From: an uncultured Bacteroidaceae bacterium
Lineage (GTDB): Bacteria > Bacteroidota > Bacteroidia > Bacteroidales > Bacteroidaceae
Reading direction: 5' to 3'
Length of the DNA stretch: 52,543 bases
Assembly (NCBI GenBank): GCA_905236985.1
Contig: CAJORF010000060.1
Span: 1 to 52,543, forward strand
Shown here in pieces: positions 1-52,543 of the stretch. Under the pieces are notes generated by a model, which ran no database searches, had not been told where the DNA came from, and saw nothing but the letters and a program-made list of their open reading frames with translations. A program made the position numbers and the translations under genes. The first letter of the stretch is position 1, and each line of letters starts with the position of its first letter.

Positions 1-9
1 CTTTGCGTG

Positions 10-42
10 CAAAGGTACTAACAAATGACGAGATATAAGCAA
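10..42 (-). promoter_or_regulatory. Leftward promoter for a gene outside the window
   Basis: On the minus strand positions 17 to 10 read TACCTTTG, a perfect Bacteroidota -7 box. A partial -33 element (TTG at 42-40) lies 22 nt upstream. It would drive a gene to the left of the window, divergent from the Big2 gene at 112. Confidence 0.5.
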
Positions 43-104
43 TTAAACTAATTTTTCAACACAGGGTTTTGCAAGTGACCCCAAAAACTATTTAACTCTT
101 TCAG

Positions 105-128
105 GCTACGATTGTGCTTGATCGTAGC
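105..128 (+). repeat. Hairpin overlapping the start of the Big2 gene
   Basis: GCTACGAT (105-112) pairs perfectly with ATCGTAGC (121-128) around an 8-nt loop. The hairpin covers the TTG taken as the start codon of the Big2 gene. Read on the plus strand it matches the hairpin at 4560-4582 read on the minus strand at 17 of 23 positions. All differences are transitions, and at least one stem pair is changed compensatorily, so the two look homologous and inverted. Function unknown. Confidence 0.55.
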
Positions 129-3100
129 GGTAATGATGATATGCGCCGGAGGACAGGCGTGGGGAGATGACATTATTAATGAAAATTTTAATAGTGGGGC
201 ATCAACTCCTAGTGGTTGGACATTAGCGGCTGATGATGGATATGCAGCAATAGATTCCCCATCCAATTATTCAGGGAGTGGTTATGGCGTTCATTTAGGT
301 TCAGGATCAACAATGAAAGGCTATATTGAAACCCCTGCTCTTTCATCACTATCCGGGAATGCAACTCTTACCTTTTATGCTAAGACAAATTCTGCACAAA
401 CCCTTCTAGTCAGCATATCAGGTGGAGGTTCTCTTTCTGTATCATCTGTAAGTGTAACAACATCTTGGACACAATTTAGTGTGGATATTACAGGTGGCAC
501 CTCCACATCTAAAATTAAATTATCTAAAAATGGAAGCGATAAGAAATATATCTACATAGATGATATTGTTATAGCACCTTCTGATCCAGTTGCCAACATC
601 AGCATGACCACCACTGATGTAGATTTGAAAGTAGGTGATACATATAATGAGCGTACAGCATCCTCATCTACCACTGGAGCAACCATTGCATACTCTTCTT
701 CTGCAACAGGTGTAGCAACCGTCAATTCATCTACGGGCGAAGTCTCTGCTGTTAGCGAAGGCACTGCAACCATCACCGCTACAGCTTCAGCAGAAGGCTA
801 TTCGAATGCAACAGCCAGCTACAAGGTTTATGTAACAAGGAATACCACCGACATCAGCATGACCACAACGGATATGGCATTATTTGTCGGACAAACAGAG
901 ACGCGCGCTGCCTCTTCAGAAACCACTGGTGCCACTATTACATATTCATCCAGCAATACAAGTATTGCCACAGTTAGTGGAGCTGGCTTAGTGACGGCTG
1001 TTTCAGCAGGTACAGCAAACATAACTGCTACAGCTACACCCGCCAATACCAATTCACATACGACAGAAAGCAAAACCTACAAGGTAACCGTCTCAAAATA
1101 CACCACAAGCATCAATCTTAGCGAAGATGCGATGACTCTGGAGCTGAAGAATGGAGCCGCATCTGCTCTGACGACGACCGTGAACGTTACAGAGACCTCT
1201 GGCACAATTACTCCTTCCATTACTTGGACATCAAGCGACGAAACGGTGGCGACTGTAGCAGCAGGTGTTGTGACACCTCTGAAAGTCGGTACGACAACAA
1301 TTACAGCCGCCTATGCCGGTGACGGAACCTACGTCAGCTCAAGCGCCACTTGCGCAGTTACAGTTGAAGACAACCGCACAGCAGTCAATATCGAAAGTTT
1401 CTCTGCAACGACCAATCCTATCGTAAAGACAAATAACACTGCAACAGCTGTCACCAACAATCAGGCAGGCTGGACGGAAGCCTATACTTATACATCCAGC
1501 GATGAAACCGTGGCGACAATTGCTGCCGATGGAACTATCTCTGCTTTGAAAAAAGGCACCACCACCATCACGGCAACCCTGAACGTATCGGCCAGCGATC
1601 AGACCTACAAGGCAGGCAGCACAACAAGCAAGAGCTTCACACTCACAGTTACCAATCCCTTCCATACCGTCACCTATTCCATCAACGACAATACGAGTGT
1701 AACGGAAGACTTTGAGGAAGGAGCTACCATCACCTTCCCTGATGATCCCGCAGACATCAATGGTTTCACCTTTAGGGGATGGACGGCATCCACCATTAGC
1801 GGAACAACCGATGAAGAACCCACATTCGTAACATCTGCAACTATGAGCACAAGCCCTATCACCTATTATGCTGTGTTTGCAGAAATAGTGACACCAGAAA
1901 CTGAAGAAAGCATAACCAAGAGCATCACCACAAGTACAACTAATATTCCCACATCTTACGGTTCCGCTAATACTTTTACAGAATATACTTTTGAAGGCAT
2001 CAAATTTAAGGTTCAACAAATGTACGTAAACGGCGATAAGCTTCAATGGCGTTCTGGAACAGACGGTAATGGTGCCGGTACGATTTATAATACCGAAGCC
2101 TTGAGTAAAATTCAGAGTGTCGTTCTGACCTATAATGGAGATAACTATAAGAACTTTACATTGAAAGTTGGTGATTCTGAAAATCCAACTTCTGGAACAT
2201 CCATTACACCTACGGTCTCTCAGGAAAACACAAATGTTTACACCTATGATTGTTCTACCTATAATAAAAATTATTTCGTTTTGCAAAATGGTCAGTACGC
2301 AGGATATCTGGCCTCTATTGCAATCACTTACCTAAACGGCACCCCTGCCACCTATTCTAGCTACTGCACTTCTGTCCCCACTCTCCCGAAACCCGAAATG
2401 ACAATGTCAGATGTCGTTATGACTTGGGGTGAGACAGGTAAGGCTGTATCTGCCACAGCAACAGTAAATGACGAGCCGTTTGAAGGTACTATCACTTATT
2501 CCTGTGACGACGATAACCTGGCCATAAATTCATCTACAGGTGCTATCACCTGTAATGAGCCTGGCACATATACTATTACCGCTTCTATCGCGGCATCAGG
2601 CAGCAACCGTGCCGCCGAAACTACTTGTACAGTTACTGTGAACAAGAAGGATATCAGTCTCAACTTTGCTAATGCCATCGTGAGGAAGGTCGTTGCTGAT
2701 GAGACCTATACACAGACGGTTACCGTAGATCCTGATGCATACGATGGAACCATCACTTACGCCAAGACTTCTGGAACAAATACAGGAGCAACAGTGAACG
2801 CTTCAACTGCAGAGGTCGCTTTTACAAACACAGGAAACGTAGTTGTGACAGCCACAGCACCCGCCACCACATACTACAATGGAACAACAGCATCCTACGA
2901 ACTGCGTATTCAGACGACACCTACAATTACAGTCTCTGACCAAACGATTGCCTACGGCACGACATATATAATACCGGCTATCACAGGTGGCGATGTAACG
3001 ATTACTCCAACCAATACCGCTATCGCCACCATAGTTGGACAAGTTGTAACTGGTATTGCCGTGGGTACAACGACTATCACTGTAGCTACAGCAGAAAGTG

Positions 3101-4257
3101 ACACTTATACCGCAGGCGAAGAAACCTTCACTCTGACTGTCACGACACCGACCGGAGCAAGCGAGAAACCAAGTGCAGATCCGATTGTTGTATTCTATGA
3201 GAGTTTCGATGATGGTGATTTATCCGGTGGTAATGATAACAAATGGAATGATATAAGCGGGCAATCCAAAGACCCGTTAACCGATAATACATCTTGGACT
3301 TTTGTAAAAGGATATGCAGCGGATGAATGTGCAAGATTTGGCACAAGTAGTGCTAAAGGTTCAGCCCAAACACCATCAATAACTTTAGAAGATGGCATAA
3401 CATATACTTTAACCTTCAAGGCTGGTGCCTGGAATGGAAGCAGTGAATCTACAACTCTCAGATTGTCTGCTACTAATGCCACATTAAAGAATGATGCTGG
3501 CGATGCAGCATTAACCTCGGTCACCATAACCAAAGGATCTTGGACTACATACACTGCCACTGTCACAGGTAATTCAAATGCAGCTAAGATTAAGTTTGAA
3601 AGCAATGCAACGTCTAACTCTCGCTTCTTCCTTGACGAAGTGAGGATTACCAAGCCTGTAACACCTATCACCTCCACCACCGTCACCACCACAGGCGGCC
3701 TTGCCACCTACTGCTACCAGTATCCTCTCAACCTGAGCAGTATTGAGGGTGCCAAGGCATATAAGGTGACAGAAGTGGATTTGGAAGAAGGTAAGGTGAT
3801 GATGGAGCAGATTACAGGTAACGTCAAAGGCGGCGTGCCCTTCATCCTTAGAAGTAACAATGGTTCGGACGACGACTTCGCTATTGCACTTGCCGACGAG
3901 TCAGAGACTGTTCCAGCAAGCAACCTGCTGATTGGCACATTGGCTCCCACCTTCGTGGCTCAGACCTCCGGCGACTACACCAACTTCGCTTACAGCAAGA
4001 GCAACGGTTGCTTCGTGAAGCTTGGCGCAGCCGGCAACACCGTTCCTGCCAACCGTGCTTATCTGCCCATTAACCTAAACGGCAGCAATGATGTCAAGAG
4101 CTTTGCCATCTCGTTTGAAGATGTTGATGGTATCACTGAGACTCAAGCTATTAACACAGCCAACGACGATGTTATCTACAATATGGCTGGTCAGCGTCTG
4201 AGCAAGCCTCAACGCGGTGTGAACATCATCAATGGCAAAAAAGTTCTCATCAAATAA
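112..4257 (+). CDS. Giant secreted Big2/Ig-like surface protein with C-terminal sorting motif
   Basis: A 1381-residue secreted modular protein, probably a surface adhesin or glycan-binding scaffold. Residues 1-18 form a signal-peptide-like stretch (LIVAVMMICAGGQAWG). Residues 20-160 look like a jelly-roll carbohydrate-binding module. Residues 165-520 hold four Big2-type Ig repeats marked by ATVNSSTGEVSAVSEGTATI-like segments. About 523-593 is an InlB-type B repeat (GFTFRGWTA). Another unknown module follows, then further Ig-like repeats. Residues 1023-1177 are a second jelly roll (YESFDDGD ... FFLDEVRIT). The tail (YNMAGQRL ... GVNIINGKKVLIK) resembles type IX sorting domains. No catalytic motif was seen. 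The start is doubtful: the frame is open back to a stop at 76-78 with no ATG before 133; TTG at 112 keeps most of the signal peptide. A small protein gene follows 67 nt downstream. Confidence 0.8.
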   Translation: MCLIVAVMMICAGGQAWGDDIINENFNSGASTPSGWTLAADDGYAAIDSPSNYSGSGYGVHLGSGSTMKGYIETPALSSLSGNATLTFYAKTNSAQTLLVSISGGGSLSVSSVSVTTSWTQFSVDITGGTSTSKIKLSKNGSDKKYIYIDDIVIAPSDPVANISMTTTDVDLKVGDTYNERTASSSTTGATIAYSSSATGVATVNSSTGEVSAVSEGTATITATASAEGYSNATASYKVYVTRNTTDISMTTTDMALFVGQTETRAASSETTGATITYSSSNTSIATVSGAGLVTAVSAGTANITATATPANTNSHTTESKTYKVTVSKYTTSINLSEDAMTLELKNGAASALTTTVNVTETSGTITPSITWTSSDETVATVAAGVVTPLKVGTTTITAAYAGDGTYVSSSATCAVTVEDNRTAVNIESFSATTNPIVKTNNTATAVTNNQAGWTEAYTYTSSDETVATIAADGTISALKKGTTTITATLNVSASDQTYKAGSTTSKSFTLTVTNPFHTVTYSINDNTSVTEDFEEGATITFPDDPADINGFTFRGWTASTISGTTDEEPTFVTSATMSTSPITYYAVFAEIVTPETEESITKSITTSTTNIPTSYGSANTFTEYTFEGIKFKVQQMYVNGDKLQWRSGTDGNGAGTIYNTEALSKIQSVVLTYNGDNYKNFTLKVGDSENPTSGTSITPTVSQENTNVYTYDCSTYNKNYFVLQNGQYAGYLASIAITYLNGTPATYSSYCTSVPTLPKPEMTMSDVVMTWGETGKAVSATATVNDEPFEGTITYSCDDDNLAINSSTGAITCNEPGTYTITASIAASGSNRAAETTCTVTVNKKDISLNFANAIVRKVVADETYTQTVTVDPDAYDGTITYAKTSGTNTGATVNASTAEVAFTNTGNVVVTATAPATTYYNGTTASYELRIQTTPTITVSDQTIAYGTTYIIPAITGGDVTITPTNTAIATIVGQVVTGIAVGTTTITVATAESDTYTAGEETFTLTVTTPTGASEKPSADPIVVFYESFDDGDLSGGNDNKWNDISGQSKDPLTDNTSWTFVKGYAADECARFGTSSAKGSAQTPSITLEDGITYTLTFKAGAWNGSSESTTLRLSATNATLKNDAGDAALTSVTITKGSWTTYTATVTGNSNAAKIKFESNATSNSRFFLDEVRITKPVTPITSTTVTTTGGLATYCYQYPLNLSSIEGAKAYKVTEVDLEEGKVMMEQITGNVKGGVPFILRSNNGSDDDFAIALADESETVPASNLLIGTLAPTFVAQTSGDYTNFAYSKSNGCFVKLGAAGNTVPANRAYLPINLNGSNDVKSFAISFEDVDGITETQAINTANDDVIYNMAGQRLSKPQRGVNIINGKKVLIK

Positions 4258-4324
4258 ATATTTATGATTAATTCATGAGTCAATTTATGGCTAATTTTAG
4301 TAACTTATAACAAATTCAATAATT

Positions 4325-4498
4325 ATGAAAAAGACATATATCAATCCTGAACTTTTTTGTGTCCGTATTGGGGTCTCCTCCATTGTTGCAGAGTCCACTC
4401 CTATTGATCCTACCAAGACAATTGAGGATAATAATGACATTGGTGTCAAGTCCAACACTCCCTCTTACAACGTCTGGGACGACGACTGGAGCCGATAA
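4325..4498 (+). CDS. Small 57-residue protein beginning MKKTYINPEL
   Basis: An ORF with ATG start and TAA stop encoding 57 residues. It begins MKKTYINPELFCVRIGVSS and ends in an acidic aromatic tail (YNVWDDDWSR). There is no convincing signal peptide and no membrane helix. From memory, similar small proteins (a MKKxYxxPE start, short hydrophobic centre, Asp/Trp-rich end) are common next to large exported proteins in Prevotella and Bacteroides and have no known function. It lies 67 nt after the Big2 gene on the same strand and is probably cotranscribed. A hairpin follows. It could be a small partner or chaperone of the giant protein, a secreted peptide, or a precursor peptide; the sequence does not decide. 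Confidence 0.7.
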   Translation: MKKTYINPELFCVRIGVSSIVAESTPIDPTKTIEDNNDIGVKSNTPSYNVWDDDWSR

Positions 4499-4553
4499 GG
4501 GCACATTAACACATTAACAGGTAAACAGGTAATCAGACCTATATAATTTTTCT

Positions 4554-4589
4554 ACAGCAGCTACAATCAAATGCGATTGTAGCTGCTGT
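4554..4589. terminator. 15-bp perfect hairpin between convergent genes
   Basis: ACAGCAGCTACAATC (4554-4568) pairs perfectly with GATTGTAGCTGCTGT (4575-4589) around loop AAATGC. It lies between the small protein gene and the 3' end of purN, so it may terminate both, although neither side has a clean T-run. It resembles the hairpin at 105-128 in inverted orientation. Confidence 0.55.
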
Positions 4590-4646
4590 CGTTATGACAC
4601 GGCCTGTCATCAGCCGCGATATGACTCATGCATACGTAGAACTTTC

Positions 4647-5216
4647 CTACAACTGCTGTAAGACGGTGTGGAGGACTGGGGGGAAGTGTTGCATTTCGAG
4701 GATATGGACCTTGTCGGCGATGGTATCGGGGGTATCATCGGGGCTGACAGGGGTACTGAACTGGGCGATGATCTCGCCGCCGTCGCAGACGGGGCTGACA
4801 TAGTGGATGGTGATGCCCGTCTCGGTGTCGCCAGCCGCCTTGACGGCCTCATGGACATGGTGGCCCCACATCCCCTTCCCACCATGCTTGGGTAGCAGGG
4901 CCGGATGGATGTTGACGATGCGACGAGGGAAGGCATCGATGAGGAAGTCAGGTATCATGGGCAGGAAGCCTGCGAGGACGATGAAGTCGATGTGGAACTC
5001 CTGCAAGAGAGGCAGGATGATGTCGGGGTCGTTGAGCTGCGACTTGGGAACCACGGCAGCGGGAACGGCCAAACGCCGCGCACGTTCGAGGGCGAAAGCG
5101 TCAGCACGGTTGCTCACGACGAGTGCCGTGCTGACGTCCTCGCTGCCGCGAAAATACTGTATGATGTTCTCACAATTGGTGCCGCTGCCCGACACGAAAA
5201 TAGCGATGGTTATCAA
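4647..5216 (-). CDS. purN: Phosphoribosylglycinamide formyltransferase (GART)
   Basis: A cytosolic purine biosynthesis enzyme that moves a formyl group from 10-formyl-tetrahydrofolate to glycinamide ribonucleotide. At 189 residues it has the normal PurN length. The N-terminus (IAIFVSGSGTN) is the substrate phosphate loop. The catalytic region is visible as NIHPALLPKHGGKGMWG, followed by DTETGITIHYVSPVCDGG with the catalytic Asp. It sits 24 nt downstream of the transporter gene on the same strand and is probably cotranscribed with it; no separate promoter was seen. Formyl chemistry is shared with Fmt elsewhere in the window, but the two genes are unlinked. Confidence 0.97.
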   Translation of the reverse strand: MITIAIFVSGSGTNCENIIQYFRGSEDVSTALVVSNRADAFALERARRLAVPAAVVPKSQLNDPDIILPLLQEFHIDFIVLAGFLPMIPDFLIDAFPRRIVNIHPALLPKHGGKGMWGHHVHEAVKAAGDTETGITIHYVSPVCDGGEIIAQFSTPVSPDDTPDTIADKVHILEMQHFPPVLHTVLQQL

Positions 5217-5240
5217 AGTGAAAGAGTGAAAAGTGAATAA

Positions 5241-6776
5241 TTAGGCTACTTTTTCGAGGCGCTTCATCATGGCAAACATGAAGAGGGCGCTAAGGAGGCA
5301 GAGGGTAACGAAGATCGTCCAGACAACCCACAAGGGAAGCGGTCCCCAAAGGTAACCACCAACACCTACAAGTTTGTTACCGATAGCCGTGGCCACGAAC
5401 CAGCCTCCCATCATCAGACCCTTGTACTTCGGAGGAGCAACCTTTGAGACAAAGCTGATACCCATCGGAGAAAGCAGTAATTCACCGAAGGTGAGGATGA
5501 GATATGTGGTGATGAGGAGGTTTGGCGTAACATCCGCCACATGCATTCCCACTGTGTTTCCTGCAGCATCAACTGTCGTCTGTGGCATCGGTAAGCCATA
5601 AGAGAAGATGGCCATCAGAACGAAAGCCGATGCAGCGACCAACATTCCGTAGGCAATCTTGCGCGGTGCCGAGGGTTCTTTTCCTTTAGAAGCCAAATAG
5701 CTAAAGAGCGCCATTGAGACAGGGGTCAGTGCCACCACATAGAAGGGATTGAACTGCTGGAAGATGGGAGCACTGATGGCAACCGTTCCCGTAGCCTGCG
5801 TATATTGATATCCTAGGAAACAGCAAGCAGCAGCTATAACGATGGCTGCAATACCCTTACCTTTAGCTGTCTTCGACTGGAAGAAGGAGAACAGGCCATA
5901 GACGATAAAGATGATGGCCACAAGATTCCATACATTAAAAGCCATTCCCTGAATGCCAGAGGAGGACTGAGCAGTAAACTCGTCAGCAAAATAGGTGAGG
6001 GAAAGTCCGTTCTGATGGAATGCCATCCAGAAGAAGATAACGACAGCGAAAACAAGGCACAAAGCGACTACACGTTGCTTTGTCTCTTCAGCAGACAGTT
6101 CCTCAACAGGAGCTGCAGCAGCCCCGTCTTTAGCAGCAGCCTTTCCACCCTCTGTGTGGCGGAACGTGCTACGGAACGCATAGTAGATAGCTATTGAAAG
6201 GATCAATGAGGCACAAGCTACAGCGAAGGAAAAATGATAGGCATCGTTGCTTGAATAGCCCAGAGCTGTTTCGGCATACTCTTTGATCTTAATGGCTGCC
6301 GTCGGGGCAAAAAGAGCGCCGATATTGATGGCCATATAGAACAGCGAGAAGCCTGAGTCTCTGCGATTGGCGAAGCGCGGATCATCATAGAGATTGCCGA
6401 CCATGACCTGTAGGTTACCCTTGAACAGACCTGTGCCCAAGCCAATGAGGACCAAAGCAGCAAGCATAACGATGAGTGCCAATGTGTCTCCACCAAGCGG
6501 AATGCTCAGTAACAAATAACCCACAAACATAATAAGGATACCCGTTGTGACCATGCGTCCATAGCCAAACCGATCTGCAAGCCATCCGCCCACGATGGGG
6601 AGGAAATAAACTAACATCAAGAAGTCGCTATAAATCTCGCCTGCCCAGGAGGCATCAAGACTATAGTTGGCGCGAAGGAACAGCGCGAAGACTGCGAGCA
6701 TAGTGTAGTAGCCAAAACGCTCGCCTGTGTTGGCCAGGGCTAAAGCCCAGAGCCCTTTTGGTTGATTCTCAAACAT
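5241..6776 (-). CDS. POT/PTR2-family peptide transporter (MFS)
   Basis: A 511-residue inner-membrane transporter, predicted to import di- or tripeptides. Hydrophobic segments occur along the whole length, consistent with 12-14 helices. The family signature FYMAINIGALFAP (PTR2 motif) is present, as is the helix-1 region NTGERFGYY. In classical proton-coupled POTs this region reads ExxERFxYY. Here the first Glu is replaced by Asn, so coupling may differ, although this may be usual in the Bacteroidota branch. The ATG at 6776 gives an N-terminus close to other members (MFENQPKGLWALALANTGER). A TATCTTTG -7 box lies about 70 nt upstream. With the neighbouring asparaginase and purN it suggests use of peptides and amino acids, but operon membership is unproven. 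Confidence 0.9.
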   Translation of the reverse strand: MFENQPKGLWALALANTGERFGYYTMLAVFALFLRANYSLDASWAGEIYSDFLMLVYFLPIVGGWLADRFGYGRMVTTGILIMFVGYLLLSIPLGGDTLALIVMLAALVLIGLGTGLFKGNLQVMVGNLYDDPRFANRRDSGFSLFYMAINIGALFAPTAAIKIKEYAETALGYSSNDAYHFSFAVACASLILSIAIYYAFRSTFRHTEGGKAAAKDGAAAAPVEELSAEETKQRVVALCLVFAVVIFFWMAFHQNGLSLTYFADEFTAQSSSGIQGMAFNVWNLVAIIFIVYGLFSFFQSKTAKGKGIAAIVIAAACCFLGYQYTQATGTVAISAPIFQQFNPFYVVALTPVSMALFSYLASKGKEPSAPRKIAYGMLVAASAFVLMAIFSYGLPMPQTTVDAAGNTVGMHVADVTPNLLITTYLILTFGELLLSPMGISFVSKVAPPKYKGLMMGGWFVATAIGNKLVGVGGYLWGPLPLWVVWTIFVTLCLLSALFMFAMMKRLEKVA

Positions 6777-6843
6777 GATTTTAATTGACGATTTACGATT
6801 TATTTATTGATGGTTTATGATCGATTTTGCCACTTTTTGCGCA

Positions 6844-6851
6844 CAAAGATA
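6844..6851 (-). promoter_or_regulatory. -7 box upstream of the POT transporter gene
   Basis: The minus strand reads TATCTTTG, matching the Bacteroidota TAnnTTTG element, in the gap between the asparaginase and transporter genes. No clear TTTG was found at the expected -33 distance. Confidence 0.5.
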
Positions 6852-6923
6852 CAGAATTAATGGTGAATGTGCGCATTTTCAAGGGATTTTATGCAGTAGA
6901 GGCTTAAAAAAGGTGAAAAAAGG

Positions 6924-7967
6924 CTATTCTTGAAAGGGTGGAGGAGTAATCTCGCCGCAGAGGGGACGGATCATGTGATCGCGGATGAAAGAGGAGTCGG
7001 TGGTATGACCAAGCAGGTGCATGAGTTTGGCAACAGCGCACTCAACAGTGCCGTCGTAGCCACTGATGATGCCCGCGTTTTTGAGGAGAAAGCCGCCGCT
7101 GTAGCGTGCCATCTGGACGGGTCCTGCGGCGCATTGGGTGATGTTGATGATGGTGATGCCTCGTGCCGTAGCCTCAGTGAGTGCTTCCATGAGCCAAGGC
7201 TGCTGTGGGGCGTTGCCACTGCCGTAGGTGCGCATGACGATGGCACGCAAACGAGGTGTAGCGAGCAGGTGACGCACCGTATCTTCTTCGATACCAGGGA
7301 AGAGGGTAAAGACGATAACGCCTGTGTCCATCACATAGTGAGGCTTCATGGGGCGGTCGTAGTCGGGGCGCAGGATGAGGTCATCGTGATAGACGATATT
7401 CACGCCCGCATCGGCCAGATGAGGGCAGTTGAACGAGTCGAAGGCATTGAATCCCTCGCTATTAATCTTGGTGCTGCGATTGCCGCGCAGGAGCTTACCG
7501 CTGAAATAGATGCAGACCTCTGGCACACGCGGATGGCCGTCGGCATCGTGAGCTGCAGCGATCTCGATGCTGGTGATGAGGTTCTCGCGTCCGTCGGTAC
7601 GCAGCTGTTGGATGGGCAGCTGGGAGCCCGTGAGGATGACGGGCTTTGTCAGGTTCTCGAGCATGAACGAGAGCGCTGAAGCAGTGAAGGCCATCGTGTC
7701 AGTGCCATGCAGGATGACGAAACCGTCGTAGCGGTCGTAGCTGTCCGCGATCATGTGAACGAGCTGCGCCCACAGCTTCGGATTCATGTCGCTGCTGTCG
7801 ATGGGCTGTGGGAACTGGTGGACATCGACGGCAACAGGAATGGCTGCCAACTCAGGCATACGGTCGATGAGATAGTTGAAGTCCAACGGTTCCAGAGCAC
7901 CCGTGGCAGGGTTACGCCCCATACCGATGGTGCCACCAGTGTAGATGAGAAGGACGCGTGAGGGCAT
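6924..7967 (-). CDS. ansA: Type I (cytosolic) L-asparaginase
   Basis: Hydrolyses asparagine to aspartate and ammonia. The 347-residue protein starts MPSRVLLIYTGGTIGM. The first catalytic Thr lies in TGGTIG, and the second site is in VILHGTDTMAFTASALSFM, with Thr and Asp of the TDT triplet. Its size and the lack of a signal peptide fit the cytosolic AnsA type rather than the periplasmic type II enzyme. The frame stays open far upstream, but that part lies inside the preceding gene and is low-complexity Ser/Pro shadow sequence, so the ATG at 7967 is chosen. It lies 25 nt after the large secreted protein gene on the same strand. Confidence 0.96.
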   Translation of the reverse strand: MPSRVLLIYTGGTIGMGRNPATGALEPLDFNYLIDRMPELAAIPVAVDVHQFPQPIDSSDMNPKLWAQLVHMIADSYDRYDGFVILHGTDTMAFTASALSFMLENLTKPVILTGSQLPIQQLRTDGRENLITSIEIAAAHDADGHPRVPEVCIYFSGKLLRGNRSTKINSEGFNAFDSFNCPHLADAGVNIVYHDDLILRPDYDRPMKPHYVMDTGVIVFTLFPGIEEDTVRHLLATPRLRAIVMRTYGSGNAPQQPWLMEALTEATARGITIINITQCAAGPVQMARYSGGFLLKNAGIISGYDGTVECAVAKLMHLLGHTTDSSFIRDHMIRPLCGEITPPPFQE

Positions 7968-7992
7968 GAAAGAAGGAAGAAAAATGTAGAAA

Positions 7993-10900
7993 TTAGTAGG
8001 ATATTTTGTGGCCGTTTTGGATGATGATGCCTTTACGTGGGAGGCGGGAGAGGGGCTTGCCGCTGAGGTCGAAGGCATGGGGGGATGAGGGTTTGAGGGC
8101 TGAATCGACTTGGGGCAACTGCTGGATGTGGTCTTCCAGTGGAGTGAACTGCCAGAGTTGTACGTTGTCGATGTAGAGACGAGTCTGGTTGGCTGCGCCT
8201 TGATTCTCAGTGGTCTGAAGGCCGAAGCGTAGGGTGACGGTCTGATGCTCCTCGCCGCTGAAGTTGATGCACTGCTGTTGCCAAGTGCCGGAGGCTGTGG
8301 GGAAGGGGGCATAGAGCGTTTCGCCTTGTTGTTCCAATCCGCAGAGGGCGGTGTTCACATTGCCGCCCGTGGTGGTGATGACATTCTCTGCTGTTCGTCG
8401 GCTCTCGTTGGGACATTCGTAGCGCATGTCGAAGGTCAAGACGTACTGTCCGCTGGCAGGCAGCTCCACCTCTTGGCTGATGGCATTTGTGCCTACCGTC
8501 CATGAGTTGAGAATGGAGAGGCAGCGCGTGCCGACAGTTTCCTCGAAAGCGGCAGGGACTGCCATGACGCTGGCGCTGTTGCCTACGTTGGAGGGCGATA
8601 CGCAGTACTGATTGAAACTGTAGGGCATGGAATAGAGGAGGGCGAAGTTGCTGGCGGGCGAGAGGGTGCTCTCAGCCTTCCAGCCCTTCACGGGCAGGAC
8701 CTGCGGAAACTGACGATTCACGGCTGCTACACTCTGTGTGTAGCAGGGGCTGTAGGTCGTGCCGTTCAGCGTGATGCTGCCTGTGGTGCCCCATGTCTCG
8801 TCCTCCTCGAAATTAGGGTTTGCGATGACCGCGGCTGTAATGTCTCTATAGTCATCATCTTCTTCCTCTTCAACGTATGCCGTGGGCTGACCGCCGTCGA
8901 GACGGATAATCATCGTACCTTCGACGGTGAAGTCCTGGCTGACGGTTGTTCCGTTGGAAAGCATCGTGACGGTGATGTTCTGCTCATGGTCGAAGAGCGA
9001 GCGCACGTAGATCTGGTTGTCGTCCCACGGGTTGAACATCTTGGCGGCGATGCCTGAACCCTGAATGAAGACAGTCAGCGGCTGCAGCAGCGTGTGATTC
9101 TCGTCAAGGGCAATGGTGACAGTGGATTTGCTATCGGTGATGAAGGTCTCGGTGCTCACCACGGGTGCACCCAAGCCCTCGAAGGCGAGGTCTTTCAGCG
9201 TCGCTTTGTTCTTGCTGCCGCCTGCGAGATTGGCTACGACGAGGTATTGTGAGCCGTCGGTGTCGGCAAAGGTAGCGCCGTTCCACCCCTCGGGCAGCTG
9301 CTCGGCAAGGCTGGTGGCTTGATGCTGAAGGCTCTCTGTTGTGGCGGCATCCACGCGACTGTAGTAGATGACGGTGGAGCGATCAACGGTCTGTCCTCCG
9401 GCGAAGCTCTCACTATCATCGGAGTAGAGGGGGTAGAACTTGGCGCACTGGATGCTGTTGTTCAACGAGCGGTCGCCAAAGGCCATCTGTCCTGTGCCGC
9501 CGAGCGTCACGATGCCCACGCTGCCGTCGATGTTCGCCCACTGACTCTGCAGCGTCTGTTTAGCTGCGCCGTCGCTGGTGAACTCGCCCTCAGCACTGTA
9601 GATTGTGCGCTGTTCCTTGGTGAAGGGATCTGTACTGATGGCTAACAGGCCGCCCCGACGACCACTGATGGTGCCGGAGGTAAGACCCTTTACATTGTTC
9701 ATATACACGACGGCATTCCCCTTGGTAGCCGCCAGTACAAAGCTGTTTTCCAAGCTATTGTCGTTGGTGGTGAGGCGACCATTCATCGTGAAGGCGTTCT
9801 CTTGCAGGTCATAGATGCCGCTGACCACGGGAGTGGCGTTCGTGCCTTTGCCGCTCACGTTGTACCATCCGATGAGGTTGCCTGTGTTGTTGGCACGGAA
9901 GGGCGTGATGATCTTGTTGCGGTCAGGCGTAGTGTCAGCGATATAGCCTGTGTAACTCTTCAGACCGTTGCTCCACGAGAAAGTGACAAAGCGATCCTTT
10001 GACGAGGCGCGCACGATGTTCTGGGTCTTGAAGATGTAGGCGTCCTGCTGCTGAGCGGCGAAGCTGTCCCAGGTGGTGGGGCTCATGTTGGCGGTGGAGG
10101 CGGCGAGATGCATCAGGTAGGTCATCATGACGCGGTGCCCTTCGACACCCATGCGTCGCGGTCCGATATCGCTGTTGAGGAGCCATGAGCCGTCGCTTGT
10201 CGTCTGCTGACGAGCCTTGATGTACTTATATGCCATATTTTCAAGGAAGAGCGCATCGGCATCGCGCAGGAAGCAGGCGGCGGTGGAGTAGGACGTAATC
10301 TGGTCGAAGAGGAAGAGGCTCCAGTCGTTGCCGTTGGGCATGGCCAGTTCTCCATCGGAGAGGGCTAAGCGCTTGAGCACGAGGTCAAAGACCTGCTGCT
10401 GGTTGTGCATCAGCGCGTTGGTCTTCCATTTCTGTTCACTGCCTTGGAAGAGCATCAAAGCCAGATGTGCCTCGCCCAGTTCCTGCATCACGACGTTCTG
10501 ATAGGACGTGTGGAAAAGGTTGTGGTTCTGTAGCGTGTAGTCCTCATAGAGGTTCGGACCGCGATAGTAGTCGGCGACCGTCTTGCCGTCGTAGCTGGGG
10601 TCGATGGCTGCGCTGTTCAGCGCGTCATCGACCTGCGAATAGCTGTTGATGGCGAAGTCGCGCAGGCGGTCGAACCATCGTTCGGCCAAGGCATCGTTGG
10701 GATAGAGGCCGAGGGCACAGGCCAGCACGTCGGCTTCCCATCCGTTCTCTTCGGCCTTGGTGTCGCCTGCGTAGCCCGTGGGAATCGTTCGGTTGAGCTC
10801 GTAGTTGCACTCCGCCTTCACCATATTATATATGTACGCGCGTTGGGCATCGGTCAGCTCGGCATCGAGGAAATGAGCAGCATAGCAGAGACTCATGGTC

Positions 10901-12003
10901 CACAGCGAGCTCTCCCACACAGCATCGTTGGTGGCTGTGCTGCCCCAGTATCTGTTGTCGGAGGTCACCTTCAACTTGTTGGCCTTGTGCGTGGAGTAGC
11001 CGAAGACAAGACTCTTCATCGCCATCTCCTTCACCTCGTCCCAAGTCATGCCAGAAGGCAACGTCACCTTGCCCTGGGCGTATTTGCAGAGGAAAGCAGC
11101 AATCATCGAGAAGTCGGCATTCGTACGCACGCCGTCCTCGTTGCTCTGTCCTGCACTATTGCCCTTGAAGAATCCGCAAGCCTCGCCTACGGAGTTGGGT
11201 GCCTGGCAATTGAACCAGATATTCTTGGCGTATTGCATTGAATTGGCCAGCATCTGCAATAGGTCTTGCATCATCTCTGCCTCGGGTACGAAATCGTGCG
11301 TGATGACCCCTTCAGTGAAAGCTTTCACTTCGGGCTGCGGCTCCACCCAGTCGTCGGGCATATTCTGCAGCTGCACATCATCGATGGCGATCTGACTACC
11401 TCCGCTGCCCCAGGTGATGGCGATGACGATATCCACTTTTGCCGAGGCGGTCACTTTGAATGTCGCCGCATGTTCAGCCCAGTCTGTAGAGGTCATGCAA
11501 CCCGCCGATCCCGCCTCGAAAGCGATGGCAGCGGTGGCGAGGCTCTGTGTGCCACTCTTCACCTGCAGCACAGCCGAACTGGCCGCGTTGTTGGCTGCAA
11601 AAGCTTTGGCTTTAAGACTGATACGATAATTGCCAGCGGGCAGTGCCTGTGAGGTGGTCTGCTGGATGGCACTGTTACCGTTGTTCCAGCCCATTCGCTG
11701 GAAGAGGGCATAAGTGCCGTCGGCGATGGTGGTCTTTCCGAAGTTGTTGTCGGTGAAGCAGTCGGCGGTGATGAGCAGCTGCTTGTCGGGGCGAGTCGTG
11801 GTCCAGCCCGTGATGGTGCTGACATCCCATCCGCGCAGCCCGTCGGCATTCTCGCTCTTTTTCACGGCATCCGTACAGGCGGCAGCATCCGCTTCGAACG
11901 ACGGATTGGTGAGGTACGTCGCGGTCACGTCTGTCTGTGCCGAGACGCCCTGTAGGGTGAGCATCGCAAAGAGCAATGCAAGGTTACGTTTCTTGTGTGT
12001 CAT
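7993..12003 (-). CDS. Large secreted protein, predicted carbohydrate-active (alpha/alpha toroid with two CBM-like domains)
   Basis: A 1336-residue exported protein. The signal peptide is MTHKKRNLALLFAMLTLQG, cleaved near VSAQ. Residues 24-215 form a galactose-binding-like jelly roll (NPSFEADAAACTDAVK ... IAIDDVQLQNMP). The central part, about 240-720, is helix-rich and resembles an (alpha/alpha) toroid; landmarks are EENGWEADVLACALG, HNLFHTSYQNVVMQELGEAH and RRMGVEGHRVMMTYL. Beta-sheet follows to about 1050, the arrangement seen in several polysaccharide lyases. A second jelly roll covers about 1070-1290 (NPNFEEDETWG ... RLYIDNVQLWQF). The end (FDLSGKPL ... KGIIIQNGHKISY) is type IX sorting-like. 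I do not recognise a specific family; a lyase acting on uronic-acid glycans is a guess. The ATG at 12003 is preferred because it begins the signal peptide. Confidence 0.75.
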   Translation of the reverse strand: MTHKKRNLALLFAMLTLQGVSAQTDVTATYLTNPSFEADAAACTDAVKKSENADGLRGWDVSTITGWTTTRPDKQLLITADCFTDNNFGKTTIADGTYALFQRMGWNNGNSAIQQTTSQALPAGNYRISLKAKAFAANNAASSAVLQVKSGTQSLATAAIAFEAGSAGCMTSTDWAEHAATFKVTASAKVDIVIAITWGSGGSQIAIDDVQLQNMPDDWVEPQPEVKAFTEGVITHDFVPEAEMMQDLLQMLANSMQYAKNIWFNCQAPNSVGEACGFFKGNSAGQSNEDGVRTNADFSMIAAFLCKYAQGKVTLPSGMTWDEVKEMAMKSLVFGYSTHKANKLKVTSDNRYWGSTATNDAVWESSLWTMSLCYAAHFLDAELTDAQRAYIYNMVKAECNYELNRTIPTGYAGDTKAEENGWEADVLACALGLYPNDALAERWFDRLRDFAINSYSQVDDALNSAAIDPSYDGKTVADYYRGPNLYEDYTLQNHNLFHTSYQNVVMQELGEAHLALMLFQGSEQKWKTNALMHNQQQVFDLVLKRLALSDGELAMPNGNDWSLFLFDQITSYSTAACFLRDADALFLENMAYKYIKARQQTTSDGSWLLNSDIGPRRMGVEGHRVMMTYLMHLAASTANMSPTTWDSFAAQQQDAYIFKTQNIVRASSKDRFVTFSWSNGLKSYTGYIADTTPDRNKIITPFRANNTGNLIGWYNVSGKGTNATPVVSGIYDLQENAFTMNGRLTTNDNSLENSFVLAATKGNAVVYMNNVKGLTSGTISGRRGGLLAISTDPFTKEQRTIYSAEGEFTSDGAAKQTLQSQWANIDGSVGIVTLGGTGQMAFGDRSLNNSIQCAKFYPLYSDDSESFAGGQTVDRSTVIYYSRVDAATTESLQHQATSLAEQLPEGWNGATFADTDGSQYLVVANLAGGSKNKATLKDLAFEGLGAPVVSTETFITDSKSTVTIALDENHTLLQPLTVFIQGSGIAAKMFNPWDDNQIYVRSLFDHEQNITVTMLSNGTTVSQDFTVEGTMIIRLDGGQPTAYVEEEEDDDYRDITAAVIANPNFEEDETWGTTGSITLNGTTYSPCYTQSVAAVNRQFPQVLPVKGWKAESTLSPASNFALLYSMPYSFNQYCVSPSNVGNSASVMAVPAAFEETVGTRCLSILNSWTVGTNAISQEVELPASGQYVLTFDMRYECPNESRRTAENVITTTGGNVNTALCGLEQQGETLYAPFPTASGTWQQQCINFSGEEHQTVTLRFGLQTTENQGAANQTRLYIDNVQLWQFTPLEDHIQQLPQVDSALKPSSPHAFDLSGKPLSRLPRKGIIIQNGHKISY

Positions 12004-12056
12004 ATTCGTCTGTATGTGAGATTTTCGAGTTGTTAGTTGATGGTCATAATCGGGTT

Positions 12057-12064
12057 CAAAGATA
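12057..12064 (-). promoter_or_regulatory. -7 box for the large secreted protein gene
   Basis: The minus strand reads TATCTTTG, 54 nt before the chosen ATG. No good -33 TTTG is seen at about 20 nt. Confidence 0.5.
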
Positions 12065-12152
12065 AGCATAAATCACCAATTATCGCCTTTTTGAGCTGAA
12101 AAAAGCACGAATAGCGCATAAAATCACCCCATAAAGCAAAAAAACTATCAAC

Positions 12153-12188
12153 TTTCAACTTCCAACATCCATTTTTTTATTACCTTTG
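12153..12188 (+). promoter_or_regulatory. Promoter of rplY
   Basis: TACCTTTG at 12181-12188 is a perfect -7 box. A weak TTTC at 12153-12156 may be the -33 element. Transcription would begin near 12195 and leave a leader of about 140 nt. Confidence 0.6.
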
Positions 12189-12216
12189 CACCCGCTTTCA
12201 TCAAAAGCACACAATT

Positions 12217-12313
12217 CTGGCAAGCCAACTGGCAAGCCCGAAAGTGAAAAATGAATATCGCTTTTCACTTAGAAAGTGTGATGGCGAATGAAGCACCAAT
12301 AAACTTCATTTAG
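12217..12313 (+). promoter_or_regulatory. rplY leader with repeated 10-mer, alternative hairpins and a small upstream ORF
   Basis: CTGGCAAGCC occurs at 12217-12226 and 12229-12238. AAGTGAAAA (12242-12250) can pair with TTTTCACTT (12262-12270), while CACTT (12266-12270) can instead pair with AAGTG (12274-12278), so the two folds exclude each other. An ATG at 12251 opens a 20-codon ORF (MNIAFHLESVMANEAPINFI) ending at 12313, 22 nt before rplY. Whether it is translated is unknown. Confidence 0.35.
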
Positions 12314-12335
12314 AGTAACACAAAACTAAAAGAAA

Positions 12336-12935
12336 ATGAAAACAATCGAAATCAAAGGTACTGCACGTACCGCCGGCGGCAAAAAGCTGGCCAAGCAACT
12401 GCGCAAGCAGGGCATCATCCCCTGCAACCTCTATGGTGAGAAGAAGGGCGAGAACGGTCTGCCCGAAGCTTTCGCTTTCAGCGTCACCGAAGGTGAGCTC
12501 CGCAAGCTCCTCTACACCCCCGACATCTATACTGTCAAGCTCAACATCGACGGCAACCAATGTCTGGCTATCCTCAAGGAGGCTCAGTTCCACCCTGTCA
12601 AGGATCATGTCCTGCACGTAGATTTCTATCAGATCACTGATGAGAAGCCCATCGTCATGGAAGTGCCCATCAAGCTCAACGGCCTCGCAGAAGGTGTCAA
12701 GGCTGGTGGTAAGCTCGCTGCCAGCGTCCGTAAGCTCAAGGTGAAGGCTGTCCACACCGCCATTCCCGAACGCCTCGATATCGATGTCACTCACCTCGAA
12801 CTCGGCAAGACCATCAAGGTGGCTGAACTCAGCTTCGAAGGTCTCGAACTCGTCACCCCTCCCAGCGTTGTCGTTTGCCAGGTCAAGATGACCCGTAACG
12901 CTCGCAGCGCTGCTTCTGCCGAGGAGGAGGCATAA
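12336..12935 (+). CDS. rplY: 50S ribosomal protein L25/general stress protein Ctc
   Basis: Binds 5S rRNA in the large ribosomal subunit. At 199 residues it is the long Ctc/TL5 form: an N-terminal L25 domain (MKTIEIKGTARTAGGKK ... LRKQGIIPCNLYG) plus a C-terminal beta domain (about 95-185) with TAIPERLDIDVTHLELG. The tail is Ala/Glu-rich (SAASAEEEA). The ATG follows an A-rich stretch, usual for Bacteroidota translation starts. It has its own promoter and a structured leader, and is followed by a GC-rich palindromic element, a terminator-like hairpin and then pth; rplY-pth is a common gene order. Confidence 0.97.
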   Translation: MKTIEIKGTARTAGGKKLAKQLRKQGIIPCNLYGEKKGENGLPEAFAFSVTEGELRKLLYTPDIYTVKLNIDGNQCLAILKEAQFHPVKDHVLHVDFYQITDEKPIVMEVPIKLNGLAEGVKAGGKLAASVRKLKVKAVHTAIPERLDIDVTHLELGKTIKVAELSFEGLELVTPPSVVVCQVKMTRNARSAASAEEEA

Positions 12936-12946
12936 GAAACTGGGAG

Positions 12947-12988
12947 GACTCTCCCCTGCCCCTCCCTCTTAGAGAGGGAGCAGTTACC
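12947..12988 (-). repeat. Palindromic element copy 1 (reverse)
   Basis: Plus strand runs GACTCTCCCC ... CCTCCCTCTTAGAGAGGGAG ... GTTACC. It lies 11 nt after the rplY stop and forms an inverted doublet with copy 2 across 118 nt. Confidence 0.85.
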
Positions 12989-12992
12989 CAAC

Positions 12993-13034
12993 AAGGACGC
13001 AAGGTGCATGAAAAGAGCTTTGCGTCTTTCTTTT
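12993..13034 (+). terminator. Rho-independent terminator after rplY
   Basis: GACGCAA pairs with TTGCGTC around a loop of about 18 nt, with flanking AAG/CTT pairs, followed by a T-rich tract (CTTTCTTTT). Confidence 0.6.
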
Positions 13035-13072
13035 AACCATTTCTCTACAACATTTATACTCTACACCCTATT

Positions 13073-13771
13073 GTGTTTGCTTTTTTAAGAAAACTATTTG
13101 CAAAGGAAACTGCTCCCTCCCTAACAGGGAGAGCGGGGGAAGAGTCCGGTCTTTCTATTGATATGGAAAAATTCCTTATCGTGGGTCTCGGTAATATGGG
13201 GCCCGACTACGAAGGCACACGCCATAATGCCGGCTTCCGCATCGTGGATGCCCTGGCCGCTTCGGTCAACGAAGAAAAAGGCAAGGAGACAGTGTGGGAG
13301 GACAAGCGCTACGGTTTCGTCACACACATCAGCGTGAAGGGTCGTCAGCTCATCCTCTTGAAGCCCACCACATACATGAACCTCAGCGGCAATGCCGTGC
13401 GCTACTGGATGCAAAAGGAGAACATCACGCTGGAGCATTTGCTCGTCTGTGTGGATGACATCGCCCTGCCTTTCGGACAGATGCGCATGAAGCCCAGCGG
13501 TAGCGATGCTGGCCACAACGGCCTGAAGCACATCGCACAGATCTTAGGCACTCAGCAGTATGCCCGCTTGCGTTTCGGTATCGGCAACGAGTTCTTCCCT
13601 GGCCAGCAGGTGGATTATGTCCTCGGGCGTTTCACCGAGGAGCAGGAAGCCCTCATCCCCGAGTGCACCAAAGTCGCCGCTGCCGCCATCAAGACCTTCT
13701 GCTTGGTAGGGATACAGATGGCGATGAATCAACTAAATAGAAAGCAGACTCTCCCCCCGCCCTCCCTATAA
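13073..13771 (+). CDS. pth: Peptidyl-tRNA hydrolase
   Basis: Releases tRNA from prematurely dropped peptidyl-tRNAs. The conserved core begins [20 protein letters not shown] with catalytic His in RHNAGF, followed by [15 protein letters not shown] and [20 protein letters not shown]. Most Pth proteins start at this core, here ATG 13163 (202 residues). The frame is open to a GTG at 13073 (232 residues), giving [12 protein letters not shown] and then an in-frame palindromic element ([13 protein letters not shown]). I take the GTG because analogous doublets in this window straddle starts, but 13163 is a real alternative. The stop codon and last residues (TLPPPSL) are supplied by another copy of the element. 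Confidence 0.93.
13107..13147 (+). repeat. Palindromic element copy 2 (forward, in the pth N-terminal frame)
   Basis: ACTGCTCCCTCCCT then AACAGGGAGAGCGGGGGA and AGAGTCC. Read in the pth frame it encodes [13 protein letters not shown]. Partner of copy 1. Confidence 0.85.
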
Positions 13772-13788
13772 GGGAGGGGACGGTCACC
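13747..13788 (-). repeat. Palindromic element copy 3 (reverse, supplies the pth stop codon)
   Basis: Plus strand GACTCTCCCCCCGCCCTCCC, TATAAGGGAGGGG, then GGTCACC. The TAA inside its central loop (13769-13771) is the pth stop codon. Inverted partner of copy 4 across about 70 nt. Confidence 0.88.
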
Positions 13789-13834
13789 TTTCAAGAATCG
13801 CATCCATTCACTCTTTTTGATAAATAGTCATCTT

Positions 13835-14368
13835 ATGAAGTCAACCAGCCAAATACATTCTGCTCCCTCCCTGATAGGGAGGGCGGGGGGAGAGTCCGCT
13901 GGAGGTGGGTCTTCTGCCCGCCTCGACCGCTGGCTCTGGGCAGCCCGTATCTTCAAGACCCGCACGATGGCAGCGGCTGCCTGCAAGCGTGGACAGGTCA
14001 GCATAGGTGGTCAGCAGATGAAGCCGTCGCGCATGGTGAAGGTGGGGGATGTCATCGATGTGCGCAAGCCGCCCATCACCTATAGTTTCCGCATCCTTCA
14101 GGCCATTGAGCACCGCGTAGGTGCCAAACTCATCCCTGAGATCCTCGAGAACGTTACAGCTCCCGAGCAGTATGAGCTATTGGAGATGAATCGCATCAGC
14201 GGCTTCGTCGGGCGCGCACGAGGTACAGGACGTCCGACGAAGAAGGAACGTCGCGCGCTGGATGACTATACCTCCACCGCTGCCGACATCCCCACTTTCT
14301 TCGGCGATTTTGACTTCGACCTTGGGGATGATGACAGCGATGAAACTACTCCGCCACGATTCGGCTGA
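13835..14368 (+). CDS. S4-domain RNA-binding protein (Hsp15/HslR-like)
   Basis: A 177-residue protein with an S4 RNA-binding domain at residues about 29-90: [20 protein letters not shown], then [20 protein letters not shown] and [10 protein letters not shown]. This matches the Hsp15 family that binds 50S subunits carrying stalled nascent chains. A basic segment ([15 protein letters not shown]) follows, and the tail is acidic ([13 protein letters not shown]). The N-terminus MKSTSQIH is followed by an in-frame palindromic element ([13 protein letters not shown]) absent from the family core. A TTG at 13817 would add six residues; the ATG is preferred. Its 3' end overlaps convergent pepT by 23 nt. 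Placement after pth suggests a translation quality-control group. Confidence 0.88.
13859..13897 (+). repeat. Palindromic element copy 4 (forward, in the S4 gene N-terminus)
   Basis: TGCTCCCTCCCTGATAGGGA then GGGCGGGGGG and AGAGTCC, translated as [12 protein letters not shown] starting about eight codons after the ATG. Confidence 0.9.
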
Positions 14369-15644
14369 TGTTGACGATGGTCTGCATCGCCTTCTCCATC
14401 GATTGGATGGGAACGAATTCGTGGCGACCATGGAAGTTGAGACCACCGGCGAAGATGTTGGGACAAGGTAAGCCCTTGAAGCTGAGCTGAGCTCCGTCCG
14501 TACCGCCGCGAATGGCCTTCACCGTGCAAGGAACACCTGTTTCCTCGATGGCACGGCGTGCGATCTCAATGATGTGCTCCTTGCCTTCCAGTTGCTGACG
14601 CATATTGTAGTACTGGTCGCGGATGTCAGCATGTACGATGCCCTCGCCATAGCGTTCCTCGAAGACTGCCACTACATCCTCGACATGAGCCTTACGCTGT
14701 TCAAAGCGCTGACGGTCGTGGTCGCGGATGATGTAGCTGAGGGTAGCCTCCTCGACTGTAGCCTTGATGCCCGTAAGATGGTAGAAACCCTCGTAGCCTT
14801 CAGTGCGCTCAGGTACTTCGTCGGCTGGCATAGCCTTGATGAAGTCTGCAGCGATGAGTGCTGCATTGCGCATCTTATCCTTAGCATAACCCGGATGAAC
14901 GTTAAGCCCCTTGATGTGAATAGCGGCACTGGCAGCATTGAAATTCTCGTACTCCAGTTCGCCGACCTCTGAGCCATCCATGGTGTAAGCCCATTCGGCC
15001 CCGAACTTCTCGACATCGAAGAGATGCGCACCAGCACCAATCTCCTCGTCGGGGTTGAAAGCGATGCGGATGCGTCCGTGGCTGATTTCAGGATGTTCCA
15101 TGAGATAAGACATGGCCTCCACGATTTCTGCGATGCCCGCTTTGTCATCGGCACCGAGGAGTGTGTGCCCGTCAGTGACGATGAGGTCTTCGCCGATGTG
15201 GTCAAGCATCTCGGGGAACATCTTGGGCGACGTGACAATACCCTCCTCAGCATCGAGGACGATATCACCACCATCGTAGTGCTCTACGATGCGCGGATGG
15301 ATGTCAGCACCCGAGCAGTCGGGACTGGTGTCATAGTGAGCGATGAACCCTATGGTAGGCACGTCGGCAGGAACATTGGAGGGCAGGGTGGCATAGATAT
15401 AACCTTGCTCGTCCATCTCCACCTCTTCTAATCCCATCTCTTCCAACGTGTCAGCCAGATGGCGTGCAAAGATGAGCTGCTTCGGGGTGCTCGGACAACC
15501 CTCGGCCTCTTCGGACGATTGTGTGTCGTAGGAGACGTAGTCGAGAAATCTTTCTACTAAAAAAGAACCACCCCCAGCCCCTCCCGTAAGGGAGGGGTGA
15601 GGCTGGCACATTGAATCATTATTATCCATATAATCTATTTCCAT
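14346..15644 (-). CDS. pepT: Peptidase T (tripeptide aminopeptidase)
   Basis: A cytosolic zinc M20 exopeptidase that removes the N-terminal residue of tripeptides. At 432 residues it is slightly longer than usual (about 410). Family landmarks are [28 protein letters not shown] (zinc His and catalytic Asp), [26 protein letters not shown] (catalytic Glu-Glu) and the C-terminal [15 protein letters not shown]. The N-terminus carries an in-frame palindromic element ([13 protein letters not shown]) just before LVERF, which accounts for the extra length. Two ATGs are possible, 15644 (MEIDY) and 15629 (MDNND). It follows the ROK kinase on the same strand and overlaps the S4 gene tail to tail by 23 nt. 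Confidence 0.96.
15566..15605 (-). repeat. Palindromic element copy 5 (in the pepT N-terminus)
   Basis: Plus strand ACCACCCCCAGCCCCTCCC then GTAAGGGAGGGGTGAGGCTGG. On the coding strand it encodes [13 protein letters not shown]. Subtype with TGGGGGTGG instead of CGGGGGGAGAGTC. Inverted partner of copy 6. Confidence 0.85.
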
Positions 15645-15658
15645 ATCTTTGGTTACTT

Positions 15659-15695
15659 TCCGCCCCTCCCTAATGGGAGGGGTCGGAGATGGGTC
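15659..15695 (+). repeat. Palindromic element copy 6 (between the glucokinase stop and pepT start)
   Basis: CGCCCCTCCCTAATGGGAGG then GGTCGGAGATGGGTC. It begins one nucleotide after the glucokinase stop codon in transcription order and lies upstream of pepT. Inverted partner of copy 5 across 53 nt. Confidence 0.85.
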
Positions 15696-15696
15696 T

Positions 15697-16656
15697 TTAC
15701 TTCACCTCCCATCCCAGCGCACTGGCACCGAGGACTGCAGCACCGGCACCATCGAGCTCGCTGACGAGGAACTTGGCCTTGTCCTTGAAGACGCGGAGGA
15801 CGGTAGCGTCGTAGGCTTTTTTAATGGGATCCATGATGAGATCACCGGCCTTGGTGAGTCCGCCGAAGAACACAAATGCCTCGGGGCTGCTGAAGGCGGC
15901 AAAGTCGGCGCAAGCCTCGCCGAGGATGCGCCCAGTCTCCTCGAAGATCTCTTTGGCCACTTCGTCACCCTTACCTGCTGCGATGGCTACGTCCTTCGAC
16001 TCTATCTTGTCTAAAGGAATCTCGCGGAGGATGGTTGGCTTGTCGGTTTTCTCGATGATCTCGCGTGCTGTGCGAGCAACGCCTGTAGCTGAGCAGTATG
16101 TTTCCAAACAGCCCTTGCGACCGCAGCCGCACTGGCGACCGTTCTTCTCCACGATGACATGACCGAGCTCACCGGCCATACCGTCGCAGCCCAGCACCAT
16201 CTGTCCGTTGACCACGATGCCCGATCCAACACCCGTACCTAGAGTGATCATGATGAAATTCTGCATCCCTTTAGCTACGCCATATTGCATCTCGCCCATA
16301 GCGGCAGCGTTGGCGTCGTTGGTCAGGCGTACGGGAATGCCGAGACGGTCGCTGAACATCTGCGCAAGAGGTATCTTACCCTTCCAAGGGAGATTGGGTG
16401 CAAATTCAATGGAACCGGTGTAGTAGTTGCCATTGGGGGCACCGATACCCATAGCGTGAATCTTCTCGATGCCGCCTACCTGTTCGATGATGGGACGGAG
16501 GGCAGCTACACAGTCATCCACATATTGATTGATGTCGCCATGTCCAGCTGTTTTCACACGTGTGGAAGCGATGATGTTTGCATTCTGATCTACGATACCG
16601 AACTCAGAGTTGGTGCCTCCGAGATCCAGTCCGATAACATAAGGTTTCTTTTCCAT
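15697..16656 (-). CDS. ROK-family glucokinase
   Basis: A 319-residue sugar kinase, most likely phosphorylating glucose with ATP. The phosphate-binding motif is [18 protein letters not shown]. Substrate residues lie in [12 protein letters not shown]. The ROK zinc signature is [15 protein letters not shown] followed by [13 protein letters not shown]. The ATG at 16656 (MEKKPYV) is chosen; the longer upstream frame overlaps the promoter and is Lys/Phe-rich noise. A TATCTTTG -7 box lies 60 nt upstream. It may share a transcript with pepT, which begins shortly downstream after a palindromic element. Other ROK members are repressors or N-acetylmannosamine kinases; there is no N-terminal helix-turn-helix here. 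Confidence 0.92.
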
Positions 16657-16715
16657 AGTTGGGTGAGTTGATAATTTTTTGTTGTTAAGTGAGTGTTTCT
16701 TCGTGTTTCGAGCGT

Positions 16716-16723
16716 CAAAGATA
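16716..16723 (-). promoter_or_regulatory. -7 box of the glucokinase gene
   Basis: The minus strand reads TATCTTTG, 60 nt upstream of the ATG. No convincing -33 element was found. Confidence 0.55.
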
Positions 16724-16803
16724 ATGAAAGTTTGTTTTCCGAAGAAGAAAACAGCAAGAAAAGTACACTTTTCGCCTAAAAGACGTGCTTTTCTCGAAAA
16801 AAC

Positions 16804-16835
16804 TTTCTTCTTTTCGGATAAAAATGCGAACTTTG
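16804..16835 (+). promoter_or_regulatory. Promoter of the LysE operon
   Basis: TTTC at 16804-16807, a 20-nt spacer, then GAACTTTG at 16828-16835 (one mismatch to TAnnTTTG). It lies just before the chosen LysE ATG at 16845, so the leader would be very short. Confidence 0.45.
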
Positions 16836-16844
16836 CAGCCAAAT

Positions 16845-17498
16845 ATGTGGTTTGAACACGTTACATTACTTGATTTGACCGTAAAAGGTCTGATCGTGGG
16901 CATCGTGGCAAGTGCCCCGATGGGGCCTGTAGGTGTCCTCACTATCCAGCGAACATTGAATAAAGGGCGCTGGTATGGATTGGTGACAGGACTGGGTGCC
17001 GCCATCAGCGACATCCTCTATGCCATCCTCACGGGTGTGGGTATGAGCTTCGTCATTGAGTTCATAGAGCAACCCCGCACGATGTACATTCTCCAGCTCG
17101 TGGGAAGTATCCTGCTCTTTGCCTTCGGCCTCTATACCTTCCGGACAAAGCCGCAGCTGCGTCTTACTTCGCACAACAAAGGAACGCTGGCACGCAACTG
17201 TTCCACAGGTTTCTTAGTGACGGTGAGCAACCCGCTCATCATCTTCCTCTTCATCGCACTCTTTGCGCGCTTCACCTTCGTCGTGCCAGAGCATTTGGGC
17301 CAGCAGATCTTAGGCTATATCTCCATCTTCCTCGGCGCGATGCTGTGGTGGTATGGACTAACGTACATCGTAGATAAGCTCAGAACGAGTTTCAAGATGG
17401 AACGTATTGGATTGATTAACAGGATTATCGGGGTGATTGTGATGGTGGTGTCAATCTTGGGGCTGCTGTCCACGCTTCTCGGATTGACGCTGTACTAA
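16845..17498 (+). CDS. LysE-family amino-acid exporter
   Basis: A 217-residue inner-membrane protein of the LysE/RhtB translocator superfamily, predicted to export an amino acid or similar small solute. The N-terminal motif GLIVGIVASAPMGPVGVLTI with the conserved PxGP turn is characteristic, followed by GLGAAISDILYAILTG. Five to six hydrophobic segments are visible, the last near VIVMVVSILGLLSTLLGLTL. The ATG at 16845 is chosen over an upstream ATG at 16785, which would precede the likely promoter. It is one nucleotide from the DUF4924-like gene and starts a long plus-strand run. Substrate unknown. Confidence 0.88.
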   Translation: MWFEHVTLLDLTVKGLIVGIVASAPMGPVGVLTIQRTLNKGRWYGLVTGLGAAISDILYAILTGVGMSFVIEFIEQPRTMYILQLVGSILLFAFGLYTFRTKPQLRLTSHNKGTLARNCSTGFLVTVSNPLIIFLFIALFARFTFVVPEHLGQQILGYISIFLGAMLWWYGLTYIVDKLRTSFKMERIGLINRIIGVIVMVVSILGLLSTLLGLTLY

Positions 17499-17499
17499 G

Positions 17500-18030
17500 A
17501 TGAAGATTGCAAAGCTGTTAAAAGAGACAAACATTGCCGAATACGTCCTCTATATGTTTCAATTGGAGGATACGTTGCGGGCATACGACTGCGACGCTGA
17601 ACGCGTGGCAAAAGAATATATCGCACGTTTTGACTGGACGGATGAGGAGAAGAAGGCTGAGGAAGAATGGCTGAGTGGCCTGTGTACGATGATGCATGAA
17701 GAAGGCAAGCTGAAGAGCGGCCATCTGCAAGGCAACCTCGGCACCATCAGTCTGCTCACCGACCTCCACATCGAGCTGCTCAAAAGCCCCCAACATCCTT
17801 TCTATTCATCGGCCTACTACAAAGCACTGCCCTTCATCGTGGAATACCGCCAAAAGAGCCACGGCGAGGACAACTCCGAGCTGCTGAACTGCTTCGAAAT
17901 GCTCTATGCTGTGATGCTCCTGCGCCTGCAGAAACGCGAGATCAGCAAAGGCACTCAAGAAGCCCTCACCGCCGTCTCCAAGCTCATCGCCGCGCTGGCA
18001 GATGCCTGGAAAGTTTCGAAATCGTTATAG
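17500..18030 (+). CDS. DUF4924-like conserved hypothetical protein
   Basis: A 176-residue soluble, helix-rich protein beginning MKIAKLLKETNIAEYVLYMF. Conserved-looking segments include YIARFDWTDEEKKAEEEW, KSGHLQGNLGTISLLTDLH and YRQKSHGEDNSELLNCFEM. I recognise it as the Bacteroidota-specific DUF4924 type from memory, and its function is unknown. It starts one nucleotide after the LysE stop, so translation is probably coupled, and the rmlD-like gene follows after 15 nt. There is no signal peptide or membrane segment. Confidence 0.75.
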   Translation: MKIAKLLKETNIAEYVLYMFQLEDTLRAYDCDAERVAKEYIARFDWTDEEKKAEEEWLSGLCTMMHEEGKLKSGHLQGNLGTISLLTDLHIELLKSPQHPFYSSAYYKALPFIVEYRQKSHGEDNSELLNCFEMLYAVMLLRLQKREISKGTQEALTAVSKLIAALADAWKVSKSL

Positions 18031-18045
18031 CTATAATCGTAAATC

Positions 18046-18954
18046 ATGAATATCCTCGTTACAGGTGCCTGCGGACAGTTAGGCCATGAGATGCAGCTGC
18101 AAGCTGCGCAGAATCCTCAGCACAGCTGGTTCTTCACCGATGTGGTGACTTCGGCTCCTGCCACCGATCAGGTGGGCGGCGTTTTCGTCACTGTATCCCC
18201 CCTTGACATCACTGACCGCTCCGCCATCCTTGACTTCGTTGATGCCCATGAAATAGACATCATCGTCAACTGCGCTGCTTTCACTGCCGTTGACCGTGCT
18301 GAAAGTGAGCCCGAAAAGGCGCACCTCCTCAACGCTACCGCCCCTGGCTATCTCGCTGCCGCCATTGAACATCGCGGGGGACACCTCATACATATTTCTA
18401 CTGACTACGTCTTTGACGGCACAGCACATATACCGTACACTGAAGACCAGCCCCCATGTCCCGTCTCGGTCTATGGCCGCACAAAGCTCGCAGGTGAAAA
18501 AGCTGTCCTTGCAGAGAATCCTTCTGCGATGATCATTCGCTCCGCGTGGCTCTACAGCCGTTTCGGCAACAACTTCGTGAAGACCATGCTCCGTCTCGGA
18601 CAAGAGAGAAGCGAGCTCGGCGTTATCTTTGACCAAATAGGTACGCCCACCTACGCGCGCGACCTTGCCGCGACCATCATGACGGCCATCAACAACGGCA
18701 TCGTGCCTGGCATCTTCCACTTCTCCGATGAAGGAGTCTGCTCGTGGTATGACTTCACCTTAGCTATCCACCGCCTCGCCGACATCACCACTTGCCACGT
18801 GCGTCCCCTCCACACCGCCGAATATCCCACGCCAGCCTCACGTCCGCACTACGGCGTGCTCGACAAGAGCAAGATCAAGGCAACCTTCGGCATCAAAATT
18901 CCACATTGGGAAGCAAGCTTAGAGAAGTGCATCAAGGAACTGATGACAGATTAA
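18046..18954 (+). CDS. rfbD: dTDP-4-dehydrorhamnose reductase
   Basis: Catalyses the last step of dTDP-L-rhamnose synthesis (NADPH reduction of dTDP-4-dehydro-L-rhamnose). It is an extended SDR of 302 residues with nucleotide motif GACGQLGHEM, acidic and hydrophobic turns at IIVNCAAFTAVDRAESEPEK, and active-site YGRTKLAGE (YxxxK). The C-terminal region TPASRPHYGVLDKSKIKATF is typical of RmlD. No rfbA, rfbB or rfbC is nearby, so the other steps must be encoded elsewhere. It is linked to DUF4924 (15-nt gap) and followed by prfC after 80 nt. Rhamnose is also the backbone sugar of the rhamnogalacturonan attacked by the PL11 enzymes, but a functional link is speculative. Confidence 0.93.
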   Translation: MNILVTGACGQLGHEMQLQAAQNPQHSWFFTDVVTSAPATDQVGGVFVTVSPLDITDRSAILDFVDAHEIDIIVNCAAFTAVDRAESEPEKAHLLNATAPGYLAAAIEHRGGHLIHISTDYVFDGTAHIPYTEDQPPCPVSVYGRTKLAGEKAVLAENPSAMIIRSAWLYSRFGNNFVKTMLRLGQERSELGVIFDQIGTPTYARDLAATIMTAINNGIVPGIFHFSDEGVCSWYDFTLAIHRLADITTCHVRPLHTAEYPTPASRPHYGVLDKSKIKATFGIKIPHWEASLEKCIKELMTD

Positions 18955-19034
18955 CAGATGGCGAAATGACTATATAACGTCACATCGATATAACGATATT
19001 CCGAAATCTCGAAATAAAAACTTAAAAAAATCTC

Positions 19035-20603
19035 GTGAACCAAGAAATAGAACGCAGGCGAACCTTCGCCATCATCTCACACCCTGATGCGGGTAAGACG
19101 ACGCTCACCGAGAAGTTCCTCCTTTTCGGTGGACAGATTCAGGTGGCCGGTGCCGTCAAGAGCAACAAGATCCGCAAGACCGCCACATCCGACTGGATGG
19201 ACATCGAGAAACAGCGCGGAATCTCCGTGACAACGTCTGTCATGGAGTTCGACTACAATGATTATAAGGTCAATATTCTTGATACGCCTGGCCATCAGGA
19301 CTTCGCCGAGGACACCTTCCGCACGCTCACCGCTGTCGATTCCTGCATCATTGTAGTCGATGGTGCCAAGGGCGTTGAGACACAGACACGTAAGCTGATG
19401 ACCGTCTGCCATATGCGCAAGACTCCCGTCATCGTGTTCATCAACAAGATGGATCGCGAGGGCAAGGATCCCTTCGACCTGCTCGATGAGTTGGAAGAGG
19501 AATTGCAGATTAAAGTACGTCCGCTCTCCTGGCCCATCAATCAAGGTGCCCGCTTTAAAGGGGTCTATAACATCTACGAGCAGAACCTCAACCTCTTCAC
19601 GCCCGACAAACAAAGGGTCACGGAAAAAGTCAGTGTGCAACTTGATTCCCCCGAGCTGGATCAGATGGTCGGCGAGGACGATGCCCAGAAGCTGCGCGAT
19701 GACTTGGAAATCATCGAGGGCGTCTATCCTGAATTTGACCGTCAGACCTATCTCGATGCTGAGGTGGCGCCGGTCTTCTTCGGCTCGGCCTTGAATAACT
19801 TCGGTGTCAAGGAGTTGCTCGACTGTTTCGTGGAAATCGCTCCCTCGCCGCGTCCCACCAAGGCCGAGGAGCGCGATGTGCTGCCCGAGGAGCCGAAGTT
19901 CACAGGCTTCATTTTCAAGATTACTGCGAACATCGACCCCAACCACCGCTCGTGTATTGCTTTCTGCAAGATCTGTTCAGGCAAGTTTATCCGCAACGCC
20001 CCCTATCTCCACGTTCGTCAAGGCAAGACCGTCCGTTTCTCCTCGCCCACTCAGTTCATGGCGCAGCGCAAGTCCACCATCGACGAGGCATGGCCGGGAG
20101 ACATCGTCGGACTCCCAGACAACGGAATTTTCAAGATCGGCGACACACTCACTGAGGGTGAACAGCTCCACTTCCGCGGACTGCCAAGCTTCTCGCCGGA
20201 AATGTTCAAGTACATCGAGAACGCTGATCCGATGAAGACCAAACAGCTCGAAAAGGGCATCGCACAACTCATGGACGAAGGTGTGGCACAGCTCTTCATC
20301 AATCAGTTCAACGGACGCAAACTTATCGGAACGGTGGGTCAGCTGCAGTTCGAGGTCATCCAGTACCGTCTCGAAAACGAGTACGGAGCCAAGTGTCGCT
20401 GGGAACCCGCCAGCCTCTACAAGGCCTGCTGGATTGAGAGCGATGATGCAGCGCAGCTCGAAGCTTTCAAGAAACGCAAGTACCAGTATATGGCTCGCGA
20501 CCGCGAGGGCCGCGATGTCTTCCTGGCCGACTCCGGCTATGTCCTTTCCATGGCACAGCAGGACTTCGAGCATATTCGTTTCCATTTTACCAGCGAGTTC
20601 TAA
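19035..20603 (+). CDS. prfC: Peptide chain release factor 3
   Basis: A translational GTPase that recycles RF1/RF2 after termination. At 522 residues it has normal length. GTPase motifs are [10 protein letters not shown] (G1), the switch region around [11 protein letters not shown] (G2), [14 protein letters not shown] (G3) and NKMDR (G4). The C-terminal part contains [15 protein letters not shown] and [19 protein letters not shown]. The start codon is GTG at 19035 ([18 protein letters not shown]), which matches the family N-terminus; no nearby ATG fits. The upstream 80 nt are AT-rich and hold no clear promoter. The PL11 gene starts three nucleotides after its stop, so this core gene and a secreted enzyme probably share a transcript. 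Confidence 0.97.
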
Positions 20604-20606
20604 AAA

Positions 20607-23600
20607 ATGAAACTCTCACGACTCCTCCTGCTGGCAGGCATCATGTTTCTGCCGCAGATGATTCAGGCGCAGCGTATGCTGCAGCCCCTCGGGCGCGGTG
20701 TCGTAGCTGTTGCCAACGGCACCACCGTCACCGTTACCTGGCGCCGCCTGGCCCAGGAACCTGAGAATGCACAGTACAATGTGTATGTCAACGGTTCTAA
20801 GGCAACAACAACATCGCGCACCTATTGGAAAACCACCACCAGCAAGATTCCTGCAGGGGCTAATGTCTCCGTGAGCCTCGTCACCGCTGGAGGTGCCGAA
20901 CAGCCGCAGAGCGTTCCCTTCACAATGAAAAACTACGACATGCGGAATATCTTCGTGGATATCAACTTCGAGAAAGGTGGCTCGCCGCTTGCTTCGGCTG
21001 ATTTCAACACTGCTTACGTCTGGCCCATCGACCTCGACGGTGACGGAGAGATGGACTATGTTCTCAACCGCAAGTCGAACACAAACGCTTTGGATTGCTA
21101 CGTGGAAGGCTACTTGCGTTCAGGTGAGCATCTGTGGACCGTGAAGTTGGGACCTAATGAATTGTCGTGCGCCGGTCAGGACGACCAGATCACAGTTGCT
21201 GACATGGATTGCGATGGGCTTGGCGATGTCATCATCCAGTCCTCGGACGGCACCCAGTTCTGGGATGCCGACAAACAAACCTTCGGGCTCTTCGTGAAGG
21301 GCAAGACGACAGGCGACTCCGATGGTGACGGCATCATCGACTATGAAACCCAATCCACACGCAATGCACCCCGCTACATCTCCATCATTGATGGTATGAC
21401 AGGATGCGAGAAAGCCAGCATCGAGCAGAGTTATAACCAGCATTACAATCGCACGAACCGTTCCTCGTTGATGGGTGAGGAGTACAACAAGCATGTGGGT
21501 CACATGGGTGTGTTCTACCATGACGGCATTCACCCTGCCGTCGTCATGGAGTGGCACATGCGTGGCACCGGCGGAGACCATCATTATTATAATATAGGTG
21601 TGGCCTACGATTTCAGTAGTGGCAAAGCCGGTGCTTTGAAGGAACTCTTCAACACTCCGACGGGCGCGCCTGCCTTCCACCAGATTCGCGTGGGGGATAT
21701 GGATGGTGACGGATGCGACGAGATGATTGTGGGCGGCTATACGATGGACCATGACGGCAGCATCCTCTTCAACACAGGTATCAGCCATGGTGACCGCTTC
21801 CGCACGAGTGACATCGATCCCGAGCGCCCCGGCCTCGAAACCTTTGCTATCCAGCAGAATGCCCCCGACCTGCTCGGGCAGGTTCTCTACGATGCCCGCA
21901 CAGGCGAGTTCATCAAGAAGTGGTATCTCTCGGCAGTGGGCGACATCGGTCGTGGAGAGTGCATGGATATCGACAAGAACCACCTCGGTTGGGAGATGTG
22001 GTCCACGATGGACAGCAAGGTGTATGATGCCCAGGGCAACCTCATCACGGAATATGAAAATCAGTATCCCTGCGAGGGCATTTGGTGGGACAACGAACTG
22101 GACCGCGAAGTGGTGCAGACCAGTGACAGCCATTATAATGTCTATATTCAGGACTTCTTCAAGGGGCGTGAGGTGGAGTTTGCCAAGATGAGTGGTTACC
22201 GCTACACCACCGTCTATGCCAAGCGTGCAGCCTTTTGGGGAGACATTATAGGCGACTGGCGCGAGGAACTTATCTTGTTGCACAAGGAGAACGGAGTCAT
22301 CGTGGGCATCACGGGTGTCACCACCGACTACGCCTCCGATACCGATTTCATCTATTGTCTTCTGCAAGACCCGCATTATAGTGGTGACTGCACCACGAAA
22401 GGCTATTACCAGAGCCCCAATCCTGGCTTCTATCTGGGCTTCGATATGCCACGCCCGCAGCTGCCTCCTTGTATGGTTACAGACCTCGTAGCGAAGGCTG
22501 ACGGGCAATACACTTCTTTCGATCGCTCTGCTTCTGCTGTTTACGCTGACGGGAAAAGTGTGCTCTTCGATCTCACCTATCCAGCAAAGACCTTCACCAT
22601 CAACAACTCTTTCTCGCCCTCGGTCATCTATGCGATGCCAGTGCGTAATCAGAGCATCGCCCTCAGTGGCACGGGCACGGTGGAGGGCGACCTGCAACTC
22701 TGGAAGGGGCAGCAGGGGCGTTTCATTGTGAACACTCCGCTCAACCACACGGGCGGCACCTTCATCTCCGAGGGCGTTCTGGAGGTGAATACCACCGTTC
22801 AGGGTGACATCGACTTGCGCGCTCGCGGCACGCTGGCAGGTAACGCAGTAGTTGCCGGCAAACTGATTCTTGAAGGAGCCCTCAACCACGAGGGCTGTCG
22901 TCTGATGCCGGGCAGCGAAGCCGGCAATCTCGGTGTGATTACCTTCAAACAGGATCTCGCCATTGACAAGCGTCTGTTCATAGAGGCAGACATCAGGGAT
23001 GCTGATGCCAGTGCCGACTTAGTCCGTGTGGAGGGGAATCTCACCCTCAGTAGCAAGGGGCAGCTTATATTCACGATAGTCCCCGATGCAGACAAACCAC
23101 AGCCTGACCGCTACAAACTGGTGGAATATTCAGGCGAGTTCACAGGCAAACTCTCACAGGTCTCGGTTCGCGGAATGCAAGGCTTGTCATATTCAATCAG
23201 AAATGAGGAACAGGCCCTTTGGCTTGTTATCAACAAGCAGCGCGAAGCAGCCGACGGCGTGCGTTGGTCAGGCGCTGAGAGTTCACTTTGGGACTACCAG
23301 ACAGCCAACTTCATGCTCAACGATGAGGCTACGGAATTTGTGGCTGGAGACGCTATCGTCTTTGGTGATGATGCAGTGAAGACCACTGTTCAGATGAATG
23401 AGCTGATGCCTGTAAGCGGCGTGATGTTCGAGAACGATTCGAAGTCTTTCACCCTCAGCGGTACAGGTGGCTTCACAGGCAGCGGTGATCTCGTAATGAA
23501 CGGTCAGGGGCGCGTGACGCTCAACGCCACGAATAGCAACTACACAGGCAAGACAATCATCAACAGCGGCACCGTGACAGTGGCGGAGCTCGCTGATGCA

Positions 23601-25091
23601 GGCCTGCCAAGCAGCATAGGTGCTGCTGGCTCATCTGCATCCAACTGGCAGATAGGTAATGCTACGCTTGTTGTCAGCAACGCAAATACGGCCACCAACA
23701 GAGGGCTCACGATCAAGGACGTTGCCACAATACAAATCAATAGCGGTGTGGTAGCTCTCAAGGGCATCATCCAGGGCAACGGTCGTCTCGTGAAGAAAGG
23801 CAGCGGACAGCTCAACATCACATACGCTGGTAACAATACCTGGAAATCCACCGAGCTGAATGCCGGCACACTGGCCATGGGCGTCTGGAACACCACCTTC
23901 GGTAATGCCTCTTCCACCATCGACGTGACGGGCAATGCCGCCATCACCATTTTCGACAGCAATTCTACGAGCACCGTTCCTACGCTTGGCAATACCATCG
24001 ATATCGCGAAAGGCAAGACGCTCACCGTCAATGCGGGAAAGCGTTGCAACGTCCGCGGCAAATGGACAGGTGAAGGAACCGTCAAAATCAGTTTCCCTTA
24101 TGTGCGTGGTGACTTCTCCACCGATATGGCCGACTTCGAGGGAACGCTTAACGCCACCAGCGGACAGTTCCGCTTGGTCAACGCGATGGCGATGAAGAAA
24201 GGAACCTTCACGCTCGATGCTGGCGTCTATGCTGTTGGCGTTAAAGCAGGCAGCGGTACAGAGACCAGCTATACACACAACATCGGAGCCCTCAGTTCCA
24301 CAGCTGCCGATGCTCAGCTCAGCACCAGCGTGTGGAACGTGGGATACCTGGGCACGAACACTACTTTTGCCGGGATTATCGGCACTAACGCTACGCTGAA
24401 CAAATACGGTGATGGCACACTGACGCTCTCGGGCGCTTCTGCCGCCCCCATCAACATCTATGCCGGCGAAGTGAAGGCTATGAACACCTCCAAGTCCACT
24501 ACCACCGGTACGATAACAGTACGAAGCGGAGGTCTCCTCACGGGCACGGGACAGGTGCAGAACGTCCTGGTGCAGTCGAACGGTACCCTCGGAGCGGGAC
24601 AGACGGCAACAGCTGTCGGCACGCTCACCGTGAACGGCACGTTGACCCTCAACGCTGGCGCCGTGCTGCGGCTACGCACGAAGTCAACAACTACGCACAC
24701 CACTTGCGATGCCTTCAAAGTGGCAGGTACGGTGAAACTGACATCCCCTGTCATCAATGTGACAGAACTCAGCACCAGCTATGAGATCGTGGACGGCACA
24801 GAACTGAAGGTGTTCACCGGTACGGGCGCTGTCACCGTGTCTGGCACCGTCACAATGCAGCCCACAACGCCTAAGCCAGGTTTCCTCTGGGATACCACAG
24901 CCCTCGCCACAGAGGGAGTCATCCGCGTAGTGGCAGACCCCACGGGAATCAACAGCCTCCCCTCAGAACCCACTCAGGTCGGAGCCGTATATGACCTTAG
25001 CGGGCGCAAGATTGCAGATGGCAAGTCGGTTGCCCGTCAATTGCCTAAAGGTGTTTATGTTATAGATGGTGTCAAAGTCTTGAAAAAGTAG
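20607..25091 (+). CDS. Secreted rhamnogalacturonan lyase (PL11) fused to autotransporter-type beta-repeats
   Basis: A 1494-residue exported enzyme. Signal peptide: MKLSRLLLLAGIMFLPQM up to IQAQ. Residues 24-110 are the PL11 N-terminal FnIII-like domain (LGRGVVAVANGTTVTVTW). Residues about 110-640 form the calcium-binding beta-propeller of RG lyases, with DLDGDGEMDYVLNRK, DMDCDGLGDVI, GDMDGDGCDEMIVGGYTMDH and WGDIIGDWREELIL. It cuts the rhamnose-galacturonate backbone of RG-I by beta-elimination. About 640-1440 is repetitive beta-strand sequence of the autotransporter-associated type (GTGTVEGDLQLWKG, GKTIINSGTVTVAELADAG), an unusual extension for this family. The end, VYDLSGRKIADG ... QLPKGVYVIDGVKVLKK, is sorting-like. 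It follows prfC by 3 nt and precedes GH2 by 6 nt. Confidence 0.9.
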   Translation: MKLSRLLLLAGIMFLPQMIQAQRMLQPLGRGVVAVANGTTVTVTWRRLAQEPENAQYNVYVNGSKATTTSRTYWKTTTSKIPAGANVSVSLVTAGGAEQPQSVPFTMKNYDMRNIFVDINFEKGGSPLASADFNTAYVWPIDLDGDGEMDYVLNRKSNTNALDCYVEGYLRSGEHLWTVKLGPNELSCAGQDDQITVADMDCDGLGDVIIQSSDGTQFWDADKQTFGLFVKGKTTGDSDGDGIIDYETQSTRNAPRYISIIDGMTGCEKASIEQSYNQHYNRTNRSSLMGEEYNKHVGHMGVFYHDGIHPAVVMEWHMRGTGGDHHYYNIGVAYDFSSGKAGALKELFNTPTGAPAFHQIRVGDMDGDGCDEMIVGGYTMDHDGSILFNTGISHGDRFRTSDIDPERPGLETFAIQQNAPDLLGQVLYDARTGEFIKKWYLSAVGDIGRGECMDIDKNHLGWEMWSTMDSKVYDAQGNLITEYENQYPCEGIWWDNELDREVVQTSDSHYNVYIQDFFKGREVEFAKMSGYRYTTVYAKRAAFWGDIIGDWREELILLHKENGVIVGITGVTTDYASDTDFIYCLLQDPHYSGDCTTKGYYQSPNPGFYLGFDMPRPQLPPCMVTDLVAKADGQYTSFDRSASAVYADGKSVLFDLTYPAKTFTINNSFSPSVIYAMPVRNQSIALSGTGTVEGDLQLWKGQQGRFIVNTPLNHTGGTFISEGVLEVNTTVQGDIDLRARGTLAGNAVVAGKLILEGALNHEGCRLMPGSEAGNLGVITFKQDLAIDKRLFIEADIRDADASADLVRVEGNLTLSSKGQLIFTIVPDADKPQPDRYKLVEYSGEFTGKLSQVSVRGMQGLSYSIRNEEQALWLVINKQREAADGVRWSGAESSLWDYQTANFMLNDEATEFVAGDAIVFGDDAVKTTVQMNELMPVSGVMFENDSKSFTLSGTGGFTGSGDLVMNGQGRVTLNATNSNYTGKTIINSGTVTVAELADAGLPSSIGAAGSSASNWQIGNATLVVSNANTATNRGLTIKDVATIQINSGVVALKGIIQGNGRLVKKGSGQLNITYAGNNTWKSTELNAGTLAMGVWNTTFGNASSTIDVTGNAAITIFDSNSTSTVPTLGNTIDIAKGKTLTVNAGKRCNVRGKWTGEGTVKISFPYVRGDFSTDMADFEGTLNATSGQFRLVNAMAMKKGTFTLDAGVYAVGVKAGSGTETSYTHNIGALSSTAADAQLSTSVWNVGYLGTNTTFAGIIGTNATLNKYGDGTLTLSGASAAPINIYAGEVKAMNTSKSTTTGTITVRSGGLLTGTGQVQNVLVQSNGTLGAGQTATAVGTLTVNGTLTLNAGAVLRLRTKSTTTHTTCDAFKVAGTVKLTSPVINVTELSTSYEIVDGTELKVFTGTGAVTVSGTVTMQPTTPKPGFLWDTTALATEGVIRVVADPTGINSLPSEPTQVGAVYDLSGRKIADGKSVARQLPKGVYVIDGVKVLKK

Positions 25092-25097
25092 TTAGAC

Positions 25098-28000
25098 ATG
25101 AGACAATCCTCGGTTCCCTCCTTCCTCGTATTATTCTTTTTCCTATTCTCCCTTTTACAGGGCATATCAGCCATTGAGCGAAAGAAACTCAACTTCAACG
25201 CAGACTGGGAACTTCATATAGGGGACTTGGAAGTTTCTACGCCCGAAGGGTGGAAAGCCTCCCGTTGGGGGGATGGATTTGAAGGGGCCTTGCGCATAAC
25301 GCTTCCCTACGCCTTCAACGGCGATGAGGCGTTCCGCAAGGATATCGTGGATCTCACAGACACAATCGTATGGTACCGTAAGGTATTCCAGCTTCCTCTC
25401 TCTTCTGCCGAGGCAAAAGCAGCTTCTCCGATTGAGAACGCTTTGGAAGGGACCAAGTTCTTCATCGAGTTTGAGGGTGCCCGTCAGGGAGCAGATGTCT
25501 ATCTCAACGGCCACCACCTTGGCTTCTCCGACAACGGCGTCATGGCCTTCGGCTTCGACCTTACACCTTATATCCAAGAGGGGGAGAACGTGTTAGCCGT
25601 TCGCTGTGACAATAGCTGGACCTACCGCGACCGAGTGCTTAACAGCCGCTACCAGTGGAACGACCGCAACTTCAACGCCAACTACGGCGGTCTGCCGAAG
25701 AATGTATGGCTCCACATCACGGGCAAGCTCTATCAGACCCTGCCGCTCTATTCCGACCTCGGAACAACGGGTACCTACGTCTATGCCTCTGATTATGATA
25801 TCCCTGGGCACAAGGCGGTCATTCATGCTGAGTCCGAGGTGAAGAACGAGGATACTCGCGCGCATACCTTTATATATTACGCGCGTATTATGGATATCGA
25901 TGGCCAGGAGGTTGCGCAGTTCCATGGTGATACTGTCACCATGCAGCCCGGCGAAACACGCATCGTCAAGGCTCAGCAGTTGGTCGAAGGCCTCCACTTT
26001 TGGTCGTGGGGCTACGGTTATCTCTACACCGTCAAGACTACTCTGCTTCCTCTCTCATCCCCTGAAGTCTCCCCTCGCGGAGGTTTGGAGGGGACCAGCT
26101 CGGAGGGGACCCTTGATGCCGTCACCACCATAACCGGCTTCCGTAAGACCCGCTTCGGCGAAGGCAAAATCTGGCTCAACGACCGCGTGATGATGGTTCA
26201 TGGCTATGCCCAGCGCACTTCCAACGAGTGGCCGGGTGTGGGACTGAGTGTTCCTGCGTGGTTGAGTGACTATAGCAATGGCTTGATGGTTGAAAGCGGC
26301 GGCAACATGGTGCGCTGGATGCATGTAACACCGTGGAAACAGGACGTGGAGTCGTGCGACCGCGTGGGGCTGCCTCAGGCTATGCCCGCCGGCGATTCCG
26401 AGAAGGATGTCGAGGGCGCCCGCTGGCAGCAGCGCAAAGCCCTCATGCGCGATGCCATCATCTACAACCGCAACAACCCTAGCATCCTCTTCTACGAAAG
26501 CGGTAACGAAAGCATCAGCCGTGAGCACATGCTGGAGATGAAAGCTATCCGTGACCAGTACGACCCGCATGGCGGTCGTGCCATCGGCAGCCGCGAGATG
26601 CTCGACATTGACGAGGCAGAGTATGGTGGCGAGATGCTGTATATCAACAAATCGAAGAAGCACCCCATGTGGGCCATGGAATACTGTCGTGATGAGGGCC
26701 TGCGCAAGTACTGGAACGAGTGGAGCTACCCTTACCACAAGGAAGGCGACGGCCCGCTCTATCGTGGCAAGCCCGCCACAGAGTACAACCACAATATGGA
26801 TCAGTTCGCCATTGAGATGGTGCGTCGCTGGTACGATTATTGGCGTGAGCGTCCGGGCACCGGCACGCGCGTCTCGTCGGGCGGTGTGAAGATAGTCTTC
26901 TCCGACACCAACACCCACCACCGCGGCGAGTCGAACTACCGCACCAGTGGCGTCGTCGATGCCATGCGCATCCCCAAGGATGCCTTCTTCGCCCATCAGG
27001 TGATGTGGAACGGATGGGTAGAGCCTGAAGAACCGAAGACCTATATCATTGGCCATTGGAACTACGGAGACGCAGTTCCTTCCCTACAGGCGGGGGGAGG
27101 GGCCCCCGTCTATGTCGTATCCACTGCCGACGCTGTCGAGCTCTTCCTCAACGGCCGTTCGTTGGGCAAGGGCAAGCAGCAGTATCGCTACCTCTTCACC
27201 TTCGAGGATGTGCCGTTTGCGCCTGGCACGCTGGAAGCCGTAGGCTCCGATGGCAGCCGCTATAAGTTGGAGACTGCGGGTGAGCCGGCACAACTGTTGT
27301 TATCAGCCATCAAGACCCCCGATGGCACGAAAGCCGATGGAGCCGACATGGTGCTGTTTCAGGTGGAGGTTGTTGATGCCCAAGGACGCCGCTGCCCGCT
27401 CGACGACCGCATGATCCACTTCAAGCTCGATGGCGAGGCCACATGGATTGGCGGCATCGCTACCCGTAACAACCAAACCCTCCAGCGCCCCGACGACAAC
27501 CGTCCCGAGGGGCTCCTCGACGCTGCAGCCACCAAGAATATCTCAGATAACTACGTCGGCGCAACATCGCTTCCTGTGGAGTGTGGTGTCAACCGCGTCC
27601 TCGTTCGCACGACTACTGCTGCAGGAACAATCCGCCTCACAGCATCTGCCGATGGCCTGCAGCCAGCCACCATCGAGGTCAAGAGCTCTCCCTCTCTCTT
27701 CGGGCAGGAATGGGGGAGGGGCATTCTCTCCCGTGGCGAGACACCGCTCACTCCCTCCTACACTCAGCAGGCTCGCGGCATCGAGATAGTCTCCGCTACG
27801 GCCGGCTATGACAGCGAGCACGCTGCTCGCAGCTTTGATGACAACGAACTCTCCGAGTGGAAAAACGACGGCCGTCTCTCCACCGCATGGATTACTTATC
27901 GCCTCCGTGATAAAGCCCGCATTGATGACATCTGCCTCAAACTCACCGGCTGGCGTCTGCGCAGCTATCCTCTCGAAGTCTATGCTGGCAAACAGCTCAT

Positions 28001-28241
28001 CTGGAGCGGCGAGACTGAGCGCAGCCTCGGCTACATCCATCTGACACCCGTCAAGCGCGTCAAAACCAATGAGATTACCATCCGCCTCAAAGGTGCCGGC
28101 AAGGATGAGGATGCCTTCGGAGGCATCGTAGAAGTGGCAGAACCCGCAGCCGGCGAACTGGATCTATTCAAGGCCAAGAACGGTGGCGAGACAAAGAACG
28201 AACTCCGCATCGTGGAGATAGAATTTATGAACCACTATTAA
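25098..28241 (+). CDS. Secreted glycoside hydrolase family 2 enzyme with discoidin-like C-terminus
   Basis: A 1047-residue exported GH2 protein, probably a beta-galactosidase or beta-glucuronidase. Signal peptide VPSFLVLFFFLFSLLQGISA. The N-terminal sugar-binding jelly roll spans about 30-215 (GARQGADVYLNGHHLGFSDN). An Ig-like domain and then the TIM barrel follow, with acid/base Glu471 in FYESGNES and probable nucleophile Glu528 in MWAMEYCRDEG. Ig-like domains follow (VYVVSTADAVELFLNGRSLG). About 925-1025 is F5/8 type C-like (SFDDNELSEWKNDGR). Three GC-rich insertions (near residues 316-338, 658-671 and 863-877) look like degraded palindromic elements kept in frame. It sits between PL11 and tsaC, so action on RG-I side chains is inferred. 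The exact substrate is not decidable. Confidence 0.88.
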   Translation: MRQSSVPSFLVLFFFLFSLLQGISAIERKKLNFNADWELHIGDLEVSTPEGWKASRWGDGFEGALRITLPYAFNGDEAFRKDIVDLTDTIVWYRKVFQLPLSSAEAKAASPIENALEGTKFFIEFEGARQGADVYLNGHHLGFSDNGVMAFGFDLTPYIQEGENVLAVRCDNSWTYRDRVLNSRYQWNDRNFNANYGGLPKNVWLHITGKLYQTLPLYSDLGTTGTYVYASDYDIPGHKAVIHAESEVKNEDTRAHTFIYYARIMDIDGQEVAQFHGDTVTMQPGETRIVKAQQLVEGLHFWSWGYGYLYTVKTTLLPLSSPEVSPRGGLEGTSSEGTLDAVTTITGFRKTRFGEGKIWLNDRVMMVHGYAQRTSNEWPGVGLSVPAWLSDYSNGLMVESGGNMVRWMHVTPWKQDVESCDRVGLPQAMPAGDSEKDVEGARWQQRKALMRDAIIYNRNNPSILFYESGNESISREHMLEMKAIRDQYDPHGGRAIGSREMLDIDEAEYGGEMLYINKSKKHPMWAMEYCRDEGLRKYWNEWSYPYHKEGDGPLYRGKPATEYNHNMDQFAIEMVRRWYDYWRERPGTGTRVSSGGVKIVFSDTNTHHRGESNYRTSGVVDAMRIPKDAFFAHQVMWNGWVEPEEPKTYIIGHWNYGDAVPSLQAGGGAPVYVVSTADAVELFLNGRSLGKGKQQYRYLFTFEDVPFAPGTLEAVGSDGSRYKLETAGEPAQLLLSAIKTPDGTKADGADMVLFQVEVVDAQGRRCPLDDRMIHFKLDGEATWIGGIATRNNQTLQRPDDNRPEGLLDAAATKNISDNYVGATSLPVECGVNRVLVRTTTAAGTIRLTASADGLQPATIEVKSSPSLFGQEWGRGILSRGETPLTPSYTQQARGIEIVSATAGYDSEHAARSFDDNELSEWKNDGRLSTAWITYRLRDKARIDDICLKLTGWRLRSYPLEVYAGKQLIWSGETERSLGYIHLTPVKRVKTNEITIRLKGAGKDEDAFGGIVEVAEPAAGELDLFKAKNGGETKNELRIVEIEFMNHY
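26059..26112 (+). repeat. Degraded palindromic element inside GH2
   Basis: GTCTCCCCTCGCGGAGG followed by TTGGAGGGGACC and a second GGAGGGGACC. It encodes SPEVSPRGGLEGTSSEGT between the Ig-like domain and the TIM barrel. It is related in layout but diverged from the main family. Confidence 0.5.
27071..27109 (+). repeat. Degraded palindromic element inside GH2 (second site)
   Basis: GCAGTTCCTTCCCTACAGGC then GGGGGGAGGGGCCCCCG, encoding AVPSLQAGGGAP, recognisably close to [11 protein letters not shown]. It interrupts the usual link between HWNY and PVYVVS of GH2 C-terminal domains. Confidence 0.55.
27688..27726 (+). repeat. Degraded palindromic element inside GH2 (third site)
   Basis: CTCTCCCTCTCTCTTCGGGC followed by AGGAATGGGGGAGGGG, encoding SSPSLFGQEWGRG just before the discoidin-like domain. 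Confidence 0.5.
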
Positions 28242-28254
28242 CTCTCAACTACTA

Positions 28255-28836
28255 ATGAACAGCAAGGAACTGCGTGAGGAGGACATCCGCGCCGCCATCG
28301 AGGTGCTGCGGCAGGGCGGCACGATCCTCTACCCCACCGACACCATCTGGGGCATCGGCTGCGATGCCACCAACCCCGAAGCGGTGAAGAAAGTTTTTGA
28401 AATCAAGCAACGCGAGGACAGCAAAGCTCTCATCTGCCTGGTCGATAGCCCGGGACGCCTCCAGCGCTATGTACGCAATGTACCCGATGTGGCGTGGGAC
28501 ATCATCGACCTTGCTACCAAGCCCACGACCATCATCCTCGATGGCGTCAACGGCCTTGCCCCCAATCTTCTGGCTGAGGACGGAAGTGTAGGGTTGCGTG
28601 TCACCAACGAAGTCTTCTCGCACACCCTCTGCTACCGCTTCCAGAAAGCCATCGTCTCCACTTCGGCCAACCTCAGCGGACAGCCGTCTCCCCAGACCTT
28701 TGCCGACATCGACCCCGCCATCATCGAGGCTGTCGATTACGTCTGTCTCTCCCGTCAGCGCGACACCTCCCGCCACGACCCCTCAGCCATCATCAAGCTC
28801 ACCACTTCTGGAGAAGTCACCATCATTCGTAAATAG
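28255..28836 (+). CDS. tsaC: L-threonylcarbamoyladenylate synthase (YrdC/Sua5 type)
   Basis: Makes threonylcarbamoyl-AMP from threonine, bicarbonate and ATP for the t6A modification of ANN-decoding tRNAs. The 193-residue protein is a single YrdC domain without the Sua5 extension. Motifs: RQGGTILYPTDTIWGIGCDA, IKQREDSKALICL, VGLRVTNEVFSHTLC and VSTSANLSGQPSP. It lies 13 nt after GH2 and 10 nt before the CLC gene, so it is probably part of the same transcript. No separate promoter was seen. Confidence 0.95.
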   Translation: MNSKELREEDIRAAIEVLRQGGTILYPTDTIWGIGCDATNPEAVKKVFEIKQREDSKALICLVDSPGRLQRYVRNVPDVAWDIIDLATKPTTIILDGVNGLAPNLLAEDGSVGLRVTNEVFSHTLCYRFQKAIVSTSANLSGQPSPQTFADIDPAIIEAVDYVCLSRQRDTSRHDPSAIIKLTTSGEVTIIRK

Positions 28837-28846
28837 CACCCTCTAC

Positions 28847-30658
28847 ATGAATATTTCAAGAAGGATCAAGATCATTTGGCAGCGAATGACCATTCCCTCC
28901 AATGAGAACAGAGGCACCGTCGAGGCCTCCAAACGCCTCATGCTCTTTCTGGCTTTTGTCATCGGAGTCCTAACTGCACTATCTGGTTTGTTCCTCAAGT
29001 GGCTGATAGACACCATCAAGTATCTGCTCACACATCAATTCTCCATCACCGATGCCAACTGGCTCTATCTGCTTTACCCTGTCATCGGTATCTTCATCAC
29101 GGGTTTGTTCGTGCGCTATGTCGTGCGCGACGATATCGGACATGGCATCACCAAAATCCTCTACGCCATCGCCCGCAAGAAGAGCTTCATCAAGGCGCAC
29201 AACACATGGTCATCAGTCATCGCCTCCGGCATCACCATCGGCTTCGGCGGTAGCGTCGGAGCTGAGGCACCTATCGTGCTCACAGGTTCTGCCATCGGCA
29301 GCAATCTCGGGCGGCTCTTCCGTCTGGATCCCAAGCAGGTCATGCTCCTCGTGGGCTGTGGTGCCGCGGGTGCCGTCTCGGGAATCTTCAAGGCTCCCAT
29401 TGCCGGTCTCGTCTTCACGCTCGAAGTGTTGATGTTCGACTTCACGCTGGGCAGCCTCCTGCCCCTGCTCGTGGCTTGTGTCACAGCAGCAGCTGTCACC
29501 TTCGCCATCTCCGGTTCGGGCAATCTCTTCGAGTTCCATCTTGTCAATGCCTTCACCATCACGCGTGTGCCCGCGTATATTTTATTAGGTGTCTTCTGCG
29601 GTTTCATATCACTGTACTTCACCCGTGTGATGACGTGGCTCGAGAACTACTTCCGCCGTCTTGGTTCACCCTGGAAGCGTTTTCTGATCGCCAGCCCAAT
29701 CCTCGCCATACTCATCTTTCTCTTCCCCTCGCTCTACGGTGAGGGCTATGAGATGATTCGTCTGCTCCTCAACGGTCATGGCGAAGCCGACTGGAATCAG
29801 GTGCTTGAAGGCTCTCTCTTCTACGGTATTCCCCATGTCCTGTTGCTCTATCTTGCTGGTATCATTGTTTTTAAGGTCTTTGCCACAACATGTACGAACA
29901 GCGGTGGAGGTTGTGGTGGTACATTTGCGCCCAGCCTCTTCGTGGGATGTGTCTCAGGCTTCCTCTTCGCCGCGCTGTGGAACCTCCTGCCTGGCAACAC
30001 CATCATCGTACCCGAGAACAACTTCTCGCTCTTAGGAATGTGTGGTCTGATGAGCGGCGTCATGCACGCCCCACTGACAGGCATCTTTCTCATCGCAGAG
30101 ATTACTGGCGGCTATGGCCTCTTCCTACCCTTAATGATTGTAGCCGTCGCATCCTACCTGACCATCATCATCTTTGAGCCTCACAGCATCTACACCATGC
30201 GCTTGGCACGCAAGGGAGAGCTCGTCACACACAACAAGGATCACGCCATCCTCACACTCATGTCCATGGATTCTGTCATTGAACGCTACGAGGAACAGCT
30301 GCACCCTGCCGATGACCTCGGTGAGATTGTCCGTCAGATCTCCGGCTCCGTGCGCGATGTCTTCCCTGTCGTGGATGACGCAGGCCGTCTCCTGGGCGTG
30401 CTTTATCTCGATGATGTTCGCCATGTCATGTTCCGCACCGAGCTTTACCATCGCGTCCATGTGCGCGACCTGATGAAACCCGCTCCTGCACGTCTGACCA
30501 CCAACGATGCTATGGATCTCGTCATGTCTGCTTTCGACCGCACCAAGGCATGGACGCTCCCCGTTGTCGATACCGACAGCCTCTTCGTCGGTTTCATCCG
30601 CCGCAGTCATGTCTTTGCGCTGTATCGGACAATGATGCAGGATTTGAGTGAGGAATAA
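28847..30658 (+). CDS. CLC-family chloride channel/antiporter with CBS domains
   Basis: A 603-residue membrane protein. Three CLC selectivity signatures are present: GSVGAEAPIVLTGSAIGSNL (with the gating Glu), CGAAGAVSGIFKAPIAGLVF and NSGGGCGGTFAPSLFVG. About ten or more hydrophobic helices span residues 25-500. A cytosolic CBS pair occupies about 510-600 (IVRQISGSVRDVFPVVDDAG and VRDLMKPAPARLTTNDAMD), likely regulatory. The retained gating Glu suggests a proton/chloride antiporter. The start ATG 28847 (MNISRRIKIIWQRM) lies 10 nt after tsaC; the longer open frame upstream is only the shadow of tsaC. Confidence 0.93.
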   Translation: MNISRRIKIIWQRMTIPSNENRGTVEASKRLMLFLAFVIGVLTALSGLFLKWLIDTIKYLLTHQFSITDANWLYLLYPVIGIFITGLFVRYVVRDDIGHGITKILYAIARKKSFIKAHNTWSSVIASGITIGFGGSVGAEAPIVLTGSAIGSNLGRLFRLDPKQVMLLVGCGAAGAVSGIFKAPIAGLVFTLEVLMFDFTLGSLLPLLVACVTAAAVTFAISGSGNLFEFHLVNAFTITRVPAYILLGVFCGFISLYFTRVMTWLENYFRRLGSPWKRFLIASPILAILIFLFPSLYGEGYEMIRLLLNGHGEADWNQVLEGSLFYGIPHVLLLYLAGIIVFKVFATTCTNSGGGCGGTFAPSLFVGCVSGFLFAALWNLLPGNTIIVPENNFSLLGMCGLMSGVMHAPLTGIFLIAEITGGYGLFLPLMIVAVASYLTIIIFEPHSIYTMRLARKGELVTHNKDHAILTLMSMDSVIERYEEQLHPADDLGEIVRQISGSVRDVFPVVDDAGRLLGVLYLDDVRHVMFRTELYHRVHVRDLMKPAPARLTTNDAMDLVMSAFDRTKAWTLPVVDTDSLFVGFIRRSHVFALYRTMMQDLSEE

Positions 30659-30660
30659 AA

Positions 30661-30695
30661 GAGTCACCCCCGTCCTAACGAGCGGGGGTATGTCC
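30661..30695 (-). repeat. Palindromic element copy 7 (reverse)
   Basis: GAGTCACCCCCGTCC, then TAACGAGCGGGGGTATGTCC. It starts two nucleotides after the CLC stop codon. Shorter and more diverged than the others. Inverted partner of copy 8. Confidence 0.65.
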
Positions 30696-30737
30696 CTTTG
30701 AAACGATTAAGGCAACTTCAAATAATTTGTATATATA

Positions 30738-31760
30738 ATGGATAATCATCATACATCGCGCCAGGCTCTCCCCTCCCTGGCGGGAGAGGACGGGAGTGGG
30801 TCTTTGAACATCGTCTTCATGGGCACTCCCGAGTTCGCAGTGGAGTCCCTCAAGAAACTAGTTGAGAATGGGTATCATGTCGTGGCGGTTGTCACAATGC
30901 CGGATAAACCTGTTGGTCGTCACCACGACACCTTGCAGGCCTCGCCCGTCAAGCAGTATGCCCTCAGTCAAGGACTTCCTGTGTTGCAGCCCGAACGTCT
31001 GAAGGACGAAACATTCCTTGAGGAACTGCGCAGCTATCATGCAGACCTCCAGATTGTCGTCGCCTTCCGTATGCTGCCCGAAGTGGTGTGGGCGATGCCG
31101 CCTTTGGGAACGTTCAACCTTCATGCAGCCCTGTTGCCGCAGTACCGTGGCGCAGCACCCATCAACTGGGCAGTCATCAATGGCGAGACGGAAACGGGCG
31201 TCACCACTTTCTTCCTCGACCACGACATCGACACAGGCCGCATCATCCATCGGGTGCCGTCGCCCATTGCCGACACTGACACCGTAGGCGATGTCTATGA
31301 CCGCCTGATGTACCTCGGTGCCGATCTCGTTCTTCGCACCGTCGATGACATCGCCGCCGGGAATATTCAACCCATCGACCAAAGCAGCGTACTCGGCGAT
31401 TTGTCCGCCGAGACTCTTTTAAGGCCAGCTCCCAAGCTCTCCCGCGATAACACCCAGATCCTCTGGCATCAACACACCGTCAAGTCGGCCTACGACTTCA
31501 TCCGCGGCCTCTCCCCGTACCCTGGTGCTTGGACAACGCTTCGTACTGCTGACGGCAAGGACACGCAGCTCAAGGTTTTCTTCTCTGAGAAAGAAACCAC
31601 CTTCCCCGCCGACGGCAATGAATATGGTCCCCTACTCATTCACTTGCGCGATGGCTACCTCCGCCTCACCGACATCCAGTTAGCTGGCAAGCGGCGCATG
31701 AGCGTACAGGACTTCCTCCGAGGAGCGCATCTCGAAGGTGCAGAGCTCGTTGAGCTATAG
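30738..31760 (+). CDS. fmt: Methionyl-tRNA formyltransferase
   Basis: Formylates initiator Met-tRNA using 10-formyl-tetrahydrofolate. The 340-residue protein has an N-terminal formyltransferase domain (LNIVFMGTPEFAVESLKKL; FNLHAALLPQYRGAAPINWA with catalytic Asn/His; GVTTFFLDHDIDTGRI with catalytic Asp) and a C-terminal OB-like domain (about 215-335). The family normally starts just before RIVFMGTPEFA. Here MDNHHTSRQ and an in-frame palindromic element (ALPSLAGEDGSGS) precede it. No other ATG lies between 30738 and the core; a TTG at 30804 is the only alternative start. Confidence 0.97.
   Translation: MDNHHTSRQALPSLAGEDGSGSLNIVFMGTPEFAVESLKKLVENGYHVVAVVTMPDKPVGRHHDTLQASPVKQYALSQGLPVLQPERLKDETFLEELRSYHADLQIVVAFRMLPEVVWAMPPLGTFNLHAALLPQYRGAAPINWAVINGETETGVTTFFLDHDIDTGRIIHRVPSPIADTDTVGDVYDRLMYLGADLVLRTVDDIAAGNIQPIDQSSVLGDLSAETLLRPAPKLSRDNTQILWHQHTVKSAYDFIRGLSPYPGAWTTLRTADGKDTQLKVFFSEKETTFPADGNEYGPLLIHLRDGYLRLTDIQLAGKRRMSVQDFLRGAHLEGAELVEL
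30764..30802 (+). repeat. Palindromic element copy 8 (forward, in the fmt N-terminus)
   Basis: GGCTCTCCCCTCCCTGGCGG then GAGAGGACGGGAGTGGGTC, encoding ALPSLAGEDGSGS nine codons after the ATG. Spacer to copy 7 is 68 nt and contains the fmt start codon. Confidence 0.8.
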
Positions 31761-31929
31761 CCTTCCGATAAACTATGAACAATGTTCTTTCTGCTGGGAA
31801 AATGGAGTTTATCGCTGTTGTGGAGATGCGGAGCTAACAGAGGAGAAGTAAAAGGAAAGTAGCTTCTTCATATACTGTCCACATTATGATATTATTGGAG
31901 CGATATTCCACAAATAGGATGAACAAATC

Positions 31930-32028
31930 ATGAACAAGAAAACCATCGTCAACGCTCTGCTCGCCCTCGTCTCAATAACAGGGCAGGGACTTTCCGCTTC
32001 GCAGTCTGCCATCGAACTTAGGGCATGA
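31930..32028 (+). pseudogene. Orphan signal-peptide stub
   Basis: A 32-codon ORF, MNKKTIVNALLALVSITGQG followed by LSASQSAIELRA and TGA. It looks like the signal peptide of an exported protein whose mature part has been lost. It ends two nucleotides before the 3' end of the convergent lipoprotein gene. The 169 nt upstream, after fmt, hold only a weak inverted repeat (31766-31774 with 31806-31814) and no gene I can support. Confidence 0.5.
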
Positions 32029-32029
32029 T

Positions 32030-33352
32030 TTACATGTAAATAGGACGGATACCCGTTTCGAGCGGGTCGTAACGGATAACCTCGCAGCCGGCAGGGAGAT
32101 CGTCGAAGGCTTTGTTGCTCACTTGGGCATTCATGTTGATGTAAATCTCCTTCAGGCTGGGACAGCCAGTGATGGCGTAGTCTTCGAATGTCAGCGTGGC
32201 CTCGTCGAAACGGATGACTTCCACATTAGGCAGATCTTCTATCAGCTTGCTTGTGATCTTGGCGAGGGGCGCGAACTTTATCTCGCGTTTGCCGCCAGGA
32301 ACGTAAAGCAGTTTTAGGAAGGTCGTCGTCTTGGTCGAGCTGGTATATTTGATCTTGTACACGCATCCGTCATACGCGTTGATATATCGGTTTTCGTCAT
32401 TGAACACATAGATCTCCTGCAGGTTAGTGCCATGGGTTTTCAGCCCCTGTACATATTCACCGATACTGAAGATGTTAAGGCTCAGGTAGAGCTCGCGCAC
32501 ATGCTCGTTGATGCCGCCGATGGGATCAAAAGCGGTGATACGATAGCCAAGGGCTCCGAAAGGCACGCTCACCTGCTCATCGTCGGTGAGCACTTGGCGA
32601 ATGTTGAAGTGCTTGTCGCGAAAGTCGTAAACGAATTTGTCGTCCTGTGCCAAGGGCATATCGATGTTCCAAGGTTGCAATGTGCCTTTGTATTGGCTGA
32701 GGTCGGCCCTCATCCTATAGACGTTGTTGCGGTTGGTGGGGTCTGCAACATACCATGTGCCATCGGCGAGGGCATAGACCCAGGCATGACCACCGGTATT
32801 AGCCAGGAAGCCTGTGGCCACAGTGGCCTTGATACCCTGTGTGTGGAGCATGGCCACCATCAGGTTGGAATAACCCTGACACACGGCCACTCGGTTTTTG
32901 GACACGCTGTAGGCATCCTGGTCGTTGTAGTCGTATCTGATGTTCGCACGAATCCATTTCAGTATGGACATCATCTTGGTGTACTGCTTATTCTCGGTAG
33001 ATAGAATCGTGCCCTCAACAAAGTCCTTCAACTCAGCCAGATGTTCGTCGGTGATTTCCACGCTGTTAAGACTGGCAGCCATATTGGTGTCGGCTTCGCA
33101 CATCAGTTTATTGGCATGTTCGGCTATGACGGGGTCGTTGTAGTAATGGCTGTAATCCGATGGATCGGTGTAAGCGCCAGTCAAGAGTTTCTCGCCATTG
33201 CGTTGGGCAAACATGTTATTCTCGGGTGCCGACATCTTGACCTCGCTGTTTAAGGGTTCAGAGGGAGCCATTTCGCCTAAGTCATCGGCATTGGAACAGG
33301 CAGTTAGCAGAGCTGCGATGCTCATGAGGTAAAAGAATAATTTCAAATTCAT
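32030..33352 (-). CDS. Lipoprotein with transglutaminase-like domain and BspA-like repeats
   Basis: A 440-residue predicted surface or periplasmic lipoprotein. The lipobox is LLTACS with Cys19. The transglutaminase-like cysteine-protease fold covers about 120-215, with Cys158 in AVCQGYSNLMVAML, His189 in NTGGHAWVYAL and Asp204 in WYVADPTN forming the expected triad. The C-terminal 150 residues contain BspA-like leucine-rich segments (FEDYAITGCPSLKEIYINMN). Such proteins are often predicted peptidases or amidases; substrate unknown. The ATG at 33352 is chosen because it begins the lipoprotein signal. A complete promoter precedes it. Confidence 0.85.
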   Translation of the reverse strand: MNLKLFFYLMSIAALLTACSNADDLGEMAPSEPLNSEVKMSAPENNMFAQRNGEKLLTGAYTDPSDYSHYYNDPVIAEHANKLMCEADTNMAASLNSVEITDEHLAELKDFVEGTILSTENKQYTKMMSILKWIRANIRYDYNDQDAYSVSKNRVAVCQGYSNLMVAMLHTQGIKATVATGFLANTGGHAWVYALADGTWYVADPTNRNNVYRMRADLSQYKGTLQPWNIDMPLAQDDKFVYDFRDKHFNIRQVLTDDEQVSVPFGALGYRITAFDPIGGINEHVRELYLSLNIFSIGEYVQGLKTHGTNLQEIYVFNDENRYINAYDGCVYKIKYTSSTKTTTFLKLLYVPGGKREIKFAPLAKITSKLIEDLPNVEVIRFDEATLTFEDYAITGCPSLKEIYINMNAQVSNKAFDDLPAGCEVIRYDPLETGIRPIYM

Positions 33353-33376
33353 AACTTTCTGTTTTTTAACTCGCCG

Positions 33377-33407
33377 CAAAAGTAGCCATTTATATCTTAT
33401 GCACAAA
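33377..33407 (-). promoter_or_regulatory. Promoter of the transglutaminase-like lipoprotein gene
   Basis: On the minus strand TTTG (33407-33404), a 19-nt spacer, then TACTTTTG (33384-33377), matching the Bacteroidota consensus. Confidence 0.7.
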
Positions 33408-33629
33408 ATAAAAGCGAGATTTTATTTATATATGATATTTTTCTTCCATAAAAAAATCATCCCCATTGAGATATGACAGCAACTGTGTGCGTTATTCATT
33501 TTTAATTTAACTCGTCCCATTTTTATTGGACACTCATATTTTAGTTATAAAAAAAGACTGCCAACAATCTATGACGAGGAGGTGATTAGAATGAATTCAT
33601 GTGATTATTCGTGCTAAAAGTACACGTCC

Positions 33630-33695
33630 AGTCGCATCGCCTCACACGTATAGTCGCATCGGCTTACACGTATATACGCTCATGCCGATACGACT
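33630..33695 (+). repeat. Three abutting 22-bp repeats, the third inverted
   Basis: Unit 1 (33630-33651) AGTCGCATCGCC ..., unit 2 (33652-33673) AGTCGCATCGGC ..., both ending ACACGTAT. Unit 3 (33674-33695) is the reverse complement form, AGTCGTATCGGC ... GCGTAT on the minus strand. Units 2 and 3 meet head to head and could form a 22-bp imperfect hairpin (17 of 22 paired). It lies about 70 nt before the -7 box of the tryptophanase-family gene. Confidence 0.75.
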
Positions 33696-33737
33696 ATACG
33701 TTCAGAAAATTGGGAGCAGTTCAAAATAATTGAAGTT

Positions 33738-33772
33738 TTTGTCGGTCAATACAAATAAAAGTGTTACCTTTG
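33738..33772 (+). promoter_or_regulatory. Promoter of the tryptophanase-family gene
   Basis: TTTG at 33738-33741 and a perfect TACCTTTG at 33765-33772, with a slightly long 23-nt spacer. Confidence 0.65.
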
Positions 33773-33819
33773 CCGCCGAATTAGACTTTTTTATTCACTT
33801 CTAAATATCTTAACCTGCA

Positions 33820-35271
33820 ATGTCAACAGTACGATTTTATCAACAGGAGCACCAGGTGCCCTTAGAGATGCACAAAGTTCGTGTCGTCCAGAAACTGAAC
33901 CTGCTGCATGTGGAGGAGCGCCTGCGCGCTATCCAGGAGGCTGGCAATAACACGTTCCTGCTTCAGAACAAAGACATCTATCTCGACATGATCACCGACT
34001 CGGGCGTCAACGCTATGTCCGACCGTCAGGTGGCTGCCATGAGCATCGCCGATGACTCCTACGCCGGCTCCGAGACATGGAACCGCGCCAAGGCTGCCGT
34101 CAAGGAGGTCTTTGGTGTCGATAACTTGCTGCCCGCCCACCAGGGACGCGCTGCCGAGAACATCCTGGCTGAGGCTTTCGTGAAGCCCGGCATGGTGACT
34201 CTCATGAACTTCCACTTCACCACAACAAAGGCTCACATCACACGCGTCGGCGGTGAGGTTATCGAGCTCGTGCACAAAAAGGGTCTGAAGCCCCAGAGCG
34301 ACGATCCGTTCAAGGGTGACTTCGACCTGAAGGCTCTGAAGAAAACCATCGACGAATACACACCTGAGAAGGTGGCCTTCGTGCGCGTAGAAGCTGGCAC
34401 AAACCTCATCGGGGGGCAGCCCGTCAGCTTAGAGAACATGCTGGCAGTCACGGACATCTGCCACGACAAGGGTGTTATCAGCGTACTCGATGCTTCGCTG
34501 CTTCAGGACAATGTCTATTTCATGAAGACGCGCGAGCCCCGCTGCAAGTACATGGAGACGAAGGAAATCTACCGCTTGCTGGCCAGCCGCTTCGACATCA
34601 TCTACTTCTCCGCCCGTAAGCTCGGCTTCTCACGCGGTGGTTTCATCCTCAGCAGCGATCCCAAGTGGACGAATCAGATGATGGAGTTCGTTCCCCTATA
34701 CGAGGGCTTCCTGACCTACGGTGGTATGGAAGTGCGTTCCATCGAGGCTGCTGCAGAAGGTCTGCTCGAATCCTTGGATATGGAGTACATCAACCAAGGT
34801 CCCGAATTCATCGCCTACCTGGTGAAGGAGCTCGATGACTACGGTGTGCCCGTCATCAAGCCCGCCGGTGGTCTGGGTGCTCACCTGAACTGCTCGGAGT
34901 TCGTACCTCAGATGCCTCACGACCAGTATCCCGCTGCAGCCGTCGGTGCCGCTATCTACATCGCAGGCGGTATCCGTGGTATGGAACGTGGTACGGTAAG
35001 TGAGCAGCGCGAGCCGGATGGCACGGAGCGTTACGCAGAACTGGAGTTGCAGCGTCTGGCTGTTCCCCGCCGCGTGTTCACCCTCTCGCAGATCAAGTAC
35101 TGCGCCGACCGTGTGAAATGGGTATGGGACAACCGCGAGCTCATCGGCGGTCTGGAATGGACCAACGAACCCAAGGTGCTCCGCTTCTTCTTCGGTCGCA
35201 TGAAGGAGATTGGCTACTGGCAGGAGGAGCTCGTCAAGAAGTTCCGTCAGGACTTCGGCGACTCGCTGTAA
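33820..35271 (+). CDS. Tryptophanase/tyrosine phenol-lyase family enzyme
   Basis: A 483-residue PLP-dependent beta-eliminating lyase of the aspartate aminotransferase fold. Tryptophanase makes indole, pyruvate and ammonia from tryptophan; tyrosine phenol-lyase makes phenol from tyrosine. Family landmarks: LLPAHQGRAAENIL, TLMNFHFTTTKAHI, FVRVEAGTNLIGGQPVS, Asp224 in SVLDASLLQDN (pairs with the PLP nitrogen) and YIAGGIRGMERGT. The PLP lysine region is YFSARKLGFSRGGFIL, with Lys267 aligned to the catalytic Lys. Classical members have SAKKD or SGKKD here, so the preceding Lys and the following Asp are changed. Substrate is therefore uncertain. It has its own promoter behind unusual repeats and is followed by a terminator. 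Confidence 0.82.
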   Translation: MSTVRFYQQEHQVPLEMHKVRVVQKLNLLHVEERLRAIQEAGNNTFLLQNKDIYLDMITDSGVNAMSDRQVAAMSIADDSYAGSETWNRAKAAVKEVFGVDNLLPAHQGRAAENILAEAFVKPGMVTLMNFHFTTTKAHITRVGGEVIELVHKKGLKPQSDDPFKGDFDLKALKKTIDEYTPEKVAFVRVEAGTNLIGGQPVSLENMLAVTDICHDKGVISVLDASLLQDNVYFMKTREPRCKYMETKEIYRLLASRFDIIYFSARKLGFSRGGFILSSDPKWTNQMMEFVPLYEGFLTYGGMEVRSIEAAAEGLLESLDMEYINQGPEFIAYLVKELDDYGVPVIKPAGGLGAHLNCSEFVPQMPHDQYPAAAVGAAIYIAGGIRGMERGTVSEQREPDGTERYAELELQRLAVPRRVFTLSQIKYCADRVKWVWDNRELIGGLEWTNEPKVLRFFFGRMKEIGYWQEELVKKFRQDFGDSL

Positions 35272-35297
35272 TCGCCAGCACCACAGATATACACACC

Positions 35298-35331
35298 ATG
35301 CGGGCGGGACCAACTGAGGTTCCGCCCGCAT
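35298..35331 (+). terminator. Terminator after the tryptophanase-family gene
   Basis: ATGCGGGCGG pairs with CCGCCCGCAT around a loop of about 14 nt, followed by TGTTCTG. It lies in the gap between convergent genes. Confidence 0.7.
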
Positions 35332-35364
35332 TGTTCTGTATCGTCTTTATCTCCAGCGTCTGAC

Positions 35365-36372
35365 TCAATGGACGTCGATGCCGTCGAAGGTGAGCTCCGC
35401 AATGGCCAGACCGCCTCTCGTGCCAGGATAGACTTCGAGGACTTCAAAGGTGAGCGTCCAGTCAGGAGCATTGGGATCATGGAAGCCAACCACACCAATA
35501 TCAAAACATTGTAGCGTGGGGCTATCCTCGAAGGCAAGGAGGGCGTAGGGCTGATCATTGACGTACATCCGCATCAGGCGCACACGCGCCGACTGCATCC
35601 ACAAGTCCTCGCTCTGTACATCGCCGTTGAGCACTTTGACGGTGGTGATGCGGGGGCAGGAACCGGAGAACTTATAAACAAGGCTCTCGCCTATTCCGTT
35701 GCCAGCGGGCATCCAAAGCGTGGTGTAGTCGAAGTCGTGGGCATTGTCCGCCTCACCGTCCTTGGGACTGGACGAAGCCGTGATCTCCTTGACTTCGCCG
35801 CCACAGTACCAGCTGCAGTAGTCGCCTTCAGCCTCTTCGATGACAGAGGCCAAGGGCTCAATCTCAGTGGCTGAAACGGCACGCAGGGCAAAGGTATCTA
35901 CGAGAACGTAACGCTCCACGGTCTCTTCGACCTCCTCGGAGTCTGCGTCGAACGATTCGTTGGTAATCAGGACGGACGGCATACCTTCCCAAGGTTGAAC
36001 GACGGGATCATCGAAGACGCTGGTGCCAAAGGTGTTTGTGCGCACAAAATGTCCGTCGCGGGAGTAGGTGACAAAGAAGAAAGCGTTGCCGATGGCATTG
36101 CCACCGCAGGCCTGAACATGGGTGACGAGGACATCAGAGATGCCATCGCCGTTGAAGTCCATGACCGAGTCGAGCTGCATACAAGTGCCTTCCTCCATGG
36201 GGATGAGCTGTCGTTCACCATTAACGATGCCGAAGAGGGAATCCACGAACAGCGCGTACTCAGAATAGACACCCTCGTACTCAACGACGGGTTTCTGCAT
36301 ATTGCAGGCAAAGAGCAATACCGTGGCAAGAGCCACAAAAAAAAGACGTTTCAATTGATTACAATTAGACAA
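35365..36372 (-). CDS. Lipoprotein with NADase-type glycan-binding-like domain
   Basis: A 335-residue predicted lipoprotein with lipobox LLFACN (Cys23). Residues about 30-140 contain an integrin-like DFNGDGISDVLVTHVQ segment. The C-terminal half (about 185-330) begins YCSWYCGGEVKEITASSSP and runs through TLWMPAGNGIGESLVYKFSG to LAIAELTFDG. This resembles the discoidin-like NADase-type glycan-binding domain found in many bacterial surface proteins; assignment is from memory. It starts 15 nt after the threonine dehydrogenase gene on the same strand, probably one transcript, although no metabolic link is evident. Confidence 0.72.
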   Translation of the reverse strand: MSNCNQLKRLFFVALATVLLFACNMQKPVVEYEGVYSEYALFVDSLFGIVNGERQLIPMEEGTCMQLDSVMDFNGDGISDVLVTHVQACGGNAIGNAFFFVTYSRDGHFVRTNTFGTSVFDDPVVQPWEGMPSVLITNESFDADSEEVEETVERYVLVDTFALRAVSATEIEPLASVIEEAEGDYCSWYCGGEVKEITASSSPKDGEADNAHDFDYTTLWMPAGNGIGESLVYKFSGSCPRITTVKVLNGDVQSEDLWMQSARVRLMRMYVNDQPYALLAFEDSPTLQCFDIGVVGFHDPNAPDWTLTFEVLEVYPGTRGGLAIAELTFDGIDVH

Positions 36373-36387
36373 ATTCCAATTTACAAT

Positions 36388-37347
36388 TTATTTTCCGAGG
36401 AGCTTGATGCTGAGCTTTTCGAGCATGTCGCGCGTCATAGAAGCCAATCCGAAGTTGGGTCGCCATCCCCATTCCTCGCGTGCTGCGCTGTCATCGAGGC
36501 TGTCAGGCCAGCTCTCTGCAATGGACTGCTTGAGCGGATCCACATCATAAACCATCTCAAAGTCGGGCACGCGCTTACGAATCTCGGCGTATATCTTCTC
36601 AGGCGGGAAGCTCATGGCGGTGACATTGAAACCATTGCGGTGGATGAGGCGGTCGGGGTTTGCCTCCATCAGTTCAATGGCAGCACGCAGACCGTCGGGC
36701 ATATACATCATATCCATGCGCGTACCCTCAGCGATGGGGCAGACGAACTTCTCGCCACGCACGGCAGCATAGAAAATATCGACGGCGTAGTCCGTGGTGC
36801 CGCCGCCCGGAGGTGTGACATAGCTGATGAGACCCGGGAAGCGCACGCTGCGGGTATCGACACCATACTTGATGAAGTAGTAATCGGAGAGCAGCTCGGT
36901 AGTGACCTTAGAGACACCATAGATGGTCTTGGGACGCTGCACAGTGTCCTGCGGCGTGAGCTCATGGGGCGTGTTGGTGCCGAAGGAACCGATGCTGGAA
37001 GGTGTGAAGACAGCACACTTATTCTCGCGTGCCACTTCGAGGACGTTCCACAGACCATCGATACCAATCTTCCACGCCAAACGCGGCTTCTGCTCGGCAA
37101 CGACGCTGAGAAGGGCTGCGAGATTGTAAATGGTATCAATCTGATAATCACGCACAATGGCAGCCATCTGCTCGCCATTGGTGACATCAGCAATGGCCGA
37201 CGGACCGCTCTCAGCCAATTCCCCTTTGGGTTCTGCACCGGGAATATAACCCGCTACGACGTGGTCGCCGCCATAAAGCTTTCTCAATTCTGTGGTTAGC
37301 TCTGAGCCAATCTGACCCGTTGAGCCGATGACAAGAATGTTCTTCAT
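36388..37347 (-). CDS. L-threonine 3-dehydrogenase, SDR (epimerase-like) type
   Basis: A 319-residue extended SDR that oxidises L-threonine to 2-amino-3-ketobutyrate with NAD. Motifs: NAD-binding VIGSTGQIGSEL, YNLAALLSVVAEQKP, catalytic region FTPSSIGSFG and YGVSKVTTE (YxxxK). RFPGLISYVTPPGGGTTDYA is characteristic of the SDR-type threonine dehydrogenase. It is divergent from kbl, whose product uses the unstable intermediate, which supports the assignment. A TATCTTTG -7 box lies upstream. It is unrelated in fold to the zinc-dependent Tdh of E. coli. Confidence 0.92.
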   Translation of the reverse strand: MKNILVIGSTGQIGSELTTELRKLYGGDHVVAGYIPGAEPKGELAESGPSAIADVTNGEQMAAIVRDYQIDTIYNLAALLSVVAEQKPRLAWKIGIDGLWNVLEVARENKCAVFTPSSIGSFGTNTPHELTPQDTVQRPKTIYGVSKVTTELLSDYYFIKYGVDTRSVRFPGLISYVTPPGGGTTDYAVDIFYAAVRGEKFVCPIAEGTRMDMMYMPDGLRAAIELMEANPDRLIHRNGFNVTAMSFPPEKIYAEIRKRVPDFEMVYDVDPLKQSIAESWPDSLDDSAAREEWGWRPNFGLASMTRDMLEKLSIKLLGK

Positions 37348-37412
37348 CGTAAAGTAAGTTAGTTGATGAGTTATTTAGTTGTTAAGTTGACAGGTTGATG
37401 AGTTTTTCGGCA

Positions 37413-37420
37413 CAAAGATA
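37413..37420 (-). promoter_or_regulatory. -7 box of the threonine dehydrogenase gene
   Basis: The minus strand reads TATCTTTG, 66 nt upstream of the ATG. The -33 element is not evident. Confidence 0.55.
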
Positions 37421-37499
37421 ATGAAAAATTGAGAGTTGAGTGTTGAAAGTTGAAAGTTTTTTGCTAAAAGGTGTAAATAATGCGGCATTTCTTGAAGGA

Positions 37500-37534
37500 T
37501 TTGTGCTTTAACATCCCAAAAAGCATTAACTTTG
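37500..37534 (+). promoter_or_regulatory. Promoter of kbl
   Basis: TTTG at 37500-37503 and TAACTTTG at 37527-37534, spacer 23 nt. It is divergent from the tdh -7 box across about 80 nt, so one regulator could act on both. Confidence 0.55.
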
Positions 37535-37609
37535 CCCTCTGAAATCACCTTTAAACAATAATTCGTCTAATCTTTAAATCCTTTAATCTTTAAATCCCCT
37601 AATCAAGTC

Positions 37610-38797
37610 ATGTACGGAAAAATGCAAGAACATCTTCAGCAGACGCTGAAGGAGATCCGCGAGGCTGGTCTCTACAAGGAAGAACGCCTCATCGAGAGTC
37701 CACAGGCTGCCGCCATCGAAGTGGCCGGCAAGGAAGTGCTGAATTTCTGCGCCAACAACTACCTTGGCCTGAGCAACCACCCGCGCCTCATCGAAGGAGC
37801 CAAGAAGATGATGGACGTCCGCGGCTACGGTATGTCGAGCGTGCGCTTCATCTGCGGCACACAGGACATCCACAAGGAACTGGAAGCCGCCATCAGCCGC
37901 TTCTTCAAGACCGAGGACACCATCCTCTACGCTGCCTGCTTCGACGCTAACGGCGGCGTGTTCGAGCCCCTGCTCACCGAGGAGGATGCCATCATCAGCG
38001 ATGCCCTCAACCACGCCAGCATCATCGACGGTGTACGCCTCTGCAAAGCCAAGCGTTACCGCTATGCCAACGCCGACATGGAAGATCTGGAGCGTCAGCT
38101 GCAAGTCGCTCAGGAACAGCGTTTCCGCATCATTGTGACCGATGGTGTGTTCTCTATGGACGGTAATGTAGCTCCGATGGACAAGATCTGCGACTTGGCA
38201 GAGAAATACGATGCCCTGGTGATGGTCGATGAGAGCCACTCAGCAGGTGTTGTCGGTGCTACGGGTCGCGGTGTCAGCGAGTTCTACAACACCTACGGTC
38301 GCGTGGATATCTACACCGGCACGCTCGGCAAGGCATTCGGCGGTGCTATGGGCGGTTTCACAACAGGTCGCAAAGAGATCATCGACCTCCTGCGCCAGCG
38401 TTCGCGCCCGTACCTCTTTAGTAATTCCCTCGCCCCGGGCATCATCGGTGCTTCATTGGAGACCTTCAAGATGCTGGAAGAAAGCAACGAGCTACACGAC
38501 CGTCTCGTGGAGAACGTTACCTACTTCCGCGACAAGATGATGGCCAGCGGTTTCGACATCAAGCCCACTCAGAGCGCGATCTGCGCCGTGATGCTCTACG
38601 ACGCTCCTCTCTCGCAACGCTTCGCAGCCCGCTTACAGGACGAAGGCATCTACGTCACAGGCTTCTACTATCCCGTTGTGCCGAAGGGTCAGGCTCGCAT
38701 CCGCGTGCAAATCAGCGCAGGCCATAACCGCGAACAGCTCGACAAGTGCATCAACGCCTTTATCAAGGTGGGCAAGGAACTTGGAGTGCTTAAGTAA
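37610..38797 (+). CDS. kbl: Glycine C-acetyltransferase (2-amino-3-ketobutyrate CoA ligase)
   Basis: A 395-residue PLP enzyme of the alpha-oxoamine synthase family that splits 2-amino-3-ketobutyrate with CoA into glycine and acetyl-CoA. Motifs: [14 protein letters not shown], the glycine-rich [51 protein letters not shown], and PLP Lys241 in [15 protein letters not shown]. It could be confused with 8-amino-7-oxononanoate synthase, but the N-terminus and the divergent tdh gene point to Kbl. A palindromic element begins directly after the stop codon. Confidence 0.96.
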
Positions 38798-38839
38798 AAC
38801 CCCACCCCAGCCCTCCCTGTGGGGGAGGGAGTAGTTACC
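38798..38839 (-). repeat. Palindromic element copy 9 (reverse)
   Basis: AACCCCACCCCAGCCCTCCC then TGTGGGGGAGGGAGTAGTTACC, immediately after the kbl stop codon. Inverted partner of copy 10. Confidence 0.85.
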
Positions 38840-38864
38840 GAACACAAAAAAAACATGATGTACT

Positions 38865-39971
38865 ATGATGGATAAAGTATTAGTTATTCTTTCTTTTCTC
38901 ATTCTCCCCTCTAGCCTTTATGCTCAGGTAACCGCCCCCTCCCTTAGGGGGAGGGCGGGGGGAGAGTCTTCTTTTTCCACCACTACGCCCATGGTTCACG
39001 ACCCGGTGATGGCCTACGAGGATAGTACCTATTACATCTACTCTACAGGCATGGGGGTACAGATGATGTGCTCTAAGGATTTACAGACGTGGACGGTTTA
39101 TCGCCGTCCCGCCTTGATGCCCATCGATGGACAGGATGTGCAGCAACGCCGCTTGATGCCTGCTTGGACAAACGACAGTGTGCCTGGGTTCCGAGGTCAT
39201 GTATGGGCTCCCGACGTCATTCGCTACCGCGACCGCTGGTGGATGGCCTATTCCTGTTCCACCTTCGGACGAAACACGTCGGCCATCGGCCTCGCCTCCT
39301 CCCCCACTCTCAACTTCCGCGACACGGTCAACTATCATTGGCGCGATGAAGGATGTCTGGTGGCTTCTCGGGAGAAGCGCGACCCGTGGAACGCCATCGA
39401 TCCCGCCTTCATCATCGACGAGTCAGATACACCTTGGCTTACCTGGGGCTCCTTCTGGGACGGCATACAGATGGTGCGTTTGGATTCGACGATGCATTTC
39501 GCTGTCGGTGCTGTACCCAAGACCATAGCCCGTCGCATCGCCCTGCGCGACACTCTGCGCGCTGAACCCAATCCCACATCGAAGTTTGCTGGACGTAATG
39601 CCATCGAGGCTCCATTTATCTTCCGTCACGGCGACTTCTACTATCTCTTCGTAAGCCACGACTATTGTTGCCGTGGTACAGACAGCAATTACAAAGTTGT
39701 AGTAGGACGCAGCCGAAAGGTCGATGGTCCATACGTGGATCGAACAGGGCGCGATATGGCCGAAGGTGGCGGCGAGCTCATCATCAAAGGCGATTACAAA
39801 GTATTCGAAGCGTCTGGCCACTGTGCCGTCTATCACCTGACGGATGGACGCGACCTGTTCATCTGTCACGGCTATAGCTACAAACACGCAGGACAAGCCA
39901 TCCTCATCCAACGTGAAATCCATTGGACTGAGGATGGCTGGCCCCAGTTAAAAATTGATCAAATCAATTAG
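38865..39971 (+). CDS. Secreted GH43 arabinanase/arabinosidase-like enzyme
   Basis: A 368-residue exported enzyme predicted to cleave alpha-1,5-arabinan. Signal peptide VLVILSFLILPSSLYAQ. Directly after it comes an in-frame palindromic element (TAPSLRGRAGGES). The five-bladed propeller shows the three GH43 acids: Asp46 in MVHDPVMAYED, Asp179 in WNAIDPAFIID and Glu248 in NAIEAPFIF. WAPDVIRYRDRWWMAYSCS is also typical of endo-arabinanase-like subfamilies. The start ATG 38865 (MMDKVL) lies inside the doublet spacer. Its stop overlaps that of convergent GH51 by three nucleotides. Together these two would debranch or degrade pectic arabinan. Confidence 0.88.
   Translation: MMDKVLVILSFLILPSSLYAQVTAPSLRGRAGGESSFSTTTPMVHDPVMAYEDSTYYIYSTGMGVQMMCSKDLQTWTVYRRPALMPIDGQDVQQRRLMPAWTNDSVPGFRGHVWAPDVIRYRDRWWMAYSCSTFGRNTSAIGLASSPTLNFRDTVNYHWRDEGCLVASREKRDPWNAIDPAFIIDESDTPWLTWGSFWDGIQMVRLDSTMHFAVGAVPKTIARRIALRDTLRAEPNPTSKFAGRNAIEAPFIFRHGDFYYLFVSHDYCCRGTDSNYKVVVGRSRKVDGPYVDRTGRDMAEGGGELIIKGDYKVFEASGHCAVYHLTDGRDLFICHGYSYKHAGQAILIQREIHWTEDGWPQLKIDQIN
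38927..38968 (+). repeat. Palindromic element copy 10 (forward, after the GH43 signal peptide)
   Basis: GGTAACCGCCCCCTCCCTTA then GGGGGAGGGCGGGGGG and AGAGTC, encoding VTAPSLRGRAGGES. The 87-nt spacer to copy 9 contains the start codon and the whole signal peptide. Confidence 0.9.
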
Positions 39972-41974
39972 AAATTAATGCAATAGACCTGTAAGGTCTT
40001 AGCTGGAATGACGGCGGCGATGGTAGAAGCGTTCTTGGCGCTGACCACCGCTGCCTTTCCTTGTGTCGGACGAACAACCTCGGGCTTACCAGGCATGTTT
40101 TCTGCATCATAGTCGGAGCAGTCGAGACTGGTGACGACAGCCTCAGTGGGCAGCATCTTGCTCTTCATGCCTGCAATATTGATCTGTGCGGACTGAGCCT
40201 CACCCAACGTGTTGATGACCTTGACAATCACCTGATTCTTCTCCTTGTCAATCACCGCGCTGGCAAAAACGCCGTCCTCACCCTTCGGCACGGGATTCAC
40301 AGAAGGCTTACCGTCATTGATTGCCACGGTGGTGGGCAGCACGTTGGTACCACGGTTGAGCATATAGAGCTGCTGGACATAGTAGGAAGCGGTGCGGGCG
40401 GTGCTCATGTTGTCGTACCAGATAAGGTCAGGACGCCACTGCCATCCTTCGACGTGAGAGAAGAGGGGAGCGTAGGTTGCCATGTGAACAAGGTCTGCGT
40501 TGCGCTCGATATTGGTCATGAAGGCAGCCTCATAGATGCTGGCTCCAGCATGGTTGTATTTCTTGCCGCGATCGTGGCAAGCCCATTCACCAGCGAAAAC
40601 ACGGGGACCGTCCTTCGTGTAGAACGTGCGGTCATCATAGCGGTTCATCCAGTTCTTGTACCACTGGATGTCGCGATAGTAGTGTTCATCCACGAGGTCG
40701 CACTTCAGCGCACGCATGGCAGGCCAACCATTGTGGAAATGATCGTCCTCGGCATTGGGGCCGCTGGTGCCGATGAGTTTGATTTCAGGATGCACCTTAC
40801 GCACTTCGGGGGCGATGATGGCCAGACGATCGAAGTAAGGCTTCTCCCATTGTTCGTTTCCGATGGCCAGGAACTTGAGGTTGAAGGGAGCGGGGTGTCC
40901 CATGTCGGCGCGCAGCTTAGCCCACTGGTTGGTGGCGGGGTCTCCGTTGGCAAAGTCGATGAGGTCAATGCAGTCGTCGATGAACTGCTGCAGCGCTTCC
41001 TTCGTGCAGGCAGCATGAGCATTTTCGCCATTCTGGAACTGGCACGCCATGCCTACGTTCAACACGGGAAGGGGTTCCGCACCAATCTCCTCAGAGAGTT
41101 GGAAGTACTCGAAGAAACCGAGACCGTAGGACTGGAAATAGTCGGGGAAATAACGCTGGGTGAAGGTGTAGTGCCAGCGATTCTCGTTGAGCGGACGGTT
41201 CTCGACGGGGCCTACGGAATGTTTCCACTGGTAGCGTGTCTCCAGGTCCGTACCTTCTACGATGCAACCGCCGGGGAAGCGGAACACACCGGGGTGAAGA
41301 TCTTCGAGAGCCTGTGCCACATCCATGCGCAGACCATTCTCATGACCCTTGTAGGTCTTGACAGGGAAAAGGCTGACGTGTTCCACATCGGTCGTCACCT
41401 TGCCGTCGCCCCACACACGGAGATGAGCCTTGGCGAAGGTGCGCTTGGGCTTGATGATGGCGGTGTATTTCTGCCAGTCCTTGCCGCTGATATCAACACC
41501 GACGTTGCCCAGCTTCTGGTCTTCGTCCATCGTGGCGTTATCGACGAGGTCGATCCACAGCTTGGCGGAACCGCCATCTGGCACGCGAGCCCAAACAGAG
41601 AAGCGATATTCCTCGCCACCCTTGACACCGATACCAAAGAAACCATGATTCTCTATCATCGTATGCTTGTCGCTATGACCAGAGGGAGCCAAGCGGACGT
41701 AGTGGGGGTTGCGCTCGAATAGGCCATCGTCCTTCAACGTCACTTTACCGGAGATGTCCCAGCCGCAGAAAGGATTGGGAAACTCAAAAGAGCGGTTCTT
41801 GACGAGCTCAGCATAGAGACCACCATCGGCAGCATAGTTGATATCCTCGAAGAAGATACCCCACTGCGTAGATTGAACAGGTGCCCCTATCTTCTTGGCG
41901 TTGACGTTGATTGTCATCTGCGCTGAAGCAGACAGCGAAATGAGACAGAATAAGATAAATGATAATTTTCTCAT
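39968..41974 (-). CDS. Secreted alpha-L-arabinofuranosidase, GH51
   Basis: A 668-residue exported enzyme that removes alpha-L-arabinofuranosyl units from arabinan and arabinoxylan. Signal peptide MRKLSFILFCLISLSASAQ. Residues about 20-45 carry the GH51 N-terminus (QWGIFFEDINYAADGGLYAE). A carbohydrate-binding-like insert follows (about 75-200). The TIM barrel contains FRFPGGCIVEG, acid/base Glu374 in FLAIGNEQWEKPY and nucleophile Glu463 in RVFAGEWACHDRG. The C-terminal beta domain is standard. It lies 39 nt downstream of the second PL11 gene on the same strand, probably cotranscribed, and its stop overlaps that of convergent GH43. Confidence 0.95.
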   Translation of the reverse strand: MRKLSFILFCLISLSASAQMTINVNAKKIGAPVQSTQWGIFFEDINYAADGGLYAELVKNRSFEFPNPFCGWDISGKVTLKDDGLFERNPHYVRLAPSGHSDKHTMIENHGFFGIGVKGGEEYRFSVWARVPDGGSAKLWIDLVDNATMDEDQKLGNVGVDISGKDWQKYTAIIKPKRTFAKAHLRVWGDGKVTTDVEHVSLFPVKTYKGHENGLRMDVAQALEDLHPGVFRFPGGCIVEGTDLETRYQWKHSVGPVENRPLNENRWHYTFTQRYFPDYFQSYGLGFFEYFQLSEEIGAEPLPVLNVGMACQFQNGENAHAACTKEALQQFIDDCIDLIDFANGDPATNQWAKLRADMGHPAPFNLKFLAIGNEQWEKPYFDRLAIIAPEVRKVHPEIKLIGTSGPNAEDDHFHNGWPAMRALKCDLVDEHYYRDIQWYKNWMNRYDDRTFYTKDGPRVFAGEWACHDRGKKYNHAGASIYEAAFMTNIERNADLVHMATYAPLFSHVEGWQWRPDLIWYDNMSTARTASYYVQQLYMLNRGTNVLPTTVAINDGKPSVNPVPKGEDGVFASAVIDKEKNQVIVKVINTLGEAQSAQINIAGMKSKMLPTEAVVTSLDCSDYDAENMPGKPEVVRPTQGKAAVVSAKNASTIAAVIPAKTLQVYCINF

Positions 41975-42013
41975 AAGTGTTTGTATATAAAATGTGAATA
42001 ATTTGCACTGGAA

Positions 42014-45000
42014 CTATTTGACGATTTTGTGGCCGTCCTGAATGTAAACGCCTTTGGGAAGTTGGGAAGAAGTGGAGACTTTACGACCAGAGAGATCAAA
42101 GAGCACATCCGCTGCATCATCGCTGGAGGAATCGAAGGTGGAAATACCAGTCGGCACGGCTTCTGCATCAAGATAGAATGTTTCTATAGGTGACTGTGCG
42201 CTTAATACTTGAAGCCAAGGCGTGGCTGCGGGTTGCACCGAACCCGTCTCGACGAGACAGAAAGCCAAGATACTGGGGTCTTCGGCAGAAGGCTGCAACT
42301 GATAGAAGCGGATGTTAGCGTTGGCAACAGCGAGCTTCTGGCTGACCATATCGCCTTTGAGATAGGTGTTCTTCGCTGCAACGGGAGACTTGATGCTTGG
42401 GCGGAACTTCACGGTCTGGCCTGGTGTACCCTTGACCAAGACGGCTTCCCCCGCAGGCAAAGTTGCACCAACGGCCACCGTTCCCTTGTTGACAAGTTGC
42501 TTGGTGCGATTGACTCCTGTGACTTGATAGACCTTGACACCCTCAGGCACCGTGACAGGATAAGGCGTGTAGAAGACATTCCATCCTGCATCGCCGATGG
42601 TCAACTGACGCGTGTAAGTTGCGATGAGGTCGTAGGAGAGATGAGGCGGCTGATTGTAAACGCAGTTCTGGTTGATGACCTGTGCGCGGTAGGCGTAGTC
42701 ATCCATAAGATGTGGAACGGCATAATCGGTCTGGTAGTTGGTGGCATTGATGACGAGCTGGTAGTTGCCGCCCGACTCCGTCCAGTTGACAATCTCTTCA
42801 CGCCAGTCGCCGAGCAAGTCACCGAGGACACAAGGGTTGTACTTCGTTCCGTTGTTCAAATTGCCGATGGTGTAGTTGACTCCGTTCACCTGCATACGCC
42901 AGAAACCCTTGCTCTCAGGGTTCCAGTATTCGAGGACAGATTTGTCGTAATAATCATCAGCCAAGGTGTTATTCCAAAAGATGCGATTGTTGAGCGAAGC
43001 GCCTCCGCCGTGGCTGACGTTGTTGGCAATAAGATTGTTGCTGGTGTCGTAAATGGCTGACATGTTCGCACTCATCTGCCAGTAAGCATCATCTGCCTCG
43101 GGGTTGAAGTGACCTATGAGTCCGCGACCTGTATCACTGTCGGCTGTGACGCGAACAATGAAATCTCCCGTAACTGCATCGCGAAGGTCTGCACCGTAGG
43201 GCTTGTGTTCGTGAACCATGAAGAGTTCCAAGCCAGGTCGAGAAGGGATGAAATCGCTCAGGTGCAAAGCATCGCCGTGTCCAAGGCCAGTGCGATAGAG
43301 CGTGGTTCCGTCCGGCTTCAACGCACCCGAACCATAGTGAATCTCCTGACGTCCGTCACCGGTGACATCGCCTACGCTGATCCAGTGTGCACCTTCGCCA
43401 TAGACAGATTTCGAGAGATTGGTGACGGTGTCGTCAGCATAGGTGACCGTGCCACTGTTGGCACCCGTGCCGCGATGCAGCCAGCGTAATGTGAGGTTAC
43501 TGCCGTCCCAGTCGTAGGCTCCAATCTTGCAGCCGCTGTAGTAACCTCGCGCGAAGATGGCTGAGGGGTTCCCCTCCTCGCCGTCGAGCCAAGCAATGGC
43601 TGCGAGGTAACGCTCGGAGCGATTCTGGTTGCTGTCGCCCCAGAAGCTGGTGGTCTCGTCGCCGTAAGCCGTATGATACTTGATGGTCTGCAATTCAGCA
43701 CCTGTCATGCCATCGAACACGGTGATATACTCGGAGCCGTGATCCTGCTTTCCGCGACCACTCTTGAGGTTCTCATTGGGATTGTCGCCGGGTAGGAGTA
43801 CATAGTTCCCATCTCCATCGATAGCTCCCGGAGCAGTCTTCACCATGAACTCACCATAGCCGTCGCCATCCAAATCCCAGGCGATGAAAGGGGTGGTGTG
43901 AGCCGAGTTGAACATATTGTGCCCCGTGTGAAGCATCCACAGACGTGTGCCGTCCAATTTGTAGCAGCTGTAGAACGCAGGTGATGTGGTGCCACTGCTG
44001 GCAGCATCCTTCTCATTGGAGGGAGCCCATTTCAGGATGATCTCATATTCTCCGTCACCATCCATATCACAGAAGGAGGCATCGTTAGGCGTATAGGTAG
44101 CACCTGCTGATGTGGGATCGGTGGGTGCTCCGCCTTGCAGTGTGATGTACTTCGTCTGATCGCTCCAAGGCGTGACACCTTCCTGTGTCTCGATGACATT
44201 TCCGTCGGCATCAAGCACCTCAAGTTTATAGACTGAGGAGTTCGTACCGCTTGTGTCGAGCCAGTTGGTGCGGGTGGTTATCGTCCCATCGATGGTAGCT
44301 TTGTTTTCAATGAGCGTGGAGCCACGATAGAGGCGGAAGCGCGTGTTGGCAGGGCCGTCGGTGGCACGATAGCGCCAACTGACGAGGACACCGTCTGAGA
44401 CCTTTATCGCCATGAGACCACGGTTGAGGGGCTCGGCAGCGGGTTTGGGTGGACGGCTGCTCACGACGAAGCGCAGACTGACGGAGAAGACGGATTGCCC
44501 GTCCTTGAAAGCGGTGAAGGTGGCCACTTTGCTGTCATAGACAACGGTTGCAGTAAAGCCCTCAGCGGCAGTAACCTCGAAGTCGGTGGGGTCACCATAG
44601 AGTTTGTCCGGCCAAGTTGCCGTGGCTCCGTTATTCAGCGCACCGATTGCATCCATCAGGCTACCCGCCGAACACGAAGCGGCTGTGAAATAGTGGGAAG
44701 CATCGAAGATCGGTTCATCCGTCTCACCGCCAATAGTCACATTGCGGAAAGCAATGCTCTTGGGGTTCTCATCGTCCTGCCCATTTAAGTTATAGACATA
44801 GAGAATCAGCTGAAACCTTCTCCCAGCCTCTACAAGGACGTCGGACAGCGCATAGGTGTGGTGACTGAAGCCCATAGAATTTGTAGAGCTGATTTTATTG
44901 CGCAGGGGAACGACAGAGGTCGCCAAGGTAGTCTCAGCACTTGTGCCTTTCTTGATATAGACATCGAAGTTGCCTCCATCAGTGCCGCACTTGACCGCAT

Positions 45001-45367
45001 CAAAGCTGATGGAAGTAGGCTTGAAAGTGTGGTTGGAGGCAGTGGTGATGGTGAAGATGATACAATGTCCCGCAGTCTTCGCCGTGACACGCGTGGCGGG
45101 TGTCAACTGAACGAAAGCAGGATCGTAGGTGACGGGCTCAAAGCCAGAATCGGCATTGCTGCTCGTCATCACGGCGGTCGCTGCGAGCTTACCACCAAGC
45201 GTGAATGAAGGCGTGAAATAGGCATCAGCACCGGTGGTGATGTTAAAGGCACTGAGGTTGTCTATGTCGGTCATCGGCCAGCAGATGTCGGCGTGCTCGG
45301 CAAAGAGACGGAGGGGAAGCAAAGATGTCGCAAGGGACAAGAGCAGTAAGGGAAGTAGTCGTTTCAT
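42014..45367 (-). CDS. Secreted rhamnogalacturonan lyase, PL11 (second copy)
   Basis: An 1117-residue exported lyase of the RG-I backbone. Signal peptide MKRLLPLLLLSLATSLLPLR. Residues 25-300 form an N-terminal module absent from the first PL11 (CWPMTDIDNLSAFNITTGAD). The PL11 part starts near 313 with PLNRGLMAIKVSDGVLVSW and continues through calcium-site repeats DMDGDGEYEIILKW, WDLDGDGYGEFMVKTAPGA, GDVTGDGRQEIHYGSG and LGDLLGDWREEIVNW to about 930. A pre-sorting module (TLPAGEAVLVKG) and tail LFDLSGRKVS ... QLPKGVYIQDGHKIVK follow. No autotransporter repeats are present, so the two PL11 proteins differ greatly in architecture. The promoter -7 box directly abuts the terminator of the preceding gene. 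Confidence 0.92.
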   Translation of the reverse strand: MKRLLPLLLLSLATSLLPLRLFAEHADICWPMTDIDNLSAFNITTGADAYFTPSFTLGGKLAATAVMTSSNADSGFEPVTYDPAFVQLTPATRVTAKTAGHCIIFTITTASNHTFKPTSISFDAVKCGTDGGNFDVYIKKGTSAETTLATSVVPLRNKISSTNSMGFSHHTYALSDVLVEAGRRFQLILYVYNLNGQDDENPKSIAFRNVTIGGETDEPIFDASHYFTAASCSAGSLMDAIGALNNGATATWPDKLYGDPTDFEVTAAEGFTATVVYDSKVATFTAFKDGQSVFSVSLRFVVSSRPPKPAAEPLNRGLMAIKVSDGVLVSWRYRATDGPANTRFRLYRGSTLIENKATIDGTITTRTNWLDTSGTNSSVYKLEVLDADGNVIETQEGVTPWSDQTKYITLQGGAPTDPTSAGATYTPNDASFCDMDGDGEYEIILKWAPSNEKDAASSGTTSPAFYSCYKLDGTRLWMLHTGHNMFNSAHTTPFIAWDLDGDGYGEFMVKTAPGAIDGDGNYVLLPGDNPNENLKSGRGKQDHGSEYITVFDGMTGAELQTIKYHTAYGDETTSFWGDSNQNRSERYLAAIAWLDGEEGNPSAIFARGYYSGCKIGAYDWDGSNLTLRWLHRGTGANSGTVTYADDTVTNLSKSVYGEGAHWISVGDVTGDGRQEIHYGSGALKPDGTTLYRTGLGHGDALHLSDFIPSRPGLELFMVHEHKPYGADLRDAVTGDFIVRVTADSDTGRGLIGHFNPEADDAYWQMSANMSAIYDTSNNLIANNVSHGGGASLNNRIFWNNTLADDYYDKSVLEYWNPESKGFWRMQVNGVNYTIGNLNNGTKYNPCVLGDLLGDWREEIVNWTESGGNYQLVINATNYQTDYAVPHLMDDYAYRAQVINQNCVYNQPPHLSYDLIATYTRQLTIGDAGWNVFYTPYPVTVPEGVKVYQVTGVNRTKQLVNKGTVAVGATLPAGEAVLVKGTPGQTVKFRPSIKSPVAAKNTYLKGDMVSQKLAVANANIRFYQLQPSAEDPSILAFCLVETGSVQPAATPWLQVLSAQSPIETFYLDAEAVPTGISTFDSSSDDAADVLFDLSGRKVSTSSQLPKGVYIQDGHKIVK

Positions 45368-45462
45368 ATCGAAGATGTTATCTAAAGAGCTAATTGTTGG
45401 TCAATAGTCAGGGAACGATGTATTTTCTCTTCTAAACGCTGTCTTATGCAGCGATTTCGGCA

Positions 45463-45470
45463 CAAAGTTA
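45463..45470 (-). promoter_or_regulatory. -7 box of the second PL11 gene
   Basis: The minus strand reads TAACTTTG directly after the T-run of the upstream gene's terminator. The expected -33 position falls inside the terminator stem and shows no TTTG. Confidence 0.5.
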
Positions 45471-45474
45471 AAAA

Positions 45475-45508
45475 AAAGTCCTTTCGCAGGGGATTGCGAA
45501 AGGACTTT
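45475..45508 (-). terminator. Terminator of the Cthe_2159-like gene
   Basis: A perfect 14-bp stem, AAAGTCCTTTCGCA (45475-45488) with TGCGAAAGGACTTT (45495-45508), loop GGGGAT, followed on the minus strand by a run of T. Confidence 0.9.
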
Positions 45509-45541
45509 ATTCTTATATTTTTATATTTTTTAATGGTTCAC

Positions 45542-47725
45542 CTACTTCGCGGTGAAAGAAGTGACAGAGGTGGAACCTTTAGCAGAACTGCCGAGATAGA
45601 GACCATGCCAGACGGTGGTGGCATCCGTGGGGGCTGAGGTCGAGTACTTCACGTTGTAGTTGTTGTTCTTGACCATGCCCTTAGCTGTGAAGAGGGCGAG
45701 GGAGCTGCTGCACGCAGCCTCGAAGCTGTATGTGACCAGATTGTTGTTATCCGAGTCGGCAAGCGTGTAGTAGCGATTGGCTGCATAGCTGATGGTGGAG
45801 GTCACGAAGGCATAGCCTTGCTTGGCATTGGAAATGGTGTTACCGCTGGAACTGCCACCAAAGCCGCCACCACCGCCTTGATTGGCACCTGCTGAGATAC
45901 CGATGCCCGTACCGGTGATCTGGATGTAGGAGTTGTTGTCGCAGTCGAAACCTTCCTCGGGTGCACCTTTGGTGGTGTAGGCAAAAGCTACTCCATTTCC
46001 GATGGTGATGGCACCTGTAGTGCCTGCATTACTGTCAATCGCATCATTACCAAAGCCGTAGCAGATGGTGACGCCACCGTTGAAGATAATCTTTCCAGCT
46101 GAGTTGATACAGTCATCGTAGCACTTGAAATAGTGATTGCCGCCTTCGACATAGACCCCAGACTTTGATTCGAGACCCTCGGCACCGCTGGTCTTGGTGG
46201 ACACTTCAGTAGTACCACCGTAGAGATAGGCTGTGCAGATGGCCTTGATGGCCTTGGCGTTGGACGAGCTGTAGGCACTGCCTGTGGTATTGACGACAAT
46301 CGTAGGACCGGTACCGTCGCTCTTGCCTTGAGTGTAAGAACCTTTGATGTTGGTCCAAGTGCTGCCACCACCAGGACCACCGCCACCAGGACCAGGACGT
46401 CCACCGCCCCAACTGCCGCCGCTGGTGCTCTGCGTTCCTGATCCGGCTTTGATGCCCTTGCCTGCGTTACCCGTCATATTGATGGTGATGGTGCCTGCGT
46501 TAAGTGCCATGTTCAAGGCTTTCAAGCCCTTGGCACTCTTGACGTCGCTGGATATGGTGGTGGGAGTTGCGCTGTTGTTGATGGTGATCTCACCGCCGTT
46601 GGTCTCGATGTCCCAGGCTGAGACGCCACGTCCTGCAGTACCCTTGACTGTAGCGTTGATGGTGCCGCCATTGATGATGACCTTACCGCCCTTGAAAGCA
46701 GCAACGTAGGAGGGATCCGTTGCATCGCTGGTATCGACGGCTCCGCTGACAGCAAGTGTCAGAGTGCCATCATTGATGACAAGCGTCGAGTCGGCCTTGA
46801 TACCCTTGGCTCCAGCAGCGGTTGTCGTGATGTCAAGTGTACCGCCATTGATGTATATATTACCGCTGTCCTCGCCATCATGGTCTTCGGTCACCGTATA
46901 GGTGTCGCCATCGATGTCGCATTGGATGCCGTCATCGCCTACACCCTTGATGGTGAGCGCACCGCTATTCATGAGGAAATACTCGTCGCAGGACAGGCCG
47001 TCCTTGACCGCACTGGCCACATTGATGGTGGCGTTGCGCATCGTCATGTATTCCGCACTCTTGATACCGTGGGCATACTTGCCGTTGACAGTGAGTGTGC
47101 CTTTGCCCTTGAGCTCGAGATGCCCCTTGCAGTAGAGGGCAGCCTTCTGCGCAAGTGCATCGGAGGGGGTGGCGCAGTCCGTGAGAACATTCGTCGTCTC
47201 AGACTTCACGCTGAGGTCGATGCGCTTGCCGTCCATGATGCAGATGGCTGCACCGGAATAGATGGGAGTAGCGTTCGTCAGCGTAAGACCGCGCAGCTCG
47301 ACGATGGCCTTGTACGAACCGCTCATGTAGAACTCACCGTCGGAACTGTTGCCCGAGAGTGAATAGGTGATCTCACGATCCACATCGGCACTTTGGGCGA
47401 TGCTCACGTGAGCACCGGAGATGGTCGGAGTGACCCAATGGGCAATATCACCTGCCACATAGACGGTGGCTGATGTGCCCTCATAGACCACACTAACCGT
47501 GGCCGAATCGACCTTGGCTGCGTTCACGTACATCCGTGTGATGTCGCTGACAGTGAAGGTCTTGTTCTCGATGGTGAAGCTTGTGCCTTCACTATAAGTC
47601 ATTACTCCCGCGTCAGCAGCTGGGAACTGATAGGTGACGTCACCCACAACAACATTCAACGTCTGAGCAGCTGCTGTAAGAACAAGAGCGGAGAGAAGAC
47701 AGATGGAAAGAAGAATCTTTTTCAT
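45542..47725 (-). CDS. Secreted Cthe_2159-like carbohydrate-binding beta-helix protein
   Basis: A 727-residue exported protein. Signal peptide MKKILLSICLLSALVLTAAAQ. A solenoid of short repeats runs from about 90 to 640, with marks such as ALYCKGHLELKGKGTLTVNG, AHGIKSAEYMTMRNATINV and GDDGIQCDIDG. This matches the Cthe_2159 family (pectate-lyase-like fold, reported to bind polygalacturonate and cellulose) as I remember it. Two Gly-rich loops interrupt it, near residues 430-455 (GGGRPGPGGGGPGGG) and 615-630 (GGGGGFGGSSSG). No catalytic residues are recognised. It starts two nucleotides after the Big2 gene upstream, so both are in one operon, and ends in a strong terminator. Likely role: pectin capture at the surface. 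Confidence 0.82.
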   Translation of the reverse strand: MKKILLSICLLSALVLTAAAQTLNVVVGDVTYQFPAADAGVMTYSEGTSFTIENKTFTVSDITRMYVNAAKVDSATVSVVYEGTSATVYVAGDIAHWVTPTISGAHVSIAQSADVDREITYSLSGNSSDGEFYMSGSYKAIVELRGLTLTNATPIYSGAAICIMDGKRIDLSVKSETTNVLTDCATPSDALAQKAALYCKGHLELKGKGTLTVNGKYAHGIKSAEYMTMRNATINVASAVKDGLSCDEYFLMNSGALTIKGVGDDGIQCDIDGDTYTVTEDHDGEDSGNIYINGGTLDITTTAAGAKGIKADSTLVINDGTLTLAVSGAVDTSDATDPSYVAAFKGGKVIINGGTINATVKGTAGRGVSAWDIETNGGEITINNSATPTTISSDVKSAKGLKALNMALNAGTITINMTGNAGKGIKAGSGTQSTSGGSWGGGRPGPGGGGPGGGSTWTNIKGSYTQGKSDGTGPTIVVNTTGSAYSSSNAKAIKAICTAYLYGGTTEVSTKTSGAEGLESKSGVYVEGGNHYFKCYDDCINSAGKIIFNGGVTICYGFGNDAIDSNAGTTGAITIGNGVAFAYTTKGAPEEGFDCDNNSYIQITGTGIGISAGANQGGGGGFGGSSSGNTISNAKQGYAFVTSTISYAANRYYTLADSDNNNLVTYSFEAACSSSLALFTAKGMVKNNNYNVKYSTSAPTDATTVWHGLYLGSSAKGSTSVTSFTAK

Positions 47726-47727
47726 GG

Positions 47728-48432
47728 CTATCGGATGTTCAGTTTGTAATTCCTATTGTTCGCGCTGATGATGTAAAGACCGTGCTTCAAGGTATTCTGA
47801 GCCTGTTGCAAACTTTCGAATGAGCCTACATATAAACCCGAAGTCGTATAGACCTTGACAGCAGTCGAAGTGCCGAGTTGAGAGATGGCATCTGTCTCGG
47901 CTTCACTTACGGTGAGGGTGTAAGAAGCGGCACCTGCTTCAAACTCTTCATTGCCATCAAACGTAGCTGTAATGGTGGCTGTACCAGCAGCGACCAGTGT
48001 CACCTTGCCGTTCTCGTCAACCGTAGCTACATTCTCGTCGCTGCTCGTCCAGACGAGTGATAGTGCATTGGGATTCTCGATGGTGGGTTCCGTGAATTCC
48101 TCGCCAAGTGTGGCCGTGAGCTCTGCGATTCCTTCAGCGTATGCAAGACCGCTTTCCACCTTTTCGGGAGTCACAGGCGTTACAGGGGTCACCTCACCCG
48201 TCTCAGCAAATTGCATTGTAGCCAGGGCTGCGAGGTCGATGGAGGTGCTGCCGTCAGCGTTCTTGGCAACCAGTTTCCCATCGCTGAACGTGATTTCGAG
48301 TTCGGCTACACTCACCACGGTCTGAGTGCCCTCACTGTCGGTAAAGACGAGATAGGGTAACGTGTAATCGTCAGCCGTAGCCGTGCTAAAGCAAGCCGCT
48401 ATCAGCATGATACTCAATACTCTTTTCTTCAT
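47728..48432 (-). CDS. Small secreted Big2 protein with sorting-like tail
   Basis: A 234-residue exported protein. Signal peptide MKKRVLSIMLIAACFSTATA. Residues 22-85 are a beta-rich domain (YLVFTDSEGTQTVVSVAELE) similar in layout to the start of the following Cthe_2159-like protein. Residues about 100-180 are one Big2 Ig-like domain (SLVWTSSDENVATVDENGKV). The end (VYTTSGLYVGSFES ... HGLYIISANNRNYKLNIR) resembles a type IX sorting domain. It lies immediately upstream of the Cthe_2159-like gene with a good promoter, and may be an anchoring partner. The ATG at 48432 begins the signal peptide. Confidence 0.8.
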   Translation of the reverse strand: MKKRVLSIMLIAACFSTATADDYTLPYLVFTDSEGTQTVVSVAELEITFSDGKLVAKNADGSTSIDLAALATMQFAETGEVTPVTPVTPEKVESGLAYAEGIAELTATLGEEFTEPTIENPNALSLVWTSSDENVATVDENGKVTLVAAGTATITATFDGNEEFEAGAASYTLTVSEAETDAISQLGTSTAVKVYTTSGLYVGSFESLQQAQNTLKHGLYIISANNRNYKLNIR

Positions 48433-48461
48433 AATCGTAAGTAAATGGTTGAATTTCGGGA

Positions 48462-48492
48462 CAAAAGTACACATAATTATCCATACGTCAAA
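48462..48492 (-). promoter_or_regulatory. Promoter of the Big2/Cthe_2159-like operon
   Basis: On the minus strand TTTG (48492-48489), a 19-nt spacer, then TACTTTTG (48469-48462). Confidence 0.7.
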
Positions 48493-48530
48493 CACCTTCA
48501 GTCGTTTTATCAACGAAACGGCAAAAAAAC

Positions 48531-48570
48531 ACCACGAACGGACTCCTGCATGAGCGTGTCCGTTCGTGGT
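48531..48570 (-). terminator. Terminator of the GH27 gene
   Basis: A perfect 12-bp stem ACCACGAACGGA (48531-48542) with TCCGTTCGTGGT (48559-48570), followed on the minus strand by a run of seven T. Confidence 0.9.
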
Positions 48571-48592
48571 ATAATCGGGAGATGCAAATCAG

Positions 48593-50176
48593 TTATCTCG
48601 AGGCGTAGGGCATGACAGTCATGCGATCGAGATCGGGCATCCAATCGTTGTTATTGTACAGACGAATGGCATTCAGGCCGCGGTGCAGCGTCACATTGAC
48701 AGAGATGCGTCCACGAGCACCCCAGTTGCGGGAGTGAGTAGCCAGAGTGGTGACGTGTTCGCCATTCACGTCGAGTTCCATGGTGCGATCCTCACCACCG
48801 AAGTAGTCGAAGGTGAGCTTGTAGGAACCGTCGCGAGGAACGAAGACATCGCGCCACTGGAGGTCGTTGTCGGGACGGCTGCCCAACCAGCAAGCCTTGT
48901 AGCCACCGCTGGCGGTGCTATCAGCTACGAAGATGGCCGACTTTTCGTTCTGGTTGTTGCGCAGCTCCTGATAAGCGGGCAGGAATGCAGTCTCAGCTTC
49001 ATAGACGACACGCGGCACACGACGCTCTGCCTTGGCACGCAAGATCTTGGTACCATGAGCAGGAACGGTGAAGAGTACAGGCTCGGTCGTTGTCACGAAC
49101 TTCTCCTGACGGATGCAGTCGTAGTACTGAATGGAACCGCTCAACTCCAGCGTGAAGGGATGCACGAGCACGTGCTGTTCCTCGTCGCTTGGGTTATAGA
49201 CAGCGAAGGCACGCTCTGTGCCACCGCGTCTCTTGAGATCCTTGACCAGGATGTAGCACTCGCCCTGTTTTTCAGCAATATAAGCCTGTAGGTGCAGCGG
49301 GTCTTGGTTCAATGCGATGAGGTCTTTGTTGCACAGCAGCTTCAGCGATTCGGGACGTATCTTGGCCATATCGCAACCGATGAGCAGTGGCGAGGACATG
49401 ATGCACCACATTCCGAAGTGTGTCTCATCCTCGATCTGCGACATCGAACGGCCTACTTCCAACATATCCATATCGTTGTAGTGTCCGTCGTGGCAGAAAG
49501 CACTGAGATAGAGGTTCTCGGCAAGGATGGCCTTGACGCTCTTCCAAGCATCATAGATGTCGCCCGTCGTGCGCCATGAGTCGGCAACGTCAGCACTCCA
49601 TGTTCCGGGATAAGCCCAGCGGCACATATTATACACGATGCCGGGCTTGCCACAGTTCTTGATGGCGTTGGAGATCTTGGTGTATTGCGTCTGTTCGTCC
49701 AGTTTCATGTGAGCACCGCCGCAGTAATCAACCTTGATGAAGTCGAAGTCCCAGTCGATGAAGTACAGGTGGCAGTCCTCCTCTTCGTGACCAGCAAAAC
49801 CTACGCCGAGCCCCCAAGCATGACGATTGCCCGATCCACAGGTATTGTCGCCAGCGTCGGAGTAGATACCTGCCTTCAGGCCGAGGCTGTGGATATAATC
49901 GACGAGAGGGCGCATTCCGTTGGGGAACAGCTTGGTGTTGAGGCGCAGCTTGCCGTCGGCACCACGACCATCCCAGTAGCCGTCATCGATATTGATGAAC
50001 TGATATCCAGCGTCCTGCAAACCACTCTGGTGCATCGCATCGGCCTGCGACTTGATGAGCTCTTCATTGATGTTCAGGGCGAAGGTGTTCCACGAACTCC
50101 ATCCCATGGTGGGGGTTCGCTGTGCCACAGCCGTAGCAGCTACGGCGAGCATCAGAATAAGGAGATTTTTTCTCAT
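48593..50176 (-). CDS. Secreted alpha-galactosidase, GH27, with C-terminal CBM
   Basis: A 527-residue exported enzyme that removes terminal alpha-galactose. Signal peptide MRKNLLILMLAVAATAVAQ. The TIM barrel starts RTPTMGWSSWNTFALNINEE and contains FINIDDGYWDG, nucleophile Asp150 in FIKVDYCGG and acid/base Asp206 in WRTTGDIYDA. An antiparallel beta domain follows. Residues about 400-525 are a CBM35/CBM6-like jelly roll (VVYEAETAFLPAYQE ... GLNAIRLYNNND). GH27 also includes alpha-N-acetylgalactosaminidases and beta-L-arabinopyranosidases; the latter would suit pectin substrates. It has its own consensus promoter and terminator. Confidence 0.94.
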   Translation of the reverse strand: MRKNLLILMLAVAATAVAQRTPTMGWSSWNTFALNINEELIKSQADAMHQSGLQDAGYQFINIDDGYWDGRGADGKLRLNTKLFPNGMRPLVDYIHSLGLKAGIYSDAGDNTCGSGNRHAWGLGVGFAGHEEEDCHLYFIDWDFDFIKVDYCGGAHMKLDEQTQYTKISNAIKNCGKPGIVYNMCRWAYPGTWSADVADSWRTTGDIYDAWKSVKAILAENLYLSAFCHDGHYNDMDMLEVGRSMSQIEDETHFGMWCIMSSPLLIGCDMAKIRPESLKLLCNKDLIALNQDPLHLQAYIAEKQGECYILVKDLKRRGGTERAFAVYNPSDEEQHVLVHPFTLELSGSIQYYDCIRQEKFVTTTEPVLFTVPAHGTKILRAKAERRVPRVVYEAETAFLPAYQELRNNQNEKSAIFVADSTASGGYKACWLGSRPDNDLQWRDVFVPRDGSYKLTFDYFGGEDRTMELDVNGEHVTTLATHSRNWGARGRISVNVTLHRGLNAIRLYNNNDWMPDLDRMTVMPYASR

Positions 50177-50228
50177 GACTTTACAAATAATGAGGGTTAG
50201 AAAGGTAATATTTTGTCGATTCTGTGTG

Positions 50229-50260
50229 CAAAGTAATAAAAAAGGTGTGGAATAGCCAAA
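50229..50260 (-). promoter_or_regulatory. Promoter of the GH27 gene
   Basis: On the minus strand TTTG (50260-50257), a 20-nt spacer, then TTACTTTG (50236-50229), one mismatch to TAnnTTTG. Confidence 0.65.
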
Positions 50261-50287
50261 TCTTTTGACCAAATCTTCGTTTTTTCA

Positions 50288-52285
50288 TCACCATTGCTCA
50301 TCGATATAGTCGGCCAGACGACGGTAAAAAGGCATACGGCAAAGCGTAGAGCGGTCACCTATTATAATAAGTTTCATGCGCGCACGTGTGATGGCTACAT
50401 TCATGCGGCGCAGGTCGCGAAGGAAACCGATATTTCCCTCTTCGTTGGAGCGGACGAGACTGATGACGATGACATCGCGCTCCTGCCCCTGGAAACCATC
50501 GACGGTGTTCACGGTGATGAGCGAGCGGAAGGGCTTCCAGAACTTATCCTGTCGCAGTAGGCGTCGCAGTAACTGCACCTGTCCCTTGTAGGGCGAGATC
50601 ATCCCCACATCCACGCGCTCCTCCAAGATCCTGTCCTTCCCAATCTTGTCGAAATAGCGTTGCAGGGTAGCGAGGGTCAACTGTGCTTCGGAAACATTAA
50701 CGCGGGATAAACCAGAGGAAGACTCAGGCTCTCCCCCCGCCCTCCCTATTAGGGAGGGAGCAGAATGTTTTGAAAGCAGTGTATTCTCTTTCTCGGAGGT
50801 GACCGCTCCCTCCCTTATAGGGAGGGCGGGGGGAGAGTCTATCCACTCAATAGCCGTATCCCAATCCAAAATCCCCCTGTACTTCACCTCCGGCGCGCTG
50901 GTCAGCTGTCCGCCATAGAACTCATGGTTGGGAAACTGCATGATGGTGTCGCACATGCGGTACTGCACCGTGAGCAGAGACACCACCCTCGGTTTATTCT
51001 CGACAATGTATTGCATCAGCGTCTTGTCCAGTCCACCATGCATGGCCTCAGGCGATTTGATGGTGGGCGGCAGCTGACGATGGTCGCCTGCGAGAATGAC
51101 GCGGTGAGCCTTGCGGATGGCTATCCAGCTGGCGGCTTCGAGGGCCTGGGCGGCTTCATCGATGAACAGCGTCCCAAACTTCATCCCCATGAGCAGACGG
51201 TTGGCAGAACCAGCCAGGGTGCAGGCTATTACCTTGGCATCACCGAAGAGAGCCTGATTGATGGTGTATTCGAGATCTACGGCACGGTCTTTGAGGCGGG
51301 CGATCTTCTGATGGCGACTCTCGCTGCTTCCGTTCTTCGAAGCGTAGATGTCGCGGATAGCCTTGCGCACTGCCCACAGATCGGAATAGAGCGGATGGCT
51401 CTCGAATCGACGTTCATAGGTGAACGACAGCATCTTATCCGTCACTCGCGTCGGATTGCCGATGCGCAGCACGCTGATGCCACGGTCCACCAGTTTCTCT
51501 GCAATCCAATCCACCGCCATGTTCGACTGAGCGCACACCAACACCTGATTCTCGCGTCGCAACGTCTCATAGATGGCCTCCACCAACGTTGTTGTCTTAC
51601 CCGTGCCTGGAGGGCCATGAACGACCGCCACATCCTTTGCCCACAGCACCTCATTGACTGCGGCCTGCTGCGAGGTGTTCAGCCACGGGAAGCGCACGGC
51701 ATTGAAAGTGAACTTGCCACAGGGCAGCGTCGAATGGAACATCTCACGCAGGTCAGCCAGGCGACCGCTCTTGGCGTTGATGACGTCGTCCAAGGCTTCA
51801 AACATCAAGCGGTAGGTCTGCTCGTCCAGATACAGTTGCACGCCAAGACGGTAGGCATCGCGTATTTGCTCCAACGCATCGGGCGACGGCAAGGCAATCA
51901 CCATCCTGTCCTCCTCGACATAGCTCACCTGTGCCACAAACTTGAAATAATGCAGCATCCCGCCCGTGCCATGGCGGTCGCCCGAGGCATCCTGCGAGAA
52001 GAAGCATACAGGCTTTCCGGGCTCAAACAAAGACGGCTCAGACCCCTCAAAATCTCCCTCACGGGAGGGATCGGGGGTAGATCTTGACACCTCCACCACC
52101 AACTGATCCAGCGAGTTATGATAGCTGCGCCCAAGCGTCAGCGGATACCAAGCCATCCCGCGTTGCACCTTGCGTTCGATGCCGGTAGCTTCGGTCAGCC
52201 GCTGGAACTCCTCCTTCTCATAGGCATATTCCGCCTGTAGCAGAGCCCGCTGTCGTTGTAATATGGTTAAAGGACTTTCAGCCAT
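50288..52285 (-). CDS. Upf1-like SF1 DNA/RNA helicase
   Basis: A 665-residue cytosolic superfamily 1B helicase (Upf1/SMUBP2-like). Motifs in order: Walker A GPPGTGKTTTLVEAI, Ia region VLVCAQSNMAVDWIAEKL, DEAA box TLFIDEAAQALEAASW, motif III LAGDHRQLPPT, QYRMCDTIMQFPNHEFY, motif V VNTVDGFQGQERDVI and motif VI MNVAITRARMKLIIIGD. The start MAESPLTILQRQRALLQAEY (52285) gives the usual N-terminus. Three palindromic elements are embedded in frame: one near residues 68-82 and an inverted pair near 483-520, between QYRM and motif V. Those stretches are not part of the normal family core. A complete promoter precedes the gene. Its biological role in bacteria is unclear. Confidence 0.93.
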   Translation of the reverse strand: MAESPLTILQRQRALLQAEYAYEKEEFQRLTEATGIERKVQRGMAWYPLTLGRSYHNSLDQLVVEVSRSTPDPSREGDFEGSEPSLFEPGKPVCFFSQDASGDRHGTGGMLHYFKFVAQVSYVEEDRMVIALPSPDALEQIRDAYRLGVQLYLDEQTYRLMFEALDDVINAKSGRLADLREMFHSTLPCGKFTFNAVRFPWLNTSQQAAVNEVLWAKDVAVVHGPPGTGKTTTLVEAIYETLRRENQVLVCAQSNMAVDWIAEKLVDRGISVLRIGNPTRVTDKMLSFTYERRFESHPLYSDLWAVRKAIRDIYASKNGSSESRHQKIARLKDRAVDLEYTINQALFGDAKVIACTLAGSANRLLMGMKFGTLFIDEAAQALEAASWIAIRKAHRVILAGDHRQLPPTIKSPEAMHGGLDKTLMQYIVENKPRVVSLLTVQYRMCDTIMQFPNHEFYGGQLTSAPEVKYRGILDWDTAIEWIDSPPALPIREGAVTSEKENTLLSKHSAPSLIGRAGGEPESSSGLSRVNVSEAQLTLATLQRYFDKIGKDRILEERVDVGMISPYKGQVQLLRRLLRQDKFWKPFRSLITVNTVDGFQGQERDVIVISLVRSNEEGNIGFLRDLRRMNVAITRARMKLIIIGDRSTLCRMPFYRRLADYIDEQW
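50728..50766 (-). repeat. Palindromic element copy 11 (in the helicase)
   Basis: Plus strand GGCTCTCCCCCCGCCCTCCC then TATTAGGGAGGGAGCAGAAT. On the coding strand it encodes [14 protein letters not shown]. Confidence 0.9.
50798..50839 (+). repeat. Palindromic element copy 12 (in the helicase, opposite orientation)
   Basis: Plus strand GGTGACCGCTCCCTCCCTTA then TAGGGAGGGCGGGGGG and AGAGTC. Read by the helicase it is in the other orientation and encodes [14 protein letters not shown]. It is 31 nt from copy 11. Confidence 0.9.
52041..52084 (+). repeat. Palindromic element copy 13 (single, in the helicase N-terminal part)
   Basis: GACCCCTCAAAATCTCCCTC then ACGGGAGGGATCGGGGG and TAGATC. On the coding strand it encodes RSTPDPSREGDFEGS. 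Diverged subtype without an inverted partner. Confidence 0.7.
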
Positions 52286-52304
52286 GATGAGCGTTTCTGT
52301 GGCG

Positions 52305-52336
52305 CAAAGGTAAGGATTAATTCTCCTTCCACCAAA
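52305..52336 (-). promoter_or_regulatory. Promoter of the helicase gene
   Basis: On the minus strand TTTG (52336-52333), a 20-nt spacer, then TACCTTTG (52312-52305), a full consensus match, 20 nt before the ATG. Confidence 0.8.
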
Positions 52337-52406
52337 ATTTTCATGAAAATAATCCCTTTTCATGTCTCTTAAACAAACACCTTAAAATGTAAAAACCGTG
52401 AAAAAG

Positions 52407-52438
52407 TTTGGTGGCTTCAACGGAAAAGCGTACCTTTG
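52407..52438 (+). promoter_or_regulatory. Promoter of the tRNA-Arg gene
   Basis: TTTG at 52407-52410, a 20-nt spacer, then TACCTTTG at 52431-52438, ending 18 nt before the mature tRNA. Confidence 0.8.
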
Positions 52439-52456
52439 CACCCGCAAAATGCGGAA

Positions 52457-52530
52457 GGCTCCGTAGCTTAGCTGTATAGAGCGTCGGATTCCGGTTCCGA
52501 AGGTCGCGGGTTAGAATCCCGCCGGAGTCA
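52457..52530 (+). tRNA. tRNA-Arg (anticodon CCG)
   Basis: A 74-nt cloverleaf: acceptor GGCTCCG with CGGAGTC, D stem GCTT/GAGC, anticodon stem TCGGA/TCCGA with loop TTCCGGT (anticodon CCG at 52491-52493, reading CGG), T stem GCGGG/CCCGC. The discriminator is A and CCA is not encoded. Two near-universal bases are altered: D-loop position 19 is T (52475) and T-loop position 56 is A (52513), which could still pair as U-A. Confidence 0.93.
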
Positions 52531-52543
52531 CCTGTCCTCAGTC

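Follow-up and report, generated by a model that had tools for sequence, protein, structure and literature searches.

An uncultured Bacteroidaceae bacterium carries a dispersed, high-copy family of short palindromic elements, many of which are read in frame inside genes, and we consider it likely that these elements are a REPIN-like, non-autonomous family of mobile palindromes whose in-gene copies later decay to linkers. As far as sampled, the family is limited to one genus, probably of rumen Bacteroidaceae/Prevotellaceae. The starting point was a first-pass annotation of a single 52,543-nucleotide stretch of the genome (the window), which had described a dispersed palindromic family occurring in frame inside proteins; the 46 in-frame units described below bear out that description.

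A high-copy family of paired palindromic arms

The window contained three exact matches to the element core (CTCCCTCCCT-loop-AGGGAGGG), compared with none in 100 shuffles; the same search with a fixed 4-nt loop found no match in the window because the loop of the element is 3 nt. A covariance model built from 33 element copies (R1) recovered 11 full-length copies in the window (E ≤ 5e-7), as well as four short opposite-strand matches that echo the stems of these copies. One further, degenerate copy was picked up only by a fuzzy pattern and was missed by R1 at E 0.05, which brought the total to 12 (11 model-supported and one degenerate). The annotation was therefore correct that there are multiple copies, and its figure of at least 13 clear ones becomes 12. 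The profile scan and copy count that it had proposed revealed a family larger than could be seen from the window: the exact core matched the genome 46 times, with three of these matches overlapping at a single locus, and a reversed control pattern matched nowhere, a genome-wide model search gave at least 150 matches (150 of 1048 candidates scored), and the 466 kb examined, window included, held at least 167. This abundance above chance is a property shared with REPs. Among 121 genomes, per-species copy number within the one genus ranged from 0 found to at least 50. One exact pattern, searched with a phage origin in mind, had no match in IMG/VR, and Rfam at gathering scores identified only a tRNA in the window.

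Each arm of the element is ~45 nt long and comprises a loosely conserved 5′ extension (e.g., GTNACYG or ACATTCTG), a C/G-rich stem of 8 bp closed by the 3-nt loop, and a conserved, unpaired tail, GGGGGGAGAGTC. The outer end is sharp, with information falling off past GAGTCT, and the outer ends of the element form an inverted GACTC/GAGTC. In the full two-armed unit, two arms flank a spacer with their tails pointing outward; the best conserved form, with a 25-nt spacer (nine pairs), is a 121-nt inverted repeat. Outward-facing inverted pairs accounted for 52 of 55 pairs of neighbouring copies less than 300 bp apart and for 40 of 43 less than 400 bp apart. One dimer that we folded formed a hairpin of −44.5 kcal/mol (z −9.1), whereas single arms folded weakly (two examples gave z −2.0 and 0.1). 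Inverted doublets that can fold as one hairpin are characteristic of REPINs, as is greater conservation of doublets than of singlets, which we observed for short dimers (similarity of 0.823 for 28 copies, compared with 0.748 for 46 singles; 11 of 2000 permutations) but not clearly for long-spacer pairs (555 of 2000 permutations). The motifs that tag many REPs were nearly absent beside the stem: among 127 copies, GTAG occurred in none, CGTC in one and a CCTC variant in six.

The stem and tail are compositionally simple, and a chance accumulation of low-complexity, G/C-rich sequence might look similar, but that reading was already refuted by the absence of matches in the shuffle and reversed-pattern controls and fits poorly with a defined outer end and arms arranged in pairs; we give it virtually no credence. 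With the same controls falls the outcome that the annotation had named as fatal to its own proposal, namely that the elements would be no more frequent than base composition predicts.

In-frame copies within genes and at gene boundaries

Seven of the copies in the window lie in frame in a host gene. Three are in a gene for an AAA_11/AAA_12 helicase of 691 aa with two insertion loops (50291..52363, minus strand): the left (50723..50770, minus; R1 60.8 bits) and right (50796..50843, plus; 64.8 bits) arms of a 121-nt inverted pair with a 25-nt spacer, both supported additionally by orthologue alignment and folding, and the degenerate copy (52040..52085, plus), which is read antisense as RSTPDPSREGDFEGS in the second variable loop and was supported by the fuzzy pattern and orthologue alignment. 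The other four hosts have one copy each. A right arm is at the N terminus of an S4-domain protein (13853..13900, plus; 64.1 bits), a copy is at the N terminus of a pepT-like M20 peptidase whose relatives are without it (15561..15608, minus; 43.7 bits), a single copy forms an N-terminal extension of fmt (MDNHHTSRQALPSLAGEDGSGSLNIVFMGTPEF; 30759..30806, plus; 33.5 bits), and a right arm follows the apparent signal peptide, assigned by eye, of a GH43 protein (SLYAQVTAPSLRGRAGGES; 38925..38972, plus; 63.5 bits). For GH43 and fmt, start codons also lie behind or within the element. A further right arm, immediately 5′ of the likely pth start (13103..13150, plus; 58.4 bits), is open in the pth frame; however, an ATG follows the element directly and residue 35 is the first of the Pth domain, and this copy is therefore probably a leader that may be untranslated. 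Thus, among the in-frame hosts named by the annotation, S4, pepT, fmt, GH43 and the helicase stand, and pth probably does not.

The four remaining copies in the window are intergenic or at gene junctions: a left arm just past the stop codon of L25, whose ORF ends at 12935 (12943..12990, minus; 51.0 bits), a left arm at the 3′ end of pth (13743..13790, minus; 64.7 bits), a copy in the ROK–pepT intergenic gap that is the partner of the pepT copy and whose outer tail starts beside the ROK stop codon (15653..15699, plus; 36.3 bits), and a left arm at the stop codon of an aminotransferase gene, 5′ of the GH43 gene (38794..38841, minus; 46.0 bits). The reading frame of pth continues into its 3′ arm and stops in the loop of that arm (QTLPPPSL*), whereas relatives end in NRK*.

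The same pattern extended beyond the window. At the widest setting, coding sequence flanked 56 units on both sides, and 46 of these were in frame (30 of the 46 were listed singly at a narrower setting); the other 10 lay at junctions between two genes, and with these junctions judged by eye, we saw no broken gene among the 56. Hosts, named by NCBIfam or Pfam, included PolA, two UvrA genes, Mfd, MutS2, DnaG, TruB and CysN, and the in-gene copies were located in variable loops, behind signal peptides and around start codons. By position, the 167 copies included 53 internal and 47 N-terminal calls, counting both strands. Sense copies within genes were in phase 0 in 21 of 22 cases, though phase 1 was open in 87% of 127 copies, and the dominant register encodes an APSLx... 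peptide. All 16 short dimers were open in some frame on one strand or both, and of the 11 in genes, nine were open on both strands, eight of these in the same register; in composition shuffles, a plus-strand frame was open in 55%. As an inverted repeat, the 121-nt unit encodes a near-identical peptide on both strands in one register. The selection to stay open in both orientations that the annotation had invoked is therefore not needed as a separate force, as openness is largely explained by this symmetry. The in-frame occurrence itself can be explained by the loss of disruptive insertions, with the surviving copies presumably filtered by purifying selection. The biases toward gene starts and toward one reading phase are new relative to the annotation.

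We compared orthologous sites within the genus, and orthologues lacking an insert, which the annotation had suggested seeking, were found there. Same-genus relatives were mostly without the inserts or had different ones in the same variable loops, and a few shared them; sites in helicase, Mfd, NrnA, PPase, PurL and CysN were empty or differently filled. In one relative, a 17-nt stretch of the NrnA gene still matches the element's outer end exactly. Inserts in TruB, UvrA and GltD (with genome G152) and in PPase (with genome G003) were common to a relative at the same site, and therefore not all inserts are recent. The hypervariability of the loops that hold the sites prevented us from placing the precise ends of insertions or any target duplications. 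A fusion of CarA and CarB by an element was considered and rejected: a relative without the same insert (L458) also reads through, and ORF lengths were equal in others.

Gene starts were strongly favored in one orientation, with 45 of 167 copies lying in the sense direction behind an ATG and only two in the antisense direction; the sense count was 3.4 times that for random sites in the same loci (7.9%). In four genes, the reading frame terminates at a stop codon inside the element. Moreover, recurrent leaders occur upstream of different genes: ATGGATAAT...CGCCAGCC or close variants precede fmt, pepT and a third gene, and a leader ending in ACCAGYCAAATACATTCT precedes S4 and another gene. It is conceivable, and we propose it tentatively, that the long-spacer pairs act as translation-boundary cassettes, in which a start codon, carried in a leader, and a stop codon, carried in the loop, re-make the boundaries of adjoining genes on the same strand. 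If so, the upstream gene would end at a new C terminus and stop codon (TLPPPSL*), the downstream gene would begin at a new start codon and acquire a tag that is translated at its N terminus, and the family would be a mobile element that persists in packed genomes through remade gene boundaries.

Two other readings of the gene-start copies bear on how much translation they imply. Many N-terminal cases might be mis-called starts, with the element in an untranslated 5′ leader, as the pth copy illustrates with a good ATG behind it and a domain that starts there; of the 45 sense copies at N termini, 26 have a further in-frame ATG, GTG or TTG within the element or the next 60 nt, and mis-annotation is known for REPs at 5′ ends (PMC3733652, in part). 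This explanation seems improbable as a general account, considering that 19 of the 45, including S4, pepT and several in or behind apparent signal peptides, have no further start codon and that the internal cases are independent of start choice. More doubtful still is the idea that the elements are host-beneficial RNA or regulatory hairpins, such as 5′ leader controls or terminators, that are maintained by selection and only incidentally translated in genes. The gene-start excess in one orientation, the stability of the paired hairpin and the recurrence of the same leaders ahead of different genes would suit such a role, but the 46 in-frame units inside coding sequence, the range in copy number from 0 to at least 50 among species of one genus, the frequently empty orthologous sites in relatives and the lack of an Rfam family at gathering score argue against it.

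RAYT-like genes and the possible source of mobility

The annotation had also suggested looking for a RAYT-like gene, and such a family was present in the genome, although its genes were not flanked by elements. These genes encode a diverged family of REP-associated tyrosine transposases, with two members in genome G000. All 14 aligned members matched NF047646 (REP_Tyr_transpos), each below the curated cut-off (best 4e-13; 39.9 bits for member 1 and 31.1 and 36.1 for the G000 proteins, against a cut-off of 80). The 14 sequences had invariant H, H, Y, N and P columns, consistent with the HUH H-x-H and Y-NP motifs. A PDB search with the family matched the transposase structure 2xm3 (E = 8.5e-4), and the proteins have a C-terminal extension of ~150 aa. 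Pfam Y1_Tnp found none in G000 and had no match in several element-rich genomes, and we dropped it as a detector, the RAYT-like family falling mostly below or near the Pfam cut-off.

Across the 121 genomes, presence of the RAYT-like family tracked element copy number, a correlation that is confounded by clade and is largely between clades. All 22 genomes with at least 40 copies (counted to a maximum of 50) had the family; no RAYT-like gene was detected in four genomes with 10–31 copies, and no element at the threshold used in nine with at least three RAYT-like genes. Among 88 distant species, the association was 17 of 21 versus 33 of 67 (p = 0.012). No elements flanked the RAYT-like genes in 28 loci at E 0.05; in 70 loci, 33 element matches up to E 0.5 were scattered, mostly at distances of ~1 kb or greater from the gene, and the nearest clear element was ~260 bp away (L295). 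Nor did inverted repeats beside six of the genes have a common structure. In this respect the family departs from REPs, in which the RAYT gene is flanked by the repeats.

Because the RAYT-like genes are not flanked by elements, we can only infer that the family is selfish and RAYT-driven. There is perhaps one chance in several that something else moves the element, such as an IS enzyme, replication slippage or template switching, and that the RAYT-like genes are a coincidence of clade. The lack of systematic flanking, the four genomes with 10–31 copies in which no gene was detected, the nine with at least three genes and no elements, and the shrinking of the association when clades are separated all point in that direction, and a non-RAYT mover may also hold for CGTC REPs, which are without a linked transposase (PMC3733652, in part). 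Weighing against it are the presence of the family in each of the 22 genomes with 40 or more copies and the fit of both the unit structure and the dimer-over-single conservation to REPINs.

Relation to known elements and implications

The family is a new REPIN-like family that is unusually protein-invading; the concept itself is known from the RPEs of Rickettsia and from intragenic REPs. As described in parts of PMC3116915, REPINs (REP doublets with RAYTs, in Pseudomonas and others) likewise have short palindromic arms, inverted pairs, a conserved spacer class, dimers more similar than singles and a REP-type tyrosine transposase family in the genome. They are extragenic, however, whereas many copies of the present family are in coding sequence, including the 46 in-frame internal units and the 45 sense N-terminal copies, and the present family is without the GTAG tag and has an unflanked RAYT-like gene with a long C-terminal extension. 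Rickettsia RPEs, compared here by description rather than by sequence (PMC10969869 and PMC3733652, in part), share in-frame insertion of palindromes into unrelated genes, including truB and excision-repair genes, with a recurrent peptide. They differ in their host (an intracellular alphaproteobacterium rather than a genus of Bacteroidaceae/Prevotellaceae) and size (~150 bp rather than a two-armed unit of ~121 nt), and the present family has in addition a RAYT-like gene in the genome and a bias to gene starts.

Parts of PMC3733652 describe GTAG- and CGTC-tagged REPs with HH dimers and stems of ~8 bp, as here, already note intragenic copies in replication and repair genes, and mention Bacteroidetes once for CGTC REPs. 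The present family, with tags nearly absent (GTAG 0/127, CGTC 1/127), falls outside these groups; its loop is 3 nt, and many of its copies are at gene starts, whereas those REPs are mainly downstream of genes. The RAYT-like proteins resemble TnpAREP subclasses 2.4 and 2.6 of Bacteroidetes in their class 2 H-x-H and Y-x-x-x-NP motifs (PMC6006769, in part, which for subclass 2.6 also reports copies of the flanking structures elsewhere in the genome) but differ in their usual Y signature (YxxDNP rather than YIxNNP or YIH[QN]NP), in a W motif that is not conserved in all members and in the ~150-aa extension.

Our favored scenario, that of a REPIN-like mobile family, is that new copies would arise by single-strand transposition by a diverged RAYT-like enzyme of the same genomes. 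Those in genes would be tolerated in variable loops, behind signal peptides and around start codons, and would then decay or be partly deleted, leaving species-specific linkers, of which the NrnA footprint may be one. At some gene junctions the arm also supplies a stop codon, and the element may likewise bring the leader and its start codon; both steps accord in part with the copies described above.

The family adds an extensive example, from bacteria not related to Rickettsia, of proteins that have taken up a palindromic repeat in frame. Because the 121 genomes range from 0 found to at least 50 copies and the state of individual loops differs between species, with the same loops empty, filled, duplicated or apparently remnant, it may be possible to trace stepwise how protein linkers arise from mobile DNA and then decay. 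The RAYT-like proteins with their long C-terminal extension are candidate enzymes, and the start-codon bias and use of one register yield testable predictions on how hairpin elements pass gene boundaries.

Copy number, anatomy and pairing

The first-pass annotation had placed at least 13 clear copies of the palindrome in the window. The repeated family is real, but the count came to 11 full-length copies in a search with R1, a covariance model built from 33 copies (whose E-values are rough), plus a twelfth, degenerate copy picked up by fuzzy search; the exact core matched the window 3 times, compared with 0 times in 100 shuffles. The window is one entire contig (C60, 52,543 bp). In the genome assembly it belongs to (G000; 2.80 Mb in 147 contigs, 85% complete) the exact core matched 46 times (3 of these overlapping at one spot), compared with 0 for a reversed control. 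Scanning this genome with the profile, as had been proposed, gave a first list of at least 150 matches (150 of 1048 candidates scored) and, at E ≤ 0.001, 167 copies with the window included, which is a lower bound for the genome because these were counted in 466 kb around R1 hits already listed. A tRNA gene lies by the contig end (window 52457–52530, + strand).

In the 127 gap-free copies out of the 167, the consensus reads aa.gt.aCtgCTCCCTCCCT-3-nt loop-AGGGAGGGCgGGGGGAGaGTCT, with information dropping steeply past GAGTCT and tapering slowly on the inner side. Neighbouring copies mostly formed pairs with outward tails (40 of 43 neighbours <400 bp apart in the first list, and 52 of 55 <300 bp apart in the second). 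The spacer was exactly 25 nt, and mostly of related sequence, in 9 of the 52 pairs; longer spacers mostly appeared unique and were often A/T-rich. Short dimers resembled each other more than singles did (11 of 2000 permutations), and long-spacer pairs were not more alike than singles (555 of 2000). When folded, one 121-nt pair formed a single long hairpin (−44.5 kcal/mol, z −9.1), and two single arms gave z-scores of −2.0 and 0.1. No Rfam family reached its gathering score at the element copies. At some ends the outer tail GGGGGGAGAGTCT occurs in tandem (L098:7558–7678, in Mfd; loci L025 and L027, near 1501–1600), which looks like slippage in copying.

Reading frame within genes and at their ends

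To score both flanks of 152 units we used a three-periodic coding model trained on 218 long ORFs. The earlier claim that copies inside coding regions stay in frame was borne out: units with coding sequence on both sides were in frame in 7/7 and 19/19 cases with 90-nt flanks (thresholds 6 and 3, respectively), 23/24 and 30/33 with 150-nt flanks (thresholds 6 and 4), and 46/56 with 240-nt flanks (threshold 4), where two arms of one pair within one gene may score as two units. By eye, the 10 left over with 240-nt flanks (among them the 3 left over with 150-nt flanks at threshold 4) were two-gene junctions and not broken genes. Only the 30 units of the 150-nt setting were checked singly, the rest of the 46 resting on the automatic criterion. 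These 30 sit in 26 ORFs, of which 25 were scanned and 24 given a family. Hosts include MutS2, Mfd, DnaG, PolA with two inserts and two UvrA genes, one of which also holds two, as well as TruB, CysN, FGAM synthase, carbamoyl-phosphate synthase, CobT, beta-ketoacyl synthase, membrane pyrophosphatase, and NrnA-like, GltD-type, DsbD-like, ABC-F, LacZ-type and serine dehydratase proteins, among others. Replication and repair genes account for 7 of the 26 ORFs (PolA, DnaG, two UvrA, Mfd, MutS2 and the helicase), as a raw count; one report describes a similar tendency for other REPs (PMC3733652).

Of 47 copies in listed hosts, 11 were dropped for length, and among the remaining 36 the register was phase 0 in 21 of 22 sense copies and phase 2 in 10 of 14 antisense copies. 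Because phases 0 and 1 were open nearly alike among 127 copies (95% and 87%), single-arm openness does not account for the choice of phase. Short dimers had at most one open frame per strand in 14 of 16 cases, and all 16 were open on at least one strand; both strands were open in 9 of the 11 that lie in genes, 8 of these in the same register. In composition shuffles of short dimers a plus-strand frame was open in 55%. The register of whole short dimers is mostly explained by symmetry, and since this symmetry also mostly explains their openness, the selection to stay open in both orientations that the first-pass annotation had invoked is not needed.

According to the coding model, sense copies lay between an ATG and the coding region in 45 of 167 cases, compared with 7.9% of 20,000 sites drawn at random from the same loci, and antisense copies did so in only 2 of 167; internal sites were under-used (53 of 334 strand calls, compared with 26% expected). 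Gap-free sense copies at gene starts were in phase 0 in 30 of 37 cases and in phase 1 in 7. Because 26 of the 45 have a further in-frame ATG, GTG or TTG within or shortly behind the element (19 have none), part of the gene-start copies may be untranslated. The 24-nt leaders reached ≥60% identity in 1.7% of pairs, compared with a mean of 0.04% in shuffles, which also destroy ATG spacing; ATGGATAAT recurs at fmt, pepT and one third gene, and ACCAGYCAAATACATTCT at the S4-domain gene and one other. Several relatives start pepT directly with MERLIERF or similar, without an element, and several species have different elements at this site. At the 3′ end of pth, set against its relatives, the frame terminates at a stop within the element (QTLPPPSL-stop), as it does in three further genes, with relatives compared for pth only.

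Orthologous sites and distribution

Comparison of hosts with orthologues, also proposed earlier, covered the helicase locus in 29 relatives, two of which have an incomplete sequence at the site, and, for twelve further hosts other than DnaG, 1–5 orthologues each (40 in total, from nine relatives). More distant species have short loops at the places of both window helicase inserts, and loci L205, L207, L212 and L213 hold other inserts there. Empty sites were found for Mfd (4 of 5 orthologues, the fifth having a different, decayed insert), NrnA (3 of 3, one keeping 17 nt identical to the element's outer end), pyrophosphatase (3 of 4, filled in relative G003), PurL (4 of 5, another insert in the fifth) and UvrA (2 of 3). 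The third UvrA, from relative G152 (L443), is filled, with part of the insert tandemly duplicated in frame at 20 residues per unit. G152 also has the identical TruB peptide (1 of 5, the others having shorter or different linkers) and a filled GltD-type site (1 of 3). All four CysN orthologues were 8 residues shorter; loops in CobT, SdaA, PolA and CarAB were variable, with no clean empty site. Exact insertion ends and target duplications were not readable from the variable loops of the compared hosts.

A strict pattern occurred in 20 of 81 genomes (G000 counted), every one of the same genus, and was absent from all 32 genomes sampled in the order's other families. Within the genus, R1 at E ≤ 1e-5 matched 83 of 121 genomes, 16 of them with at least 50 copies. 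When 197 other genomes were drawn from the order, four had one match each (50.3 bits for the best); two genomes of the same family were among those listed and had none. One exact pattern matched at least 112 stretches in GTDB records; a search of IMG/VR with one exact pattern had no match. Among the 80 GTDB matches listed, all but one short contig labelled Ruminococcus were MAGs labelled Bacteroidaceae, Prevotellaceae, Prevotella or Bacteroidales, and many were named after rumen, omasum or reticulum, from which we infer the window's host to be a rumen bacterium.

A candidate mover

Pfam Y1_Tnp had no match in G000. Starting from its weak matches in relatives, we arrived at a family that carries the motifs H-x-H and YxxDNP and has a long C-terminal extension. 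Each of the 14 aligned members had a match to NCBIfam REP_Tyr_transpos that fell short of its cut-off (4e-13 for the best), and the family profile matched the solved transposase 2xm3 (E 8.5e-4), which we take to be ISDra2 TnpA. The suggested search for a RAYT-like gene thus succeeded in that the family is present, with two genes in G000, but genes of this family have no flanking elements, and the RAYT-like protein is a likely candidate for the mover of the element. The family occurs in 82 of 121 genomes, and a tree of 67 members has many subfamilies. Element copy number (counts to 50) correlated with RAYT-like gene number per genome (Spearman 0.54), not due to completeness and in large part due to clade: the coefficient was 0.44 in 33 close genomes (by DNA identity, among the matches listed) and 0.23 in the 88 distant ones (17/21 versus 33/67 there). 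All 22 genomes with at least 40 copies possess the family; four with 10–31 copies lack it, and in nine with three or more RAYT-like genes no element was found.

In the C-terminal extension of the RAYT-like proteins (genes at L264:1924–3159, + strand, and L265:2008–3636, − strand) the family profile gave weak DprA structure matches (E about 0.4), and the extension might be a Rossmann-type DNA-binding part. Relatives differ strongly in the length of the stretch that separates the H-x-H motif from the Tyr motif; in the L265 protein this stretch holds a low-complexity repeat (NEGQGGGTV-like, residues ~205–310).

Among the papers listed in searches of the open-access literature, none described this palindrome family, nor palindromes lying in frame in Bacteroidaceae genes. 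Because intragenic REPs and Rickettsia palindromic elements are already known, the kind is not new; compared with those systems as described, the present family stands apart in its host group, its bias to start sites, the use of one register and the RAYT-like family.
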